Source: Chrysemys picta bellii (Eukaryota > Chordata > Testudines > Emydidae). Taken from it: a DNA stretch of 64,000 bases. Location of the stretch: contig NC_088791.1 in the NCBI RefSeq assembly GCF_011386835.1, forward strand, positions 57,431,498 to 57,495,497. Reading direction: 5' to 3'. Of this stretch, positions 1-64,000 are shown piece after piece. A program made the position numbers and the translations under genes. The notes below the pieces were generated by a model, which made no database searches, had not been told where the DNA came from, and saw only the letters and a list, made by a program, of their open reading frames with translations. Each line of letters opens with the position of its first letter. Position 1 is the first letter of the stretch.

Positions 1-76
1 GGCATTTAAATAAGTGGACTGATTTTCAAAAGTGCTGTGCACCCAGCATCTCTTATTGACTCCAGTAGCTTAGGAA

Positions 77-186
77 AAGATCCTGAGTGACTTACCCAAA
101 AGTCCCACAGCAAATCAGTGACAGAATCAGAACTAAATCCCAGGAGTTCTTGGATCCCAGCTTCATGCTCTTAGCATTAGACCCTG
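77..186 (-). repeat. MIR SINE fragment, antisense
   Basis: The stretch reads as the reverse of the MIR core and 3' part: a segment resembling the complement of a 'gggcaagtcact' block (here gtgacttacccaaa), then a run resembling 'cagagctgggaat' in decayed form, then a decayed 'tctcctgactcc' block and an 'agaccctg' end. MIR is an ancient tRNA-derived SINE mobilised by L2 LINEs. The copy is strongly diverged. Assignment is by recall of the family consensus, not by a search. Confidence 0.55.
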
Positions 187-426
187 AGTAGCACTAGTAA
201 AAAGTGTCAAAGGTTGAGAATGCTTTGCATCAAAATTTCAAATTTCAGTTAAAAAAAGAGAAATATTTCCACAAAAATTACATCCTGTTTTCAGCCAGCT
301 CTAACCATGACACATTACTTGTTACTTATTGTGTCCCAACCAGTGGAGAGTCTCAAACCTTAACCTACCTGATTGTCTGCTTCAGTGCTGCATATTCAGT
401 CATGGGGCTTAGAATCGTAATGGCAC

Positions 427-550
427 TAGGGTGACCAGATGTCCCAATTTTATAGGGACAGTCCCAATTTTTGGGTCTTTTTCTTATATAGGGTCCTATT
501 ACCCTCCAGACCCTGTCCCGATTTTTCACATTTGCTGTCTGGTCACCCTA
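427..550. mobile_element. MITE, 124 bases, 13-base terminal inverted repeats
   Basis: The ends are perfect inverted repeats: TAGGGTGACCAGA on the left and TCTGGTCACCCTA on the right. The element is flanked by an exact 6-base direct repeat, TGGCAC, at 421-426 and 551-556, which I read as the target-site duplication. There is no coding capacity. This looks like a common short non-autonomous DNA transposon of turtle genomes. The transposase superfamily is not certain, since 6 bases fits neither the 8-base hAT nor the 2-base mariner rule. Confidence 0.85.
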
Positions 551-582
551 TGGCACAGAGGGCTAACAAATATCTGTATTGT

Positions 583-781
583 ATCAGAGGGGTAGCCGTG
601 TTAGTCTGGATCTGTAAAAAGCAACGGAGAGTCCTGTGGCACCTTTAAGACTAACAGATGTATTGGAGCATAAGCTTTCGTGGGTGAATGCATCTGATGA
701 AGTGGGCATTCACCCATGAAAGCTTATGCTCCAATACATCTGTTAGTCTTAAAGGTGCCACAGGACTCTCTGTTGCTTCTT
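583..781 (-). mobile_element. Penelope-terminus foldback F1
   Basis: This is a 199-base inverted repeat. The left arm starts with a 'gtagccgtgttagtctg' block and runs through 'ggcacctttaagactaaca' to 'gcttaag-like' sequence; the right arm is its reverse complement. The insertion is bounded by an exact 15-base direct repeat, AAATATCTGTATTGT, at 568-582 and 782-796. The arms match the 3' terminus of the GIY-YIG Penelope elements at 30845-33044 and 50855-51979. The left arm is the longer one, so the sense strand of the 3' end is minus. The right arm carries an intact hammerhead-like core, CTGATGA at 694-700 and GAAA at 718-721. Confidence 0.85.
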
Positions 782-796
782 AAATATCTGTATTGT

Positions 797-2249
797 TACC
801 CAATCTTCAGTATCAGATGGTTGGTGTAAAAATCCAAATAGAAGTTGGGTATTCTTCACACCCCTAACTTAAATAGCTAAAGACAATACAGCCTCTAAAT
901 AATAATAATAAATTATAGACCTAAAAACAACTAGCAGTTTATTCTTCTCCGGGTGAGGGGTGAAGAGACTGGGGATGGATGTGACAGAGTGAATACACAA
1001 TGCATGGTTACTTGCCATACCGCCATATGTTCAGAAATTAAGTACCATTTGAGTTGCTGACCCACAGATGAGTAAGAAACAGAAAGATGTACAGATAGAG
1101 TGGGACGGGCTTACTCAGAGTGAGAAAGCCAGTATTGCATTGCAAAAAGATCAAGGAGGAATGAATGGGTAATTTTCCTTAGAAGGAAACCCTTTTCAGC
1201 AATAGATGGTATAGGTGATCATTCTTCTGACAGCAAGAAAGTCTTTTAGGGTGAAGGTTGGACTGAACTGTGCTAAGCAAGCCAGTTGCGGAGGTTGGGA
1301 ACTCAGGAATATAGATATCTGGTTGTAGGATGACCATGAGTAACTCAGGTAATATGTCTAGTAGGAATAAAGTGTCAGATCTCATGAGTAATGTAGATAG
1401 CCTTTTAGAGAGAGAGACTGACAAATCTGTTATCATACACACTCCAGAGCCAAAAAAAAAAAATGCAAAATTGAAAGCATACTACAGACCTCTGGATCAA
1501 ACAGTGATATAGTGCTGAGATGGATCAGTTGGAACAAAATCCATTAGCACAATAATGAAAGTAGTTGAATCAGGAAGTAGTTAGTGTGGTTACAATGCTG
1601 TAACAATGATCAAAATGAGCCAGATTTAAATGAGTAGTCCCATTGAAGTTAATGGTATTACCAATATATGAGTAAAGGGGATCACAATCTGGCATTATAT
1701 AGTTAAGTTTACATATAGTGAGAAAATACTGCCTCTGAATGTTTCAAAGGAGGATTTTTTTCTTTAACTGAAAAACTTATTTGGAATGAAAGGGAAAGTT
1801 AGGAAATTATTATCTATAATTTCAACAAGGAAGTCTCACAAAAGTCTCTCAAAGAAGGGTCACAGAAGGTCTGTATTTTTCAGAAAAAAACAAAGGAAGG
1901 AAAAAACAGTATGATTAAATGACAAGGTACAGGAATTCATCTGGGTCCTCAATGTATCCTTCAGAAACGGAAACCCAGCTACAGCAATGCTAATAGAATG
2001 GAACATTTGGCAGACAACATCTAACACAGAGATTAAAAGGAAGCTAAGAGGACATACAAAGAACAAAAAGTCAAAGATATTAAGATGAAGAATAAGAAAT
2101 TATTTAAGAAAATTATTTAAGTAAATCATACATAGGAAGCTAACTACAGTAAGTATATCTGTTACACTGCTAAATGGTAAGGGGCCAAGCAAACAGCATA
2201 AAGATACTTCCGTGAAGCTAAATGATTTATTTGGCTGTCTTCTCTACAG
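797..2249. other. Unassigned AT-rich sequence
   Basis: I see no gene. A short A11 run lies near 1452-1462. A weak palindromic repeat may lie at 1617-1693, where the ends resemble 'gccagatt' and 'aatctggc'. The rest looks like old, diverged or unique intergenic DNA. Confidence 0.5.
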
Positions 2250-3200
2250 GAGGTTGGGATGAATTTTTACCCTGAAGTTACTCAAGTTACAGCTAGTGAT
2301 GCTGAAGCCCTAATGGATGAAGAGCTATTAAAAATATTGGTGATGGAACAACTTAAGAAATTTCAGTTGTAATCAATCACAGGATCAGATTATATTTATC
2401 TGAGGTTCTGAAGGAACTAAAGAATGAAACACAATAGCTGGCATACTATAATTTATCACTAAAGATATGTAATTTATCATTACAACAGACATTCTCCTGG
2501 ATAAGTGGAAGGTGGCCAACATTGTACCAATCTTTAAAATAGCTCTTAAGGCTGACCCTGGGAAGTGAAGATCAGAGAGGCTTAATTCAGTAACAGGAAT
2601 AATAGTTGAGTAAATCATTGAAGGTAATTATGAAACACCCACAGCAGATAAGTATGAAAGAGAGGAAAATTCAGTATGGGTAAATTGCAAGTCACCACAG
2701 ATAAACTGATATCCTTATCAGTGAGGATAAATTGTGCCTCCAAAACCTGTTAAAATTTTATAGAAGAGTTAGCAAAATATTGAATAAAAAGAATCAGTGG
2801 ATATGCATTTAGAGAGACATTTCAAAGGTATTCGATAATATCATTCACAAGAGGCTTTTAAGGAAACTTGGTGACCCGGGGGTAAGAGATAAAGTCTTTT
2901 TTATGGATTAAAGGGAAAGAGAAACGGACAGGAATAAATGGCCAGTACTCAGTATGGAAAGATGTTAATAGTGGGATGACACAAGGAGTACTACAAGATT
3001 AGTATTGGGATCAATTTCACCCCTCCCTCTAGCCCCATATATTTGTTAATGACTGGGGAGAGAGGATGAATAATGAGGTGGCAAAACTGCTGACAACACA
3101 AAGCTATTTAAATTGGACAAAACTAACTCCTGGATGATGTAACAAAACTGGCAACAGGGTGGCAAATGAAATTCAGTGTATCCAAATGCAATGTAATAGA
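2250..3200 (+). mobile_element. Degenerate CR1/L3-type LINE fragment
   Basis: Broken plus-strand reading frames resemble a non-LTR reverse transcriptase. At about 2500-2545 the DNA reads as DKWKVANIVPIFK, close to the DWKxANxxPIFKK block upstream of the RT fingers in CR1-group LINEs. Near 2830-2860 a decayed palm block follows, and at 3045-3190 a block ending in a 'cKW-x-MxF-x-KCKV'-like stretch is recognisable at DNA level. Stops and frameshifts are frequent, so no protein is made. The family call, CR1 or L3, is by motif only. Confidence 0.6.
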
Positions 3201-3441
3201 TATAGAACAAACTATTTAAACTACTTGTATACATTACTGGATTCAGAGTAAATTACAGTAGAATCTTGCTAATTCACATTAATAGCTTGGAAAATTATGA
3301 ATTTTTGTTATTAATTCATAAGTGAACAAACAAAAAACTCCACAAAGCAGGCATCGTGTATTCTGTTCATCTATTTTTAAAATATTGACTTTCATTTTAT
3401 TTTAATACATCATAATGTATTAGTGATGCACAGTTAATATG

Positions 3442-3667
3442 CAAAAAGAAGAACAGGAGTACTTGTGGCACCTTAGAGACTAACAAATTTATTAGAGCAT
3501 AAGCTTTCGTGGACTACAGCCCACTTCTTCGGATGCATCCGAAGAAGTGGGCTGTAGTCCACGAAAGCTTATGCTCTAATAATAATAAATTTGTTAGTCT
3601 CTAAGGTGCCACAAGTACTCCTGTTCTTCTTTTTGCGGATACAGACTAACACGGCTACTACTCTGAA
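3442..3667 (+). mobile_element. Penelope-terminus foldback F2
   Basis: This 226-base foldback has a left arm starting 'caaaaagaagaacagg' and a right arm that is its reverse complement and extends further, to 'ggatacagactaacacgg' and 'tactctgaaa'. An exact 12-base direct repeat, ACAGTTAATATG, flanks it at 3430-3441 and 3668-3679. The right arm is complete and the left arm truncated, so the sense orientation is plus. The right arm has a small expansion, AATAATAATAAA, where other copies have AATAAA. The hammerhead-like core has CCGAAGA in place of CTGANGA. Confidence 0.85.
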
Positions 3668-4101
3668 ACAGTTAATATGTTCATTTGCCATTGCTAGGAG
3701 TGGGGGTTGCAAAGTGTTTGCCTCTCATAATATTTCTGAAGTCTCAGCAGGCAAACAATTCTGAAGAGTGGGCCAACTAATGAGTTTGGCCTTCCTTTAC
3801 CCACACGCAGATCCAGATGGCTCCTGCTGTGGGGAGTTCTCAGATGCCTTCATAAAAAACACAGACATGGGCCAGAGAGTGAGCAGAAAGCAGCCTTCCC
3901 AAATTGAAAGCCTGACCGTCTCCAGATATCCATGTGCAGAAGGGTGCTTCTGGATGGAAGGTGGGGTGAGACACAACCATAACAGCATTTAATCTCGTTC
4001 CTCTGATCCTGGGTGAAGCCAGGGAGCCATGAAGGGGGAGAAGGAAGGAAGGGAAAAGCTCAGAACCAGGCCTGGATAGGGGAAACAAGTTAATTTACAT
4101 T

Positions 4102-4211
4102 GGGCCTAATCCTCCCTTTACTTACACTGGTGTAAATCTGGAGAGACTCCACTGAAGTCAACAACATTACTCTGGTGTAAAACTGGTATAAGTGAGAGCA
4201 GAATCAGGCCC
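4102..4211. repeat. Palindromic MITE-like repeat
   Basis: The segment begins GGGCCTAATCC and ends in GAATCAGGCCC. Internal blocks 'ctggtgtaaatctgga' and 'ctggtgtaaaactggt' are typical of a palindromic interspersed repeat common in turtles, crocodilians and birds. It has no coding capacity. The family name is left open. Confidence 0.55.
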
Positions 4212-4629
4212 TTAGTCTCTCCCTCAATTTCTCAGAAGCTAATACTTTTTAAAACCATATCAACCTCTGAGTGGAATTCCCTGCACTGCATACCCAGGGG
4301 CAGCAGCAGGCAAAGGAAACTCCAGTTGAACCAAATGTGTTTATGTATGTTGGGGAAGTGATAGGTGAACAGGGTAGGACAGGGGGCCACATAATCAGAG
4401 CAGTCAGTTCTGAAGCATCCATCAGTGTCCTATGTTGGAAGACTATTTCTACAAATTTCCATGGCTTGTATGATCTATTTCAGCTGGTTCAGACAACACA
4501 ACCAAACCTTCATTCCTCAGAGAAGCCCAAGCCATCAAGGCCCCAATCCATAAAAGCCAGGAAAAAATGCTAATGTGGTATATAGAGCTTAAAACTCCAT
4601 GTTGTGTGTGGCATACAGGTTATTCTGTG

Positions 4630-4925
4630 CTGAGAGCTGTGGTAATCACTTGAAACTTGAAGGGTGGGTCTTTAAAGAGAGTGGGTTTAGCCCCACCTGT
4701 GACTAATTAGCTGCCTCCCAGGTGACGGGCTGCCAATTGGGATCAGGTGATGATCTACTCATCATCTGGTCCTTAGCTAAGATCTATAAGCAGGTCAGTT
4801 GGCCCTAGGAAGGAGGCCAGAACTCTTTTGGTTTAAGAAATAAACCCATTCTAGAGGAAGAGATTGAAATTCTGCTACTGTTGCTGGGACCCTTATTTCC
4901 AGCCTGGCCAATGTGTTGTCCCACT
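4630..4925 (+). mobile_element. Possible solo LTR
   Basis: A TATA-like 'ctataagcagg' near 4785 is followed about 50 bases later by the polyadenylation signal AATAAA in 'agaaataaaccc'. That arrangement is typical of a retroviral or gypsy LTR. I found no convincing TG...CA ends or target duplication, so this is tentative. Confidence 0.3.
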
Positions 4926-7329
4926 GGCTCATACTCACTCTTTTTTATGGCTCTGGATGAAGCACATCAGAGATTTCACCACATGTGCCTTCTGTCTAAC
5001 AGAAAGTCTCTATCCATTGTACACCTAATTCCCTATACAAACATGTACTGACCTCTGTGGAAATGCACCTACATTCTAAAAACTGGAATGGCAAAGGAAT
5101 TTGATAGTATTACCAACACCAGCAATTTTACTGTGTGTCTTGCAATATATAGTATTTTTCCTTGAAGCCCCAGGTGCTGGAGTCAAGCAATTGCAGAGAA
5201 TCTCAGCTTTCATTTTAAAAAAAAGTGAATAAAAGCTTGAACATGTGACCCAGGTCAGAAACCAAATCACAAATAAAGAGAACCCAGAATGTATTATCCT
5301 TAAATATGCATGATTCTTAAGCCAATTTCATGGTTTTGGGGTCTGACTCATGATTTTTGATTGCTTGAGGTTGTCAATAATGTGGGAAGTGGAGGGAAAG
5401 AGGACCAGATTGCGACAGGCCACTGTGAAGATGTGTAGTGGGAGAAGGGAGAGGCAGCACACAAAAAGCCTTTTGCAATTGCAGTCCCTGTGCTCTGGAT
5501 TGCAGAGACTCTTCCCTCCGATTTCCCGGGGCGTGCCTGGCATTCCAAAGACGTGAGGAGGGGGGGAAAGCCACTCACCACCAGACTTCAGTCACGCCAA
5601 CCACAGCAGGCTTCATCATCCCAAAGGACTCTCTCCCCAAGCTCCTGAAGTGGTGCTGCAGCTCATAACTTAATCTGTGACACACTGCTTAAAATGGTTA
5701 CCATGGATGCATCTTTGGTAGCAAATCATATATATTCATCTGCCATGTTTACATTATCCTCCTCACACAGGTGGAGTATTTATTATACACATTAAGATAT
5801 TCTGAGAAGCATTAGCTGTGGCTTGAACACTTCACCTTAATAGTGACAATACCATTACTGGCCTATGGTACCTCAACAATAAAGCAAATTTGTGGTAGAA
5901 GGGTGGGACCATTTAACGCCAAAGCCTTTATACTACCAGTTACGTTTGGGCTCAGAGGAAAGTATTAAGATATCTATTTTGTTTTGTCCAGTTTTTGATA
6001 TTTATTAAATAACTTTCAGTAAATCATTTAAAAAGACAAGTTAGCATACAGTAGGCAGCACCATAAGAGTATATAGATTTCTGACAAAGGAATAACACGG
6101 TTAGATCTTGAAAAGAACTGGTAACTAACAAAGGGATCATCCAAGTATAAATAATAGGAATAGGAGCCTTCCATTATTTTCAGACATCATTTTCCAAAAG
6201 TAGTTTACTTTTCTTTGTTTTTTTCTCCCTGGCTGTTAATAACACACGTGTGTAGTTTTCCAACTGAATACTGAGTCCATGTGGATGCCATTTCAGCTTA
6301 GTGTTTACAAGGTTATGGTAAATAAAACAACACAGAGCATTAATAAGGAGCAGAATAACATGTAATGCAATTCTGAAGAATTCACACCACTGTTATTCAT
6401 CTTCTGTGACTAAATAATAGTTGAGGTGTCTGAAAGGACAGATGGGAATTGAAAGCAATGCACTTGGAAGAAAATGGAGATTACAACTATCCCTCCGATA
6501 ATTTGAAACGTATTCTCAAGCTTCTTCAAAAATAAATGCAGAGCTCAAGGTCAGAAAATACATTACTTAGAATCAACCATTAGAATGCAGAACAGCCTCA
6601 TAACAGACTTTGCTGTCTGCAGAGATCTTGCATTTGTCTTCATCAGTAGTGCAGTATCCCAGTACTAAGAGTGTCTTGATATAAAATATTAGGACTATAT
6701 TGAAGTTACTTATTGATTATAGCTACAGTGCATGACTAGCTACTCTATACTTATTATACTCCAAATATCCTGTTCTGGAATACACTGGGCCTGGTTTAAC
6801 ATTTGTGATGGATTCTTGGGGCTTTGTCTCTCTCTCTCTTTCAGTTGTTCTGAAATCCTGTTCAGGAATTTGGTGGGAAAATTTTTCCAGGATGTTACAC
6901 ATCACTCCTCCCCCACACTCCAAAATGAAAATTAACTGGGGTTCATAAGAGGAAGGCAAGTGATCTTCTGTTTGTCTGTCCTCACTCTCGCTCTATAATC
7001 TGATCACCACTCTCAGTGCATTATCTCCAGTTCTAATAGTAGCCTATATGGCTTTCTAGTGTGCTGGGCTCCCAAGCACAATGGCAACAGGAGCTATACC
7101 TCTCAGTAGATGTTCATGGTCACCAGGAGATTTCCTCCAGTAGATAGCAAAAGTGTGGCTTATCAAAGGCAGCAGGTTGGCATAAGCAGCAAAATGTTAA
7201 CAGGAACAAGATTCTCTTTCTTAGGAACTGCTTGTTTGTTTAACAATGCTAATTTAAAAAAGACAGCCTTTATGAGCTAGATCAAAGGTGTGGTTTAGTC
7301 CTGCAGTGAGGGAATTGAGTTTTGTATCA
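4926..7329. other. Unassigned sequence, no gene seen
   Basis: This 2.4 kb holds no recognisable coding region. Short open frames near 5350-5670 overlap on both strands and show no protein family. A short pyrimidine run, 'tctctctctcttt', lies near 6828-6842. It may be unique intergenic DNA with very old repeats. Confidence 0.5.
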
Positions 7330-7600
7330 TAAAGGAGTAATGGTTATGTATGATGTAATATACTTAGACTTCTGTATGGCATTTGACTTGGTACTGCATA
7401 ACATAATTTTGATTAAGAAACTAGAATGGTATAAAATCAATATAGCACACATTAAATTGATTAAGAACTGACTGATAGGTCTCAAAATGTAACTAAACCA
7501 GGAATCACCATGATGTGGGTGTGTTTCTAGTGGGGTCCCACAGGAATTGATTCTTGGCACTACACTATTTAATATTTTCATCAATGACTGCAACTGGAAC
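7330..7600 (+). pseudogene. LINE reverse transcriptase fragment
   Basis: The plus strand reads as a decayed RT palm region: YLDFCMAFDLV at about 7360-7392, matching the YLDFSKAFDxV block of CR1/L3-type LINEs, and later a GVPQ...LFNIFINDC block at about 7535-7590, matching GVPQGSVLGPLLFNIFINDL. Stops interrupt the frame. The 3' end of a LINE appears at 8200-8535. The same copy may be interrupted by the tRNA-like palindrome between them. Confidence 0.65.
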
Positions 7601-7647
7601 AGCTTCAGCAGAAGAGATTGAGGGAGTCCCACACCAGAATATCCCAT

Positions 7648-7775
7648 GGCTTAGTGGTTAGAGCAAACTCCTGGGAGGTAAGAGACCCCTGTTCAAGTCC
7701 TTTATTCCCCTGAGATAACTGAAACTGGGTCTTCCACATCTGAGGTGAGTGCTTTAACCCCTGGGCTAAAAGTTG
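7648..7775. repeat. tRNA-like palindrome (SINE-like)
   Basis: The left half reads 'ggcttagtggttagagca' (A-box-like) followed by 'ctgttcaagtcc' (B-box-like), a tRNA-like polymerase III head. The right half is roughly the same module in reverse: the complement of 7731-7775 reads 'agcccaggggttaaagcac' followed by 'agaccca'. The result is a head-to-head palindrome of two tRNA-like arms. It is a known kind of amniote interspersed repeat. It is not a functional tRNA gene, since no cloverleaf is preserved. Confidence 0.55.
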
Positions 7776-8199
7776 TAAGATAGACACCACCACCCTATCC
7801 TCTTCCTCATGGTGTAACTCATTTTCACAAGAAATGACTTGAATACCTAAGCTGTCTGACTTCAGGAGAGGGGTTCCTGGGTGTGGATCACTAGCAAAGA
7901 TAGGTGCCTCCCTGCAGCCTGGACATAGGCACCAAACTCTGTGACAGGGACAGGGCTTAGGACACCCCCCTGGCCTCAGCATCTCCCATTAGCTAACTTA
8001 GACAACTCTCCACCTACCTTGCTCACTTTTGGGGATCACATTCTTAGGTGCCTCTCTTTCCCCATGCATTGCATAGGGAGCCTAGGCACCTAACGCGGGC
8101 TTTGTGGATCCTAGTGTTTTCCAGTGATTTTCTAGGTGCCTAGAAGTTAGGCCCTGCAATATTGAGTGTTGCAACTCCTATGTCCCTGTGTGGAGCCAG

Positions 8200-8535
8200 G
8201 CCAAGGAGCTCAATCTATTGCTCTTATCAAAGAGAAGGTCAGACTTGATCAGAGTTTACAAGTACCTACATTAAGACAAATTTAGACTAGAAATAAGATA
8301 CAAAATTTTAACAATGGGGTTAATTAACCATTGAAACAACTTCCCAAGTGTATTGATAGATTCTCCATTATGGGAAATTTTAAATCATCAAGATCAGATG
8401 TTTCTCGAAAGGATATGCTCTAGTTCAAATGGGAATTAATTCAGGAAAGTCCTATGGCTTGTGTTATGCAGGTAGTCAGATTAAATGATCACAAGTGGTC
8501 CCTTTTAGCTGTATCATCTAACCCTATAATCAGTC
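8200..8535 (+). mobile_element. CR1-group LINE 3' end
   Basis: The block 'aaggtcagacttgatca' and the end 'gatcacaagtggtccctttt' followed by 'atctaaccctat' resemble the 3' end of CR1-group LINEs, where 'gatggtcccttctggcc' and 'atctatga' motifs precede the tail. There is no open frame of note. It probably belongs with the RT fragment at 7330-7600. Confidence 0.55.
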
Positions 8536-9245
8536 ACCTGTCACTTCAAGTTTATATTTTAAGTTGACCATTGAGTGGAACAGAATCTTTTGCATTTCTA
8601 TAATTTAAGACCATTGACCTGTAAACAAGCATTTCCATTATCTGGCTTGCACCAGTGGAATGACAGCCTGTCATGAGATTTCTTACATTGCAGTTCTTAT
8701 CTGTCCTTAATTTAGGGATGGCATAAGAGAGAAAAATGTGTGGATAAGCTTCTGCTGTTTCTATGGCTCTTAGATTGGCAGCTGTCGGAGATGAAAGATG
8801 TTGGGAAAGGTGGTTTGTGGGGCTGTTTGGGTTTTGTCTGTAACAGACTACTAGAGATCACAGTTGTAGGTTTGGAACTTGAGCATCCAACATGCTACAC
8901 AATATGGGCTACTTGCTGGCACTTGAGTAATTAAACAGAGGTTGCACATGGGTTCCAGTAGATCTGAGCTGTTTACAGTGAAACTAAGTGATGGATGGAC
9001 GTCTAGCAGTAAAAAGAAGTGGGCATCCCCAGAAAATGACAAGGTCTTTTTATTCAGTTTGAGAGTCCTAAGCCACATGTTGTGGCATTCCATAGAGCTG
9101 TGTTCACCACTTTGTGTCAGTGTTTCTCCTAAGGCAACAGGGGTCATGAGTAGGATTTGACCCAAGCTATCGGCCCTCAAGGAATGGAAGAATAGAAGTA
9201 AGATTGTTCAGGATAAGGACATGCTCACGGGAAGAGTTTGTGATC
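8536..9245. other. Unassigned sequence
   Basis: I see no gene or recognisable repeat here. Overlapping open frames on both strands at 8740-9180 have no family resemblance. Confidence 0.4.
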
Positions 9246-9391
9246 TGTGCACCTAACTGGCCATGTGGAGCTTGCCCCAATGCATTAAAAGATCAGTAGT
9301 GCACTTTGATCTACTGCTGCAGGAGAACAAGTTGCACAACAGAACTTTTAGCATCTGGTAGCAGGAGCCACATGGCCAGTTAGTGCACAGC
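9246..9391. repeat. Foldback repeat with about 26-base arms
   Basis: The left arm at 9246-9272 reads 'ctaactggccatgtgg' in its core. The right arm at 9367-9391 contains 'ccacatggccagttag' and the same GTGCAC outside it. The arms form a near-perfect inverted repeat with a loop of about 95 bases. It may be a MITE or a palindromic unclassified repeat. It lies just beyond the 3' end of the LINE at 9425-13830. Confidence 0.6.
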
Positions 9392-9424
9392 AAGCTAGTC
9401 TGCTGTAGATTTATACCTCAGCTT

Positions 9425-10252
9425 TACATATGAGTCCTGAGATGACTCAGGAGTCCGATCCTGGAACCGCAGTAGGTACAGGCATCTTGTGGCAGGCCAG
9501 CTGCCAGCTGAGAGAAAGTTCTTTCTTTTTCCTTCCTTCTCTTTCTCTCTTTTCAGCTTTGAGGGCAAGGTGCTTATCCTCCATCAGGCAGTGGCCCACT
9601 TCGAGGAGATGGTGCCACTGGGGTTGGTTGGTGGCTTGCTCCTCTCAGCTTGTGATGTCCACATCAGTTTTCTTAAGATACTCTTTCAGTGTGTCTTTTT
9701 AGCGTTTCCTCTGACCACCACGGGATCTCTGACCATAGGTGAGCTGAGAGTAGAGGACTTGTTTTGGGAGGCGAGAGTCTGGCATCCACACACAATGTCC
9801 AGCCCAGCGAAGTTGGCGCATGAGGATCGCTTCAATGCTGGTGACATTGGCTTCAGTGAGGATGCTAGCGTTACTGCAGTGATCTTGTCACTTGATGCAA
9901 AGGATCTTCCTGGGGCATAGTTGGTGGTTCCTCTGCAGACTCTTGAGGTGCTGTCGATAGGTCACCCAGGTGTCGCATCCATAGAGGCACGTAGGAACAA
10001 CAACTGTCTTATAGACATGGATCTTGGTGTCCTGCCATAGGTCACTGTCCATGAAAATGCAGCGGCGCAATTTCCCAAAGGATGCACTTGCACAATGGAT
10101 CCTGTGCTGGATCTCACTGTCCATTTTTGCATTTTGAAAAAGTTGGCTACCGAGGTAGCAAAAGTGCTCAAGTGAGTCCAAATTTTGATCCTCAATAGTG
10201 ATTTGTGGTGGGTCATGTGCAAGGCCTGAAACAGGTTGATAGAGCATTTTAG
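9425..10252 (-). pseudogene. LINE ORF2, C-terminal half
   Basis: The minus-strand frame from about 10250 to 9888 contains FCYLGSQL, DSEIQHRI and TCLYGCDTWV, blocks found C-terminal to the RT palm in a large family of vertebrate and invertebrate APE-type LINEs. The remainder, down to about 9430, continues this region with frameshifts. The upstream half lies at 13030-13830, and the two were separated by the hAT insertion at 10253-13029. Clade assignment is left open. Confidence 0.75.
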
Positions 10253-10679
10253 TAGGGCTGTCAATTAATCGCAGTTAGCTCATGCAATTAACTAAAAAAA
10301 AATTAACTGCGATTAAAAAAAATAATCACGATTAATCCCACTGTTAAATAATAGAATACCAATTGAAATTTAAATATTTTTTGATTTTTTCTACATTTTC
10401 AAATATATTGATTTCTATTACAACACAGACTACAAAGTGTACAGTGCTCACTTTATATTATTATTTTTGATTACAAATATTTGCACTGTAAAAATAAATA
10501 GTATTTTTCAATTCACCTCATACAAGTACTGTAGTCCAATCTCTTTATCGTGAAAGTGTAACTTACAAATGTAGATTTTTTTTGTTACATAACTACACTC
10601 AAAAACAAAACAATGTAACACTTTAGAGCCAACAAGTCCACTCAGTCCTACTTCTTGTTCAGCCAATTGCTAAGAAAAT

Positions 10680-11060
10680 AAGTTTGTTTACATTTATGGG
10701 AGATACTGCTGACCGCTTCTTATTTACAATGTCATCTGAAAGTGAGAACAGGCGTTCGCATTGCACTTTTGTAGCTGGCGTTGTAAGGTATTTATGTGCC
10801 AGATATACTAAACATTCTTATGCCCCTTCATGCTTCGGCCACCATTCCAGAGGACATGTTTCCATGCTGATAATGCTCGTTAAAAAAAAAATGCATTAAT
10901 TAAATTTATGACTGAACTCCTTGGGGGAGAATTGTATGTCTCCTGTTCTGTTTTACCTGAATTCTGCCATATATTTCATGTTACAGCAGTCTCGGATGAT
11001 GACCCAGCACACGTTCATTTTAAGAACACTTTCACAGCAGATTTGATAAAACGCAAAGAA
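10680..11060 (+). pseudogene. hAT internal coding remnant, left of LTR
   Basis: Several short frames run up to the LTR, the last ending in LIKRKEG just before the 5-base target duplication. They look like the continuation of the transposase region resuming at 12238. The frames are broken, and the whole internal region is far shorter than a full hAT transposase of about 600 residues, so this copy was internally deleted before the LTR arrived. Confidence 0.5.
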
Positions 11061-11065
11061 GGTAC

Positions 11066-12232
11066 TGTGATGGGTTCAGTCACAGAGAGCCCCTTGGGAC
11101 TGTCACCTGATGTGCTGGAATTACCTCTGAGCCCGTTTTCCACTGCCAGCTTGGGACTCCAGAACCCTGTCTTGTTGATCCAGACACACTAGTCTGCTGT
11201 GACACAGACCCAAGTCTGGTCCACGGCCCCAAAGCTGCAGACTTTAACCAAAAACTGCTCAGCAAGTCACTTATTTCCAGGACCCAGACACCCACTTCCC
11301 AATGGGATCCAAACCCCAACTAAATCCGTTTTACTCTGTATAAAGCTTATACAGGGTAAACTCGTAAATTGTCCAACCTCTATAACACTGATAGAGAGAT
11401 ATGCACAGCTGTTTGGTCCCCCAGGTATTAATCACTTACTCTGGATTAATTAATAAACAAAAGTGATTTTATTAAGTATAAAAAGTGGGATTTAAGTGGT
11501 TTCAAGTAATAACAGACAGAAAAAGTAAGTTACCAAGCAAAATAAAACAAAACATGCACGTCTAAGCCTAATACATTTAAGAAACTGAACACAAGTAAAT
11601 CTCACCCTCAGAAATGTTCCAATAAGCTTTTTTCACAGACTAGACTCCTTCTTAGTCTGGGCCCAATCCTTTCCCCGGTACAGTTCTTGTTAGTTCCAGC
11701 AGGCATCTTAGGTGAAAAGCAGGAGATTTCACATGACTGGGACCCCCTTTGTTCTGTTCCACCCCCTTTTATATCTTTGGCATAAGGCGGGAATCTTTTG
11801 TCTCTCTGGGTCCCCATCCCTCCTTCTAAATGGAAAAGCACCAGGTTTAAGATGGATTCCAGTATCATGTGACCTGGTCACGTGTCCTGTGAGACCTCAT
11901 TCTTCATTACCCATGTCGGTACACAGGAAGGCTTGCAGGTAAACAGAGCCATTTACAGCCAATTGTCCTAGTCAATGGGTGCCATCAAGATTCTAAACCA
12001 CCATTAATGGCGCACACTTTGCATAATTACAATAGGACCTCAGAGTTAACTTCATATTTCTAGTTTTAGATACAAGAATGATACATACATACAAATAGAA
12101 TGAACACACTCAGTAGATTATAAACTTTGTAATGATACCTTGTAAGAGACATTTTGCACAAAGCATATTCCAGTTACATTATATTCACATTCCAAGCATA
12201 TTTTCATAAAGCATATGGAGTGCAACGTCACA
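11066..12232 (-). mobile_element. Solo LTR (family 1) nested in hAT
   Basis: This 1167-base segment begins TGTGATGG and ends CGTCACA. It is flanked by an exact 5-base duplication, GGTAC, at 11061-11065 and 12233-12237. On the minus strand a TATAAAAG box lies near 11768 and an AATAAA near 11470, so it reads minus. A second copy of the same family is at 16774-17944. No internal retroviral sequence remains, so this is a solo LTR left by recombination of an endogenous retrovirus-like element. Confidence 0.88.
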
Positions 12233-12237
12233 GGTAC

Positions 12238-12592
12238 CAATGTGAGATTTCTAAGGATAGATACAGCACTCGACCCAAGGTTTAAGAATCTGAAGTGCCT
12301 TGCAAAATCTGAGAGGGACGAAGTGTGGAGAATGCTTTCAGCTGTCTTAAAAGAAACTACAGAATTCGAACCACCAAAAAAGAAAATCAACCTTCTGCTG
12401 GTGGCATCTGACTCAGATGATGAAAATGAACATGCGTCAGTCCACTCAGCTTTGGATCATTATCGAGCAGAACACGACATCAACATGGACATATGTCTTC
12501 TGGAATGGTGGTTGAAGCATGAAGGGATATATTTAGCACATCAGGCACATAAATATCTTGCAATGCCAGCTACACCTGTTCTCACTTTCAGG
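12238..12592 (+). pseudogene. hAT transposase C-terminal domain remnant
   Basis: The frame reads IDTALDPRFKNLKCL and then, near its end, WWLKHEGIYLAHQAHKYL, followed by AMPATPV. The second block is the hAT C-terminal dimerisation region, whose family pattern is WWk...P.L..lA..yLaip.tsv. The frame is open for about 120 codons but lacks the DDE catalytic region. The preceding part lies left of the LTR insertion. Confidence 0.8.
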
Positions 12593-13029
12593 TGACAATG
12601 TAAAAAGACCTGGGCAGCATTATCTCCTGCAAATTGTAACCAAACTTGTTTGTCTGAGTGATTGGCTGAAGTAGGACTGAGTGGACTTGTAGTTTCTAAA
12701 GGTTTACATTGTTTTATTTTTGAATGCAGTTATTTTTTGTACACAATTCTACATTTGTAAGTTCAACTTTCATTATAAAGAGATTGCACTACAAGGCTTG
12801 TATTAGGTGAATTGAAATATACTATTCCTTTTGTTTTTTACAGTGCAAATATTTGTAATCGAAAATAAATATAAAGTGAGCACTGTACACTTTGTATTCT
12901 GTGTTGTAATTGAAATCAATATATTTGAAAATGTAGAAGACATCCAAAATATTTAAATAAATGGCATTCTATTATTGTTTAACAGTGCAAATAATCGCAA
13001 TAAATTTTTTTAATCACTTGACAGCCTTA

Positions 13030-13830
13030 CAGTTTAGTCTTCTCAATATTGAGTGAGAGTCCTAGACTTTGGTAAGCTTGTGCAAGAAAATCCAGTATGG
13101 AAGGTCATTCTCAGTGTGCGCGAGGATGACACAGTCATCAGCATACTGAAGATCAGTAATGGACTCCATGAAGACTTTATACTTCAAGTGGAGATGTCGA
13201 AGATTAAAGAGCCGCCCATCCATTCTGTATTGAATGTCAACACCATTGGGAAGGTGACCTTTAACGAGGTCCAAAATGACTGATAAATAGATGGAAAACA
13301 GGGTTGGGATAATAACGCGTCCTTGCTTAACCCCCGTTTTGATGATGAAAGATTCTGTCTCAAGGCCATTACAAAGAACCAGGGCAATCATCTGATCATG
13401 GATAAGCCTTAAGACCTTAATACATTTTGGAGGGCAGACAAATCTGGCCAGCACCTTCCACAGGGCTTCGCAATTGACAGAGCCAAAGGCCTTTGTCAAA
13501 TTGATGAAGGCCATATACATGTCCTGATTTTGCTCCCGAGACTTTTCCTGGATTTGGCAGACAATGAAGATCATGTCGGTTGTCCCATGGAATGATCTAA
13601 AACCACACTGAGATTCCAGCAATATTTCCTCAGCAAGGGTGAGTAATCAGTTTAAGAGGATACAGGCAAAAATTTTCCCTGCTGTAGATAGCAAGGCAAT
13701 GCCTCAACAGTTTTCACTTATCTTCTTTCTTAAAGATTGTAACAACGTTAGCATTTCTCAAGTCTTCTGGAACCTTCTCATTCTTCAGACAACGCACACT
13801 AAGTGTCCGTATACACAAGTCATGAGAAAC
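13030..13830 (-). pseudogene. LINE ORF2, reverse transcriptase half
   Basis: The minus-strand frame from 13622 to 13062 has SQCGFRSFHGTTDMIF, then YMAFINLTKAF (palm motif A, where the catalytic Asp is replaced by Asn), GVKQG (motif B), and LQYADDCVILAH with an intact YADD (motif C). Upstream, to about 13830, a decayed fingers block precedes it. The frame ends at the hAT target duplication and resumes at 10252. This is a non-LTR retrotransposon polymerase, inactive through mutation and interruption. Confidence 0.82.
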
Positions 13831-13839
13831 CCAGTGTTC

Positions 13840-15168
13840 TACCCAGATTAATCAGGTAGGAAAAACTGAAGCTATATAATGTTAAATCCTTCTGTAGTCA
13901 CTTATTAAAAATAGAAGAGGTGGTGAAGAAAAATTAGTCTAAGATGTGAAGAAAGTAAGATCTCTCTGCAGACAGGATTCTAAAAGGAACATTTCTTCAT
14001 AAAAAAAGACTATAAAATGTGGCATTTGCATATTTAATCATTGCTTTTTAAAGATCTTTCCACTTCTTTGAAATTTCAGAGCATAAGGAATTTGTCAGTA
14101 AAAAGACTTGCAAGAAATTATTTTGTATTGAATTTGAATACATTACAACTTTGATTCTAACCTTTATATAAAGAGAGAATGTTTTGGGTGTATTCTCATT
14201 TAAAATTAACAGATATACATTCTATACAGCCAAGTGTTTAATTTACTACAAGGACTGCCACTATTTTTAACTCTTTATTTTTAAAGTCTTTAAAACTGTG
14301 CTGACAAGCATAGTCATATTCATATGTACACAATTTTGTTCCAAGTATGTTTTAAAAGTAGATTTGATCTCACATAAAAAAAGTTGTGAGTCGTAGAAAG
14401 ATTATTCAAGTCACTGAAATGTGCCAATATTCTTATTAAAATATGCTTGGAAGTTAGTAAACTAGACCTGAAAGTTTAGTGTGACTTGTGCACCACATTT
14501 CAAGTACATTGTTTATTGCTGCAATGCACAAAAGGCAAAGAGAACTTGTTTTAGATACCATAAGGTACTTTTACATAAAGTAACTGTGCCACCTTGTAGC
14601 CTGTTTCAAGTGTGCACAGTGTAACTTTCTCCTTTGCTATCTATTCCCTATAGTCATGGTAGGAACAGCTTGCACCAAAACTGTCAGTTTTTTAACAAAA
14701 AGTCTGTCAACATGCAACCCATATTCTGTGGGAAAATGTCAGGGTTCATTTTCCTGATATGCATGTCATGCACCTTTTTCATCAAACATTTATTTTTAGG
14801 AGAGCAGAAAAAAAGCAAGTTTTTTTTCTTCGCAGAGGGGAAAAAAGAAAACAAAATGAAATTAGTTAATGTTCTACATGACTTACTTTCTTGCTTAATA
14901 TTTTTGGGTACATTTTATGCATTTTACACTAGTTTCTAAAAACATTTATAGTAATAACCTCACAATATCTATGTAAAGTCAAAATCTTTGTATCATAAAT
15001 CTGTTGTCTATCAACTGAGTGTCTACATTGTTACCCATTGTTTACCTCATTTTATCATCTGTTTAGGGCATTTCTGAGGTCGTGGAAATGTATGTATAAA
15101 AACAAAATAAAAATGTCTATGCTTTTAAAAAAGGCATGGATTCTACTACATTGCCCATTTGCATTCAT
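13840..15168. other. AT-rich unassigned sequence
   Basis: The stretch is strongly AT-rich with no gene and no recognised repeat. Short open frames at 14634-14939 and 15038-15223 are low-complexity and show no family resemblance; the second runs into the foldback at 15181. Confidence 0.5.
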
Positions 15169-15180
15169 AACCTATATGCT

Positions 15181-15377
15181 AAAAAAAGAAGAACAGGAGT
15201 ACTTGTGGCACCTTAGAGACTAACAAATTTATTAGAGCATAAGCTTTCGTGGACTACAGCCCACTTCTTCGGATGCATCCACGAAAGCTTATGCTCTAAT
15301 AAATTTGTTAGTCTCTAAGGTGCCACAAGTACTCCTGTTCTTTTTGCGGATACAGACTAACACGGCTGCTACTCTGA
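15181..15377 (+). mobile_element. Penelope-terminus foldback F3
   Basis: This 197-base foldback is flanked by an exact 12-base duplication, AACCTATATGCT, at 15169-15180 and 15378-15389. The right arm is complete, to 'ggctgctactctgaa', and the left starts at 'aaaaaaagaagaacagg'. At the centre the right arm lacks about 20 bases found in F2 and F6, passing from GGATGCAT directly to CCACGAAAGC. The 5' half of the hammerhead-like core is therefore missing from the sense arm. The sense orientation is plus. Confidence 0.85.
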
Positions 15378-15771
15378 AACCTATATGCTGTGACTCTTAC
15401 ATTAGAATAAAATGTATATTACACATCAACTGTTATGAAACCATGAAATCTCACTGATAGGCATAAGGCAACTCATTTTCTTCTGTTTTTATCTTGTTAG
15501 ATCCTTTATCTATTTAAGGATCTAAATAGAAAGGTTCCTTAAAACTACTTCACCATTGACAATGCAGAGAAAATTTTTCTGTTATAAATAAACAAACAAA
15601 CTGCTTTATACACCTTAGAGGTTGTAGGGGATGGTCATGCTGTAACCAATTAAAAAAACCTGAGATTTTAACATCCCAGTGAATAAGATCTCATTGTTTT
15701 GATATTCATCCAGGGACTCTGGAGAGCAAGAGTGAAGGAAGCACAGATCCGTAGAACCATAGAAACTAGAG

Positions 15772-15987
15772 TATCAGGGGGTAGCCGTGTTAGTCTGTAT
15801 CTACAAAAACAACAAGGAGTCTGGTGGCACCTTAAAGACTAACAGATTTATTTGGGCATAAGCTTTCGTGAGTAAAAACCTCACTTCTTCGGATGGCATC
15901 CGAAGAAGTGAGGTTTTTACTCACGAAAGCTTATGCCCAAATAAATCTGTTAGTCTTTAAGGTGCCACCAGACTCCTTGTTGTTTTT
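15772..15987 (-). mobile_element. Penelope-terminus foldback F4
   Basis: This 216-base foldback is flanked by an exact 13-base duplication, ATAGAAACTAGAG, at 15759-15771 and 15988-16000. The left arm is complete, starting 'tatcagggggtagccgtg'; the right arm stops at 'cttgttgttttt'. It belongs to the 'aaaaacaacaaggagtctgg' subfamily, the same as the Penelope copy at 30845-33044. The centre reads CTTCTTCGGATGGCATCCGAAGAAG, a near-perfect palindrome. The sense orientation is minus. Confidence 0.85.
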
Positions 15988-16000
15988 ATAGAAACTAGAG

Positions 16001-16728
16001 ACAGACTAGGGATTAGCCACATCTTGAGAATCCTCTATTTCCTGGACATCTAAGTAGAAGACCAATATGACCCCTAGTTATTTGTAATGCTGAATGAGAT
16101 GGAAAACTGATCTTATGCTCACCACCAGCCTTTCCTATTCCAGATTCATGTTATGGGTCATCTTTCAGTTGTCAGTGATATTTTATTCTAATTTTACTCA
16201 ATCTCTTTTCAAGGGCTTAATTGCAGCCTTTACCATAAATACTATTGAAACGAGTTCCAAGATCCAGTATTTCCTTAAACTGCAGTCAACAAGCAAGAAG
16301 CAGTTTCAACAAGCTTCAATTCAGAGGACCTTCCCTTTTCTAAATGTAATTCCGATGCCAGGCCAGGTTCCAAAAAGTTCTCCCTGGAGGCCACGTCTCT
16401 TAGAGGAGAGGAAGGTCCATCCAACTTATGTTCTAGTCAGTGTTGCCCCAAGTCATGAATATACCTGTTCAGTCACTATCGCAGTGCAGTAGTCTTTCTG
16501 AAACCATTCTATCTGGCTCGCTGGAGGGACTAAGCACTACCATCTCAAAAATCTTCAATGTTTCCAAGTTGAGTTGAAGAGAAAACAAATAAACAAACCT
16601 TGAAGTCCCAGAGAAGCTAATGTTAAGCTAGTTTGCTCTTCCAGGTCACCTTGGAGCTCACCTTTTCCCAAGTAACTTTCTGGTAGTTCTTTTTTGAGAA
16701 CATTGGTGCAGTATTCAAAAGTATCTGA
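16001..16728. other. Unassigned sequence
   Basis: A 132-codon open frame at 16094-16492 shows no recognisable domain and no splice or start context that would support a gene. I see nothing else. Confidence 0.4.
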
Positions 16729-18214
16729 GGGTACGTCTACACAGCAAAGAAGACCCAAAGCAGTGAGACTCAGTGTGACAGGTTGGATCACAGAAACCAC
16801 CCGATGTGCCAAGACTATTTCTACCCCTGCTTTTCCTGCCAGCTCGGGACCCCAGCACCCTGTCTTGCTGAGCCAGACATGCCCATCTGCTCCAACACAG
16901 ACCCAGGGTCTGAATTACTTGCCCCAAAGCTGCAGGTTTACCTGAAAGCAGCTAACAGAAGTGTTCCTGTCTTTAACACTCAGATGCCCAACTCCCAATG
17001 GGGTCTAAACCCAAATAAATCCGTTTTACCCTGTATAAAGCTTATACAGGGCAAACTCAAATTGTTCGCCCTCTATAACACTGATAGAGATATGCACAGT
17101 TGTTTGCTCCCTCAGGTATTAATACATACTCTGAGTTAGTTAATAAGTAAAAAGAGATTTTATTAACTACAGAAAGTAGGATTTAAGTGGTTCCAAGTAG
17201 TAACAGACAGAACAAAGTAAGTCACTAAGCAAAGTAAAATAAAATGCGCAAATCTATGTCTAATCAAACTGAATACAGATAAGATCCTCACCAGTTCCAG
17301 AACGCTCCCTTTTACAGACTAAACTCCTTTTAGCCTGGGTCGAGCAATCACTCACACCCCCTGCACATTGTCTTTTGTTCCAGTTTCTTTCAAGTATCCG
17401 GGGGCGAGGGGGGGGGTGGAGAGGCTCACTCTTTAGCCAGCTGAAGACAAAATGGAGGGGTCTCCCAGGGGTTTAAATAGACTTTTTCTTGTGGGTGGAG
17501 ACCCCCTCCTCACTCCTATGCAAAGTCCAGCTCCAAGATGGAGTTTAGGAGTCACCTGGGCAAGTCACATGTCCATGCACGACTCACAGTTTTTACAGGT
17601 AGCATCCATTGTTTACATTCTACCTTGAACGTCCTCTAGTAGATTTCTTATGTGGATTGGAGCATTCCAAGATCCATTGTCCTTTAAGTGTTTCTTGATT
17701 AGGTACTTAATTTCAACATTCCTTTCTCCAGGAACTGACCAAATGCTCTACTAACGTTATTTAGAAATCAAGCCAGTACAGAGCCAACATTCATAACTTC
17801 GAATACAAAAATGATACATGCATATAAATAGGATTAATACATTCAGTAGATCATAACCTTTATGGAGATATGTTACATGGCATATGTAGCATAAAACACA
17901 TTCTAAGCATATTTCCATAAAGCCTTATGGGAGGTACCGTCACACTCAGAGTCTGAGTAAACTGACTCGAGCTCCTGGGTCTTGGACTGCAGGGCTAAAA
18001 ATAGCACTGTAGACATTTGGGCTCAGGCTGGACCATGGGCTCTGATACCTGGTGAGGTGGGAGGATCTCAGAGTCTGGGCTCCAGCCTGAGCCAGAACAT
18101 CTACATTGCTATTTTTAGTCCCACAGTGTGAGCCCCGTAAGCCCAAGTCAATTGATCCAGGCTCTGAGACTAGCTGCCATCAGGGGAAGGGGGAGTTGCT
18201 GTGTAGCTGTATCC
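16729..18214. mobile_element. Palindromic MITE split by a solo LTR
   Basis: The left end reads GGGTACGTCTACACAGC, and the right end, at 18198-18214, is its near complement (GCTGTGTAGCTGTATCC). The right part, 17950-18214, also contains internal complementary blocks such as 'gctcaggctgga' and 'tccagcctgagc'. It is a short non-autonomous DNA element into which the LTR at 16774-17944 inserted. Its own target duplication could not be fixed. Confidence 0.7.
16774..17944 (-). mobile_element. Solo LTR (family 1), second copy
   Basis: This 1171-base segment begins TGTGACAGG and ends CGTCACA, and is flanked by an exact 5-base duplication, CTCAG, at 16769-16773 and 17945-17949. Long blocks are shared with 11066-12232, for example 'ataaatccgttttaccctg', 'ctataacactgatagaga' and 'gggatttaagtggttcc'-type sequence. 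It lies inside the MITE at 16729-18214. The similar length and order show the same family, probably at a similar age. Orientation is minus by comparison with the first copy. Confidence 0.88.
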
Positions 18215-18338
18215 TAAGCAACCTGGGAGCTAATATCTTATTGACTTTCTAAGTCACCTTGGCACTTTTGCAAATTTTACCCACTTATGTATCCATTTTC
18301 TTTAAAGGTGGAGACTGGTCCCTCCCTGAGTGACTAAG

Positions 18339-19581
18339 TGTAAGCAGGGTCTGAATGAGCTCTCCCCTGGCATCCAGTGATGAGCTGGAGAAGAGGACTT
18401 CAGGAGCCAACCTTGTGTGCATGGATACAGTCACCCTGCCTAGGTGCGCAGCATGATGGGGATGCTTTGCCCAAATGATCACTTTTGGCTGGTGTTGGAT
18501 CACAAGTCACTTTGTTATTGGGGGCAGGGGTACTAAACGGTTGTTATCCTTGTTGTTTGAATCAAGGGCAGCAGAACTGTGCTTGACATACTCTGATTGA
18601 GGAACTCACCCTCAACTAAGCTGCACTCACTAGGCAGGGGACCTGGGTGCCAAAGCCCAGCGGAGTTGAGAAAGGGTGGGGTCAGGTACCTGTACCTGGT
18701 GGTGTGGGCCCTGCCTAAGGGTCCTAGACATCATTTGACCTTTCCTCTCTCCTCATTACGTAAGAGCAGAGCTGATTAAGTCTCAATTGAGAGTCTTGTC
18801 GCAGACCAATAGAGCTGAAATCACGATAACCAGACCTAAGTGTTAGGGATAGTGTCTCTGATGCAAGAGACTACCCAGTCTGCACTAGCAGTGAGGTTCA
18901 CCCACTAACAGCTAAAATCACTGAGCTGTGTGAAACGGTGGGACCTCAGTAAATGCCAGTGGAGCATCTGGCAGGGCAGCTGACGGAGCAGTGAGTGGCC
19001 AGCAGGGTGGCCGGTGGAGCGGGACAGCCAGCGGGGTGGCTGGCAGGGCAGTGTGACTGGTGGGGAAGGGTGGCTGATGCTGGAGTGAGTGCCTGAACTG
19101 CACAGTGAGCAAGGTCCCCCCACTTCCCAACCAGGGTAGGAGGTGAACTCCGCAAATGCACCTCTGAACTCTGGGTCTTCACTGACCCAGGACAACTGTG
19201 AGTGGGGTGCGGTGAAGTGAGGGGCACATTAAAGGAAATTTTGGTTACTGGACTTAAGAACCTGAAGCAAAAGGATACTACCCAATGTACTCTGAGGTGG
19301 GTATTTTGCTCATGGTTTTATGCTTATGAATCCAGCTTGCAGCGTTTTCCCAAGTTAATGCCGGGTTACATTCCCTTTTTTATTAAAAGTTTCTTTTCTA
19401 CACTCAGACTCTGTGCTTGTGAGAGGGGAACTATTGCCTCTAGAGGTGCCCAAGGGGTGCTGTATAATTGTCCCAGGTCACTGGGTGGGGGCTTGAGCTG
19501 GTTTTGTGTTGTATTGTTAAAACCCCTACAGAGTGAACCCAGCCCTTGCTGCTGCTGACTCCAACTGGCAGAAGGGTTACA
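18339..19581 (+). mobile_element. Solo LTR (family 2)
   Basis: The ends are TGTAAGCAGGG at 18339 and GGGTTACA at 19581, the TG...CA form of an LTR. A second copy with the same ends lies at 37309-38870. Shared blocks near the 3' end include 'cagactctgtgcttg' and 'ggcagaagggttaca'. An ATTAAA near 19382 may be the polyadenylation signal, giving plus orientation. The flanks, CTAAG and TTAAT, are at best a decayed duplication. No internal coding region is present. Confidence 0.72.
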
Positions 19582-19870
19582 TTAATGAAAAACAAAGTGG
19601 AGGAACCAGGTGCAAATCAGCAGATTTTTTCTAGAAGCTTAGATAACCACTGGCCATGTTATACCACTGTGTAGTACCATATGCCTCTAAGAAAAAGAGC
19701 ATATGAAAATCATTTTGTGGAACAAAAAAGAGAGAACTAAATCAGTAGAGCTGATTAAGAAATTTCCTAATTTTGAAATTTTTCAATAGAAAAAGGACAT
19801 ATTTGGGGAAGTGAGGAAATATCACTTTTCAAACAGCTCTATAAATCAGATATTGGGAAGAGAGAGAATT

Positions 19871-19936
19871 GGGCCAGACTCTCAGCTGATGTAAATTGGC
19901 ATAGTTCCATGACTTACACCAGTTGAAAATCTGGTC
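19871..19936. repeat. Short palindromic repeat
   Basis: The segment starts GGGCCAGACTCTCAGCTG and ends in 'acaccagttgaaaatctggtc', so the ends are inverted repeats. It matches a second copy at 37111-37183. The family is a common palindromic interspersed repeat of turtles, crocodilians and birds. Confidence 0.6.
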
Positions 19937-20011
19937 AATTGTTCACAAGGTGACTAGCATCTAGGAGAAACATTACCAACATGTTACATGTTTATCTATT
20001 TTGAAAGAACT

Positions 20012-20033
20012 AAAAAAAAAAAAAAAAAAAAAA
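20012..20033. repeat. A22 homopolymer
   Basis: A run of 22 A residues. It may be a tail of an old retrocopy, but no source element is recognisable next to it. Confidence 0.8.
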
Positions 20034-21479
20034 TAAGCTTGGCCCTTCATAGTTCAAATACTGCAGGACCCATGAATGATAATCACCTTGTCAACTGAAT
20101 TAATCAAATATTTTCTGATTATGTCCATTGAAAACTTTATCTTTCTAATATGTTTAGATTAAATCGTTTGTTTGCTTGCAGTTAACTTTTGTGACTGCAC
20201 CTGTGATCATTTTTGTCATTTAAGAGTTTTCTCTAAAACTACACTAGTTAAACAGGGATTGGTCTGGTGGGAGCAGAAAAGAGGCCTCCTTGAAACAGGA
20301 TGTAAGAGGTGGTTCATCAGAGCTTGGTCTAGCCTGGTAGAGGCCACAGAGAACACAAAGGCATGGTGTTTTGTGAGGCCATGCTAAAGGTATTACAAGG
20401 ATGGCCATAATCAACGCAATAATGAACTTGCCCTTATTGCAAAACAAGCTTGTTAAACAAAAAAAAAAAAATCTATTAGGAGCATAAGTAAAGAAATCAT
20501 TTGTGAAAAGAAGCACATCCTTATTCAGACTGACAGTGTACTTCCAACTAAGGCATTTTCTCTTCACACATGTTCACAACTACATAAACACATAATAAGT
20601 AAATAAAATAGCTAGGCTTTCCAGAGCTGAATATGGAAGCCTTTCATATCTGCTTTGACGCAAACCTTCACATATAACTTATATATGCAAGGGACTTTCA
20701 AAAGGCATCAGAGTACCCTGGGGAGAGGACATCCTTTTGAGGGTATGGCCATAAGTTTATAAAAACCTACAGGAATTTTCAGATTGTGTAGGGGAGAACT
20801 TTGAGCACTGCAGGGCATGCCTAAGTGGCTAGCCCCTAAAATGCACTGCTCTGTAGTGCTGCTGAGGGAAATGGCCAAGGTGACTGCTGAGAGAGTAAAG
20901 AGGACTAAGTCCACAAAACACAAGAATGGTGTGTAATGCTGAAGTGATTTGTTGCTAATAAGAGTATACAGAAGGTGTTTCCAAAAGAAAGTCACAGAAT
21001 TGTGAAGATATGTATAACTCATAAGGTGAAAGATGGTTATCATCTACCTTGCAGCTTTGGATCATTCTCCTTGAGGTCTGCTACAAGGTTACCCCGCTCT
21101 GCTGGGTACCGAGACATGTAGGGTTAATGAGGCTCCCATTTCTGGTAGTCTCAGGGGTGCATTTTTTGAAGGCAGATAGCTAAGGGAAAGGTGCTGTGGT
21201 GGAGTTTTGGTGCCACCAGTAGAACATAAGGCAGGCTCCTGAGTGGGGGCCATATCAGGTAGAGAACACTTATCTAAGAGTTTGGAGAGCAGTGACTAAC
21301 CAGGGCCCCAGTATAGAGCTGTGCAACTTTGTATCACAAGGCATTCACACAAGGGGGCTGAATTAGTCTTTACTTGCGTGATCACATACTGTTTTTCCCC
21401 GCAGAACCCCTGCCTTGTTCAGTGCACAGACCTGTTCTGGGGATGAATCAGGATTGTCTACTACTTCATAGTGAGATTT
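20034..21479. other. Unassigned sequence
   Basis: I see no supported gene. Open frames at 20244-20567 and 20708-21043 on the minus strand show no recognisable domain. Confidence 0.4.
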
Positions 21480-24060
21480 CATTTAATAAAGTTTAAGGCC
21501 ATAAGGGACAATTACATCATCTAACCTCACCTCCTGTACATCACAGGCTATTAAATGTCACCTAGGTACCCTTATATTGAGGCCAACGACTTTAGTTAGA
21601 CTGAAGCTATTTCAACTCTCCCAAGGCTAAACTGTTCTGTGTCACTGGCAGAGAACAGGAGAGACCGAGATGCTACCAATAACTGAGGCCCCTGAAATGG
21701 CAGGGAACTGATTAGGAGAGATATGCCCAGAAGATCCTAGCAGTTGAGCTGTGCCCCGTGCTGCAGAGGAAGGTGAAAAATCCTCACAGTCCAATCTGAC
21801 CTGGGGAAAAATTCCTTCCTAACCCCAAAGTCCAGCAATTAGTTTGATCCTGAGCATGTGAGCAAGACCCACCAGACATGCATATAAGACATAGAATTCT
21901 CAGAGAACAGGTCCCCAAGTCCAGTGTTCAACCTCCAACTTTGGCCAATCTCTGATGCTTCAGAAGAGGGCAACTCATGCCAGACCCTATCCCCTGGAAT
22001 ATAGCTGGTCAATTTCGCATTGGAGGAAAACTTTCTTTCCTGACCCTTCAGGCAACTGGCTGAAGCACTGACACATGAGAGTTGATTGTCTGAATGCAGA
22101 GCTTCAAATGTTATGAAAATGTTGAGAGCAATTCAGGCAATCCTGTTCTCCCCATGGCTCATGAAGGGAGGGAGTGAACAGGGGGATTCATAGATTTCAA
22201 TACCAGGAGGGATTACCAAGACCATCCAGCTTCATAGGCAGTAGAATTTTTCCCAGAAGTTGGATTAAATCATATCTTCCAGAAAAATATCTGATCTCCT
22301 TTTAAAGACTCCAAGCAATGGCAAATCCACAACTTCCCCGGTAAACTGTTCCAGTATTTAATTACCCTTGCTGCTAGGAAACTGAGTTTCATTTCAAGTT
22401 GAAGATGTCCATCGTTAGCTACTGGATCTTGTTATGCCTTTCCTACCAAGAATGAAGAGCTGCCCACTATCAGATATAGTTTTCCATGTGAAGATACCTA
22501 TACACACTGATCAAGTCACCTCTAAACCTTCAATAAGATGAATAAGTTAAGCGCCTTAAGCCTCACATCATAAGACTTGTTTTCTAGCCTCTGGGTCATT
22601 TTTGTGGTTCTCCTTTGAACTTTCTACAGTATTTCTATGTCCTTCTTGCAGCATGGATGTCAAAACTAGGTACAGTATTCTAGTAGTGGTCTCACCTGGG
22701 CTGCTGAAATGGCAAGATTACTTCCCTACTTCTGTTTGATAGTCCCCTTTTTATACATCCAAGGATTACATTAACCCTTTGGTCACAGACTTGCACTGAG
22801 AGTTCATGTTTAGGCAATTATCTACAGAGACCCTTAAATCCTTCTCTGAGTTACTTTTTTTTTTCCAAAACAGTCTCCCTGCCTGTAGGTATAACATGCA
22901 TTCTTGTTCCCAGATGTATTACCTTGCATTTGGTTGTATTACATCTCATTTTGTTGGATTTGACCATTTAACCAGGCAATTTAGATCACTCTCTAACAAT
23001 AACCTGTCCTCTTCATTACTTGCTACCTCACCAAGCTTTGTGTCATCTGCAGACTTTACCAGAAAAATATATATCATTGTCTAAATCATGGGTAAAAATA
23101 TTGAATACCATTGGACCAAGAACCAATACCTCCAAGACTCTGTTGGAAATGGCCCCACTCATTGATATCTCCTTATTAACAACTATATTTTGAGATCTGT
23201 CAGTGAGACAGTGTTTAATCCAACTAGCGAGTGCCCTGTTCATTCCATATGATTAAAGTTTCTTTTAATCAAAATGCCATATGTTAAGTCAAATGCCTTG
23301 GGGAAATCCAAGTATAGTTTATCAACATAGTTGCATTTATCAACCCAACCTGTAATCTTCTTTAAAATAAAAAAAGAAAATAGATTTATTTGACAAGAAA
23401 CCAGCTGACTGGCATTAGTTATATTTTAAGACTAATTCTTTGTTGATGTAGTCCCAAATTAACCATTTCATTAATTTACCTGGGATTGACATCAAGCTAA
23501 TAGATCTATACTTCTCTGGGTCATCCTTTTTAAATAATGGATAACGTATGCAGTCCTCCAAACCTTTGGAATTTCCCCAGTTTTCCAAGATTTATTAAAA
23601 ATTAACAGCTAGTTTCTGTCAGGCTCTTGGTTGTAAGTTATCCAGGCCTTTTGATTTGAAAATGTTTAATTTTAGCAGATCCTGCCTCACATCCTCCTTT
23701 GTTGCAGATGGTAAACTTTCTAATCCACCTACAACATCATATGGGATGGATACATCCTCCTGCTTCATTCTAAATACAGAACAGAAATATCTATTCAACA
23801 TTTCTGCCTCTTCTACATCATTATTTTCAATTTTACCATCTGCATCTCACAATCAATCTATACCTGAAATAAAAGGGTTTTTTTGTTTTTGTTCCTAATA
23901 TATCTGCAAAATGCCTGCTTACTGTATTTTACCCTACTGACTATTGATATTTCATTGATTCCTTTAGCATCACTTATCAGTCGCCTATGTTTCCTAGCTT
24001 GTAACATATGCATTGCTATCTACTGTTAGCCAATATCATGCATTTCTAAACAGTTTTGCA
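21480..24060 (-). mobile_element. CR1-type LINE, minus strand, long copy
   Basis: About 2.6 kb reads as an antisense CR1/L3-group LINE. In + coordinates it runs from the 3' untranslated end at about 21480-22100 (with 'tctgacctggggaaaaattc' as a landmark) through the RT region at 22800-23600 to the N-terminal linker at about 23620-23830. Landmarks in antisense include 'aaatgccttggggaaatcca', the complement of the palm motif A region. Stops are frequent. It is the longest LINE copy in the window. Confidence 0.72.
23043..23801 (-). pseudogene. CR1-type reverse transcriptase remnants
   Basis: Minus-strand frame 23801-23619 reads LNRYFCSVF, then EDVRQDLLKLNIFKSKGLDN, which corresponds to the 'eevrexLxkLdxxKSxGPDgxxpr' linker before the fingers of CR1-group RTs. 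Frame 23243-23043 reads ASWIKHCLTDRSQNIVVN followed by VLGPMVFNIFTHDLD, which corresponds to the thumb-side 'WlxxRxQxVvvn' and motif B 'GSVLGPxLFniFinDL' blocks. Palm motif A lies between them with frameshifts. No functional protein is expected. Confidence 0.78.
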
Positions 24061-24590
24061 CTTATGGTAATATTGTATAAACATGAACTACATTCCCAGC
24101 ATCCTTAGTACTTATGCTAAAAGAAATTGCATTAGCAGGTGAATTGTATATGAACTCTGTTCTCGGGTATGTGTCGGAACTGTCAGGGATAAGATGTATG
24201 TTTTGGTAAGGCTTGCCAAATTGCACCTTGTGCTGGTACAGAGTGATAAGGATGGTTGGTATGATGTCTTTGTGACTTGAAAAATATGTTCAAAACAAAG
24301 ATAAGAACCTGGTAAGAACACTGCATGTTGCATATATGTATTCTGGCTATATATGGATAGATAGATAGCCAGAAGCCCATGATTTTGGAAGCAGTTTGAA
24401 TGCTGCAAGTCTCTGCTTCTCAAATTGAATTGGTAAAGTATTAATCCTTCCCTTTCTGTGTTGTGATGTTTTGTCTGTTGATTGAGCCATGGTTATTTGA
24501 TGTCTCATCAATAATTTAAATTAAATTCTAACACTACTTCCCCTTCCCCCCCCCCCCCCCCATCTTCATATATTGACTTTATTTTGCAGC
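24061..24590. other. Unassigned sequence with a C16 run
   Basis: No gene is seen. A tetranucleotide-like 'gatagatagatag' lies near 24356-24370. A C16 run lies at 24546-24561, just before the GC-rich repeat. Confidence 0.45.
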
Positions 24591-24986
24591 TGGGAGCCCC
24601 GGGTTGATTTAAAGGCCCTGGGGCGCCCAGCCACAGCCAGTGCCCCAGGGCCTTTAAATCTTGAGAGGCCCCGCCTCTTCTGGTTGAGGCTATGCCTCTT
24701 CCGGATGAGGCCACACACACCCCCAGGACTCCGGCAGTACCGATAAGTCCTGTAAGTTACTTTCACCCCTGGCTCCAGGCCAATGGGAGCTGCTGGAAGC
24801 GGCGCGGGCTGAGGGACCTACTAGCCGCCACTTCCAGCAGCTCCCATTGGCCTGCAGCGGTGAACCACGGCCAGTGGGAGCCGCGATTGGCCGGACCAGC
24901 GGACGGGGCAGGTAAACAAACCGGCCTGGCCCGCCAGGTGCTTTCCCTACACAAGCGGCGACCCCAGTTTGAGAAACACTGTTTTA
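24591..24986. mobile_element. GC-rich hAT-like MITE remnant or composite
   Basis: This GC-rich island ends in 'ccccagtttgagaaacactg', the reverse of a CAGTGTTTCTCAAAC hAT-like terminus. The left end, 'gcagctgggagccccgg', is not its complement, so the element is truncated or composite. Internal inverted blocks occur: 'ggccaatgggagctgctgga' and its complement at 24831-24852, and 'taaaggccctgggg' with 'ccccagggccttta' at 24611-24657. The GC content contrasts sharply with the flanks. Confidence 0.55.
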
Positions 24987-25438
24987 TATAGTCCAAAGCA
25001 GAAAGAAAAAGTGATCATGTAACAAGGAAGATGTCATTTATCACTAATGAGCCTGTGAATTTTTTGGTGCTATGTATTTTTTTTTTTTTTTTACTAACAC
25101 ACTCCTTGAAACTGTGCAATTGGTGTAAACTAGAAAATATTAGCCATAACTTTGTGCCTTGTAATTTTATGAAAGATAATCTTTCTGCAATCTCCTTCAT
25201 AAAGTTTAACTATCAATTACAGAGCACTGTAGTCTACTATAATCATTGATGTACACATTGTACAGCTCATATAACCTCAGTTATTGCTGTGCTAGCTACT
25301 GATGGGAATTTAGCTAAATTAAATGTCTTTGTTTTCTGTTACCAGATACACTTGTTGATATTAGAGCAAAATGGCAAAACCCAAATATACCAACAATGGC
25401 AAAAGTTTTTCCAATATCTAGGCAAAAGTTTTTCCAAC
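24987..25438. other. Unassigned sequence with T16 run
   Basis: No gene is recognised. A T16 run lies at 25077-25092. A short imperfect duplication, 'ggcaaaagtttttccaa', occurs at about 25398-25414 and 25421-25437. Confidence 0.5.
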
Positions 25439-25450
25439 AGTGTAATATCA

Positions 25451-25690
25451 GAGTGGTAGCTGTGTTAGTCTGTATCAGCAAAAACAACGAGAAGTCCTTG
25501 TGGCACCTTAGAGACTAACAAATTTATTTGGGCATAAGCTTTCGTGGGCTAAAACCCGCTTAGTCATATATATACTGCTTACTGTATTTTTCACTCCATG
25601 CATCTGATTAAGTGGGTTTTAGTCCATGAAAGCTTATGCCCAAATAAATTTGTTAGTCTCTAAGGTGCCACAAGGACTCCTCGTTATTTT
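25451..25690 (-). mobile_element. Penelope-terminus foldback F5
   Basis: This 240-base foldback is flanked by an exact 12-base duplication, AGTGTAATATCA, at 25439-25450 and 25691-25702. The left arm is longer (from 'gagtggtagctgtgttag'), so the sense strand is minus. A spacer of about 45 bases, including 'catatatatactgcttac', separates the arms, so it includes more of the 3' untranslated region than the other foldbacks. The hammerhead-like core in the right arm is damaged, CTGATTA at 25604-25610. Confidence 0.85.
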
Positions 25691-25789
25691 AGTGTAATAT
25701 CATACTCTTACAATAAACACATGCAACTACCCTTTTTCCTGTAAAGGAATTATAGCGTCATTGCCTGGCTAATTTCTTACTCTAATTAT

Positions 25790-26105
25790 TAGTAGAATTA
25801 TAGTAGTACTCAGGGGTACAACCAAGGAGAGGCCCTCATTGTGTTAGGTGCTGTAAATATGCACAGTAAGAGACCATCCCTGATCCAAGAACATTTGTGC
25901 TCTAAATAGACGAAACAATGAAGGGAGAAAACAAGAGAGGATTATAATTTCCATTTTACAGATGAGGACCGAGAAACAGGGAGAGTAATTGACTTACCCA
26001 AGGTCATGCAGGGAGTCTGGCAGAGCAAGGAATTGCACACAGCCTCTTTTATGTTCCAATCCAGAGCATTAAGCACAAGACCATCCTCATCCTCTTTAAA
26101 AAACA
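25790..26105 (-). repeat. L2/MIR-type 3' tail, antisense
   Basis: The first part, 'attgtgttaggtgctgta' and 'agagaccatccctgatcc', resembles the antisense 3' end also seen at 61830-61940 for the L2-type LINE. The second part, 'cattttacagatgagga', 'gacttacccaaggtcatgc' and 'ggcagagcaaggaattgc', is the antisense core shared by MIR and L2. It has no coding function. Confidence 0.65.
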
Positions 26106-26950
26106 TCTTCTGCAAGAGAACGTTATAATAAAATGAAATCATTTTAGTATATTTTATTCTATTGAATAAAGAATATATTGGGGTTCCTTAATTTACTGCT
26201 GAATACTGTGGGGCAGCATGGGGCTCCAGTCGTCACTGTGGCAACCTGGATTCAACGATCTCTGCCCTTTGTATCATCACTGGTGCAACCCGGACAACTC
26301 CAGTTTCCAACCTTCTGATCCCAGCTGGCATTGCTCCCCTGGCAATTAAACATGAAAGCAGGGCCCTGGTTGTAGCCAACTATAAAGACAGCTTATTTCA
26401 TAATTTCATCTCAAACCCATTTCAGCAAAACCAGTTAAGGTCAAGAGCCCCTTTTTCTGGCATAGTCGAGTCTCTCAGTCAGTACATCAGACACAACCTT
26501 TCTAAGAAACAGCAGCAACAGCTGGTGCAGGACTATGTTTTGAATCAATAGCACAGTTCTTGGCAGGTAACGGGATGCAGATCTGCATTCCCTAGTCTAT
26601 CCAAATCAGCTCTCACATGCACCTTAGAACCATCATGTGAACCAAGATATCCTTCTTTGTTGAAACAGGATACACTGTGGTCATAGGTATTTAACTTACA
26701 TGTGTACCATTGAGGCTTCTTGAGCAACCTGTCCTGCCCCTGTGAAGCTCAAGAACAAGCAGCATGCCATCTGGTTATGGACTGCCCTCTTTATCATCTT
26801 GATGGTGGATAGATGTGCTTGATGTCTCTGGATGATGCTGCCATGATAGCGCAGCTACATGCCTGACCCAACAGCTCATTGTTTGTGACATCAGAATCCA
26901 TAACCCAGAAGATTTACTTTAGTTATTATATAGTTACTGTGTTTGTTGTA
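26106..26950. other. Unassigned sequence
   Basis: No gene is seen. The block at 26210-26550 has a moderate GC content and no family I recognise. Confidence 0.4.
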
Positions 26951-26954
26951 TCTG

Positions 26955-28048
26955 AAACCTACTGTGATGCTGGCACTCCAAGTGCCAGCACACACCAGGG
27001 TTCCCATGTCTCAATTGAACACTGACAAATACGAAGCTGGCATCTGTCTGGCTCACCTGAGTGTCAGTATTGCTAAAATAGGTATTAGAATTATAAAAGA
27101 ATGTGTTTAGACTTTATTGAATGCTTGTGAGTTGCTGCATGCATTAATGTCACTTATAACATCTGTATCCCATATAGCAAGGTAATATTTGAGGGGTTGT
27201 ATTGTGAAACTGTGTGACATGTAAATCACCAGACAGGATAAAGACATTAGTGTGAAGGGTTGATCTTCACAAAAATTGTTACACCCTTCCCAAAAGGTTA
27301 TCCATTGATAGCAGACAGACTATTGTGGGACATTACAACTGGAATTTCCCAACATACCATCAACAAAAGGACAAAAGATTTTTTTTGTTCTGCCCTCCTC
27401 CCCACAAACGTGAGTCACACAAGTGGATTCCTCCCATCATCTGAGTTTGCAGCTCAGAGCACATAGCAGAAGGGAAATAAAAACCATAACAAGAAGGAAT
27501 TGATTATTTCTATGCTGCTTGGGCTCCGGGGGGCAAGGTTTTCTAGGCATAAGCAAGAGATCCATAGCAGCTTAGCCCGGGTTAGCCCTAAAGGACATAT
27601 AGCATTTGCTGATTACAGAAGCTTCTATTGCCTTCAGAAACTTAAGATTGTAGCTCATTTGTGTACTTATGTTTACCTGCTTTAACCTTATAAATAACTC
27701 TCTGGTTTCCTTTTCCTATTTAATAAATCTTTATAACATTTATTATAGGATTGGCTACAAGCATTGTCTTTGATGTGAGATCTAAGGTGCAAATGACCTG
27801 GGGTAAGTGACTTATACTTTGGGACTGGGAGTAACTGAATATTGCTGTGATTCTTGGTGTAAGGGAACATCTATAACAAAGGTATGCTCAGCTGCATGGT
27901 GAGATAGATCTGAGTACCCAACGGGACTGTCTGTGACACCATTTTAAGGCTGTTATAGTGCCCAAGGAGTCTACACTTAATAACTGATTGGTGAAAGCTA
28001 AATGTAGAATTCACAACCAATTTGGGGTTTGTGCCCTGGTTCCTAACA
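26955..28048 (+). mobile_element. Solo LTR (family 3)
   Basis: A segment of about 1.09 kb ends in 'ggttcctaaca' at 28048. A likely start is TGTGATGCTGGC at 26963. A polyadenylation signal AATAAA lies near 27721 in 'tttaataaatc', with an AT-rich 'cttataaataact' about 35 bases before it, giving plus orientation. The pentamer ATCTG occurs at 26950-26954 and 28049-28053 and may be the target duplication, which would place the start at 26955; the exact 5' end is therefore uncertain. No internal genes remain. Confidence 0.62.
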
Positions 28049-28272
28049 ATCTGCCCTGAGGCTGTTATTCACGCTCTTGAGTCACTACAGGCAGTAGATA
28101 TAATTAAAATAAAGATTAACCTTTCCAAATATTCTTCCAGGTGCATTTGAATAGATACAACGTAAGTCCGGCTCCTGGAGCCTTCAGATCTAGAATTCAC
28201 AGCCAAATTGTGGAGGAATCATTCTGACCCATAGTCAAGGGGTATAATACACACATTTGAGCTAATAGCTCC

Positions 28273-28939
28273 TGTGACAAAGTTCCTCCTCTATCTTGGT
28301 GGGTCCTGCACTTATTGGCGGATTTTCTTGCCTCAGAGATTCACCATGTGGGTTGGGGAACAGCCCAGACACCTTCTCCTCTGGAAGAACCCACAGTCCA
28401 GGTCAATTGGGAGGTTTGGGGGGAACCCAGGCCCGCCCTCTACTCCGGGTTTCAGCCCAGGGCCCTGTGGATTGCAGCTGTCTATAGTGCCTCCTGTAAC
28501 AGCTGCATGACAGCTACAACTCCCTGGGCTACTTCCCCATGGCCTCCTCCAAACACCTTCCTTCTTCTCACCACAGGACCTTCCTCTTGGTGTCTGATAA
28601 CGCTTGTGCTCCTCAGTCCTCCAGCAGAGCAGAGCACACTCTCAGCTCCTTGCACCTCTTGCTCCCAGCTCCTCACACTCACACCACAAACTGAAGTGAG
28701 TTCCTTTTTAAAACCCAGGTCCCCTGATTAGCCTGCCTTAATTGATTCTAGAAGCTTCTTCTTAATTGGCTCCAGGTGTCCTAATTAGCCTGCCTGCTTT
28801 AACTGGTTCTAGCAGGTTCCTGATTACTCTAGTGCAGCCCCTGCTCTGGTCACTCAGGAAACAGAAAACTACTCATCCAGTGACCAGTATATTTGCCCTC
28901 TACCAGACTCCTGTACCCCACTGGTCTGGGTCTGTCACA
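28273..28939 (-). mobile_element. Solo LTR (family 4), 4-base duplication
   Basis: This 667-base segment starts TGTGACAAAG and ends GTCTGTCACA, flanked by the exact 4-base repeat CTCC at 28269-28272 and 28940-28943. On the minus strand a TTTTAAAAAGG box lies near 28705-28715, so it reads minus. Four-base duplications are usual for gammaretrovirus-like endogenous elements. Only the LTR remains. Open frames within 28274-28731 are chance frames of the LTR. Confidence 0.82.
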
Positions 28940-29152
28940 CTCCCCATTTACTATTCATCCTTCTCTGCTGGGATTCCTGATGCTCCTCACAGAATTAATC
29001 TCAGCTGGCAACTATGTGGACACTTCTGGGCTAGTAAGAATATGAGTGGGGGAAAAAACAGCATTATATCTGCAGTTATTTTGCATCTGTTTTGGGGGGA
29101 GAGGAACACTGGCAAAGAGGCCCAGATTTTGATCTAGTCTGGTCTAAAATCT

Positions 29153-29260
29153 TCATTCAGCAAAGTACTTAAGCACAGTACGTCCAACTCTATTAAGCAG
29201 ATAACCTAAGTGTGTGATTATAATTAAGCACATGTTTAAGTGCTTTGCTGAATCAGGGCC
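29153..29260. repeat. Palindromic repeat
   Basis: The ends are inverted: 'attcagcaaagtacttaagc' on the left, and 'ttaagtgctttgctgaat' on the right. A relative is at 44529-44650. It is a palindromic MITE-like interspersed repeat without coding capacity. Confidence 0.65.
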
Positions 29261-30319
29261 TAAATTACTCAATCATTAATATGATATTTGAGAATATACT
29301 TGACTCCAAAATTCCTCATGTTTACCCTGGGCAATTTGCAAGGGGTAAATCTGTTTAAAAAACTGATTTTCTGCTTAAAAGATTAAGTAACACATTTATA
29401 TTTACTTCTGCCATGATTACCAATAACAATAGTTAAAACAGTCATCCAAAGTTTTTTCTACTAGGATTTTAAAGTTGTCGCTATAAAATCTACTAGAAAC
29501 AGCCTCTTCATAGTGTTGTTTCCTATGTATGCTTTGAAAGTTTGTATCTAAAAAGTATATTTTAAAAAAAAGTTGTGATCCTTCCCTTACAATTATCTAC
29601 AGGATTATAGTGCCATCTTGTGGGAGAAAATCCTTTTAAAATTGTAAATAAATGCTGAACACGATTCGTGAAAAGATGAAATAAAAACAAGACTTAAAAA
29701 ACCTAAATAAATTGTATGATGCAAACCTCCAAGATGTTCCAGCTCCAAAATCCAAAAATATTCATGTATTATTAGTGCAGCTCCAGAAGCTGGGCAAAAG
29801 ATTAGAAGTTGTTGAGTAATTTATTTTAAAGAATCACAAAATTCATTTAAGTGTTCAGTGAGTTATCTGATTAGCTCTAGTCTTAACCCTTAGTCCACCT
29901 CCCACTGCACTAGCCTTCCAAATGTTAAGAATCTCCTAGTACAGTACCTTCCAAACCAGAGTTATGGTTTATAAGTGCAGAGACAAAACATGTACAGCAA
30001 CTATTTCAAACAGATATTTGTGATAATCTGAAAACATTTAATAGCCTTCACACTTAATATGTATTTCACTAACATCTAACTGAAAAAATATTGTACCAGC
30101 AGGCTCAAAAGCAGTGAAAATTTTTTATCCTGTATTTTAATTCGTACTTCTTTTGTAATTACTTGTATTTGTATTTCAAATGAGGATAGAATTTGCTATC
30201 AGTGTTGCTGGTGAATTAACCATAACAGAAAGGGAAATAATTGCAACATTACACTTGTCCATGTAAAGTTCAAGGGAAAAGTGCTTGCCCAAAGGTGATA
30301 TGATGTTTTTCTATGTTAG
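29261..30319. other. AT-rich unassigned sequence
   Basis: The stretch is AT-rich with no open frame of note and no recognised repeat. Confidence 0.5.
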
Positions 30320-30407
30320 CATTTTTCTGTGTGAGTTCATTCAAGGGACTAGCGTGGGTGAAAGCAGACAATCACTGTGCTCTTGAATGAACTCACACAG
30401 AAAAATG
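30320..30407. repeat. Perfect 26-base inverted repeat
   Basis: The left arm at 30320-30345 and the right arm at 30382-30407 are exact reverse complements with a 36-base loop. The right arm leads directly into the Penelope-type sequence that follows, so this looks like an inverted duplication made at the 5' end of that insertion. The perfect match contrasts with the decay of the coding remnant next to it. Confidence 0.88.
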
Positions 30408-30879
30408 ATGAAAGACAAAAATACCCTATTACCCATGGGCGAAACTTTTCACAAAGCGATCACTTCATATCTGACCTATCAGTCATCATCCTCAAAGGAA
30501 ACCTGCACAACACCTCTAAAGATGAGCCTGGGATCTTAAATTCACAACTCTGCTGGACACTAAAAATCACAGACCAAACAGAGAGAGTGGTTTTATGGCT
30601 CATTAAAACAATTAACCTTCTAACCTTCCTTTCTCCTGCAGAGCTGTTAATTTCCCCACTTCATTTTAAATGGTCTCATGCAACACGTGTTAACCCCATA
30701 TGTTTAATAATCTGTCCCACCGTGACACTCTGGTCACCTTTTCCAGACGCAAAGAAGAGCTCTGTGAAGCTTGAAAGCTTGTCTCTTCCATCAACAGAAG
30801 TTGGTCCAGTAAAAGATATTATCTCACCCACCTTGTCTCTCTCAAAAACAACAAGGAGTCTGGTGGCACCTTAAAGACT

Positions 30880-31169
30880 CAGGCTAGGTCTACACTACCC
30901 GCCTGAATCGGCGGGTAGAAATCGATCTCTTGGGGATCGAATTATCGCGTCTCGTCGGGATGCAACAATCGATCCCCGAATCGACACTCTTACTCCACCA
31001 GCGGAGGTGGGAGTAAGCGCCGTCGACGGGGAGCCACAGAGGTCGATTTTGCCGCCGTCCTCACAGCGGGGTAAGTCGGCTCCGATAGGTCGAATTCAGC
31101 TACGCTATTCACGTAGCTGAATTTGCGTATCTTAAATCGACCCCCCCACCCCCGTAGTGAAGACCTGCC
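30880..31169. mobile_element. MITE nested in the Penelope terminus
   Basis: This segment of about 290 bases interrupts 'ttaaagact|aacagattta', a join seen intact in foldback F4. Its ends are imperfect inverted repeats: CAGGCTAGGTCTACACTAC on the left, and GTAGTGAAGACCTGCC on the right. The most that can be said for a target duplication is the dinucleotide CT. Internal CpG-rich inverted blocks such as 'ggggatcga' and 'tcgatcccc' are conspicuous. Confidence 0.78.
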
Positions 31170-31326
31170 CTAACAGATTTATTTGAGCATAGGCTTTCGT
31201 GGGTAAAAACCTCACTTCTTCAGATGCATAGAGTGAAAGTTACAGATGCAGGCATTATATACGGACACATGGAGAGCAGGGAGTTACTTCGCAAGTGGAG
31301 AACCAGAGTTGACAGGCCCAATTCAA

Positions 31327-31755
31327 TCAGGGTGGATGTAGTCCACTCCCAATAATAGATGAGAAGGTGTCAATTCCAGGAGAGGAAAAGCTGCTTCTGT
31401 AATGAGCCAGCCACTCCCAGTCCCTATTCAAGACCAGATTAATGGTGTTGAATTTGCAAATGAATTTTAGTTCTGCTGTTTCTCTTTGAAGTCTGTTTCT
31501 GAAGTTTTTTTGTTCAATGATAGTGACTTTTAAATCTGTAATAGAATGACCAGGGAGATTGAAGTGTTTACTTACCGGCTTATGTATGTTACCATTCCTG
31601 ATGTCCGATTTATGTCCATTTATTCTTTTGTGGAGGGACTGTCCGGTTTGGCCAATGTACATGGCAGAGGGGCATTGCTGGCACATGATGGCATATATAA
31701 CATTAGTGGATGTGCAGGTGAATGAGCCCTTGATGGTGGGAGGTGCTGTAGTCAT
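31327..31755 (-). pseudogene. GIY-YIG endonuclease of Penelope element A
   Basis: This 142-codon minus frame contains NVIYAIMCQQC, MYIGQTGQSL and KRINGHKSDI, the GIY-YIG nuclease core as found C-terminal to the reverse transcriptase in Penelope-like elements; the family uses it to nick target DNA. After the core come DLKVTIIEQKNF and RETAELKFI. The frame is open, but it is cut off from its reverse transcriptase by the inversion, so it cannot make the native fusion protein. The first ATG is not a natural start. Confidence 0.85.
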
Positions 31756-33010
31756 AATGAACAGGTCGGATTATGAACAGGAGGCTGCCAAGCAACTCTC
31801 CAAGACCACATTCTACAGGCCACTATCCTCTGATCCCACTAAGGAATACCAAAAGAAACTACACCATCTGCTCAAGAAATTCCCAGCTACAGTACGGGAA
31901 CAAATCTACATGGACACACCCCCAGAACCCCGACCAGGGGTATTCTATCTGCTACCCAAGATCCATAAACCCGGAAACCCTGGACGCCCCATCATCTCAG
32001 GCATTGGCACTCTTACAGCAGGATTATCTGGCTATTGGGACTCTCTCCTCAGACCCTACACTACCAGCACTCCCAGCTATCTTCGAGACACCACTGACTT
32101 CCTGAGGAAACTACAATGAATTGGTGTTCTTCCTGAAAACACCATCCTGGCCACCATGGATGTAGAAGAACTTTACACCAATATTCCACATGAGGATGGA
32201 CTACAAGCTGTCAGGAACAGTATCCCTGATGAGGCCACAGCAAGCCTGGTGGCTGAGCTTTGTGACTTTGTCCTCAACTACAACCACTTCAGATTTGGGG
32301 ACAACTTATACCTTCAAGTCAGTGGCACTGCTATGGGTACCCGCATGGCTCCACAGTATGCCAACATTTTTATGGCTGACTTAGAACAACGCTTCTTCAG
32401 CTCTTGTCCCCTAGTGCCCCTCCTCTACTTGCGCTACATTAATGACATCTTCATCATATGGACCCACGGAAAGGAGGCCCTTGAAGAATTCCACCTGGAC
32501 TTCAACAATTTCCACCCCACCATCAACCTCAGCCTGGACCAGTCCACACAAGAGATCCACTTCCTGGACACTACAGTGCAAATAAGTGATGGTCACATAA
32601 ATACCACCCTATACCGGAAACCTACTGACTGCTATACGTACCTACATGCCTCCAGCTTCCATCCAAGACACATCACATGATCCAATGTCTACAGCCAAGC
32701 CCTAAGATACAACCGAATTTGCTCCAACCCCTCAGACAGAGACAAACACCTACAAGATCTTTATCAAGCATTCATAAAACTACAATACCCACCTGGGGAA
32801 GTGAGGAAACAGATTGACAGAGCAAGACGGGTACCCAGAAATCACCTACTACAGGACATGCCCAACAAGGACAATAACAGACCACCACTGGCCATCACAT
32901 ACAGCCCCCAGCTAAAACCTCTCCAGCGCATTATCCACTATCTACAACCTATCCTGGAAAATGATCCCTAACTCTCACAGACCTTGGGAGGCAGGCCAAT
33001 CCTCACTTAC
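31753..33010 (+). pseudogene. Penelope-type reverse transcriptase, inverted part
   Basis: The plus strand encodes most of a Penelope RT: FYLLPKIHKPGNPGRPIISG (fingers), ATMDVEELYTNIPHEDGL (palm motif A, with the Asp kept), GTAMGTRMAPQYANIFM (motif B), then RYINDIFIIW (motif C) at about 32431-32460. Motif C normally carries two Asp after Tyr-x; here the first is Asn (aat at 32440-32442), which would abolish catalysis. In-frame stops lie at 32117-32119 and 32678-32680. The frame runs head-to-head with the endonuclease at 31755. PLE polymerases are related to telomerase. Confidence 0.87.
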
Positions 33011-33489
33011 AGACAACCCCTTGCAGTCAGGCTAACCCCTGATACTTGTCTCTCTCATATCCTGGGACCAACACAGCTACCACAATACTGCAAACAACAA
33101 TGAATACTAGAATGCTGACATTGTACTAGCTGTTTTGCAAACACAAGTGTTGTCTGTGATCATAAATCAGATACAGTTTATCTGATCCTCCATTATCCAG
33201 ATCTCTGTATTAACCAAACAGCCAGCTCTCACACAGGAATATGGGAAATTGATATCACCTCCATGGCAACACTACTGTAACCATTGTGTCTTTTCAGCCT
33301 TTTAAAATGACTGTGATTACTAAACAAAAATGTGTAGTGCTGTCATTGAATGCTAAAATAGATTATTAATAGATTTTTAAAAAAGGAGAGTCATTGGCAA
33401 AAATAGCCAAGATTATAACATTGGAAAAAGCACAGTATTGGATTTCAAACACCATGCCAAGCAAATTCTTATATATAGCATGAATAACT

Positions 33490-34260
33490 CTGCATCCCAG
33501 AAGATTATGAAGCAACCGAAGGATGCTGGTCTAGATGAAGCCCTTTATCGGTGGCTTATAAAGGCGAGGGAGAAAGGCATTCCTGTGTGGTCCTTTACCA
33601 TGCGAGAAGGCTAAGAGCTTAATTGAACTTGAGGAGGGTACAGATGTTTCTCTGCTAGTCAGGGATGGTTCAGACAGTTTAAAAAGCATTATGACATCCA
33701 ACAACTAAGTCATAAGGGAAAAGCTGTCTGCTGATTTGGGAGTTATTTCTATCAAAAAATTGTAAGATATCTTAGCCAAGCATAACTTGTCACCGGAACA
33801 AGTTTACAACTGTGATGAGACTGGTTTGTATTGGAAGATGTTGCCATCAAAAACACTTGCTGCCAGAATGGAAAGATCTGCATCTGGCTACAATCAGAGC
33901 AAAGAACATTTGACAATCCTGGCCTGTGCTAATGCCAGTGGCACATGCAAGTTTCAATTAACTGTCATTGGTAAAGCAATGAATCTGCATGTGCTTAAAA
34001 ATGCAAACATGAATGCTTTGCACGTAATCTACAAATCACAGGGAAAAGCATGGATGGACAGTGCTTTGTTTCATGATTTGGTTTTATAAAACTTTTGTAA
34101 CAAACGTATGGGCGCATCTAAATTAAAGTAACATCCCACCGAAAGTTATCTTACTTCTGGACAATGCACCAGCTCACCTTGATGAGAGAGAAGTTACCTC
34201 CCAAGATGACCCGATCTTCTGTTTTTTTTCCTCCCTCCAAACGTAACATCTCTTGTGCAG
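33490..34260 (+). pseudogene. Tigger-like transposase, N-terminal and DDE part
   Basis: Broken frames begin near 33490 with a helix-turn-helix-like stretch containing DEALYRWLIKAREKGIPV, the CENP-B-type DNA-binding part. The open frame 33787-34089 has QVYNCDETGLYWKMLPSKT, with the first catalytic Asp, then LTILACANASG and KAWMDSALFHDL. Near 34155 the sequence reads LLLDNAPAH, with the second catalytic Asp. These are hallmark blocks of the pogo/Tigger branch of Tc1-mariner transposases. Stops and frameshifts separate the pieces. Confidence 0.85.
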
Positions 34261-34317
34261 CCTATGAACCAGGGCATGCTGGAGAGTCTAAAACAGCACT
34301 ATAAATAATAATGGAGA

Positions 34318-34497
34318 TATCCCATCTCCTAGAACTGGAAGGGACCTTGAAAGGTCATCGAGTCCAGCCCCCTGCCTTCACTAGCAGGACCAAGTACTGA
34401 TTTTGCCCCAGATTCCCAAGTGGCCCCCTCAAGGATTGAACTCACAACCCTGGGTTTAGCAGGCCAATGCTCAAACCACTGAGCTATCCCTCCCCCC
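34318..34497 (-). mobile_element. tRNA-derived turtle SINE, minus
   Basis: On the minus strand the element begins with 'ggagggatagctcagtggtt' (A box) and 'ggttgtgagttcaatcc' (B box). A middle 'tgagggggccacttggga' follows, then 'agcaggactcgatgacc'-type CR1-like tail sequence ending near 'ggtcccttccagttct'. The same SINE lies plus-strand at 62846-63043. It interrupts the Tigger transposase. The tRNA-like head serves as a polymerase III promoter and is not a functional tRNA. Confidence 0.85.
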
Positions 34498-34499
34498 AG

Positions 34500-35024
34500 A
34501 AGCATAAACAGAATCTGCTTAATCAATTACTGATGTCTGATGAAGCAGCTGAGAATAAAGGCAACATGTTGCAGCACTGGACAAAATCAATATCAAGGAT
34601 GCTATATAAGGGGTTGCAGAGGCATGGGAAGACATCCCCACAACAACCTTGCAAAAATTGTGGAAAAATCTGTGGCCTGAAGTTACTGCTGACACTCAGG
34701 AAAGTGAACTTGCAGCTGCAACAGCAGCATTGGCAGCTGAAGAAGAGACCAATGCATTTGTTGACCTCCTCCACAGACTTCCTGACCACAGAAGTTGATG
34801 ATGACATTGTAGATTGGCTTGAAAATTATGCTAATGACCTTATCCATCAGTTACTGGATGGTGCGGAAATCAGACAGACTGTACTACATGCTGACACCAA
34901 TGATGAAGCTCAAGATTCTGCCAAGGAAGAATTGACGGGAAAACATTCTCACCAACAGCAGGAAACCTCTTCCTTCCATACTTGGAGCAACAGCCTGATA
35001 CCGACCCCACTGAACTGTTGTTGA
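34500..35024 (+). pseudogene. Tigger-like transposase, C-terminal part
   Basis: The frame continues the transposase after the SINE. 'LLNQLLMSDEA' corresponds to the region after the last catalytic block, and a shifted frame at about 34620-34690 gives the 'TTLQKLWKNLWPEV' type block typical of Tigger C-termini. Later residues include DDDIVDWLENYANDL. It is not expected to make a protein. It proves that the two parts around the SINE were once contiguous. Confidence 0.75.
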
Positions 35025-35757
35025 TGATCACAAAACAAAGAGGAGAACTTCTCATCTAAAACAATGTAAACTGTCAGATTTTTTCCAGTCATTATAAATG
35101 TGAGTGCTGCTGTTTCTACCGCTGTGCTGTATACAGTACTGTATTTTTATTTGATACTTTATGCATATTATGTATTGCTATTGTTGTTAGTTGTCACCAT
35201 TAGTATTGCTGTCGTTGCAATTTAAAATGATCATTTCTGCATTTTTGAAAACTGCTACTCTTTACTAGAAGTAACGGTTCATGTACTCTGTAAATAAAGA
35301 AAAGAGCTATGATTTGATGTTTTGTAATGATTATCATTTTGCATTTTTTTAAATATTGTACTGTTTGTGATGTTATGTGTAAATAAGCTAAAGAGAGATG
35401 GTGCCTTTTATAACATTAACCAGACCTTGTAGACAGTGCCTATAATGTTCAGGGTTAATGAATAAAGTGTGTAAAAATGATCAATGCAACTTGTTAAAAA
35501 CTCATGTTGGTCTTCCTGTTAATAAATTAACAAAACATTGTTTGCAACAACCAATGGTTTGTATATTCTGTTAAGTAGATAAGAAGAGGGGATATGTTTT
35601 GATGCTTTTCCAGGAAAGGTCAGCTAGTTTAAAAGCAACTCCTCATCTTAAAATAACAGATAGAAAGCTCTTTGCCCCATCTCCTGATTATCCAAATGTT
35701 TGATTATCCAATCTGGTCCCTGTCCCAATTAGATCAGATAAGCAGGATTTTATTGTA

Positions 35758-37110
35758 GTTAAATACTGAAATACTGTTATTTTTGCTATTTGATTCTGGT
35801 AAAATATGAGCACCAGGTTATTTAAATTTGGAAGTAATTCTTGACCTCCCTACCATTCTCTAAACTGTCAAGGAGGTGGGGGGGTGAAATATATAGATAT
35901 GGCAACCCAGAACTTTTTGCTAGAGCCAAACATAACTAGAACTTTAAAAGTTTTAGCTCTTTTCTATTTCTATTGTTTGAGTAGGTTCTATATTTGGCCA
36001 GATGAGTTTGTCCATCTCTAAAACTCATACTGAACTGCTCTCCCCCTTCTAGAAAGAACCTGTAACATTCATTTACATTTGAGTTAGTGCATTTGTAGTC
36101 ACAGTAAAGGGGGGGAACTGTTTTGTTTACTAATGTCAAAGTTCATGTTGAGTTCAGTTATTCTTCCACCTGCCTTAATATCTGATCCAGCTTCCATTAA
36201 AATCAGTAGAAAAACTCTCACTGACTTCCAGGGTCTAAACAAACAAGCTGTGGTAATATCTGGGAACTTCTCCACTCTCACACACGGTTCTGCTCTTCAC
36301 TGGGCACTGAACGTTTCCTCTGACTTTTTGGCGTGTTCTGGTGGCCCTCTTTTCTGCAACCTCTTCCACAAATATCTTTGCAGGGCCCAGGAGGGGCCCA
36401 TCTGCTCACTCTGGGGTCCTGTGAGGCCAGCCCTCTGTTTCGCAATCCACAAAGATCACCCTGAGGAGAGCTGGTTGCTTGCCTATCACTCCACTCCCAT
36501 GCATCAGGACATTAACCAAAGGAGCACGACTGGCACCATAGAGTAGATGTTCATCCTGTTCCTCATGGACAGTAATATTTTGTAGACTGCTCCCTTCTCA
36601 TTTTTGTAATATAATTTCCTGGGTCTCCTCATTATCACTCTCACTGATACTCTCCTTAATTAACTTCAATGTCATCATGTCCATTAAGTGGTTCAGTACT
36701 ATTACCAGACTCATCAGTAACATACTAACATCTCCTTCAACCAGTCCCACAGCATCTGGTCCCTGCCTTTCTGATGACTTGATCCCCCTTAAGTACTTGA
36801 AATTCAATGTTTAATGTAATATCGCATGTGTCTGATGTTTGAAGGAATAATTGACTGACAGGTGGGTGGATAATAAGGAGGATGCTATTTAGTCCTGGTC
36901 ACTGCTCCTGCCTATGTTTGGCCACAACCCCTTGAAAAATGCTGCCTCAATCTAAAATATTTTAAGAGAAGAATCACATCTGATACTACTACTGACTCCC
37001 TTCATTATTTTTGTTTGGTTGGTTGGCTGTTTTTTTGCTGGTGTTATGAAACATTTACCTGTGCGAAGACAGAAAAAACTCTGACCTCCAAGATAGAAGT
37101 TAGAATGGAA
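35758..37110. other. Unassigned sequence
   Basis: I see no supported gene. Overlapping open frames on both strands near 36100-36800 have no domain I recognise. Confidence 0.4.
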
Positions 37111-37183
37111 GGCCAGATTTTCAGCTGCTGTAAATCAGTATAGCTCCACAGAGCCAATTTATATCAACTGAGGATATGATCTG
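37111..37183. repeat. Short palindromic repeat, second copy
   Basis: The start, GGCCAGATTTTCAGCTG, and end, 'caactgaggatatgatctg', are inverted versions of each other with decay. It matches the family at 19871-19936. Confidence 0.6.
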
Positions 37184-37308
37184 CGGTTTCTATTTAGACA
37201 ACTAGCTGAACCATCACTGAATGAAGAAAAAGTTTTTGCCTTGTCATGGAATCACAGTCTAGGTGCTCTGGAACTGCTCTCAGTGAAGTCAGATAGAACT
37301 CCAGCAGA

Positions 37309-38870
37309 TGTAAGCAGGGTCTGAATGAACTGAATGAATTCTCCTGACAGCTAGCTGGGAGGAGGAGAGATTTAAGGGGCAAACTGTATTTACATGAACA
37401 CACCTACTCTGCTTAGCTATCCAGCAGATAAGAGTGGTGTTTCTCAAAGTAATCAACTTTGGCTGGTGTTGGGTTACAAATCACTTTAGTACTGAATGCA
37501 GGGGTAGTGAAAAGCTGTTATCAATGTGTTGTCATTATTGTATGAATGAGGGGGAGCAGAAATGTGCTTAATCTGTCCCAAATGAGGGGGTCACCCTCAG
37601 CAGAAAGGCCCTCATTAAGCCAGGGGCTTGAATGCCAGAGCCCTGTGAAAGTAAAAGGGGTGGGGACAGGTGTCCCAGCCAGATGGTCTGATCTCTCCCT
37701 AGGGATCCCCAGATTGGTTTAACCTGTTCCTTCCCACTGTTCAGAGAAAGCACTAAATAGGCTTCATTAGGGGCCTCTTTGTTATTTTAAATGCTCAATC
37801 AGAGCTGAAATCCCTTGTGGTGGGACCATGTCTGCCCCACCCGCTAAGGACTAAAAATCACTAAGAGACTGACCAGCAGCAGAAGGTGACTGATGGGTGG
37901 CCAGCAGGAGCAGCCAGCAAGAAGGGTGGGTGGCCAGTAACAGCAAGTGCTTAGAGGGCAGAGAAAGCAAGGTGCCTTCTTCCCCGGGTGGGAGGTGAAC
38001 TCACACAGATGCACCTCTGAACCCTGAATCCTCATTGACCAAAGACAACCACTATGAGTGGGGTATGGTGAGGGAGCAGAGGGGGACACAGTGAAGGAAC
38101 TTTTGGTGGTAGAACTCAAGAACATGAGGCAGAAGACACTGCCCCATGCACTCTGGGGTGGGTGTCCTGCTGACAGTTTTATATTTATGAATCCTGCTTG
38201 TGGCATTTTCCCTAATTAATGTCTGGTGACTTCTCTCCTTTCATTAAAAGCTTCTTTTCTACTTTCAGACTCTGTGCTTGAGAGTGGGGAAGTATTGCCT
38301 CTCAGAGGCACCCGGCGGGGGGGTATAATTTTCCCAGGTTACTGGGTGGGGGCTCGAGCGGGTTCTGTGTTCTATCAATGGAAAGGAACCAGGGCCGGCT
38401 CTAGGCACCAGCAAAACAAGCTGGTGCTTGGGGTGGCACATTTTTAGGGGCGGCATGGCCGGCGCCAGAATGCTGCCCCTAAAAATGTGCCCCAGCCGCC
38501 CTAGCTCACCTCCGCTGCTGCTGCCATGGTGCGCGAAACAGCTGATTTGCGCGACGCTACTTGCCCTCCCTCCCAGGCTTTCAAACCTGGGAGGGGGGGA
38601 GACTCTGAGTGGCCGCGGCGCGGGCGCCGCTTCTCTCCCTCCCTCCCTCCTAGGCTTGAGAGACTCGGGGGAGGAGGCAGGGCTGGGGATTTGGCGAAGG
38701 GGCGGAGTTGAGGCGGGGCCGGGGGAGGGGTAATTAAAGAACCGGGGGGGGGGCAGCCAAAATTGTTTTTGCTTTGGGCGTCAAAAATCCTAGAGCCGGC
38801 CCTGAAAGGAACCCCTAGATATTGAACCCAACCCTGGTTGCTGCTGGCTTCACCTGGCAGAAGGGTTACA
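37309..38870 (+). mobile_element. Solo LTR (family 2), second copy with nested MITE
   Basis: The ends are TGTAAGCAGGG and GGGTTACA, as in the copy at 18339-19581. A 415-base hAT MITE at 38390-38804 interrupts it near its 3' end. Without the MITE and its duplication it is about 1.14 kb, close to the other copy. The flanks belong to the LTR of the minus element. A clean target duplication is not visible; the flanks read GCAGA and CACAG. Confidence 0.8.
38390..38804. mobile_element. hAT MITE, CAGGGCCGG family, GC-rich
   Basis: This 415-base element has inverted ends CAGGGCCGGCTCTAGG and CCTAGAGCCGGCCCTG, and an exact 8-base duplication, AAAGGAAC, at 38382-38389 and 38805-38812. That is the hAT signature. 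The interior is GC-rich with internal inverted blocks ('ggcacatttttaggggc' and 'gcccctaaaaatgtgcc'). A relative is at 52393-52796. It has no coding capacity. Confidence 0.92.
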
Positions 38871-38892
38871 CACAGTATGTCTCCCCTCAGGG

Positions 38893-39974
38893 TGTGACGT
38901 TATTGACATAAATTGGGACCATATAGATCATTGTTGCAACCAAGGTCCTGTAGTGGCACCCAAATCTTGTATAAAGGGTGTCAAATGGGGTGTCTAAGAC
39001 AAGGTTATGGTTTACTGGTTATGATTATGCTGTCTATATGTGTGTATCAGTTTTGTAGTTGAAGTTATGAATATTGGCTCTATACTATCTGTATGGCAAA
39101 CTTATGCTATGCTTCTGGGTGACATCCCAGACAAGCTGGGATTAGCTCTGCCTAGCCTGCTTGATGGCCCATTAAAGACCATCAGCTATACAATGGACCC
39201 ATTGAGAGAAGGCAAATATGCCTTCAGACTCAGCAAAGTATGCAGGGACTGGCCCAAGTGACTCCAGGCTCCATTTTGCTGTAATTTTCCACAGTAAGAA
39301 CAAAAAGGTGTTCTTACACCTGGAAAAGACTATATAAGGCTGATGCCTCATCTCCATTTTGTCTTCAATCCTGCTTCTTACCTCTGGAGGGACTTTGCTA
39401 CAAACTGCAGCTCTGAACAAAGGACTGAGGACCCATCCCAGCTGGGGATGTACTCCAGAGACTTGATTTGAACCTGCAGTTTATTCCATCACTGCTACAC
39501 GCCTGAACCAAGAACTTTGCCATTACTGTATGTAATTGATTCCATTTAACCAATTCTAACTCTCATCTCTATCTTTTTCCTTTTATGAATAAACCTTTAG
39601 ATTTTAGATTCTAAAGGATTGGCAACAGCGTGATTTGTGGGTAAGATCTGATTTGTATATTGACCTGGGTCTGGGGCTTGGTCCTTTGGGATCAGAAGAA
39701 CCTTTTTTCTTTTACTTGGGTATTGGTTTTCATAACCATTTGTCCCCATAACGAGTGGTACTGGTGGTGATACTGGGAAACTGGAGTGTCTAAGGAAATT
39801 GCTCGTGAGACTTGCGGTTAGCCAGTGGGGTGAGACCGAAGTCCTCTTAGTCTGGCTGGTTTGGTTTGCCTTAGAGGTGGAAAAACCCCAGCCTTGGGCT
39901 GTAACTGCCCTGTTTGAGCAATTTGTCCTGAGTTGGCACTCTCAGTTGGGTTCCGCCAGAACCGCATCGTCACA
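38893..39974 (+). mobile_element. Solo LTR (family 5)
   Basis: This 1082-base segment starts TGTGACGTTATTG and ends CATCGTCACA, flanked by the exact 5-base repeat CAGGG at 38888-38892 and 39975-39979. A TATA box, 'actatataaggc', lies near 39329 and AATAAA near 39587, so it reads plus. It is inserted in the 3' LTR of the minus-strand element. The target can be seen intact in the 5' LTR at about 41876. Confidence 0.9.
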
Positions 39975-40839
39975 CAGGGCAAGAAGCCTCCTCGGCTTCA
40001 GCACCTCCACGGGTTGACCTCAGAGCATTCAGCACCCCTGCCATCTTGGGGTCTCTGCAATGATCACACAGCCTTGTCCCACCACTTGAGTAACACATAG
40101 GAGAACTGAGGCACACACACAGTATTCAGACAAAATATTAAGAACATTCCAACTTCGTCACATCTGTCCCCCCTTCAAGACCAAACTGAGCGGGGTCACT
40201 TCGGCCTGTGACCTGGGGAAGTTCGAACCCACCAGTTTCCATGCATTCCACAGCATCTCTCCTATTCCTTGGTGGGAGTTACACCAGGCCCTTCCAGTTT
40301 CATGCCCTCCCTTAGGTCTGGTGTGCTTGATGACACTTATAGCCCGCACATGAGGAGGTTTATGTGTCCGGTGCCCTTTTGCCACCCCAAAACCCTTGGG
40401 GTTCAAACTGGAATCAGGTCCTCCCCCTGCCCTCCTGTCTGGAGGGCTGTGATTCGGGCTCTCTTGATTAAAAGACTCCATCTTGACCTTGGTCATCCTC
40501 TAACCAGGAGTCTCTCTCACCAGCAGTGCCCTTCCCGGGGCATCTTGCACCTCAGACAAGGCAATCCTGGTTGGCAGTCGTCCTGCCCTATGTCTCCCCA
40601 CACTCAGCTGAGGTCTCAGCTCCCACCCCACTGATAGCTTCAGTCCTAGCCAATTGGTTCCCTGGATTCAAATTCAAATCCTTGACCATTACAGGATCAG
40701 GGCCTGGATTCTGTCTCAAAGAGACACAGTCATTCCCCAAAAAGATGTCAAGCTGATATTTTGGAGGACTCCAACTACTAGCCACCCTGCTCCTTCCTTT
40801 GTCTGCACCAGGATCTGAGCCATAGGCAGGGCAAATGGC

Positions 40840-41010
40840 TTCATACTTGGGACCTTCACCTAGGTCACACAGCCCTTCGGCATCTGGTGAGGCTGCACCA
40901 CCCGGGGTCTGACCAGAGTTCTCTTTGTCCCAGAATCTTGCCACTCCAGGAACGTCTCCCCATTGACCACCATCTTCTGCTCCCACTGGGGAGCAAAGGG
41001 CCTGAGCCGA
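40840..41010 (-). pseudogene. Retroviral-type aspartic protease remnant
   Basis: On the minus strand, at about 41000-40900, the sequence reads VNGETFLEWQDSGTKRTLV. The DSGT motif is the catalytic aspartate motif of retropepsins, preceded by the usual flap-side 'vnG...' strand. It lies in a frame different from the neighbouring gag-like frame, so expression would have needed a shift or decay has moved it. The downstream frame reaches about 40588. Confidence 0.68.
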
Positions 41011-41179
41011 GGAGAGTACAACCACACATATTGCTGGGGCTGGGCGTGGAAGCCTGTCTACCCCCTGCCCATCTGGCTAAAGGCTTGTATGGCCTGGGGA
41101 CCCAGCAACGGAGCTAGATACCGGAGCTTTTCTGAAGGGTCAACCTGGTTCAAATTGCAAGTCTTCTCAAAGGCAGTGA

Positions 41180-41730
41180 GGTAGGCATCCATATTCCCCC
41201 TCCTTAAAATGGGCCAACAATTTAATATCTAGGTTCCTTGCAGAATTGGCAATCCAGAGTCTATCCCTACTCACCAATGGGGGAGTCCCTCTGCCTCTCT
41301 GCTCAGCCATCACCAGTTCATGCTGCCGCTGCCTCTCCTGCTGTTTTTCCTCGTGCTTTTGCTGTTTCTCACGGTCCTCTCATTCCTTCTCATGCTCCTC
41401 CAGTTCATTTAGTCTCAACTCCAATTCTATCCATCTCAGATCCACTGACGGGAAACACGGTGAAGACCCCCTGTTGTCTGGGCACACAGCTCTTAGGGAT
41501 GCCCAGCTGCCACTCCAGCTGCTCCCAAACCTTTTTGTAGCCCCATTTGGGTCAGGATCCTGCTCCTTAGAACAATCATCCTCCTCCAGATGTGCAATCA
41601 GATGCCCCTTGATGATCTTTCCAATGCGTAACCCTCTCCCTCTGCACAGGTCTACAATGTCCTTAAGACAGTTATATGCCATTTTCCACTGTTTCCTCTT
41701 ATTTCCCTTTGTCTTACTGCTCCCAATCAC
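41180..41730 (-). pseudogene. gag-like coding remnant with coiled coil
   Basis: The minus frame from 41730 contains MAYNCLKDIVDLCRGRGL and IGKIIKGHLIAHLEEDD, then a charged Glu/Lys/Gln-rich helix (RLNELEEHEKE, continuing past a stop with repeated 'EKQQ' segments) that looks like a coiled coil. Near 41210 a 'HFKEGEYGCL' stretch parallels gag assembly domains of vertebrate gypsy-like elements. Stops and shifts end it. Position just inside the 5' LTR supports gag. Exact family uncertain. Confidence 0.6.
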
Positions 41731-41798
41731 TTATTGCAGGATGCTCCTGGTGCCCTCAGCAGCCAACCGTCCACGAGGTGCAGTTCATCCCACCAGCA

Positions 41799-42540
41799 GT
41801 CATAGAGTCAGTCTTGGTGCTCTGGAACTACTCTCAATGAAGTCAGACAGGACTCTAGCATAGTATGTCTCCCCTCAGGGCACACTTTCACCAGGCAAGA
41901 AGCCTCCTTAGCTTCAGCGCCTCCCGGATCTGGCCTCAGAACATTCAGCACCCCTGTTCACACCTGAATGGAATGCCTGGGAAAGCCTTATACACACCCC
42001 ACAGAGCCATGCATCCCAACTTCACAGTCAGTAATGACTCTCAGACAGCGTTGTAAAACAGAAGGGTTTATTAGTTGTCGGGAACACAGAGTAGAACAGA
42101 TCTTGTTAGCACAGAAAGCAGGAAGTTACAGCAAAGTCCATCTTGGAGGGGAGAGAATCAGAGCCCAGAGCCCTGGGCTCTGCCCCTGAGTCCCAAACCA
42201 GGAGACTGACCAGCTTCTGGCAGCCTGGCCTCAGTCATGACCCTCTGCCCCACCTCCTCCCTTTGTCTCTCACCTGGCCTGCACCTCTCATTTTGCTCTC
42301 CACCACCTCTGGCTGATTCTGGCAGAGGATGGGCCCCAGATATCAGTTGCCAGGATACAAAGTGTCAGCCACTGTGTGTGCCCTGGCAGCCAGATGGCAG
42401 TCACACTTGCTCTCTTGGGGTTTCTGTAATGATCACAAACCCTTCTCCCACAACCTAGATACTTGAGTAACACATAGGGGAAACTGAGGCACACACACAG
42501 TATTCAGATAAAACTTTAAGAACATTCACATTTTATCAGA
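41799..42540 (-). mobile_element. 5' LTR of the minus element
   Basis: About 742 bases on the minus strand, starting TCTGATAAAATG (decayed TGTGA) and ending ATGAC. A TGG-beginning candidate primer-binding site follows on the minus strand at about 41780-41797. It aligns with the pieces of the 3' LTR at 37243-37308, 38871-38892 and 39975-40162. It retains the sites where the two LTRs inserted in its partner. Confidence 0.7.
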
Positions 42541-43192
42541 CCTTCTACTGGTGCTGCGGTTTTCTGGTTCTGCAGAAATTCTAGCCTGCACAATCAAACA
42601 ACACAATACCTTCCACTTAGAGATAGATGAAAATGCTGCTAGGGGAAACTTCTTGAGAGGGCTATTTGTCACCCAAACAAGGATAGTCTCTCATTTAAGA
42701 ACTTTAATCCCATATGTTCTCCATATTTATACTAACAGTGACATTTTATGGAGTTTCAGTATTTTATACGGACAGCTAAAATATCTCAAAGTAATAGGCT
42801 AAGCTTTGATAATGAACTAAAAAAAAGTAAACATTGAAATAAGTTTGTAACATTGTCAGTAAAGACATACAGAATCTCTAACAGATCCATGGTGCATTTA
42901 CTTCTGGAAAAAATATTCTAGATATAATAAGATCAACTATATGTATTGTATTAGACACAGGTTTATTGGTCCTATCTTGGTTTGGTGGCCTTTTAACTCA
43001 AGTCAACTTTGCTTTACAATTGAAGAGATCACAAATTACTACATGTAGGAAGACTGGCACTGTGATCAAAGGATGCTAACAATTTAATGAGCATAGAGCT
43101 GAAATGCCCTCATATCCAACTGGAGGACGGTGCTGCAGGTCAGTATTAAGATCAATATACGGAGCAATACAGTCAACCCTGTGTTGTGACAC

Positions 43193-43226
<34 letters not shown>

Positions 43227-43859
43227 TGGAGTAAATCCTGACAAAGGTCATCCTTATTTAACCTTGCATTATGAAATGGCTTAGTCTCTGCCTCCTAGCT
43301 GTTAAAAATCTATCACATGATAGGGTCACTAGTCAAAAATTAGTTCCGCACATGTCTGGCTCATGCTCGAAGCACACTTTTAATGATTTGAGTCACATGA
43401 GTCACACATTTGCTAGTGGGCAAAAAAAATTATTAAAAACTAGGCTGAGTTTTCCAGCCAATATTTATTGCACAAAACAGACTAAGGGTGATATTTTCAA
43501 AGACACAAAAGGCAGTTAGTTCTCCAACTCCCATTGAAAGTCAGGGGGAGCTGGAGTTGGCAACCTAGCCCCTATTTTGTCTTTGGATAATCTCCTTCTA
43601 AATGTTATACTGTACATGCCCTTTAGTTGATTATACTACACACAAAATACAGAAATCTCCCTCTAAATGATATTCTCAAGAAAGTAGCACTTTTGCTGGG
43701 ATGAGGGATTCTACCAGTATAACCTTTAGTAAATGTTAGGTTTCATCTCTACTTTTATAAATTACTATTTACACAGTCAAGTGGTACCAAATTTTCAAAA
43801 GAGCTCAGCACCCAAACTGCTTTAGAGTGACGATTGCAACATGGGTGGTCAGAGAAGGA
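42541..43859. other. Unassigned sequence with a dinucleotide repeat
   Basis: I recognise no gene. The only clear features are the CT repeat at 43193-43220 and AT-rich sequence. Confidence 0.45.
43193..43220. repeat. (CT)14 microsatellite
   Basis: Fourteen uninterrupted CT units in plus orientation. It is likely to be length-polymorphic. Confidence 0.95.
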
Positions 43860-44250
43860 ATTAGGAGCCAGGCGAGGTCAGATACCAGGAGATCAGAGCC
43901 TGAGATATGCTAGAGGTCAGACTGAGAGTCAGGTGTCAGGCAGAGTCATGTTACCACGTCAGAGGCGAAGACAGGCCAAAGAGCAAACTGAGAGTCAGTG
44001 ACAGAAGGCAGGCAGGGTCAGGTTACCAGGAGATCAGAGTCAGGCAGTGGGAACAGGTAATGCAAGGGAAGCAGCCCTAAGCAGGGGAAACCCAGTTGCA
44101 CAGACAGCTTCCTGTTCCTGTGCTTGGTTCCAATAAAAGCAGGGAACCAGTCAGGACCCCCAAAGTTCCACCAATCAGAGGCCAGTTCTAAAGTCCTCTG
44201 TCCAAGTTGAACTGCTATTTCTGACCACTGTTAGCAGGTTGGAATATACT
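43860..44250. repeat. Region of short diverged direct repeats
   Basis: Variants of 'ggagatcagag' and 'gagagtcag' recur: 'ccaggagatcagagc' near 43887, 'ctgagagtca' near 43921 and 43989, and 'ccaggagatcagagt' near 44027. Together with an AATAAA near 44134 this resembles an LTR with internal repeats, but no ends are visible. Confidence 0.4.
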
Positions 44251-44528
44251 AGCTCCTCGGAGTCTTGGAGACCTGCAGTCCCTGACCTTTAGCATGGCTC
44301 TAGGGGTGAGCCCCAAGTCCAGAGATGAACTTTGAAAATCTTTCATGTATCTTTAACTGAATTTTGTTGTGAGGGCTGGGAAATGACGACACTTTCTAGA
44401 GTACTGATGATGGTTCTCTCTAGAGTCCCCAGTTCCTGCCCCTCCAGAACAGCGAGACCACACAAACTGTGATGGATCTGGGACTCCCCGGCTGCAGAGG
44501 TGGGGATAGGATCAGTCTCTAAGATTTC

Positions 44529-44650
44529 AGGCCCTGATTCAGCAAGCTGTTTAAGCAAGTATAAATTTGAGCATACAACATCAGGGTACTCAGGGGGACT
44601 ATGCATATGCTCACAGCATGCATGTGCTTAAGTACCTGCCAGACCCTGAA
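44529..44650. repeat. Palindromic repeat relative
   Basis: The segment begins 'ggccctgattcagcaagc' and contains 'catgtgcttaagtacctg' before the end. It is the same type as 29153-29260 in a more decayed state. Confidence 0.5.
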
Positions 44651-46805
44651 ACTTTATATTTACTACTTTACTTGACAGTTGCTTTTTTCCTTTAGTGCAT
44701 AAATTTTCATTAAGACTTGAGCTTTCCTCAGCAATGGAAGATGGCCATTGAATCATTTAGTTACATTATTTCAGCCATACTGAAAATGTTTAGTCAAATG
44801 CTTATTGTGTCTCCATATGGCTCTTTAATGTCTTACTCTGTCATTGAAATGTGAATTTATAGTATAGATCTATCAGTGACAGGCTCTGAGAAAAATATTA
44901 AAACCATCTCAGAACATGAGGAATTCACTTTAATTTCAGGTGAACCATGAAACACTCACACCAATTTATATAAATATAAACACAAATTGAAAAATAACAA
45001 GACTGTTGTTTTTAATGATCCTTTATTTTCGCTCAAAAATTGTAGTATGATCATTAAAGAAACAATGGTCTTATTTAAATAAGAAAGATGGTCTGAATGT
45101 ATTTGCCTCTAAAAGTCCTCCAGTGTTTGGTTCAATAATTCTAAACTAAATACATTCTTGGCAATTAAGTTTCACTGTCAACATGTTCAGTCTGTAGTTT
45201 AAAGAAATGAACATTCGCTAATGAGTCTATCTTCAATAGTTTCTTCAGGGTTCACACGTTCCACTACGAACTCCATGACAATTTTGCTGATAAGCATTGT
45301 CTTTCTTAAAGATCATTGATAGCTGGTGACACACAATTATCACTTATTTCTTAATGACGTATATAATTTTCCACATGATCCCATGATGAATAATTCAAAT
45401 GCACACACATGACTAAAAATACCTGCTTTTCCAAGAATAACCAAGCAGTTTAACCATGCAAACCATGATGACACATTGATCACACAACTTTAAGAAATGC
45501 ATAGCCTAGTAAATTACTCTGTTTTTCCAGAAAACTCCTGTCAGTTGATTATGCAAGACATTTAAAATCCTGATTAATATTGTAAACTGTGGGGTATTGA
45601 AAACTGTATTAAAATTACAAGCTATCACTTTAAATATAAAAGGGTTTACCAGTCCTGCTTGCAGGGGTCTTTAGGGAAGCCTGCTATCTGAGTCTAGTGC
45701 AGACAGTCTGCAAAGAGCTAGCCTAGAGGAAATTAGGTTGAATTGTGCCTGTCTATCTTATGAAGCAGCCTGCTTTGTCTCTCTCTGGTTTTAGTTTTTA
45801 TGAGCTAGAGTTCAGGATTCTCAGAAATAAAGCAGTGTTACATTGCAGCTTTCCAGCAGCAGTATTTATTGTTTTTTATCTAATTTCTCTATATGCATGC
45901 CATGAACATAACATGAATAGTAAATGCTGCCTGTGGAAAAATGGGGATGCCAGCACCAGCAAGATTATACCAAAATTGCCACCTACTATTAAATTGAGAC
46001 TCATTTTAAAATAAAGGGGAGAGCTGTCAGCTGTCTCTGCTGTCAGAGAAGCAGAGCCCAGTAGCTTCCATTAGGTCCATGCCTACAGTATTTCCTATCA
46101 TATGAGCATGTGTGCAAAAGACAGTTCTCCACAGAAGCTGCATGGGGGTGGCACCACTCGTTCATCATCTGCTAGATAGTTAGATGCAAATCTGGTGAAT
46201 TTTAGGTTATTTTCCCTGTTTTTTCCTCCAGTTAATTAATAGGTAGCAACATTAATGTGGGTTAAAAATAACCCTGGCATACTATGCTTGCCACAGAAAC
46301 GCAAGAGCATGAATGAGAGATGGGTTTAAGTTACAAAATTCAGATCCATGAGTAGATTTCAAACACCCACATTTCAGAGTTTTGGTTTAGGATCGTTATC
46401 AAAGGCAAGGGACATTTGGGAAATTCAGATTTCTACACTCCCACCACAACGGTCAAGTGTGTTTTGATCCAAGGTTTTGAGTTGGGCCAATTTCTAGTAA
46501 ATAGATAGAATTAACTGACCTAAAAACCTAACTCTGTGAGACCCATGGTGTACAATGGCAGAGTGGCCGCAACAGGAGCCTAAAAGGAAGATGCACTGCA
46601 GAGTAGAGTTGTGGGGAACAGAGGCCCTCTTATCTCCCTAAGCTAGACACAGATAGGTGGTAATTCCAGAGGGTTCAGGCAAACACAAATACACCTCACC
46701 TCATCTGATTCCTAGGCCTCTCCTTTCTCTCAAGGAAGCCTAGAGGGGCTCAACAAACTCTTTGAAAGTCAGAAGAACAGATAACTCAAATCAGAGGGAG
46801 AGGAG
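44651..46805. other. AT-rich unassigned sequence
   Basis: This 2.1 kb shows no recognisable gene or repeat. The open frame at 45745-46014 has no known domain. Confidence 0.45.
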
Positions 46806-47150
46806 ATCTAAACACAGCTAGTCTTCATGCCAATGTAACCCCCAAGGTAGACACAGCTAGCTACTCTTAAGAACACCTCTGTCAACCAAGCTACCATCAC
46901 TTGAGGAAGATAGCAGGCTTTCTCTGCCTTTCTCTGGCTGCCCAAGCATTTCCCCTTGGCTGCAATAGCTCCTATACCTGCCTGGCCCCTGCCTTGTTCC
47001 AGCCTTGGGCCCAGCCCTGCTATTGCCTTGGCCCAACCTTGTCAGGGCTGGGCCCAAGGCTGGAACAAAGCAGGGGTCAGCCTATCCCTGGCTACCAACT
47101 CCTGCTCCAACCACTAGGCCTGACTACCCATGTCCCAGTCCCTGAGAGTT
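46806..47150 (+). mobile_element. 5' LTR of the gypsy element (approximate)
   Basis: The segment shares an ordered set of blocks with 53085-53470: 'cttgaggaagatagcagg' compared with 'gctgaggaagctagcagg', then a 'ggctgcccaagcatttccc' type block, then 'gttccagccttggg' compared with 'gttcccagccttgga'. It lies directly before gag. The boundaries are estimates from this similarity. Within it, 46990-47060 is an imperfect palindrome, where 'ttccagccttgggcccagcc' recurs in reverse. Confidence 0.6.
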
Positions 47151-47169
47151 TGAGCAGCACTAACAAAAA

Positions 47170-48522
47170 ATGGAACAAGGGCTGATAAGGGGTCCAGCCC
47201 GGTGGCAAGAATGGATCCCTCGCAGGCCAATATTTCCCTGTTCGCTAAAATGGTGCCTTACAGACCCTACTGGTCCCAGTCACCACCTTGCAGGTGCAGA
47301 ATGCAGTGCTCAAAGGACAGGCATCAGTGTCTCAAATACCAACCCCCCCTTCCCTGAGCCAAAGATTCCCCTGCCCGACAAATGTAACAGCAATTGTGAT
47401 AAATTTCAAGGGTTTCTTAATCAGTGCCATCTCCTATTTCTGCTGCGTCCACAGTCGTTCCCCACTGACCAATCCAGAGTGAGACTGATTATCAGTCTGT
47501 TGACTGGGGAGGCTCTGGCCTGGGCATCCCCATTCCTAGAGAAAGCAAGCTCACTCCTGGGCCAGCTTGAGAACTTCATTCAAGCCATGACTGTGATCTT
47601 CAATTACTCTAAACATGAGCGGACAGCCGAGGCCGCCCTTCAGGTATTACAGTAGGGGTGATGGCCTCTTGCTAAGTATGCTGTGAGGGTCCACTGTTTG
47701 GTGGCAGACAGCAGGTGGAATGAGACCATGTAGCAATATCATTTTCACTTCGGCCTAAATGACAACATCAGAGATGAGCTGGCACAGGTGGTCTCCCCAC
47801 CTGGCATGGATGCCTTGACTGACCGTATGTGACGGATCAGGGAGTGGGGAGGATTGACCTGGGGATGTCGCAGGGGAGTTTTACTGGGACTGTCTGCGTT
47901 GGGGATGGGATAGCAGGGGGTGACTTCACTTGAGGGATGATACCTGATCCTGTAACCTGAGCCAGGAGGCGGGTTGAGGCCAAGTGACACCTTTGCCCAG
48001 GAAACTGGGCAAAGGCTGGAGGAGGAACCGGGGGAAGGCTGGGTGAGACTGCTGGAGGGGGGTTCAGTTTGGAGCAGTCTGGGGAAACGGAGGGAACCCT
48101 AAGGCTAGGGTCTAAGCTCCCTGCCTCCCCCTCCCCACGAGGGACCTGACTGAGGGGTCCTGGTTGTACCTACAAGCTCTGTTTGGGACTGTGTTCCTGT
48201 CATCTAATAAACCTTCCGTTTTACTGGCTGGCTGAGAGTCACGGTGAATCGCGGGAAGTGAGGGTGCAGGACCCTGACTCCCCCACACTCCGTGAAACTG
48301 TAGCATAAAGATCAACCACCACTTGACAGAATGCCATCAAGAAAAAGGACCAGTCTCCTGGCTCCCACCAGGTCCATCCCATCACTAGTATCTTCTCTGC
48401 TGCCTGAACTCACATAAATCAGTCAGGCTAATCCCCACTTCTCCGACACCGAGAAATTTTTATGCTGGGCTTCATATTTATGTCCCTACTGCAGGGAACT
48501 AGGACACTTTGCATCAAGCTGC
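47170..48522 (+). pseudogene. gypsy gag, interrupted
   Basis: The frame 47170-47655 contains KFQGFLNQCHLLFLLRPQSF and GEALAWASPFLE, then a 'TVIFNYSKHERTAEAALQVL' block, the gag capsid region of Sushi-like gypsy elements, related to domesticated genes such as PEG10 and RTL1. It continues with stops to the LTR insertion at 47828 and resumes at 48303. At 48481-48522 a zinc knuckle, CPYCRELGHFASSC, fits the C-x2-C-x4-H-x4-C pattern. This copy is not functional. Confidence 0.83.
47828..48297 (+). mobile_element. Solo LTR (family 6) inside gag
   Basis: This 470-base segment starts TGTGACGGATC and ends CTCCGTGAAA, a decayed CA end. It is flanked by CCGTA at 47823-47827 and CTGTA at 48298-48302, a 5-base duplication with one mismatch. 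AATAAA near 48207 gives plus orientation. It splits gag between 47822 and 48303. Confidence 0.75.
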
Positions 48523-48701
48523 CCTGCCAATGCCAAATATGGACCCTGGTTGGGAAATGCTCCAATAGAGGGTCTGGGCTAAGATGGCGCTCTCCCTCTC
48601 TCTTCAGTACTCAGTATCAGTATCTGTCTGCCAGTACCTTGAAAACAACTAAGCAGGATCCAACACACCTCCTACTCCCCCTACAGATCTGACACCCCAC
48701 C

Positions 48702-50560
48702 ATGTCCAAAATCAACCCGGAGGCACTGGTGGACTTGGGTGCCTCCAGCAACTTCATGAACTTGGACTTTGAGTGGGTACATAAGATCTCAACCCAACAC
48801 AAGAACTCTCTGGACTTGGTGGAGTCATTGACAGCTTGCTCCTTTTATCGAGCTTGGTTACTCACTAAACTGCCCCCTTCAAGAGCACTGATAAACCCTC
48901 CCGTTTGGCCTTATTCAAGCATCACACTCTCAAGTTGTCCTCAGCATGCCTGGACTCACCACCTGAGATCCATGCATTTATTGGCTGGCGAGCACAATAC
49001 AGTTCAGCTCCCTGCACTGGCAACAATTTTGTCTCCTGAAACTCGACCATTGGGGACCAGAGGCCAGGAGCTCTCTACAGTTCAGTTTGCCTTCCCTGAG
49101 CTTTCGGGTCTGAGTGGGTTAATCCACAGGAAGTCTCAGCACCCTGCTCCCTCTGTTCTACTTCTAAAATACAAGGACTTTACTGACATATTTGACAAAA
49201 AGAACACGTACACCTTGCCACCCCATTGCAGCTACAACTCTTCCTTTGACCTTGAGGTTTGTGCAAAAAGTTCCTTTGGACCATATCTACTCCTTTTCAG
49301 AGCCTGAACTACATGCTCTTCAAGACCACCATCAGGAAAACCTACAAAGTTGGTTTATCCATCCTTCCACATCTTCAGTTAGGGATCTGATTTTCCTTGT
49401 TAAGAAAAAGGATGGATCTCCAAAGCCTTGTGCTGACTATCAGACATTATTCAGGATTACTATTTGAAATTAGTGTCCCCTCCCTCTTATTAACAAGTTC
49501 TTTGAAAGACTTTGCTACACCAAGGTTTTTACTAAAATGGACTTTTATGGGGCCTATAACTTGGTCCAGATTAGAAAGGGAGATGAGTGGAAGACTGCCT
49601 TCAGTGCGTGGTACAAATGCTTTGAATATTTGGTCATGTGTTTGGTCTATGCAATGCTCTGGTGACTTTTTAGCACTTCATAAATGAAATCTTCAGAGAC
49701 ATGGCAGACCACTATGTAGTCATTTATCTTGATGACATCCTCATCTATTCTGACAAATAGAGCCTTCACTATAATCACACATGCAGCTTCCTTGAAAGAC
49801 TTCGCCAGCGCTATCTATATGTTAAACCTGAAAAATGTGAGTTTGACCAGGATATGATAGAATTCCTTGGCTACAGTATCTTCCCCCGAGAAGATATGGG
49901 CCCACGCAAGATGGTGGCCATAACTGATTGTGCCATGCCAAAGTATATCCTCAAAGTACAATGTTTCCTAGGCTTAGCTAACTTCTACAGGTGGTTCATT
50001 GGGGGGAGGGGATGGTTTCCAGCCTAGTCACTCCTCTGACTGCACTTCTGTGAAGGAGAGTCCAGTTCACCTGGTCCTTGAAAGCATAAATCATCTTCAG
50101 TCAACTAAACAAGAAGTTCATCACAGCTCCCATCCTGATCCACCCAGATCCCACAAAATCATTTACAGTGAAGGCTGACAAGTCCAGTTTTGCCCTGGTT
50201 GCAGTGGTGCCCCAGCCAGTGGACCCTGACAGTCGCCTCATCCCTGTGCCTTTCATTCTTGCACACTACCCTTGACAGAAAAGAATTATGGTATATGGGA
50301 CAAGGCACTCTTAGCCATCAAGGCGGCTTCTGAGCAATGGTATCATCTGCTGTAGGGGGCCAGGTTCCCTCTCCAGGTTCTCACAGATCATAAAAACCAG
50401 GAGCATTTTCGAAAGGCCAGACATCTTACCCAATGCCAGATCCACTGGTCCCTCTTCTTTGCTCAGTTTGACTTCATAATCACCTATCTCCCAAGAGCAA
50501 GAAACAGGAAGGCCAGCACCCTGTTCCATAAGGACAAGTACCTGAAACCTTGGTGAGGAG
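48702..50560 (+). pseudogene. gypsy protease, reverse transcriptase and RNase H
   Basis: At 48718-48760 the protease reads ALVDLGASSNFMN; the catalytic D-S/T-G is D-L-G here. The RT begins near 49260 with RDLIFLVKKKDGSPKPCADY (49380-49440), has a decayed palm, and keeps VIYLDDILIYS at about 49719-49751 with both Asp intact. Then LERLRQRYLYVKPEKCEF and EFLGY follow. An RNase H remnant lies at about 50270-50560. Multiple stops and shifts break all of it. Confidence 0.85.
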
Positions 50561-50854
50561 ACTCCTTCCACGATTCTCAAGGCATCCAATTTGATTAATG
50601 GCACAATAGACAACAGCCTAATGGTATCAATTTGTTCCTTGTTGCTCAATGACCCCATTGCTGTTCAGATACGCCAGACCCTAGATAAAGCCATCAATGC
50701 ACTAGCTGCCAAATTCTGGTTCTAAGATGGGGTTCTCTACCACAAGAGCTGAATCTACATCCTGTAGGGACAGCTGAGGCTTCGAGTTCTGAAGTTATGT
50801 CATTACATGCCTCTTATGGGGCACTTCAGTCACCTCCAGACTTGGAACCTACTC

Positions 50855-51979
50855 GCGTAGAGACTGTCCGGTTTGGCCAATGTACATGGCAGAGGGGCAT
50901 TGCTGGCACATGATGGCATATATCACATTGGTAGATGTGCAGGTGAACGAGCCCCTGATGGTATGGCTGATGTGATTAGGTCCTATGATGATGATGTCAC
51001 TGGAATAGATATGTGGACAGGCCCAACAAAGAAAATAACAGAAAATAACAGAACACCACTAGCTGTCACCTTCAGCCCCCAACTAAAACCTCTCCAGCGC
51101 ATCATCAGAGATCTACAACCTATCCTGAAAGATGATCCTTTACTCTCACAGATCTTGGGAGACAGACCTGTCCTCGCTTACAGACAACCCCCCAACCTAA
51201 AGCAAATACTCACCAGCAACCACACATCACTGAACAAAACCACTAACCCAGGAACCTATCCTTGTAACAAACCCCGATGTCAACTCTGTCCACATATCTA
51301 TTCCAGTGACATCATCATAGGACCTAATCACATCAGCCATACCATCAGGGGCTCGTTCACCTGCACATCTACCAATGTGATATATGCCATCATGTGCCAG
51401 CAATGCCCCTCTGCCATGTACATTGGCCAAACCGGACAGTCTCTACGCAAAAGAATTAATGGACACAAATCTGACATCAGGAATCAAAATACTCAAAAAC
51501 CAGTGGGAGAACACTTTAACCTGTCTGGTCATTCAGTGACAGACCTGCGGGTGGCTATATTACAACAGAAAAACTTCAAAAACAGACTCCAACGAGAAAC
51601 TGCTGAGCTAGAATTGATATGCAAACTAGACACAATCAACTCCGGTTTGAATAAGGACTGGGAATGGTTGGGCCATTACAAACATTGAATCTATCTCCCC
51701 TTGTAAGTATTCTCACACTTGTTATCTAACTGTCTGTCTGTGCTGGGCTAGCTTGATTATCACTTCAAAAGTTTTTTTTCTCTTAATTAATTGGCCTCTC
51801 AGAGGTGGTAAGACAACTCCCACCTGTTTATGCTCTCTGTATGTGTGTATATATATCTCCTCAATATATGTTCCATTCTATATGCATCCGAAGAAGTGGG
51901 CTGTAGTCCACGAAAGCTTATGCTCTAATAAATTTGTTAGTCTCTAAGGTGCCACAAGTCCTCCTGTTCTTCTTTTTGC
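50855..51979 (+). mobile_element. Penelope-like element A, 5' foldback copy
   Basis: The copy runs from an inverted 5' arm to the family terminus at 51888-51979 ('gaagaagtgggctgtag' to 'tgttcttctttttgc'). The first 166 bases, 50855-51020, are the near-exact reverse complement of 51286-51448 (a 3-base indel is the main difference). It interrupts the gypsy pol between the integrase N-terminal region and its C-terminal part, which resumes at about 51987. No target duplication is visible and gypsy integrase core is missing, so insertion came with a deletion. Confidence 0.85.
51021..51688 (+). CDS. GIY-YIG endonuclease of Penelope element (RT C-terminus plus nuclease)
   Basis: An uninterrupted plus frame enters from the inverted arm (ATG at 50873, not native) and is native from about 51021. 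It holds PQLKPLQRIIRDLQPILKDD and ILGDRPVLAYRQPPNL, the region after the RT thumb, then a Cys/His-containing linker, CNKPRCQLCPH. The GIY-YIG core follows: NVIYAIMCQQC, MYIGQTGQSLRKRINGHKSD and later RETAELELICKL. It ends with a stop at 51686-51688. The nuclease domain looks intact, but the RT is absent, so this copy cannot move on its own. Confidence 0.85.
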
Positions 51980-51986
51980 AAACTAT

Positions 51987-52392
51987 ATGTTCCATCCTCG
52001 CTTTCATCTGAACGGTCATCCCATGAAGTCCCCGGTACCTGCTGTCTTAGATCTAGCTACCAATTTCCACCAAGTGTACCAGGAACTCAAGGTGCAATTA
52101 CAAACCACTAAAGAAACATGTAAATATCACACTAACCAGGACTGCCAGGGAGCCCCCGACCTTGCTGTAGGAGACACAGTCTGGCTGTCTACCCACAATC
52201 TTAAATTGACTTGTCTCCCTGGGCCAAACTAAACCACCAGTATCAGGGCCCTTTCAAGACTGAGGCACAGATTAACCTGGTAATGTTCAAATTGCAATTA
52301 CCTGAGTCCCTGAAGATTCACCCTGTATTTCATGTCTCCCTCCTGAAACTGTATACTGAGAACACCTTCCCACACCATTTCAGCCCTCCACC
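51987..52392 (+). pseudogene. gypsy integrase C-terminal region
   Basis: The frame reads FHPRFHLNGHPMKSPVPAVL, then a decayed 'ELKVQLQTTKETCKYHTNQD' block, LAVGDTVWLSTHNLKL, and in a shifted frame LNHQYQGPFKTEAQIN and LPESLKIHPVFHVSLLKLY. These are the GPF/Y module and preceding linker of chromovirus integrases, which bind DNA and lead into the chromodomain. The catalytic core is missing upstream. The hAT MITE at 52393 interrupts the frame. Confidence 0.82.
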
Positions 52393-52796
52393 CAGGGCCG
52401 GTGCTTCCATTTAGGCAAACTAAGCGGTTGCCTAGGGCGCCAAGATTTGGGGGCGCCAAAAAGCGGTGCCCCCAATTTTTTTTTACAGCGTTCCTATGCC
52501 CCCTCCCCAAGTGCGTGGTCGCCGCTCCACTTCTCCCGCCTCCCAGGCTTGCAGCGCCAATCAACTGTTTGGCGCTGCAAGCCTGGGAGGGGAGGAGAAT
52601 TAGAGCGGGGGCGGCGTGCTCGGGGAGGAGGCGGAGCTGAGGTGAGCTGGGGTGGGGAGCTGCCGCATGGCTCTGCGGGGGGGGGGTGCCTCAGGGCGGC
52701 GGGGGGGTGGGGAGCTGCCGCAGGGCTTGGGGGGAGGGGGGGGGGCTCAAGGTGGAAGTTTCGCCTACGGCGCGAAACTTCCTTGCACCGGCCCTG
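52393..52796. mobile_element. hAT MITE, CAGGGCCGG family, second copy
   Basis: This 404-base element has inverted ends CAGGGCCGGTGC and GCACCGGCCCTG, with an exact 8-base duplication, CCTCCACC, at 52385-52392 and 52797-52804. The interior is very GC-rich with G runs (up to about 10). It belongs to the same broad terminus family as 38390-38804 but differs inside. Confidence 0.92.
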
Positions 52797-52819
52797 CCTC
52801 CACCCCTGCCTGTAACAGT

Positions 52820-53000
52820 CCAAGGGTAAGACGAGTATATAGTGCAAAAAGCCTTGACTTCTGACATATTCCGAAACAACTCCAATACTTGGTGGACTGT
52901 GTGGGTTAAGGCCTGTACAAATGGTCCTGAGAACCAGTGGAACACATCCACACCCCAGATTTGCTGTAAGCTCTTTACAGAGACCACCCTGAGAATCCAG
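52820..53000 (+). pseudogene. Chromodomain remnant of the gypsy integrase
   Basis: At about 52874-52955 the plus strand reads LQYLVDCVG, a stop, GLYKWS, a stop, EPVEHIHTPDLL. This is a chromodomain tail: the family pattern is 'YLVdWxGYxxeexsWEPxenl'. It binds methylated histone H3 in active elements to guide integration. Two stops inside show it is dead. It fixes the classification as a chromovirus. Confidence 0.8.
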
Positions 53001-53084
53001 GCCTGAGGCGGTGTGTGGGAGGGAGACTCGAAGTGGGGGATACAATCAGGAATAAGGCTCTGCAACTGCACCTGCTCAGTCTCC

Positions 53085-53470
53085 TGACAGTTTAATGAAC
53101 ACAGCTGGGTTACATCAGCTAGATCATCTGATGAAACGATGCACCTGATTGGCTGAGGAAGCTAGCAGGTTTGCTCTTAAGCCCAGCAGCAGCATTTCAT
53201 TGGCTGCTCAAAGCTTTTGCCTACAGCTCCAGAACCTACTTGTTCCCAGCCTTGGATCTAGTCCTGTTCCTGCTTTGGCCCAACCTTGCCTCACTCCAGC
53301 TAACCCAGCTCTGACCCTTGGCTCCAGCTCTGACACCTGGCCTCTGACTCTAGCTCTGACCCTAGGCTCCTATTTCCAGCTACCATCTCTAAGGCCTGAC
53401 TCCTGCTTCAAGTCCCTAAGGGCTGCTATAGTCCTGTGGTGTAGACATGGCCTTTGGCTTCATGTGGAGG
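53085..53470 (+). mobile_element. 3' LTR of the gypsy element (approximate)
   Basis: It starts near 'tgacagtttaatgaacacag', just after the chromodomain, and shares ordered blocks with 46806-47150. A pyrimidine-rich stretch of 'ctccagctctgac'-type repeats at 53295-53400 is an internal expansion not clear in the 5' LTR. Ends are estimated. Confidence 0.6.
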
Positions 53471-53570
53471 AAGCAAATTTTATCCTGTGTGACTCTGGAA
53501 ATATTTTCTTACTGACTAATTAAAATGATTCCAGTTCTGAGGTACATGAAGGATTTTTAGGAAATGTTAC

Positions 53571-54365
53571 TGTGACAGATTTTGCAATTGCATGCAATAT
53601 CTTTGGGGACAATATTGTATTAAGTTTATGTATCACTGTGGGTCAGGGATTGTATGTAATTCCAGGAGGGGAGGGTTACCACAACTTCTCCAGGAATCAA
53701 ACAGTGAGTGGTTATTTAGGTGAATCATTTAGCCTAGAAACACCTCCAGAGAGGTATCACCCTGGAAAGGTTTGAATATACTAGTTCAAACTGGGTTTTT
53801 CAGAGACTAACAAAGAAAGGGCTTTTGGTATAAAAGGAGTGAGTTTAAACTGACTCAGGGCCTTCTTTCTGGTCCAGCAACTAGACCGGACCTTCTGTTC
53901 AAGAAGACCCAACCCTTGCAGGAGGGTTGGCAAGACTTTGGCCTACTAAGGCTCCATAAGACTGATGGGTGACCTCTGCTAAGCTTTTAGCACGTGTATA
54001 GGAGCTTGTTTTTTTATGTTTTCTCTATAACACTTTTACCTTAAGAATAAATGTGCTTTCTTAGAAAGACTGTGCGGTAACTGGCTACTGCTGGCAATAT
54101 GCTGTTCACAGCCCTCAGAGAGAAAGCAACACACAGGCACTGGCCTTTAAGCAGACTGGTTTTCTGGGGCTATATCAGTGTATGGCAGGGGACAGTGCAG
54201 TCCTAAAACCTCACACACAGAAGGGAGCGATGGAGAAGGTCCCTGCCCAGAGATAGGTGATGGGTGAAGACCGCGGACGTGACTGGGCACTCCTGGAGTG
54301 GACCACAGAGGCCCAGGGGGTAGGGCAGCTACAAGTGCAGTTACCCTGAAACTGTGACTGTTACA
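53571..54365 (+). mobile_element. Solo LTR (family 7)
   Basis: The segment starts TGTGACAGATTTTGC and ends near CTGTTACA. A strong TATA box, 'ggtataaaagga', lies at about 53828, and AATAAA in 'aagaataaatgtg' near 54044; both give plus orientation. TGTTAC occurs at 53565-53570 and again at 54359-54364, so either the duplication is that hexamer and the LTR ends at 54358, or the LTR ends at 54365 with a decayed duplication. No internal genes remain. Confidence 0.78.
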
Positions 54366-55084
54366 ATAAAGCCTTAATTTATGCTTCAGTAGAGTAATTC
54401 TATAATATTTTTTCTTTACACTAAATTAAATATAAATAGACATGCATGTGGGTAATACATTTACACTGATTTTATATACACATATACTTATATGCTCCAA
54501 TTTGTTTTATTATTTTTCATCCTTGTCAAATAAAGCATGCAGCTGTGGAAGTGAATGCTTTGCTTTTATGTGGTTGTGTTTTTCCAATGAGTTTTCACAC
54601 AGATACATGACGTGCTTATGGATACTTTCAGTCCATGTGACAATACACAAATGATGAGAAAGCTGTCTCTCTGAGTGAACTATTTGCATCATATTATATA
54701 AGAAAGTTGAAAGTTGGCCACTTATTCCAATCAATGAAATGGTTTGCAGCAATTTAGTAAGAAAACCTTCAGGCTTTTTCACTGTTGTTTGTCGTCATAT
54801 GGTTGCAGCCTGGGAATAATGGAAGGGTAAAGCCCACCAGCATGTGAATATAAATGGAAGCAGACGTCAATGATTTGAAATTAAATAAATAAATAAATAG
54901 AGCAGAATTTAGAGATAAAGATCATCTGACATATTTTATGGCTTCTAAATAGGAGCAACATTGCTGTTTTAAGCAACATATTTTAAAAGTTGTGGAGCAT
55001 AATTCAGATGATTACTACAAATCACCGAACAAACACACTAGAAAGAGTATTGTATGCAACAGTCCTGCACTGGCAAGGAGATCA
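54366..55084. other. AT-rich unassigned sequence
   Basis: No gene is seen. An (AAAT)n run lies at 54882-54899. Overlapping open frames near 54442-54782 show no domain. Confidence 0.45.
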
Positions 55085-55242
55085 GTTGTATCTTTCAGGA
55101 AGGATGATTTTGGGGTTAGAACATAGGACCCAGAGTCAGAAGATATGGATTCTAGCCCTGGTACTATCCCAAAGCTACCTAGATCGCATTGGACAAGTCA
55201 CTTTACCTCTGACTGATTCAATTCTCCCATCAGTAAAATGAT
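55085..55242 (+). repeat. MIR SINE fragment
   Basis: The plus strand reads 'cccagagtcagaagatatgg', 'ttctagccctggtacta', 'ttggacaagtcactttacct' and 'cccatcagtaaaatg', which follow the MIR consensus order with moderate decay. The copy is near complete in the core and 3' half. Confidence 0.75.
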
Positions 55243-55416
55243 GTTTAGCAAACCTTTTCCAGCCCCTGAGTGGAACAGAAGTGTCCATTATTCAGTTTAT
55301 TTTCTATTACAAATTTCTCTGAAAAGATAAGGGGAGGGATTCTCACTCCAACTGAGGGTTCCGCATACTCCAGTGGTGGTAAAGAGGGGCCACAAAAGCC
55401 CCTTAGCCAGGCCAGG

Positions 55417-55715
55417 GAAGTTACTTACCTGTACCTGGAGGTTCTTCAAGATGTGTGATCCCTATATGTATTCCACTGAGTGTTTATGCATGTGCACCAT
55501 GCTTCCAGAGCCAGAGAATTTGAAAGTAGTGATGTCCATTGGTCCATGCATGTGCCCTGATTCACCTCCTGGTTTCGGGAGGTGCCGACCATGTCTCCAG
55601 TTCCTTCTCCACCACAAATACAACAGATCTGGAGCAGAGGAGAAGGAGGGCAGGACGTGGAATATAGATAGGGACTACACATCTCAAAGAACCTCCAGCT
55701 GCTGGCAAGTAACCT
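55417..55715. repeat. DIRS terminal inverted-repeat hairpin
   Basis: The left arm, 55417-55476, and right arm, 55657-55715, are about 60-base inverted repeats with a few mismatches. The best block is 'ggaggttcttcaagatgtgt' compared with the complement of 'acacatctcaaagaacctcc'. The spacer is 180 bases. In DIRS elements, terminal repeats and an internal complementary region template the closure of the circular intermediate. Confidence 0.75.
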
Positions 55716-55879
55716 CCTCTGCTTCTTCTTTGGGTGATGCTCCCTATTGTATTCCACTGAGGGTGACTAGCAAGCAGGACCTAAGTTGGAAGGATGGTGC
55801 GAGAATGAAGGCGGGAGAGATGAGCGGAGGACAGCTGCACCGAAAGAAGCATCTGTCGCAGAGTTCTGCACTAAGGCAT

Positions 55880-56794
55880 AATGTATAGCAAAGGTGTGTA
55901 CCAAACTCCACATGGATGCTCTACAAATATCCCAAAGCAGTACATCATAGAGGAAGGTCATGGTCAAATCCTGGGCTCTCGCTGAATGGGCCCGCACCCC
56001 TGAGGATGGCTGGAGGCTAGATGATTGATAGCAGAGCATAATGCACTCCAAAATTCACTTAGATATTCATTGTGTGAAGATTGACTGCCCCGGAACTTTT
56101 TCAGCTATTGCACCACACAATCTGGGGGACTCTCCTGATCAGTTTTGTCCTCTGCAGGTAGAAAGCCAAGGCCCAATGGACATTGAGAGAGTGGAGTCAC
56201 TGTTCCTCTTCTGAGGCATGGGCTTTGGGAAGAAAGCAGGTAAGTGAATGGATTGAGTAACATGAAATTGGCTGATGTCATTTGGCAAAGAATTGGGATG
56301 CAGGCACAGGTATACTTTATAGAAAGTCATGAAAGGAGGGTCTGCATCATAGCCCCAAGCTCACTGACCCTTCTCATTGACATGATAGCAATAAGGAAGG
56401 CCACCTTCATGAAAAGCAGGGATATTGAACACAATGCCAGCGGTTTAAAGGGTGCTTTCATTTGTACAGATAGAAACAAGTTGAGGTCCCATTGGGGAGC
56501 AATGGGTTGTAGAGATGGGAAAGTTCTGACAAGGCCCTTCCAAAACAGAGCAGTCAACAGGTGGGTAAAGATGGAGTGTCCTTCCACAGGGCGGTGAAAG
56601 GCTCTAACTGCCAGTAAGTGGACCTTGAGAGAGCTAAGGGTGAGACCTGATCCCTGCAAGAACAGAAGATAGTCCAGGAGGAGGAAAATCCCCACTGCTT
56701 CTGTGTTCTGCCCAGGAAGCAAAGCGTGTCCACTTGACTCAGAAACAATGCCTAATGGATGCCTTCCTGCTGCTGGAGAGGATGTTTTGCACAT
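55880..56794 (-). pseudogene. DIRS tyrosine recombinase
   Basis: The minus frame 56794-56327 contains SGLTLSSLKVHLLAVRAFH, then PQWDLNLFLSVQMKAPFKPL and SMRRVSELGAM, holding the first catalytic Arg of tyrosine recombinases. Further downstream, after stops, at about 55990-55900, GVRAHSARA gives the H-x-x-R pair and VHTFAIHYAL the nucleophile Tyr region. The R...HxxR...Y set is thus visible, but the frame is interrupted. It would have inserted the circular DNA copy. Confidence 0.82.
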
Positions 56795-56872
56795 CTAGAG
56801 AAGATGCCCATCCAAATACCAAGCTCTGATGTGATGCACTTGTGGATTGGGATGGCTGATGTTGCTATTGTG

Positions 56873-57498
56873 TCAGCATATCGGGTAGAGCAGGGATGGG
56901 GATTGGGGGATGGACAGACATACAAAGGAGGTCAGGAAACCAAAACTATAGTGGGCAATCAGAATGACTGTTGCTTTGTCCCATCTGCTCTTGTGATGGA
57001 GCAGGAGAGGAGCGGAGGCGTAACTGAGTTGGTCCGACCAAGGGAGGATGAGAGGATCGCCCTGAGAGTGGTATTCCAAACTCCCTCTGGAACAATATGC
57101 ACTACATTTCCTGTTCACTGGGGATGCGAAGAGGTCCCCGGTCAGAGTTCCCCATTTGTTGAAGATGTCACATTGTATGGTGTCATGGAGTTCCCACTCG
57201 TGGTTGATCGTGAACCCTCTGCTGAGCATGTCTGCAATCACATTCTGAGTCCCTGGGAGATAGGCTGCAGATAAGATGATCTGGTAAGTGATGCACCAGT
57301 GCATCTGAGCACAGAGCTGTTGACCTCATGCCCCCATTTGTTGATGTAACGTGCAGTCGTGGTATTGTCTGACATGATGAGACTATGATGGGAATGGATG
57401 AGTGGGAGAATGGCCTGCCATGTCTTCCTTACAGCTCTGAGCTCCAGAATGTTGATGTGCATTCTGAACTCCTGAGCAGTCCATATTCCCTGTGCCAT
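56873..57498 (-). pseudogene. DIRS RNase H domain
   Basis: The minus frame 57498-57238 contains INILELRAVRKTWQAILPLI and SLIMSDNTTTARYINKWG; ELRA with its Glu and SDNTT with its Asp are the RNase H catalytic blocks as found in DIRS. Frame 57304-56873 continues with ILSAAYLPGTQNVIADMLSR, the block with the last Asp. The two frames overlap and differ, which indicates a shift. Confidence 0.82.
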
Positions 57499-57751
57499 GT
57501 GTTCACCATGTGCGCTCCCCAGCCTAGTAGGGAAGCATCAGTGATAATCGTCTTGTCCAGGGAGGGGTGGTAGGGATGAGATGATCTTGGGGGGAACTGA
57601 CAGCCTGAGGTCCATGGTGTGATGATTGGGTGAGTAAACCATCTGGAGCCACATCTGCAGGCACAGAAGGCGAAGCAAAGATGGTAACATATGTGGCCCA
57701 GAAGGGACAGGTAAGTCCTGGCTGTGACTGAAGGACTGTTGACTACATGAT

Positions 57752-58830
57752 TTATGAGTTATTACAGAACCTGACCCGTGGTAGGTAGGCTTGTGCAGTG
57801 ACTGAGTTGATGGCAGCCCCTATAAAGTCTAGGCATTGTGTGGGATTTAAGGGTTGATTTTTCAACTTGATACTAATCCTGAGGGAAGAAAGGAGGTCAT
57901 GCAATATGGAGGTTGACACTTGGGCCTCGCATCTGGACCGTACCTCCAGGAGCCAGTTGTTGAGATATGGGAATATGAGAACCTCATAACGCCTGATGTG
58001 GGCCACTACAATGGAGAAGACCTTGGTGAAAATTCTGGGAGCAGTAGTGAGTCCAAAGAGAAGGACTCTGAATTGGAAATGTTGCAAGCTGACCGTAAAC
58101 CTCAGGAAACATCTGTGGGCCAGATGACTGTCTATGTAAAAGCAGGCATTCTGAATATCAAGAGCCGTAAACCACATGCCTTTTTCTAATGAGGGGATGA
58201 TCACTGCTAGCGTGACCTTATGAAACTTGGGCTTGCAGATGAACCGACTGAGAAGACGAAGGTTCAGAATCGGCCTCCCCCACCTTCACTTTTCCTTGGT
58301 TATTAGGAAGTAAGTTGAATAGAACCCCATTTCTTGATATTCCAGAGGACCATGCTCTATCGCTCCTCTTTGTAGTAAAGAGTTCATTTCCTGGGTGAGG
58401 ATACTGTCGTGAGAGTGGTCCCTGAGGAGAGATCAGGGGTGAGGGTGGGAGCTGTGGATGAGATAGCGTGATGAACTTGTGGATGACATTTAACACCCAT
58501 TTTGTCCATTGTTATTGCACTCCAATCTGGAAAAAAGAGTGCTAGATAATCCCCCAAAAGGACTGAGGAGTTTGCACAGTAGTAGGCAGAAATATCTTTT
58601 CTGTGAGGTTGTATCTGGGAGGTGGGCTCAGAGGGCACGATCTGTGAATTTTTTTTGACACTTCCAGAGTGGTTCATAGGACTTCTGATGAAAAAAATGG
58701 GTGGTCCTGTAATGTTGTGTAGGGGGCGGTGCAGGCATGTAAATACCCAAGGAATGCAGAGTTGTTCTGGAATCCTTGAGAATATGGAGGGAATCATCCG
58801 TTTTGTTATTAAAAAGATGGGATTCATAAA
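57752..58830 (-). pseudogene. DIRS reverse transcriptase
   Basis: The minus frame 58204-57752 reads EKGMWFTALDIQNACFYIDS (palm motif A, with its Asp), then FRVLLFGLTTAPRIFTKVFS (motif B) and LIFPYLNNWLLEVRSR (motif C). In DIRS, motif C is YLDDWL; here both Asp are Asn, so the polymerase is dead. Downstream, CLDFIGAAINSVTAQAYLP matches the connection region. Frames 58496-58218 and 58827-58384 hold the fingers and linker. Confidence 0.86.
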
Positions 58831-59127
58831 AAGGGAAATCTTACATGGTATTTTGTACCTCTCTAGGGAAACTAAAGGAGTGGAGCCACAATTCCCTCTG
58901 CATGACTATTCCCGTAGCCATGGACCCTAAGCCAATTGACGTCCTCACCACCAGTTTACCTTAGTCTATGATTGTCTGGTGTTGCTGCGGTAGCTTTTTG
59001 GCAAATTTGTCCAGTTTACAGTAATTCAGGAAATCATACTTGGGAAGCAATGCCTGGTAGTTTGAGATCCTGAACTGAAGGCCCAAGACCTTGCGACCCA
59101 AAAGGTCCAATCTCTTTCCCTCCTTAT

Positions 59128-59318
59128 CAGATAAGAACATAAGAACAGCCATACTGGGCCAGACCAAAGGTCCATCTAGCCCAGTATCCTGTCTTCCAAC
59201 AGTGGCCAGTGCCAGGTGCCCCAGAGGGAATGAACAGAACAGGTAATCATCAAGTGATCCATTCCCTGTCATCACCCATTCCCAGCTTCTGGCAAACAGA
59301 GGCTAGGGTCACCATCCC
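59128..59318 (-). mobile_element. CR1 LINE 3' end inserted in DIRS
   Basis: On the plus strand the segment reads 'ataagaacataagaacagcc', the complement of an 8-base tandem CR1 tail, then 'catactgggccagaccaaag' and 'gtccatctagcccagtatcc', the antisense CR1 3' untranslated region. It is truncated to about 190 bases, as is usual for 5'-truncated CR1 insertions. CR1 normally makes no clear target duplication and none is obvious here. Confidence 0.82.
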
Positions 59319-59329
59319 TGGATGTTGCT

Positions 59330-60733
59330 GCCTAGACTGGTCCGTCGCCTCCTGGACCACAAGAGAGTTGTAGGGGGGGTGAAAAAAACAGAAATTCAGA
59401 CCCCTTAGCAGGTACATAATAACACTCCTCCACCCCTTTGGAAGTAGACATACATGTGACCTCCTCCAGGGGATGTGAAGCTCTCCTGCCACTCTACACA
59501 GGAGATCCTGGAACTGACAGAAGTCATCTGGGAGTGAAGGGGATACTGAAGCCACTGCTGCATCTGGAGAGGAAGACAGGAATCTCTCCTGTTCCGTCGG
59601 TACCATTGGAATCGGGCTGAGTGGCTCTTCTTCCATCGCTTGTTCCGAGAGTTTGCTGGAAGGCGCACAAGACAGGGAAATCGATAAAGTGTGTCCTTCA
59701 CGGACCGGGCAGGTTCTGAAGATGGGTATTGGGACCAAGGTCCCCAAGAGGGCCAGCTTGCGGAATCCAGAGGGTGTTGTAGCGGACCCCACGGTGTGGG
59801 AAACCAGTGGCTCCATGGCAGCTGCAGCGGGGGATGCTGTCACAATGTAGGCAGTCTCCCAGAGTGCTCATATGGGCAGTATGGGAGGGACAGTTCCTGC
59901 CCATCATCCAACTTGTCTGAAAATGAAAACTCGACGTGGGTTCTATTGGTGGTACCGTCAGAGCTGGCGGGAAGTGTGTAGATCATTTGAGCAGGTGAGT
60001 GCTATGTCAACTGTGGCATGTCCTGAGGGGGAGTTATAATCTCCCTAGGTATGTAGAGGGTCCAGAAAGGTGTGGAGACATTGGGTCTCCCAGAGCAAAC
60101 ATGTCCTGGGGTTCTGGCACTCTCCCCAATCTCCCAGGAGTTAAGGATATTCTCTCCATACCCTGTACCAGCGCTGGAGCGGTAGACCTCCCCAAAGTGG
60201 ACAGGCCTCATGTCTTATTGGACACCGATGTTGATGGTGTCAGCGGTTCGGTATCCAGTACCGGCAGATGTGTCATCTAGTGAGGCCTCTTCTCATGCTT
60301 GTATGGCTTGCAGCATGTTCCCTCTCCATAACTGGAGGTTGTGGAAGGATTGTCCCCTTTCTTGGGCTTGGAGGACGACAATGTCATGCTTATAGCCATG
60401 CTTCCTTATCTCCACGCTAAGCCCAAGTGCAGGATCCATAGTGATGGTACCACTGCTGCTGGACTCGGACTCCGGAGCCAGAGGGGCACTCCTGGCACTC
60501 AAGCCCATGTCCAGGAGGGCTGCCTGATCTGGATCCGAATGAGACCTAAAGGTGACTTCCATGAGGTGCTTCCGGAGGCAGAGAGCTCGGCCCTCTCAGG
60601 TACAGCTGGGGAAGAATTGGCAGATACTGCACCTGGATGCAATGTGGCCCTCTCCCAAGCAGTAGAGGCAGCATGGATGTTTGTCGCTGACCTAGAAGGA
60701 ACGTGGGCAGGAGGTGCAGATTTTAAAGCCTAG
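59330..60733 (-). pseudogene. DIRS gag-like region
   Basis: Several minus frames (59843-59330, 60211-60002, 60562-60293) are proline- and serine-rich with no fixed fold. Position upstream of the RT and the codon-like composition support a DIRS gag, which is poorly conserved. The frames are broken. A CR1 tail at 59128-59318 has been inserted close by, and one frame runs into it. Confidence 0.5.
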
Positions 60734-61452
60734 GGTCTTCGGCATAATCCAGTACCCATATGTGGGTATGGGGTGGGGGGAGTTTACGAGAAAACAAACC
60801 CCTAAAGTACCTATTCTATTCTTAAAACTTCTAAAAACTCCTTAAACTGTTGACAGTTTGTTAACCAGCAGTCCAACCTGCCAATAGAAGACATTATTTA
60901 ATAAGACAGACAGGATATTGGCCATGTTGCCATCTTGCAGGTTGGGAGAGAGGGCATGTTAGTCTCCTTTATGCCTCTCTGTCTCTGTCTCTCTCTCTCT
61001 CTGTCTCTCACACACACACACACACACATACACCATTCCCAGAGCCTTCACCAGGCACATGGAATACTAGTCTCAGCTTTCAGCTGTACAGTGCCTGACA
61101 TAATGGGGCCCTGGATGCTAAGCCCTGCTGCAATATAGACCAACCAACCAACATTGTCTACTACTATGACTAGCTCTGCACATTAGACTGCAACAACAAG
61201 CAAGAGATAAGTATAGTTCATACTCCAACACCCTTATTCATTAGTGGTGCAAACTGAAAGCCAGCTTCAAGTGTGCTCTCACAAAGTCCAAAAGACATTC
61301 ATTATTTGGATTCAGACCTGGCCTTCACTGAATCGTGATAGCTTTTATACATGGAACTTAAAGAAACACACACCCACACATTGTGCATTTGTCACATCCC
61401 TAATAGACCCAAGTTTAGGACACATTTTGGGTTTTGTATTTAGTAACTCTAC
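60734..61452. other. Intergenic sequence with microsatellites
   Basis: A compound TC/CA repeat lies at 60975-61028. Nothing else is recognised. Confidence 0.5.
60975..61028. repeat. Compound (TC)n(CA)n microsatellite
   Basis: An interrupted TC repeat with TG interruptions runs to about 61008, then about ten CA units follow. It is likely polymorphic. Confidence 0.92.
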
Positions 61453-61464
61453 TTAACCATTATG

Positions 61465-61706
61465 ACAGGTTTCAGAGTAGCAGCCGTGTTAGTCTGTATC
61501 CGCAAAAAGAAGAACAGGAGTACTTGTGGCACCTTAGAGACTAACAAATTTATTAGAGCATAAGCTTTCGTGGACTACAGCCCACTTCTTCGGATGCATA
61601 TAGTCCATTCTATATGCATCCGAAGAAGTGGGCTGTAGTCCACGAAAGCTTATGCTCTAATAAATTTGTTAGTCTCTAAGGTGCCACAAGTACTCCTGTT
61701 CTTCTT
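61465..61706 (-). mobile_element. Penelope-terminus foldback F6
   Basis: This 242-base foldback is flanked by an exact 12-base duplication, TTAACCATTATG, at 61453-61464 and 61707-61718. The left arm is complete, starting 'acaggtttcagagtagcagc'; the right stops at 'cctgttcttc'. The arms are nearly identical, so it is probably young. The loop reads CATATAGTCCATTCTATATG, itself an imperfect palindrome, and matches the sequence just before the terminus in the copy at 50855-51979 ('tccattctatatgcatccg'). Confidence 0.88.
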
Positions 61707-62120
61707 TTAACCATTATGGCCACTTCTGCTTTCAGTGCCACACTGTGTGGCTCTAAGTATTTTTGTAAATGAGGCCAAAGAGCTGATATCCTCCTTTGCA
61801 ACCATTTTATTATTTATTTGCATTACCATACCACCTAGGAGCTCTAGTCATGGAGCAGGACCCCATTGCACTAGGTGTTGTACAAATACTGAACAAAAAG
61901 ACAGACTGTGCCTCAAACAGCTTACAATCTAAATATAATACAAGAGACCACAGATGGATACAGACAGACATGGGAGTACAAGGAAACTGAGACAACATTG
62001 GTCAGCATGGTATGCAGTGGTCTCAGCACACCAGTATTTTGTAGGCATCACAAAACTCACAAAAAAGGAGAGTTTTAAGGAGGGTTTTGAAGGAGAATAA
62101 TAAGATAGCTTTGCAAATAT

Positions 62121-63300
62121 TTACATTGCATTCCTCCCAAGAGTGAGGAGCAGCACGGGAGAAAGCATGAAGATGCTTGTTTGAAAATGTAACAATTGCG
62201 CAATGGAGGCTGATATAGTTGGTTGACCAGAGATGGGAGTCAACATTTCCATAGTCAAGGAGAGATGATAGGTAGGGTTAGGGTAGGTCATGGAGGGCCT
62301 TGAAATTGGAGATGAGCAGCATATGTTTGATGCAATATAGAAGGTGGAGACAGTGGTGGCATTCAAGCAGAGCAGTGACATGGTCAAAGTGACAGGATTG
62401 GAGAATATTTTTTGCAGCAGCATTCTGAATGGATATGAGGGGTAAGATTCCATTGGTCAAGGCCAGAGGCAGTAATCATGATGTGTGATAAGAGCCTGGA
62501 GGAGAATTCCAGTCGTGTGGATGGATAGGAAATACCTTACCTTAGAGATTGTTGTGCAGAACGAGACTCAAGGATGTGAGGATCTAGAAAGAGATCGAGG
62601 TCAAAGACAATGAATGGTTATGGGCCTGAGTGACAGGCAGGAAGGTGTTGTCCAAAGGGATGAAGAAAGGAGGTGGGGGGTGGGAGAAGAAAGGAGGGAA
62701 GATGAGGAGCTCTGTTTTAACCATGTTTAACTTGAGCTGACAGCTAGACATCGATGAGGAGATGTCAGAGAGACAAGTTAAGATTTTAGTTTGGGCAGGA
62801 GGAGACAGGTCTGTAGTAGAGATGTAGATCTGTGAGATATCATTAGAGAGGGAGGGATAGCTCAGTGGTTTGAGCATTGGCCTGTTAAACCTAGGGTTAT
62901 GAGTTCAATCCTTGAGGGGGCCATTTAGGAAACGGGGGTTAAAAAAAAAAACTATCTGGGGATTTGTCCTGCTTTGAGCAGGGGGTTGGACTAGATGATC
63001 TCCTGAGGTCCCTTCCAACCCTGATATTTTATTCTATGATTCCAAATGGTAGTTGTAGCTGTATATGAGATTACCCACAGATAAGGTGTAGCGGACAAAG
63101 AGAAGAAAACCAAGGACAGAGCCCTGTGGAACCATCAGAGAAAACTTGAGGGGAGATAAGGAGAATCTTTTGAAGGAGCAAGTAGAAAACTATCAAGAGA
63201 ACCAGGAGAAGACAGAGTCACAGAAGCCAAAGGAGGACAAGATTTCAAGAAGAAGAGCATAGTAGACTGTGTCGAAGGCAGCTTACAGATCAAAGAAGAT
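62121..63300 (-). pseudogene. L2-type reverse transcriptase remnant
   Basis: On the minus strand near 63290-63240 the sequence reads AAFDTVYYALLLEILSSFGF, palm motif A. After the SINE, frame 62877-62584 reads DISQIYISTTDLSP and then LSDISSSMSSCQLKLNMVKT with ELLIFPP. Further frames, 62460-62121, contain MLLQKIF and LNATTVSTFYIASNI, the 'LPxxxRixyK' region in decayed form. This is the thumb and C-terminal region of an L2-type polymerase. Many stops and shifts are present. Confidence 0.78.
62846..63043 (+). mobile_element. tRNA-derived turtle SINE, plus
   Basis: The SINE starts 'agagagggagggatagctca' and has an A box, 'tagctcagtggtttgagc', and a B box, 'gagttcaatcc'. A middle 'ttgagggggccatttagg' and an A11 run follow. 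The CR1-like tail 'ggttggactagatgatctcc', 'tgaggtcccttccaaccc' and 'tattctatgattc' closes it. It interrupts the L2-type LINE between motif A and the C-terminal frame. The head is not a functional tRNA. Confidence 0.9.
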
Positions 63301-63315
63301 GGGAATGGTATAGTG

Positions 63316-63517
63316 CAATGGTTCTCAAAAAAATTTTCTGGTTACCCCTTTAAAACAGCAAGCCTCTGGGTGAGACCCCCCCTTATAAATTAAAAACACT
63401 TTTTTACATATTTAGCACCATTATAAATGCTGGAGGCAAGGCGGGGTTTGGGGTGGAGGCTGACAGCTAACCTCATGACCCTCTGAGGGGTCCCAATCCC
63501 CAGTTTAAGAACCTCTG
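63316..63517. mobile_element. hAT-like MITE inside the LINE
   Basis: The ends are imperfect inverted repeats: CAATGGTTCTCAAA on the left and 'cagtttaagaacctctg' on the right. This recalls the CAGTGGTTCTCAA termini of Charlie-type hAT elements. It separates palm motif A at 63290-63240 from upstream LINE sequence. An 8-base duplication is not clear. Confidence 0.6.
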
Positions 63518-63721
63518 TAGTTCTGAACTTTAACTAAGTCACTTTTAGAAACATTGTCAGGAGCCATTTCAGTGGAGTGTAAGGGTTGGAAGCCGGATTG
63601 GAGACGGTCAAGGATGAAATTACTGGAGAGGAATATTGGCAGCAATTCTAAACAGCACAATCAATGAGCTTAGAGATGAAAAGGAGAAGAGGGGGTAGTT
63701 GGAGAGCCAAAGGCAATCAAG

Positions 63722-63751
63722 ATTTTATTTATTTTATTTTATTTTATTTTT
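63722..63751. repeat. (TTTTA)n simple repeat
   Basis: About six TTTTA/TTTA units in plus orientation. Confidence 0.9.
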
Positions 63752-64000
63752 ACACAAGACTAAAGCATGTATGTAAGTGAGGGGAAAGAGTCAGAGGAGA
63801 AGAGGTTAAGGAAAAGAGTAAGGGAAAAAATGAAACTGGGCATGAGGGAGATCAGGAGATGGGATGGGATGGGGACAGTGGTGCAAAAGGAGGGATTACA
63901 GGACGAGAGGAGATGAGCAACTTCTGTGTCTGCAATGGGAAGGAGGAGGAGAGAGTTGTAGGAGGGGAAAGGGGAAGGAACGGGGAGCTCAGGGAAGAGG

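Follow-up and report, generated by a model that had tools for sequence, protein, structure and literature searches.

In LINE twin priming, both strands of the target prime reverse transcription, which results in an inverted segment and a target duplication. Both features are shared by the short foldbacks described here, which lie in a stretch of 64,000 nucleotides (the window) from the turtle Chrysemys picta bellii. Unlike LINE products, the two arms of a foldback copy the same stretch of RNA twice, and from fixed sites.

Another counterpart can be found in Poseidon_Ac (PAc), a Penelope/Poseidon element of Anolis carolinensis that combines a GIY-YIG endonuclease with a reverse transcriptase, as the turtle element does. 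According to the sections of the PAc report drawn on here, the purified reaction cuts both target strands and extends them from two adjacent internal start sites, which are used alike on both strands; the in vitro work ends at this step and terms the later ones unvalidated (PMC11167929). Cutting and extension of both strands are likewise proposed for the turtle. The spacing of the two PAc sites equals a tail that matches the turtle tail, the sites lie close to the 5' end of the coding unit, as here, and AT-rich targets are preferred (PMC11167929); the turtle target duplications are 67% A+T. A term search of the PAc paper returned no passage on insertions that are inverted or head-to-head. The turtle genome, not PAc, is the source of the tail rule, the leader-only products and the joining at the start of the mRNA.

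Inverted pLTRs beside the element body are described for Pen2a_Av and its relatives in the rotifer Adineta vaga, and in the part of that account used here they are ascribed to self-priming (PMC3846280). Most turtle foldbacks, by contrast, have no body. Hammerhead retrozymes are also short non-coding products, found in genomes that hold Penelope elements with hammerhead motifs, but as far as the consulted text of their description goes they are tandem repeats made via circular RNA (PMC7229834). The 50 genomic places mapped here are single head-to-head pairs.

The reading preferred here, with a probability of roughly 0.7, is that each foldback is one insertion in which the 95-130 base 5' leader of a Penelope-like mRNA is present as two cDNAs, joined head to head. 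Inverted pLTRs and tails were already known, whereas no published account of the one-tail rule or of the leader origin was found in the literature searched. Foldbacks are a record of insertion by a poorly understood class of elements, and their thousands of natural end products make it possible to read where reverse transcription starts, where the template ends on its 5' side, how the strands pair and how they are joined.

Foldbacks and coding copies in the window

Six inverted repeats with 12-15 base direct repeats had been proposed from the sequence alone. All six are present, each directly bounded by its own exact target duplication (15, 12, 12, 13, 12 and 12 bases). Among 600 random control positions the longest flank match was 9 bases, except for one of 12 that is the real duplication at 61465. 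The outer ends are unequal in all six, one arm carrying an extra 29-39 bases, the tail.

Foldback A (F1a; 583-781, plus strand) consists of an inverted tailed arm at 583-691, with the tail at about 583-615, and an untailed sense arm at 688-781. The arms have ATGC in common at the junction, and the 15-base duplication lies at 568-582 and 782-796. Two foldbacks on the minus strand have the untailed arm on the left and the tailed arm on the right: B (F2; 3442-3667, tail about 3635-3667, 12-base duplication at 3430-3441 and 3668-3679) and C (F2; 15181-15377, tail about 15346-15377, 12-base duplication at 15169-15180 and 15378-15389). In B the palindrome ATGCAT is the inner end of both arms; in C the tailed arm misses the inner end by about 25 bases.

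The others, on the plus strand, have the tailed arm on the left. These are D (F3; 15772-15987, tail about 15772-15804, 13-base duplication at 15759-15771 and 15988-16000), E (F4; 25451-25690, tail about 25451-25479, 12-base duplication at 25439-25450 and 25691-25702) and F (F2; 61465-61706, tail about 61465-61503, 12-base duplication at 61453-61464 and 61707-61718). The untailed arms of E and F extend past the apparent mRNA start, by about 33-37 and about 14 bases upstream, respectively. In A, C, E and F the untailed arm is the longer one at the inner end, and in B and D the arms are level.

A profile search with the arms (E up to 1) matched the six foldbacks and two coding copies and found no lone arm in the window; an extra match at 8423-8455 (E 0.97) was treated as chance. 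By alignment, the arms of B, C and F belong to the subfamily of the coding copy at 50856-51979 and those of D to the subfamily of the copy at 30845-33044, while A and E represent two further subfamilies without a coding copy in the window. The arms had been equated with the terminus of both coding copies; it is the arm lacking the tail that matches their ends.

The copy at 50856-51979 (F2, plus strand) has an endonuclease part and an untailed 3' end, and ahead of the endonuclease part its segment 51286-51448 is repeated in inverted orientation. It carries ATGCATC at 51882 with a TATA-like site 31-34 bases upstream. No target duplication was found at its edges.

In the copy at 30845-33044 (F3), the endonuclease and the 3' end are on the minus strand and the reverse transcriptase part is inverted, on the plus strand. 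The untailed 3' end is at 30845, and a 13-base target duplication lies at 30832-30844 and 33045-33057. The two parts are separated by a gap rather than overlapping, a shape that fits twin priming of the LINE type, in which the second target strand anneals at random inside one RNA to give a 5' inversion. Even this copy closes at its opposite end with a tail-like 15-mer (33030-33044) that matches the tail at 14 of 15 positions, a score equalled at 2 of 5,000 random positions. The foldbacks show neither the non-overlapping segments nor the random junction of such products: their arms overlap almost entirely and the second arm has a fixed starting position. Classical twin priming is disfavoured for them and is regarded as very improbable.

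The Penelope origin, also proposed earlier, is borne out by Pfam. A near relative (L041) has RVT_1 (3.3e-11) and GIY-YIG (1.4e-5) within one open stretch, and a coding copy of the window retains the endonuclease part (GIY-YIG, 5.4e-6). In a full-length copy (L094) the order is TATA, ATGCATC, arm, tail and first ATG of the open frame, with both start sites upstream of that ATG. Leader, arm and tail flank the frame at both ends, forming a pLTR repeat in this one copy examined. Reverse transcriptase and GIY-YIG in one frame, pLTRs at both ends and an optional 3' tail of 30-40 bases are all features of Penelope-like elements, and all are seen here.

One tail per insertion across the genome

In the genome of 2.37 Gb, a pattern-anchored count for one subfamily gave 3,924 foldbacks. 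Thousands are present, in line with the abundant and regular product foreseen by the sequence-only reading. The tail, about 34 bases, forms the outer end of one arm. In a run of 50 consecutive genomic foldbacks, 49 of them independent, every one had exactly one tailed arm, and so, judged by eye, had each of the five foldbacks of a 200 kb sample. Insertions anchored on a tail had an untailed far end in all 20 cases where that end was reached. For foldbacks with neither arm tailed, the count covers the 50 mapped places, which include none.

Double-tailed pattern matches number at most 28, compared with 4,460 tailed arms that lie opposite an inverted arm (about 4,432 excluding those 28). In one of the 28 (L136), one side continues into the open reading frame and there is no duplication. 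Another candidate, L070, was rejected as double-tailed, its right tail continuing into the start of the frame and being internal. The one-tail pattern of subfamily F3 gave 943 matches, and among the 100 listed none overlaps another by eye. Duplicate entries L056, L076 and L104 (of L054, L075 and L103) were removed, as were two internal tails (L050 and the second tail of L070); L045 and L080 were also set aside.

Inversion is the majority outcome, not an obligatory one. It was seen in 24 of 35 resolved tail-anchored insertions and in 5 of 9 of the 200 kb sample. Single-armed insertions (11/35 and 4/9) point to another outcome besides foldbacks; a clear target duplication was present in one of the 11 (L096, 13 bases). 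Target duplications range from 10 to 17 bases with modes at 12 and 13 (31 of 49), and reach at least 10 bases in 45 of 49 foldbacks of the consecutive set and 34 of 40 of another. A prevalence of single-armed copies, or flanks of 2 or 8 bases with transposase-bearing relatives, had been named beforehand as refuting the sequence-only reading; neither is seen, and an origin by target-primed reverse transcription is supported.

Many near-identical copies could also suggest a MITE-like or hairpin family multiplying in its own right. The junction of foldback C recurs in almost all of 20 retrieved relatives, but these were probably recruited by their junction words, because a DNA search with arm and tail that skips very common words returned 0 candidates; they are left out of the frequency figures. 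Junctions differ widely across the 50 consecutive places, where the C type appears, by eye, in one listed pair (L091) with the arm roles swapped. Duplication length is not fixed, as it would be for a DNA transposon, at least four subfamilies yield the same shape, and the arms match the terminus of a reverse transcriptase and endonuclease element. A self-propagating family is therefore highly unlikely, the earlier rejection of DNA-transposon MITEs stands, and repeat annotators should be cautious with such hairpins.

Start sites, inner ends and joining

The untailed arms of the 49 foldbacks start at positions 82-109 (modes 89, 92 and 95), and the tailed arms at 127-129, which is the limit of the mapping reference. 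Both outer ends would be reverse-transcription start points, one proximal (about +95) and one distal (about +129 or slightly beyond). This replaces the earlier picture of a complete 3' arm and a shorter, inverted 5' arm: the arms differ by the tail.

Inner ends cluster. Half of them (19/38) fall within one 10-base bin, -6 to +3, and every other bin holds at most 4, in a tally transcribed by hand from 19 tail-anchored insertions with both ends read; a pooled 17:4 from this tally includes nine window and sampled cases judged by eye and is not the main figure. The clustering places most inner ends close to or exactly at ATGCATC, the apparent 5' end of the mRNA, a start that sequence features suggest. 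Five long copies, drawn from four subfamilies, have their best TATA match at -31 to -34.

Inner reach is unequal. The untailed arm is longer in 23 of the 49, the tailed arm in 10, and 16 are level (p 0.035), which amounts to a bias only, in a set whose choice by gap window favours inner ends near 0. An earlier rule that the untailed arm is always longer inward was dropped on these counts. Overlaps of at least 4 bases occur at 17 of 49 junctions against 3.6% in a simple null, an approximate contrast because observed overlaps are local alignments and the null consists of random exact joins.

A palindrome is present at many junctions, as would be expected if an antisense transcript or first cDNA folded there and copied itself before the hairpin was inserted. 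Self-priming of this kind was proposed for the rotifer pLTRs in the portion of that work cited above (PMC3846280). It is allowed by the 16 level and 10 tailed-longer cases, and a 3-base variant is usually identical in both arms. It is refuted for the 23 reciprocal cases, in which the untailed arm has extra inner and the tailed arm extra outer sequence, because copy and template cannot each exceed the other at opposite ends. The same reciprocal excess is seen in foldbacks A, C, E and F. Self-priming is thus unlikely, and could persist for a minority at most.

Under the preferred reading of two head-to-head leader cDNAs, the endonuclease and reverse transcriptase would cleave both target strands, usually 12-13 bases apart, and both target 3' ends would prime on element RNA. 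One strand would start at the proximal site, giving the untailed arm, and the other at the distal site, giving the tailed arm. Both cDNAs would extend to the mRNA 5' end at ATGCATC and then be joined, often via microhomology, for example at the palindrome ATGCAT. With start sites so close to the 5' end of the mRNA, a transcript of a single unit would give the short product only, and long coding copies would presumably require read-through or tandem RNA. This single scheme would account for the inverted pLTR, the one-sided tail and the palindrome at the junction.

The published anole assay alone does not predict one tail per insertion. A tentative extension, put at somewhat under even odds, is that Penelope integration normally uses one RNA on which reverse transcription begins at two sites about 34 bases apart, each primed by a different target strand. 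Site exclusion would then give one tailed and one untailed cDNA, and the proximal-started cDNA would tend to reach the mRNA 5' end first. Short foldbacks would be the default when the mRNA is a single unit, and a long copy would owe its inverted pLTR to the same event with one cDNA extended much further.

Alternately, the paired cDNAs may come from two RNAs held by a protein dimer whose asymmetry, instead of site exclusion within a single RNA, sets the start site on each strand, which is possible though rather doubtful. For the anole protein, the consulted sections report a dimer from AlphaFold2, and the assay there shows no strand difference in start site (PMC11167929). The 3-base variant differs between the arms in 3 of 33 foldbacks, as two RNAs would allow. 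It agrees in the other 30, although two RNAs from one locus would agree as well.

Motifs and structure of the leader

Arm and tail together fold no more stably than shuffled sequences (z -0.31), and a 20-base arm pattern had no match in viral and prokaryote contig collections. Hairpin-type microRNA matches of Rfam at 560-800 were all below cut-offs and were rejected. No hammerhead was found across the window at the Rfam gathering level; a single match at E up to 10 (51780-52000) was dismissed as chance. CTGANGA...GAAA, which we take to be the hammerhead motif, is visible in some subfamilies, and F2 reads CCGAAGA.

Foldbacks of a Penelope-like element

The six foldbacks claimed by the sequence-only reading are all found in the window (583-781, 3442-3667, 15181-15377, 15772-15987, 25451-25690 and 61465-61706), and the exact target duplications claimed for them, of 15, 12, 12, 13, 12 and 12 bases, adjoin them. 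At 600 random window positions the longest direct match is 9 bases, except for one draw that landed on a real duplication. A search of the window with an arm profile returns the six foldbacks, the two coding copies (30845-33044 and 50856-51979) and one match at E 0.97. By alignment, both arms of each foldback belong to the same subfamily, and four subfamilies are represented among the six. Pfam recognizes the endonuclease in a window copy, and both reverse transcriptase and endonuclease in a near relative, L041 (L-numbers denote places fetched from the same genome outside the window). The foldbacks are real, and their earlier reading as Penelope products of target-primed reverse transcription is right and is upheld.

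Two probable start sites in the mRNA leader

Reading outward from ATGCATC (position 0), an arm extends to a T-rich stretch near +95. In each pair, one arm has some 34 bases more and ends at about +129; this extra piece is the tail. Both coding copies terminate at the untailed position. In the full-length relative L094, the 5' end holds, in order, TATA, ATGCATC, the arm, the tail and the first ATG of the open frame. Because arm and tail precede that ATG, both outer ends of a foldback lie within the mRNA leader rather than at the 3' end of the RNA. One arm had been assigned to the 3' end and the other to an inverted 5' arm; they are re-assigned here to two start sites, proximal and distal, with both arms copying the leader.

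We infer that ATGCATC is the 5' end of the mRNA. In the tail-anchored set, which involves no length selection, 19 of 38 inner ends fall within -6 to +3, and every other 10-base bin holds at most 4. The furthest-reaching arm ends within the same interval in 40 of 49 mapped foldbacks, a figure that the gap window of the search itself favours. In five long copies, which represent four subfamilies, the 80 bases upstream have their best TATA match beginning at -31 to -34; the match is weak in F1b.

At 33030-33044, the 30845 copy closes at its inverted end with GGCTAACCCCTGATA, identical to the tail end at 14 of 15 bases, a likeness equalled at 2 of 5,000 random positions; this end perhaps reflects distal-site priming followed by a template jump. 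At L074 (165-496, tail-left orientation), the tailed arm runs from 129 to 27, and another copy with the same orientation follows directly. It starts at 94, which is the proximal start site, and a template jump onto that site is possible.

PMC11167929 describes an anole Penelope protein that cleaves and extends both target strands and initiates at two neighbouring internal sites that are one tail apart; the hammerhead of the element is protein-assisted and dispensable for insertion. A term search of that paper turned up no text about inverted insertions. PMC3846280 describes inverted pLTRs, one of them tailed, together with junction palindromes and a self-priming proposal, and PMC8969392 counts inverted pLTRs and 3' extensions among the known peculiarities of Penelope elements. 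For minimal hammerheads, PMC6155905 and PMC7229834 report their presence in Penelope elements. In a search of the open-access literature, no account was found of body-less foldbacks as a main product or of the one-tail rule. With the arm roles re-assigned, a known oddity of Penelope elements becomes a quantitative, testable statement on their integration.

One tail per insertion

Exactly one arm is tailed at all 50 foldback places mapped (49 independent), the first along one contig, C1, among the pattern-anchored foldbacks of subfamily F2. Twelve of these places were missed by the tail pattern; all twelve are tailed, and in each the sequence of the 7-base probe is altered. One tailed arm is likewise found in 6/6 window foldbacks, 5/5 foldbacks of a 200 kb sample, 20/20 tail-anchored insertions read through to their far end, and 20/20 fetched relatives of the 15181-15377 foldback, taken from 40 that had been scored. 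Genome-wide, 4,460 tailed arms (2,194 + 2,266) lie opposite an inverted arm; a pattern with two tails, searched at similar stringency, matches 28 times, and at least one of the 28 is a false double end. Independent choice by the two ends would cap one-tailed insertions at half.

Outside F2, one tail is seen in the window foldbacks at 583, 15772 and 25451, by eye in L026, L027, L031 and L038 at 9064, and in an old foldback in L097. A one-tail pattern for F3 gave no overlap between rows among the 100 matches listed.

The exact 37-base F2 tail has 15,601 genome matches (7,835 + 7,766; reversed control 0), a count to which long copies and internal tails also contribute. A pattern of intact arm-end 13-mers separated by a gap of 113-143 finds 3,924 F2 foldbacks (control 0). 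Each figure is a lower bound for this one subfamily. The 200 kb sample, twenty 10-kb stretches at preset positions searched with the arm profile at E up to 0.001, holds nine insertions, classified by eye as five foldbacks (L026, L027, L031, L032, L038 at 9064) and four single-armed (L025, L035, L036, L038 at 1577). The window is richer than this sample, with its six foldbacks and two inverted coding copies. Along C1, the first 41 tail matches reduce to 37 insertions: 24 inverted, 11 single and 2 unresolved. The scoring itself gave 22 inverted and 15 single; L049 and L074 then joined the inverted class, and L045 and L080 were set aside.

Joined arms and single arms

The two arms carry the same 3-base variant, located close to the arm end, in 30 of 33 scorable cases (LL 20, SS 10, SL 2, LS 1; Fisher p 7e-6), from 42 F2 foldbacks offered, about half of them junction-recruited relatives of the 15181-15377 foldback. 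Therefore, the two arms are usually copied from RNA of the same locus, possibly from a single molecule.

Junction sequences vary from copy to copy. Arm alignments overlap by at least 4 bases at 17 of 49 junctions, against 3.6% in a simple null, and 1-24 bases intervene at 13 of 49. The pattern suggests that two cDNA ends were joined through microhomology, aided by the palindrome ATGCAT. Target duplications of the mapped foldbacks are 12-13 bases in 31/49 and at least 10 in 45/49. The untailed arm reaches further inward in 23 and the tailed arm in 10, and in 16 the inner ends lie within 3 bases of each other (sign test p 0.035). This bias fits weakly with a single RNA on which the untailed cDNA leads and the tailed one trails. 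The 23 reciprocal cases rule out, for those 23 only, that either arm served as the template of the other.

The junction of GTGG with ATGCATCC recurs in the window (15181-15377) and in L001-L019 across differing target duplications. The tailed cDNA often stops at +25.

A clear duplication flanks 1 of 11 single tail-anchored insertions (L096, 13 bases), and none was found at the other ten, save 8 bases in L072. Short single tailed arms lacking a target duplication are L043, L048, L063, L065, L068 and L069; the end of L048 coincides exactly with the apparent mRNA start. Among single-armed insertions of the 200 kb sample, the duplication is 11 bases at L025 and about 10, by eye, at L038 (1577), and is absent at L035 and at L036 traced into L041. 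Single-armed insertions may be one-sided events that were sealed otherwise, and the paired scheme is not the sole outcome of insertion.

Within the 30845 copy, a secondary insertion roughly 270 bases long (about 30885-31160), with apparent inverted ends (AGGTCTACACTAC and GTAGTGAAGACCT), splits the 3' end, and L045 is interrupted by sequence resembling it. The right flank of the 50856 copy contains an open stretch (51948-52232) that presumably resembles the end of a Gypsy-type pol.
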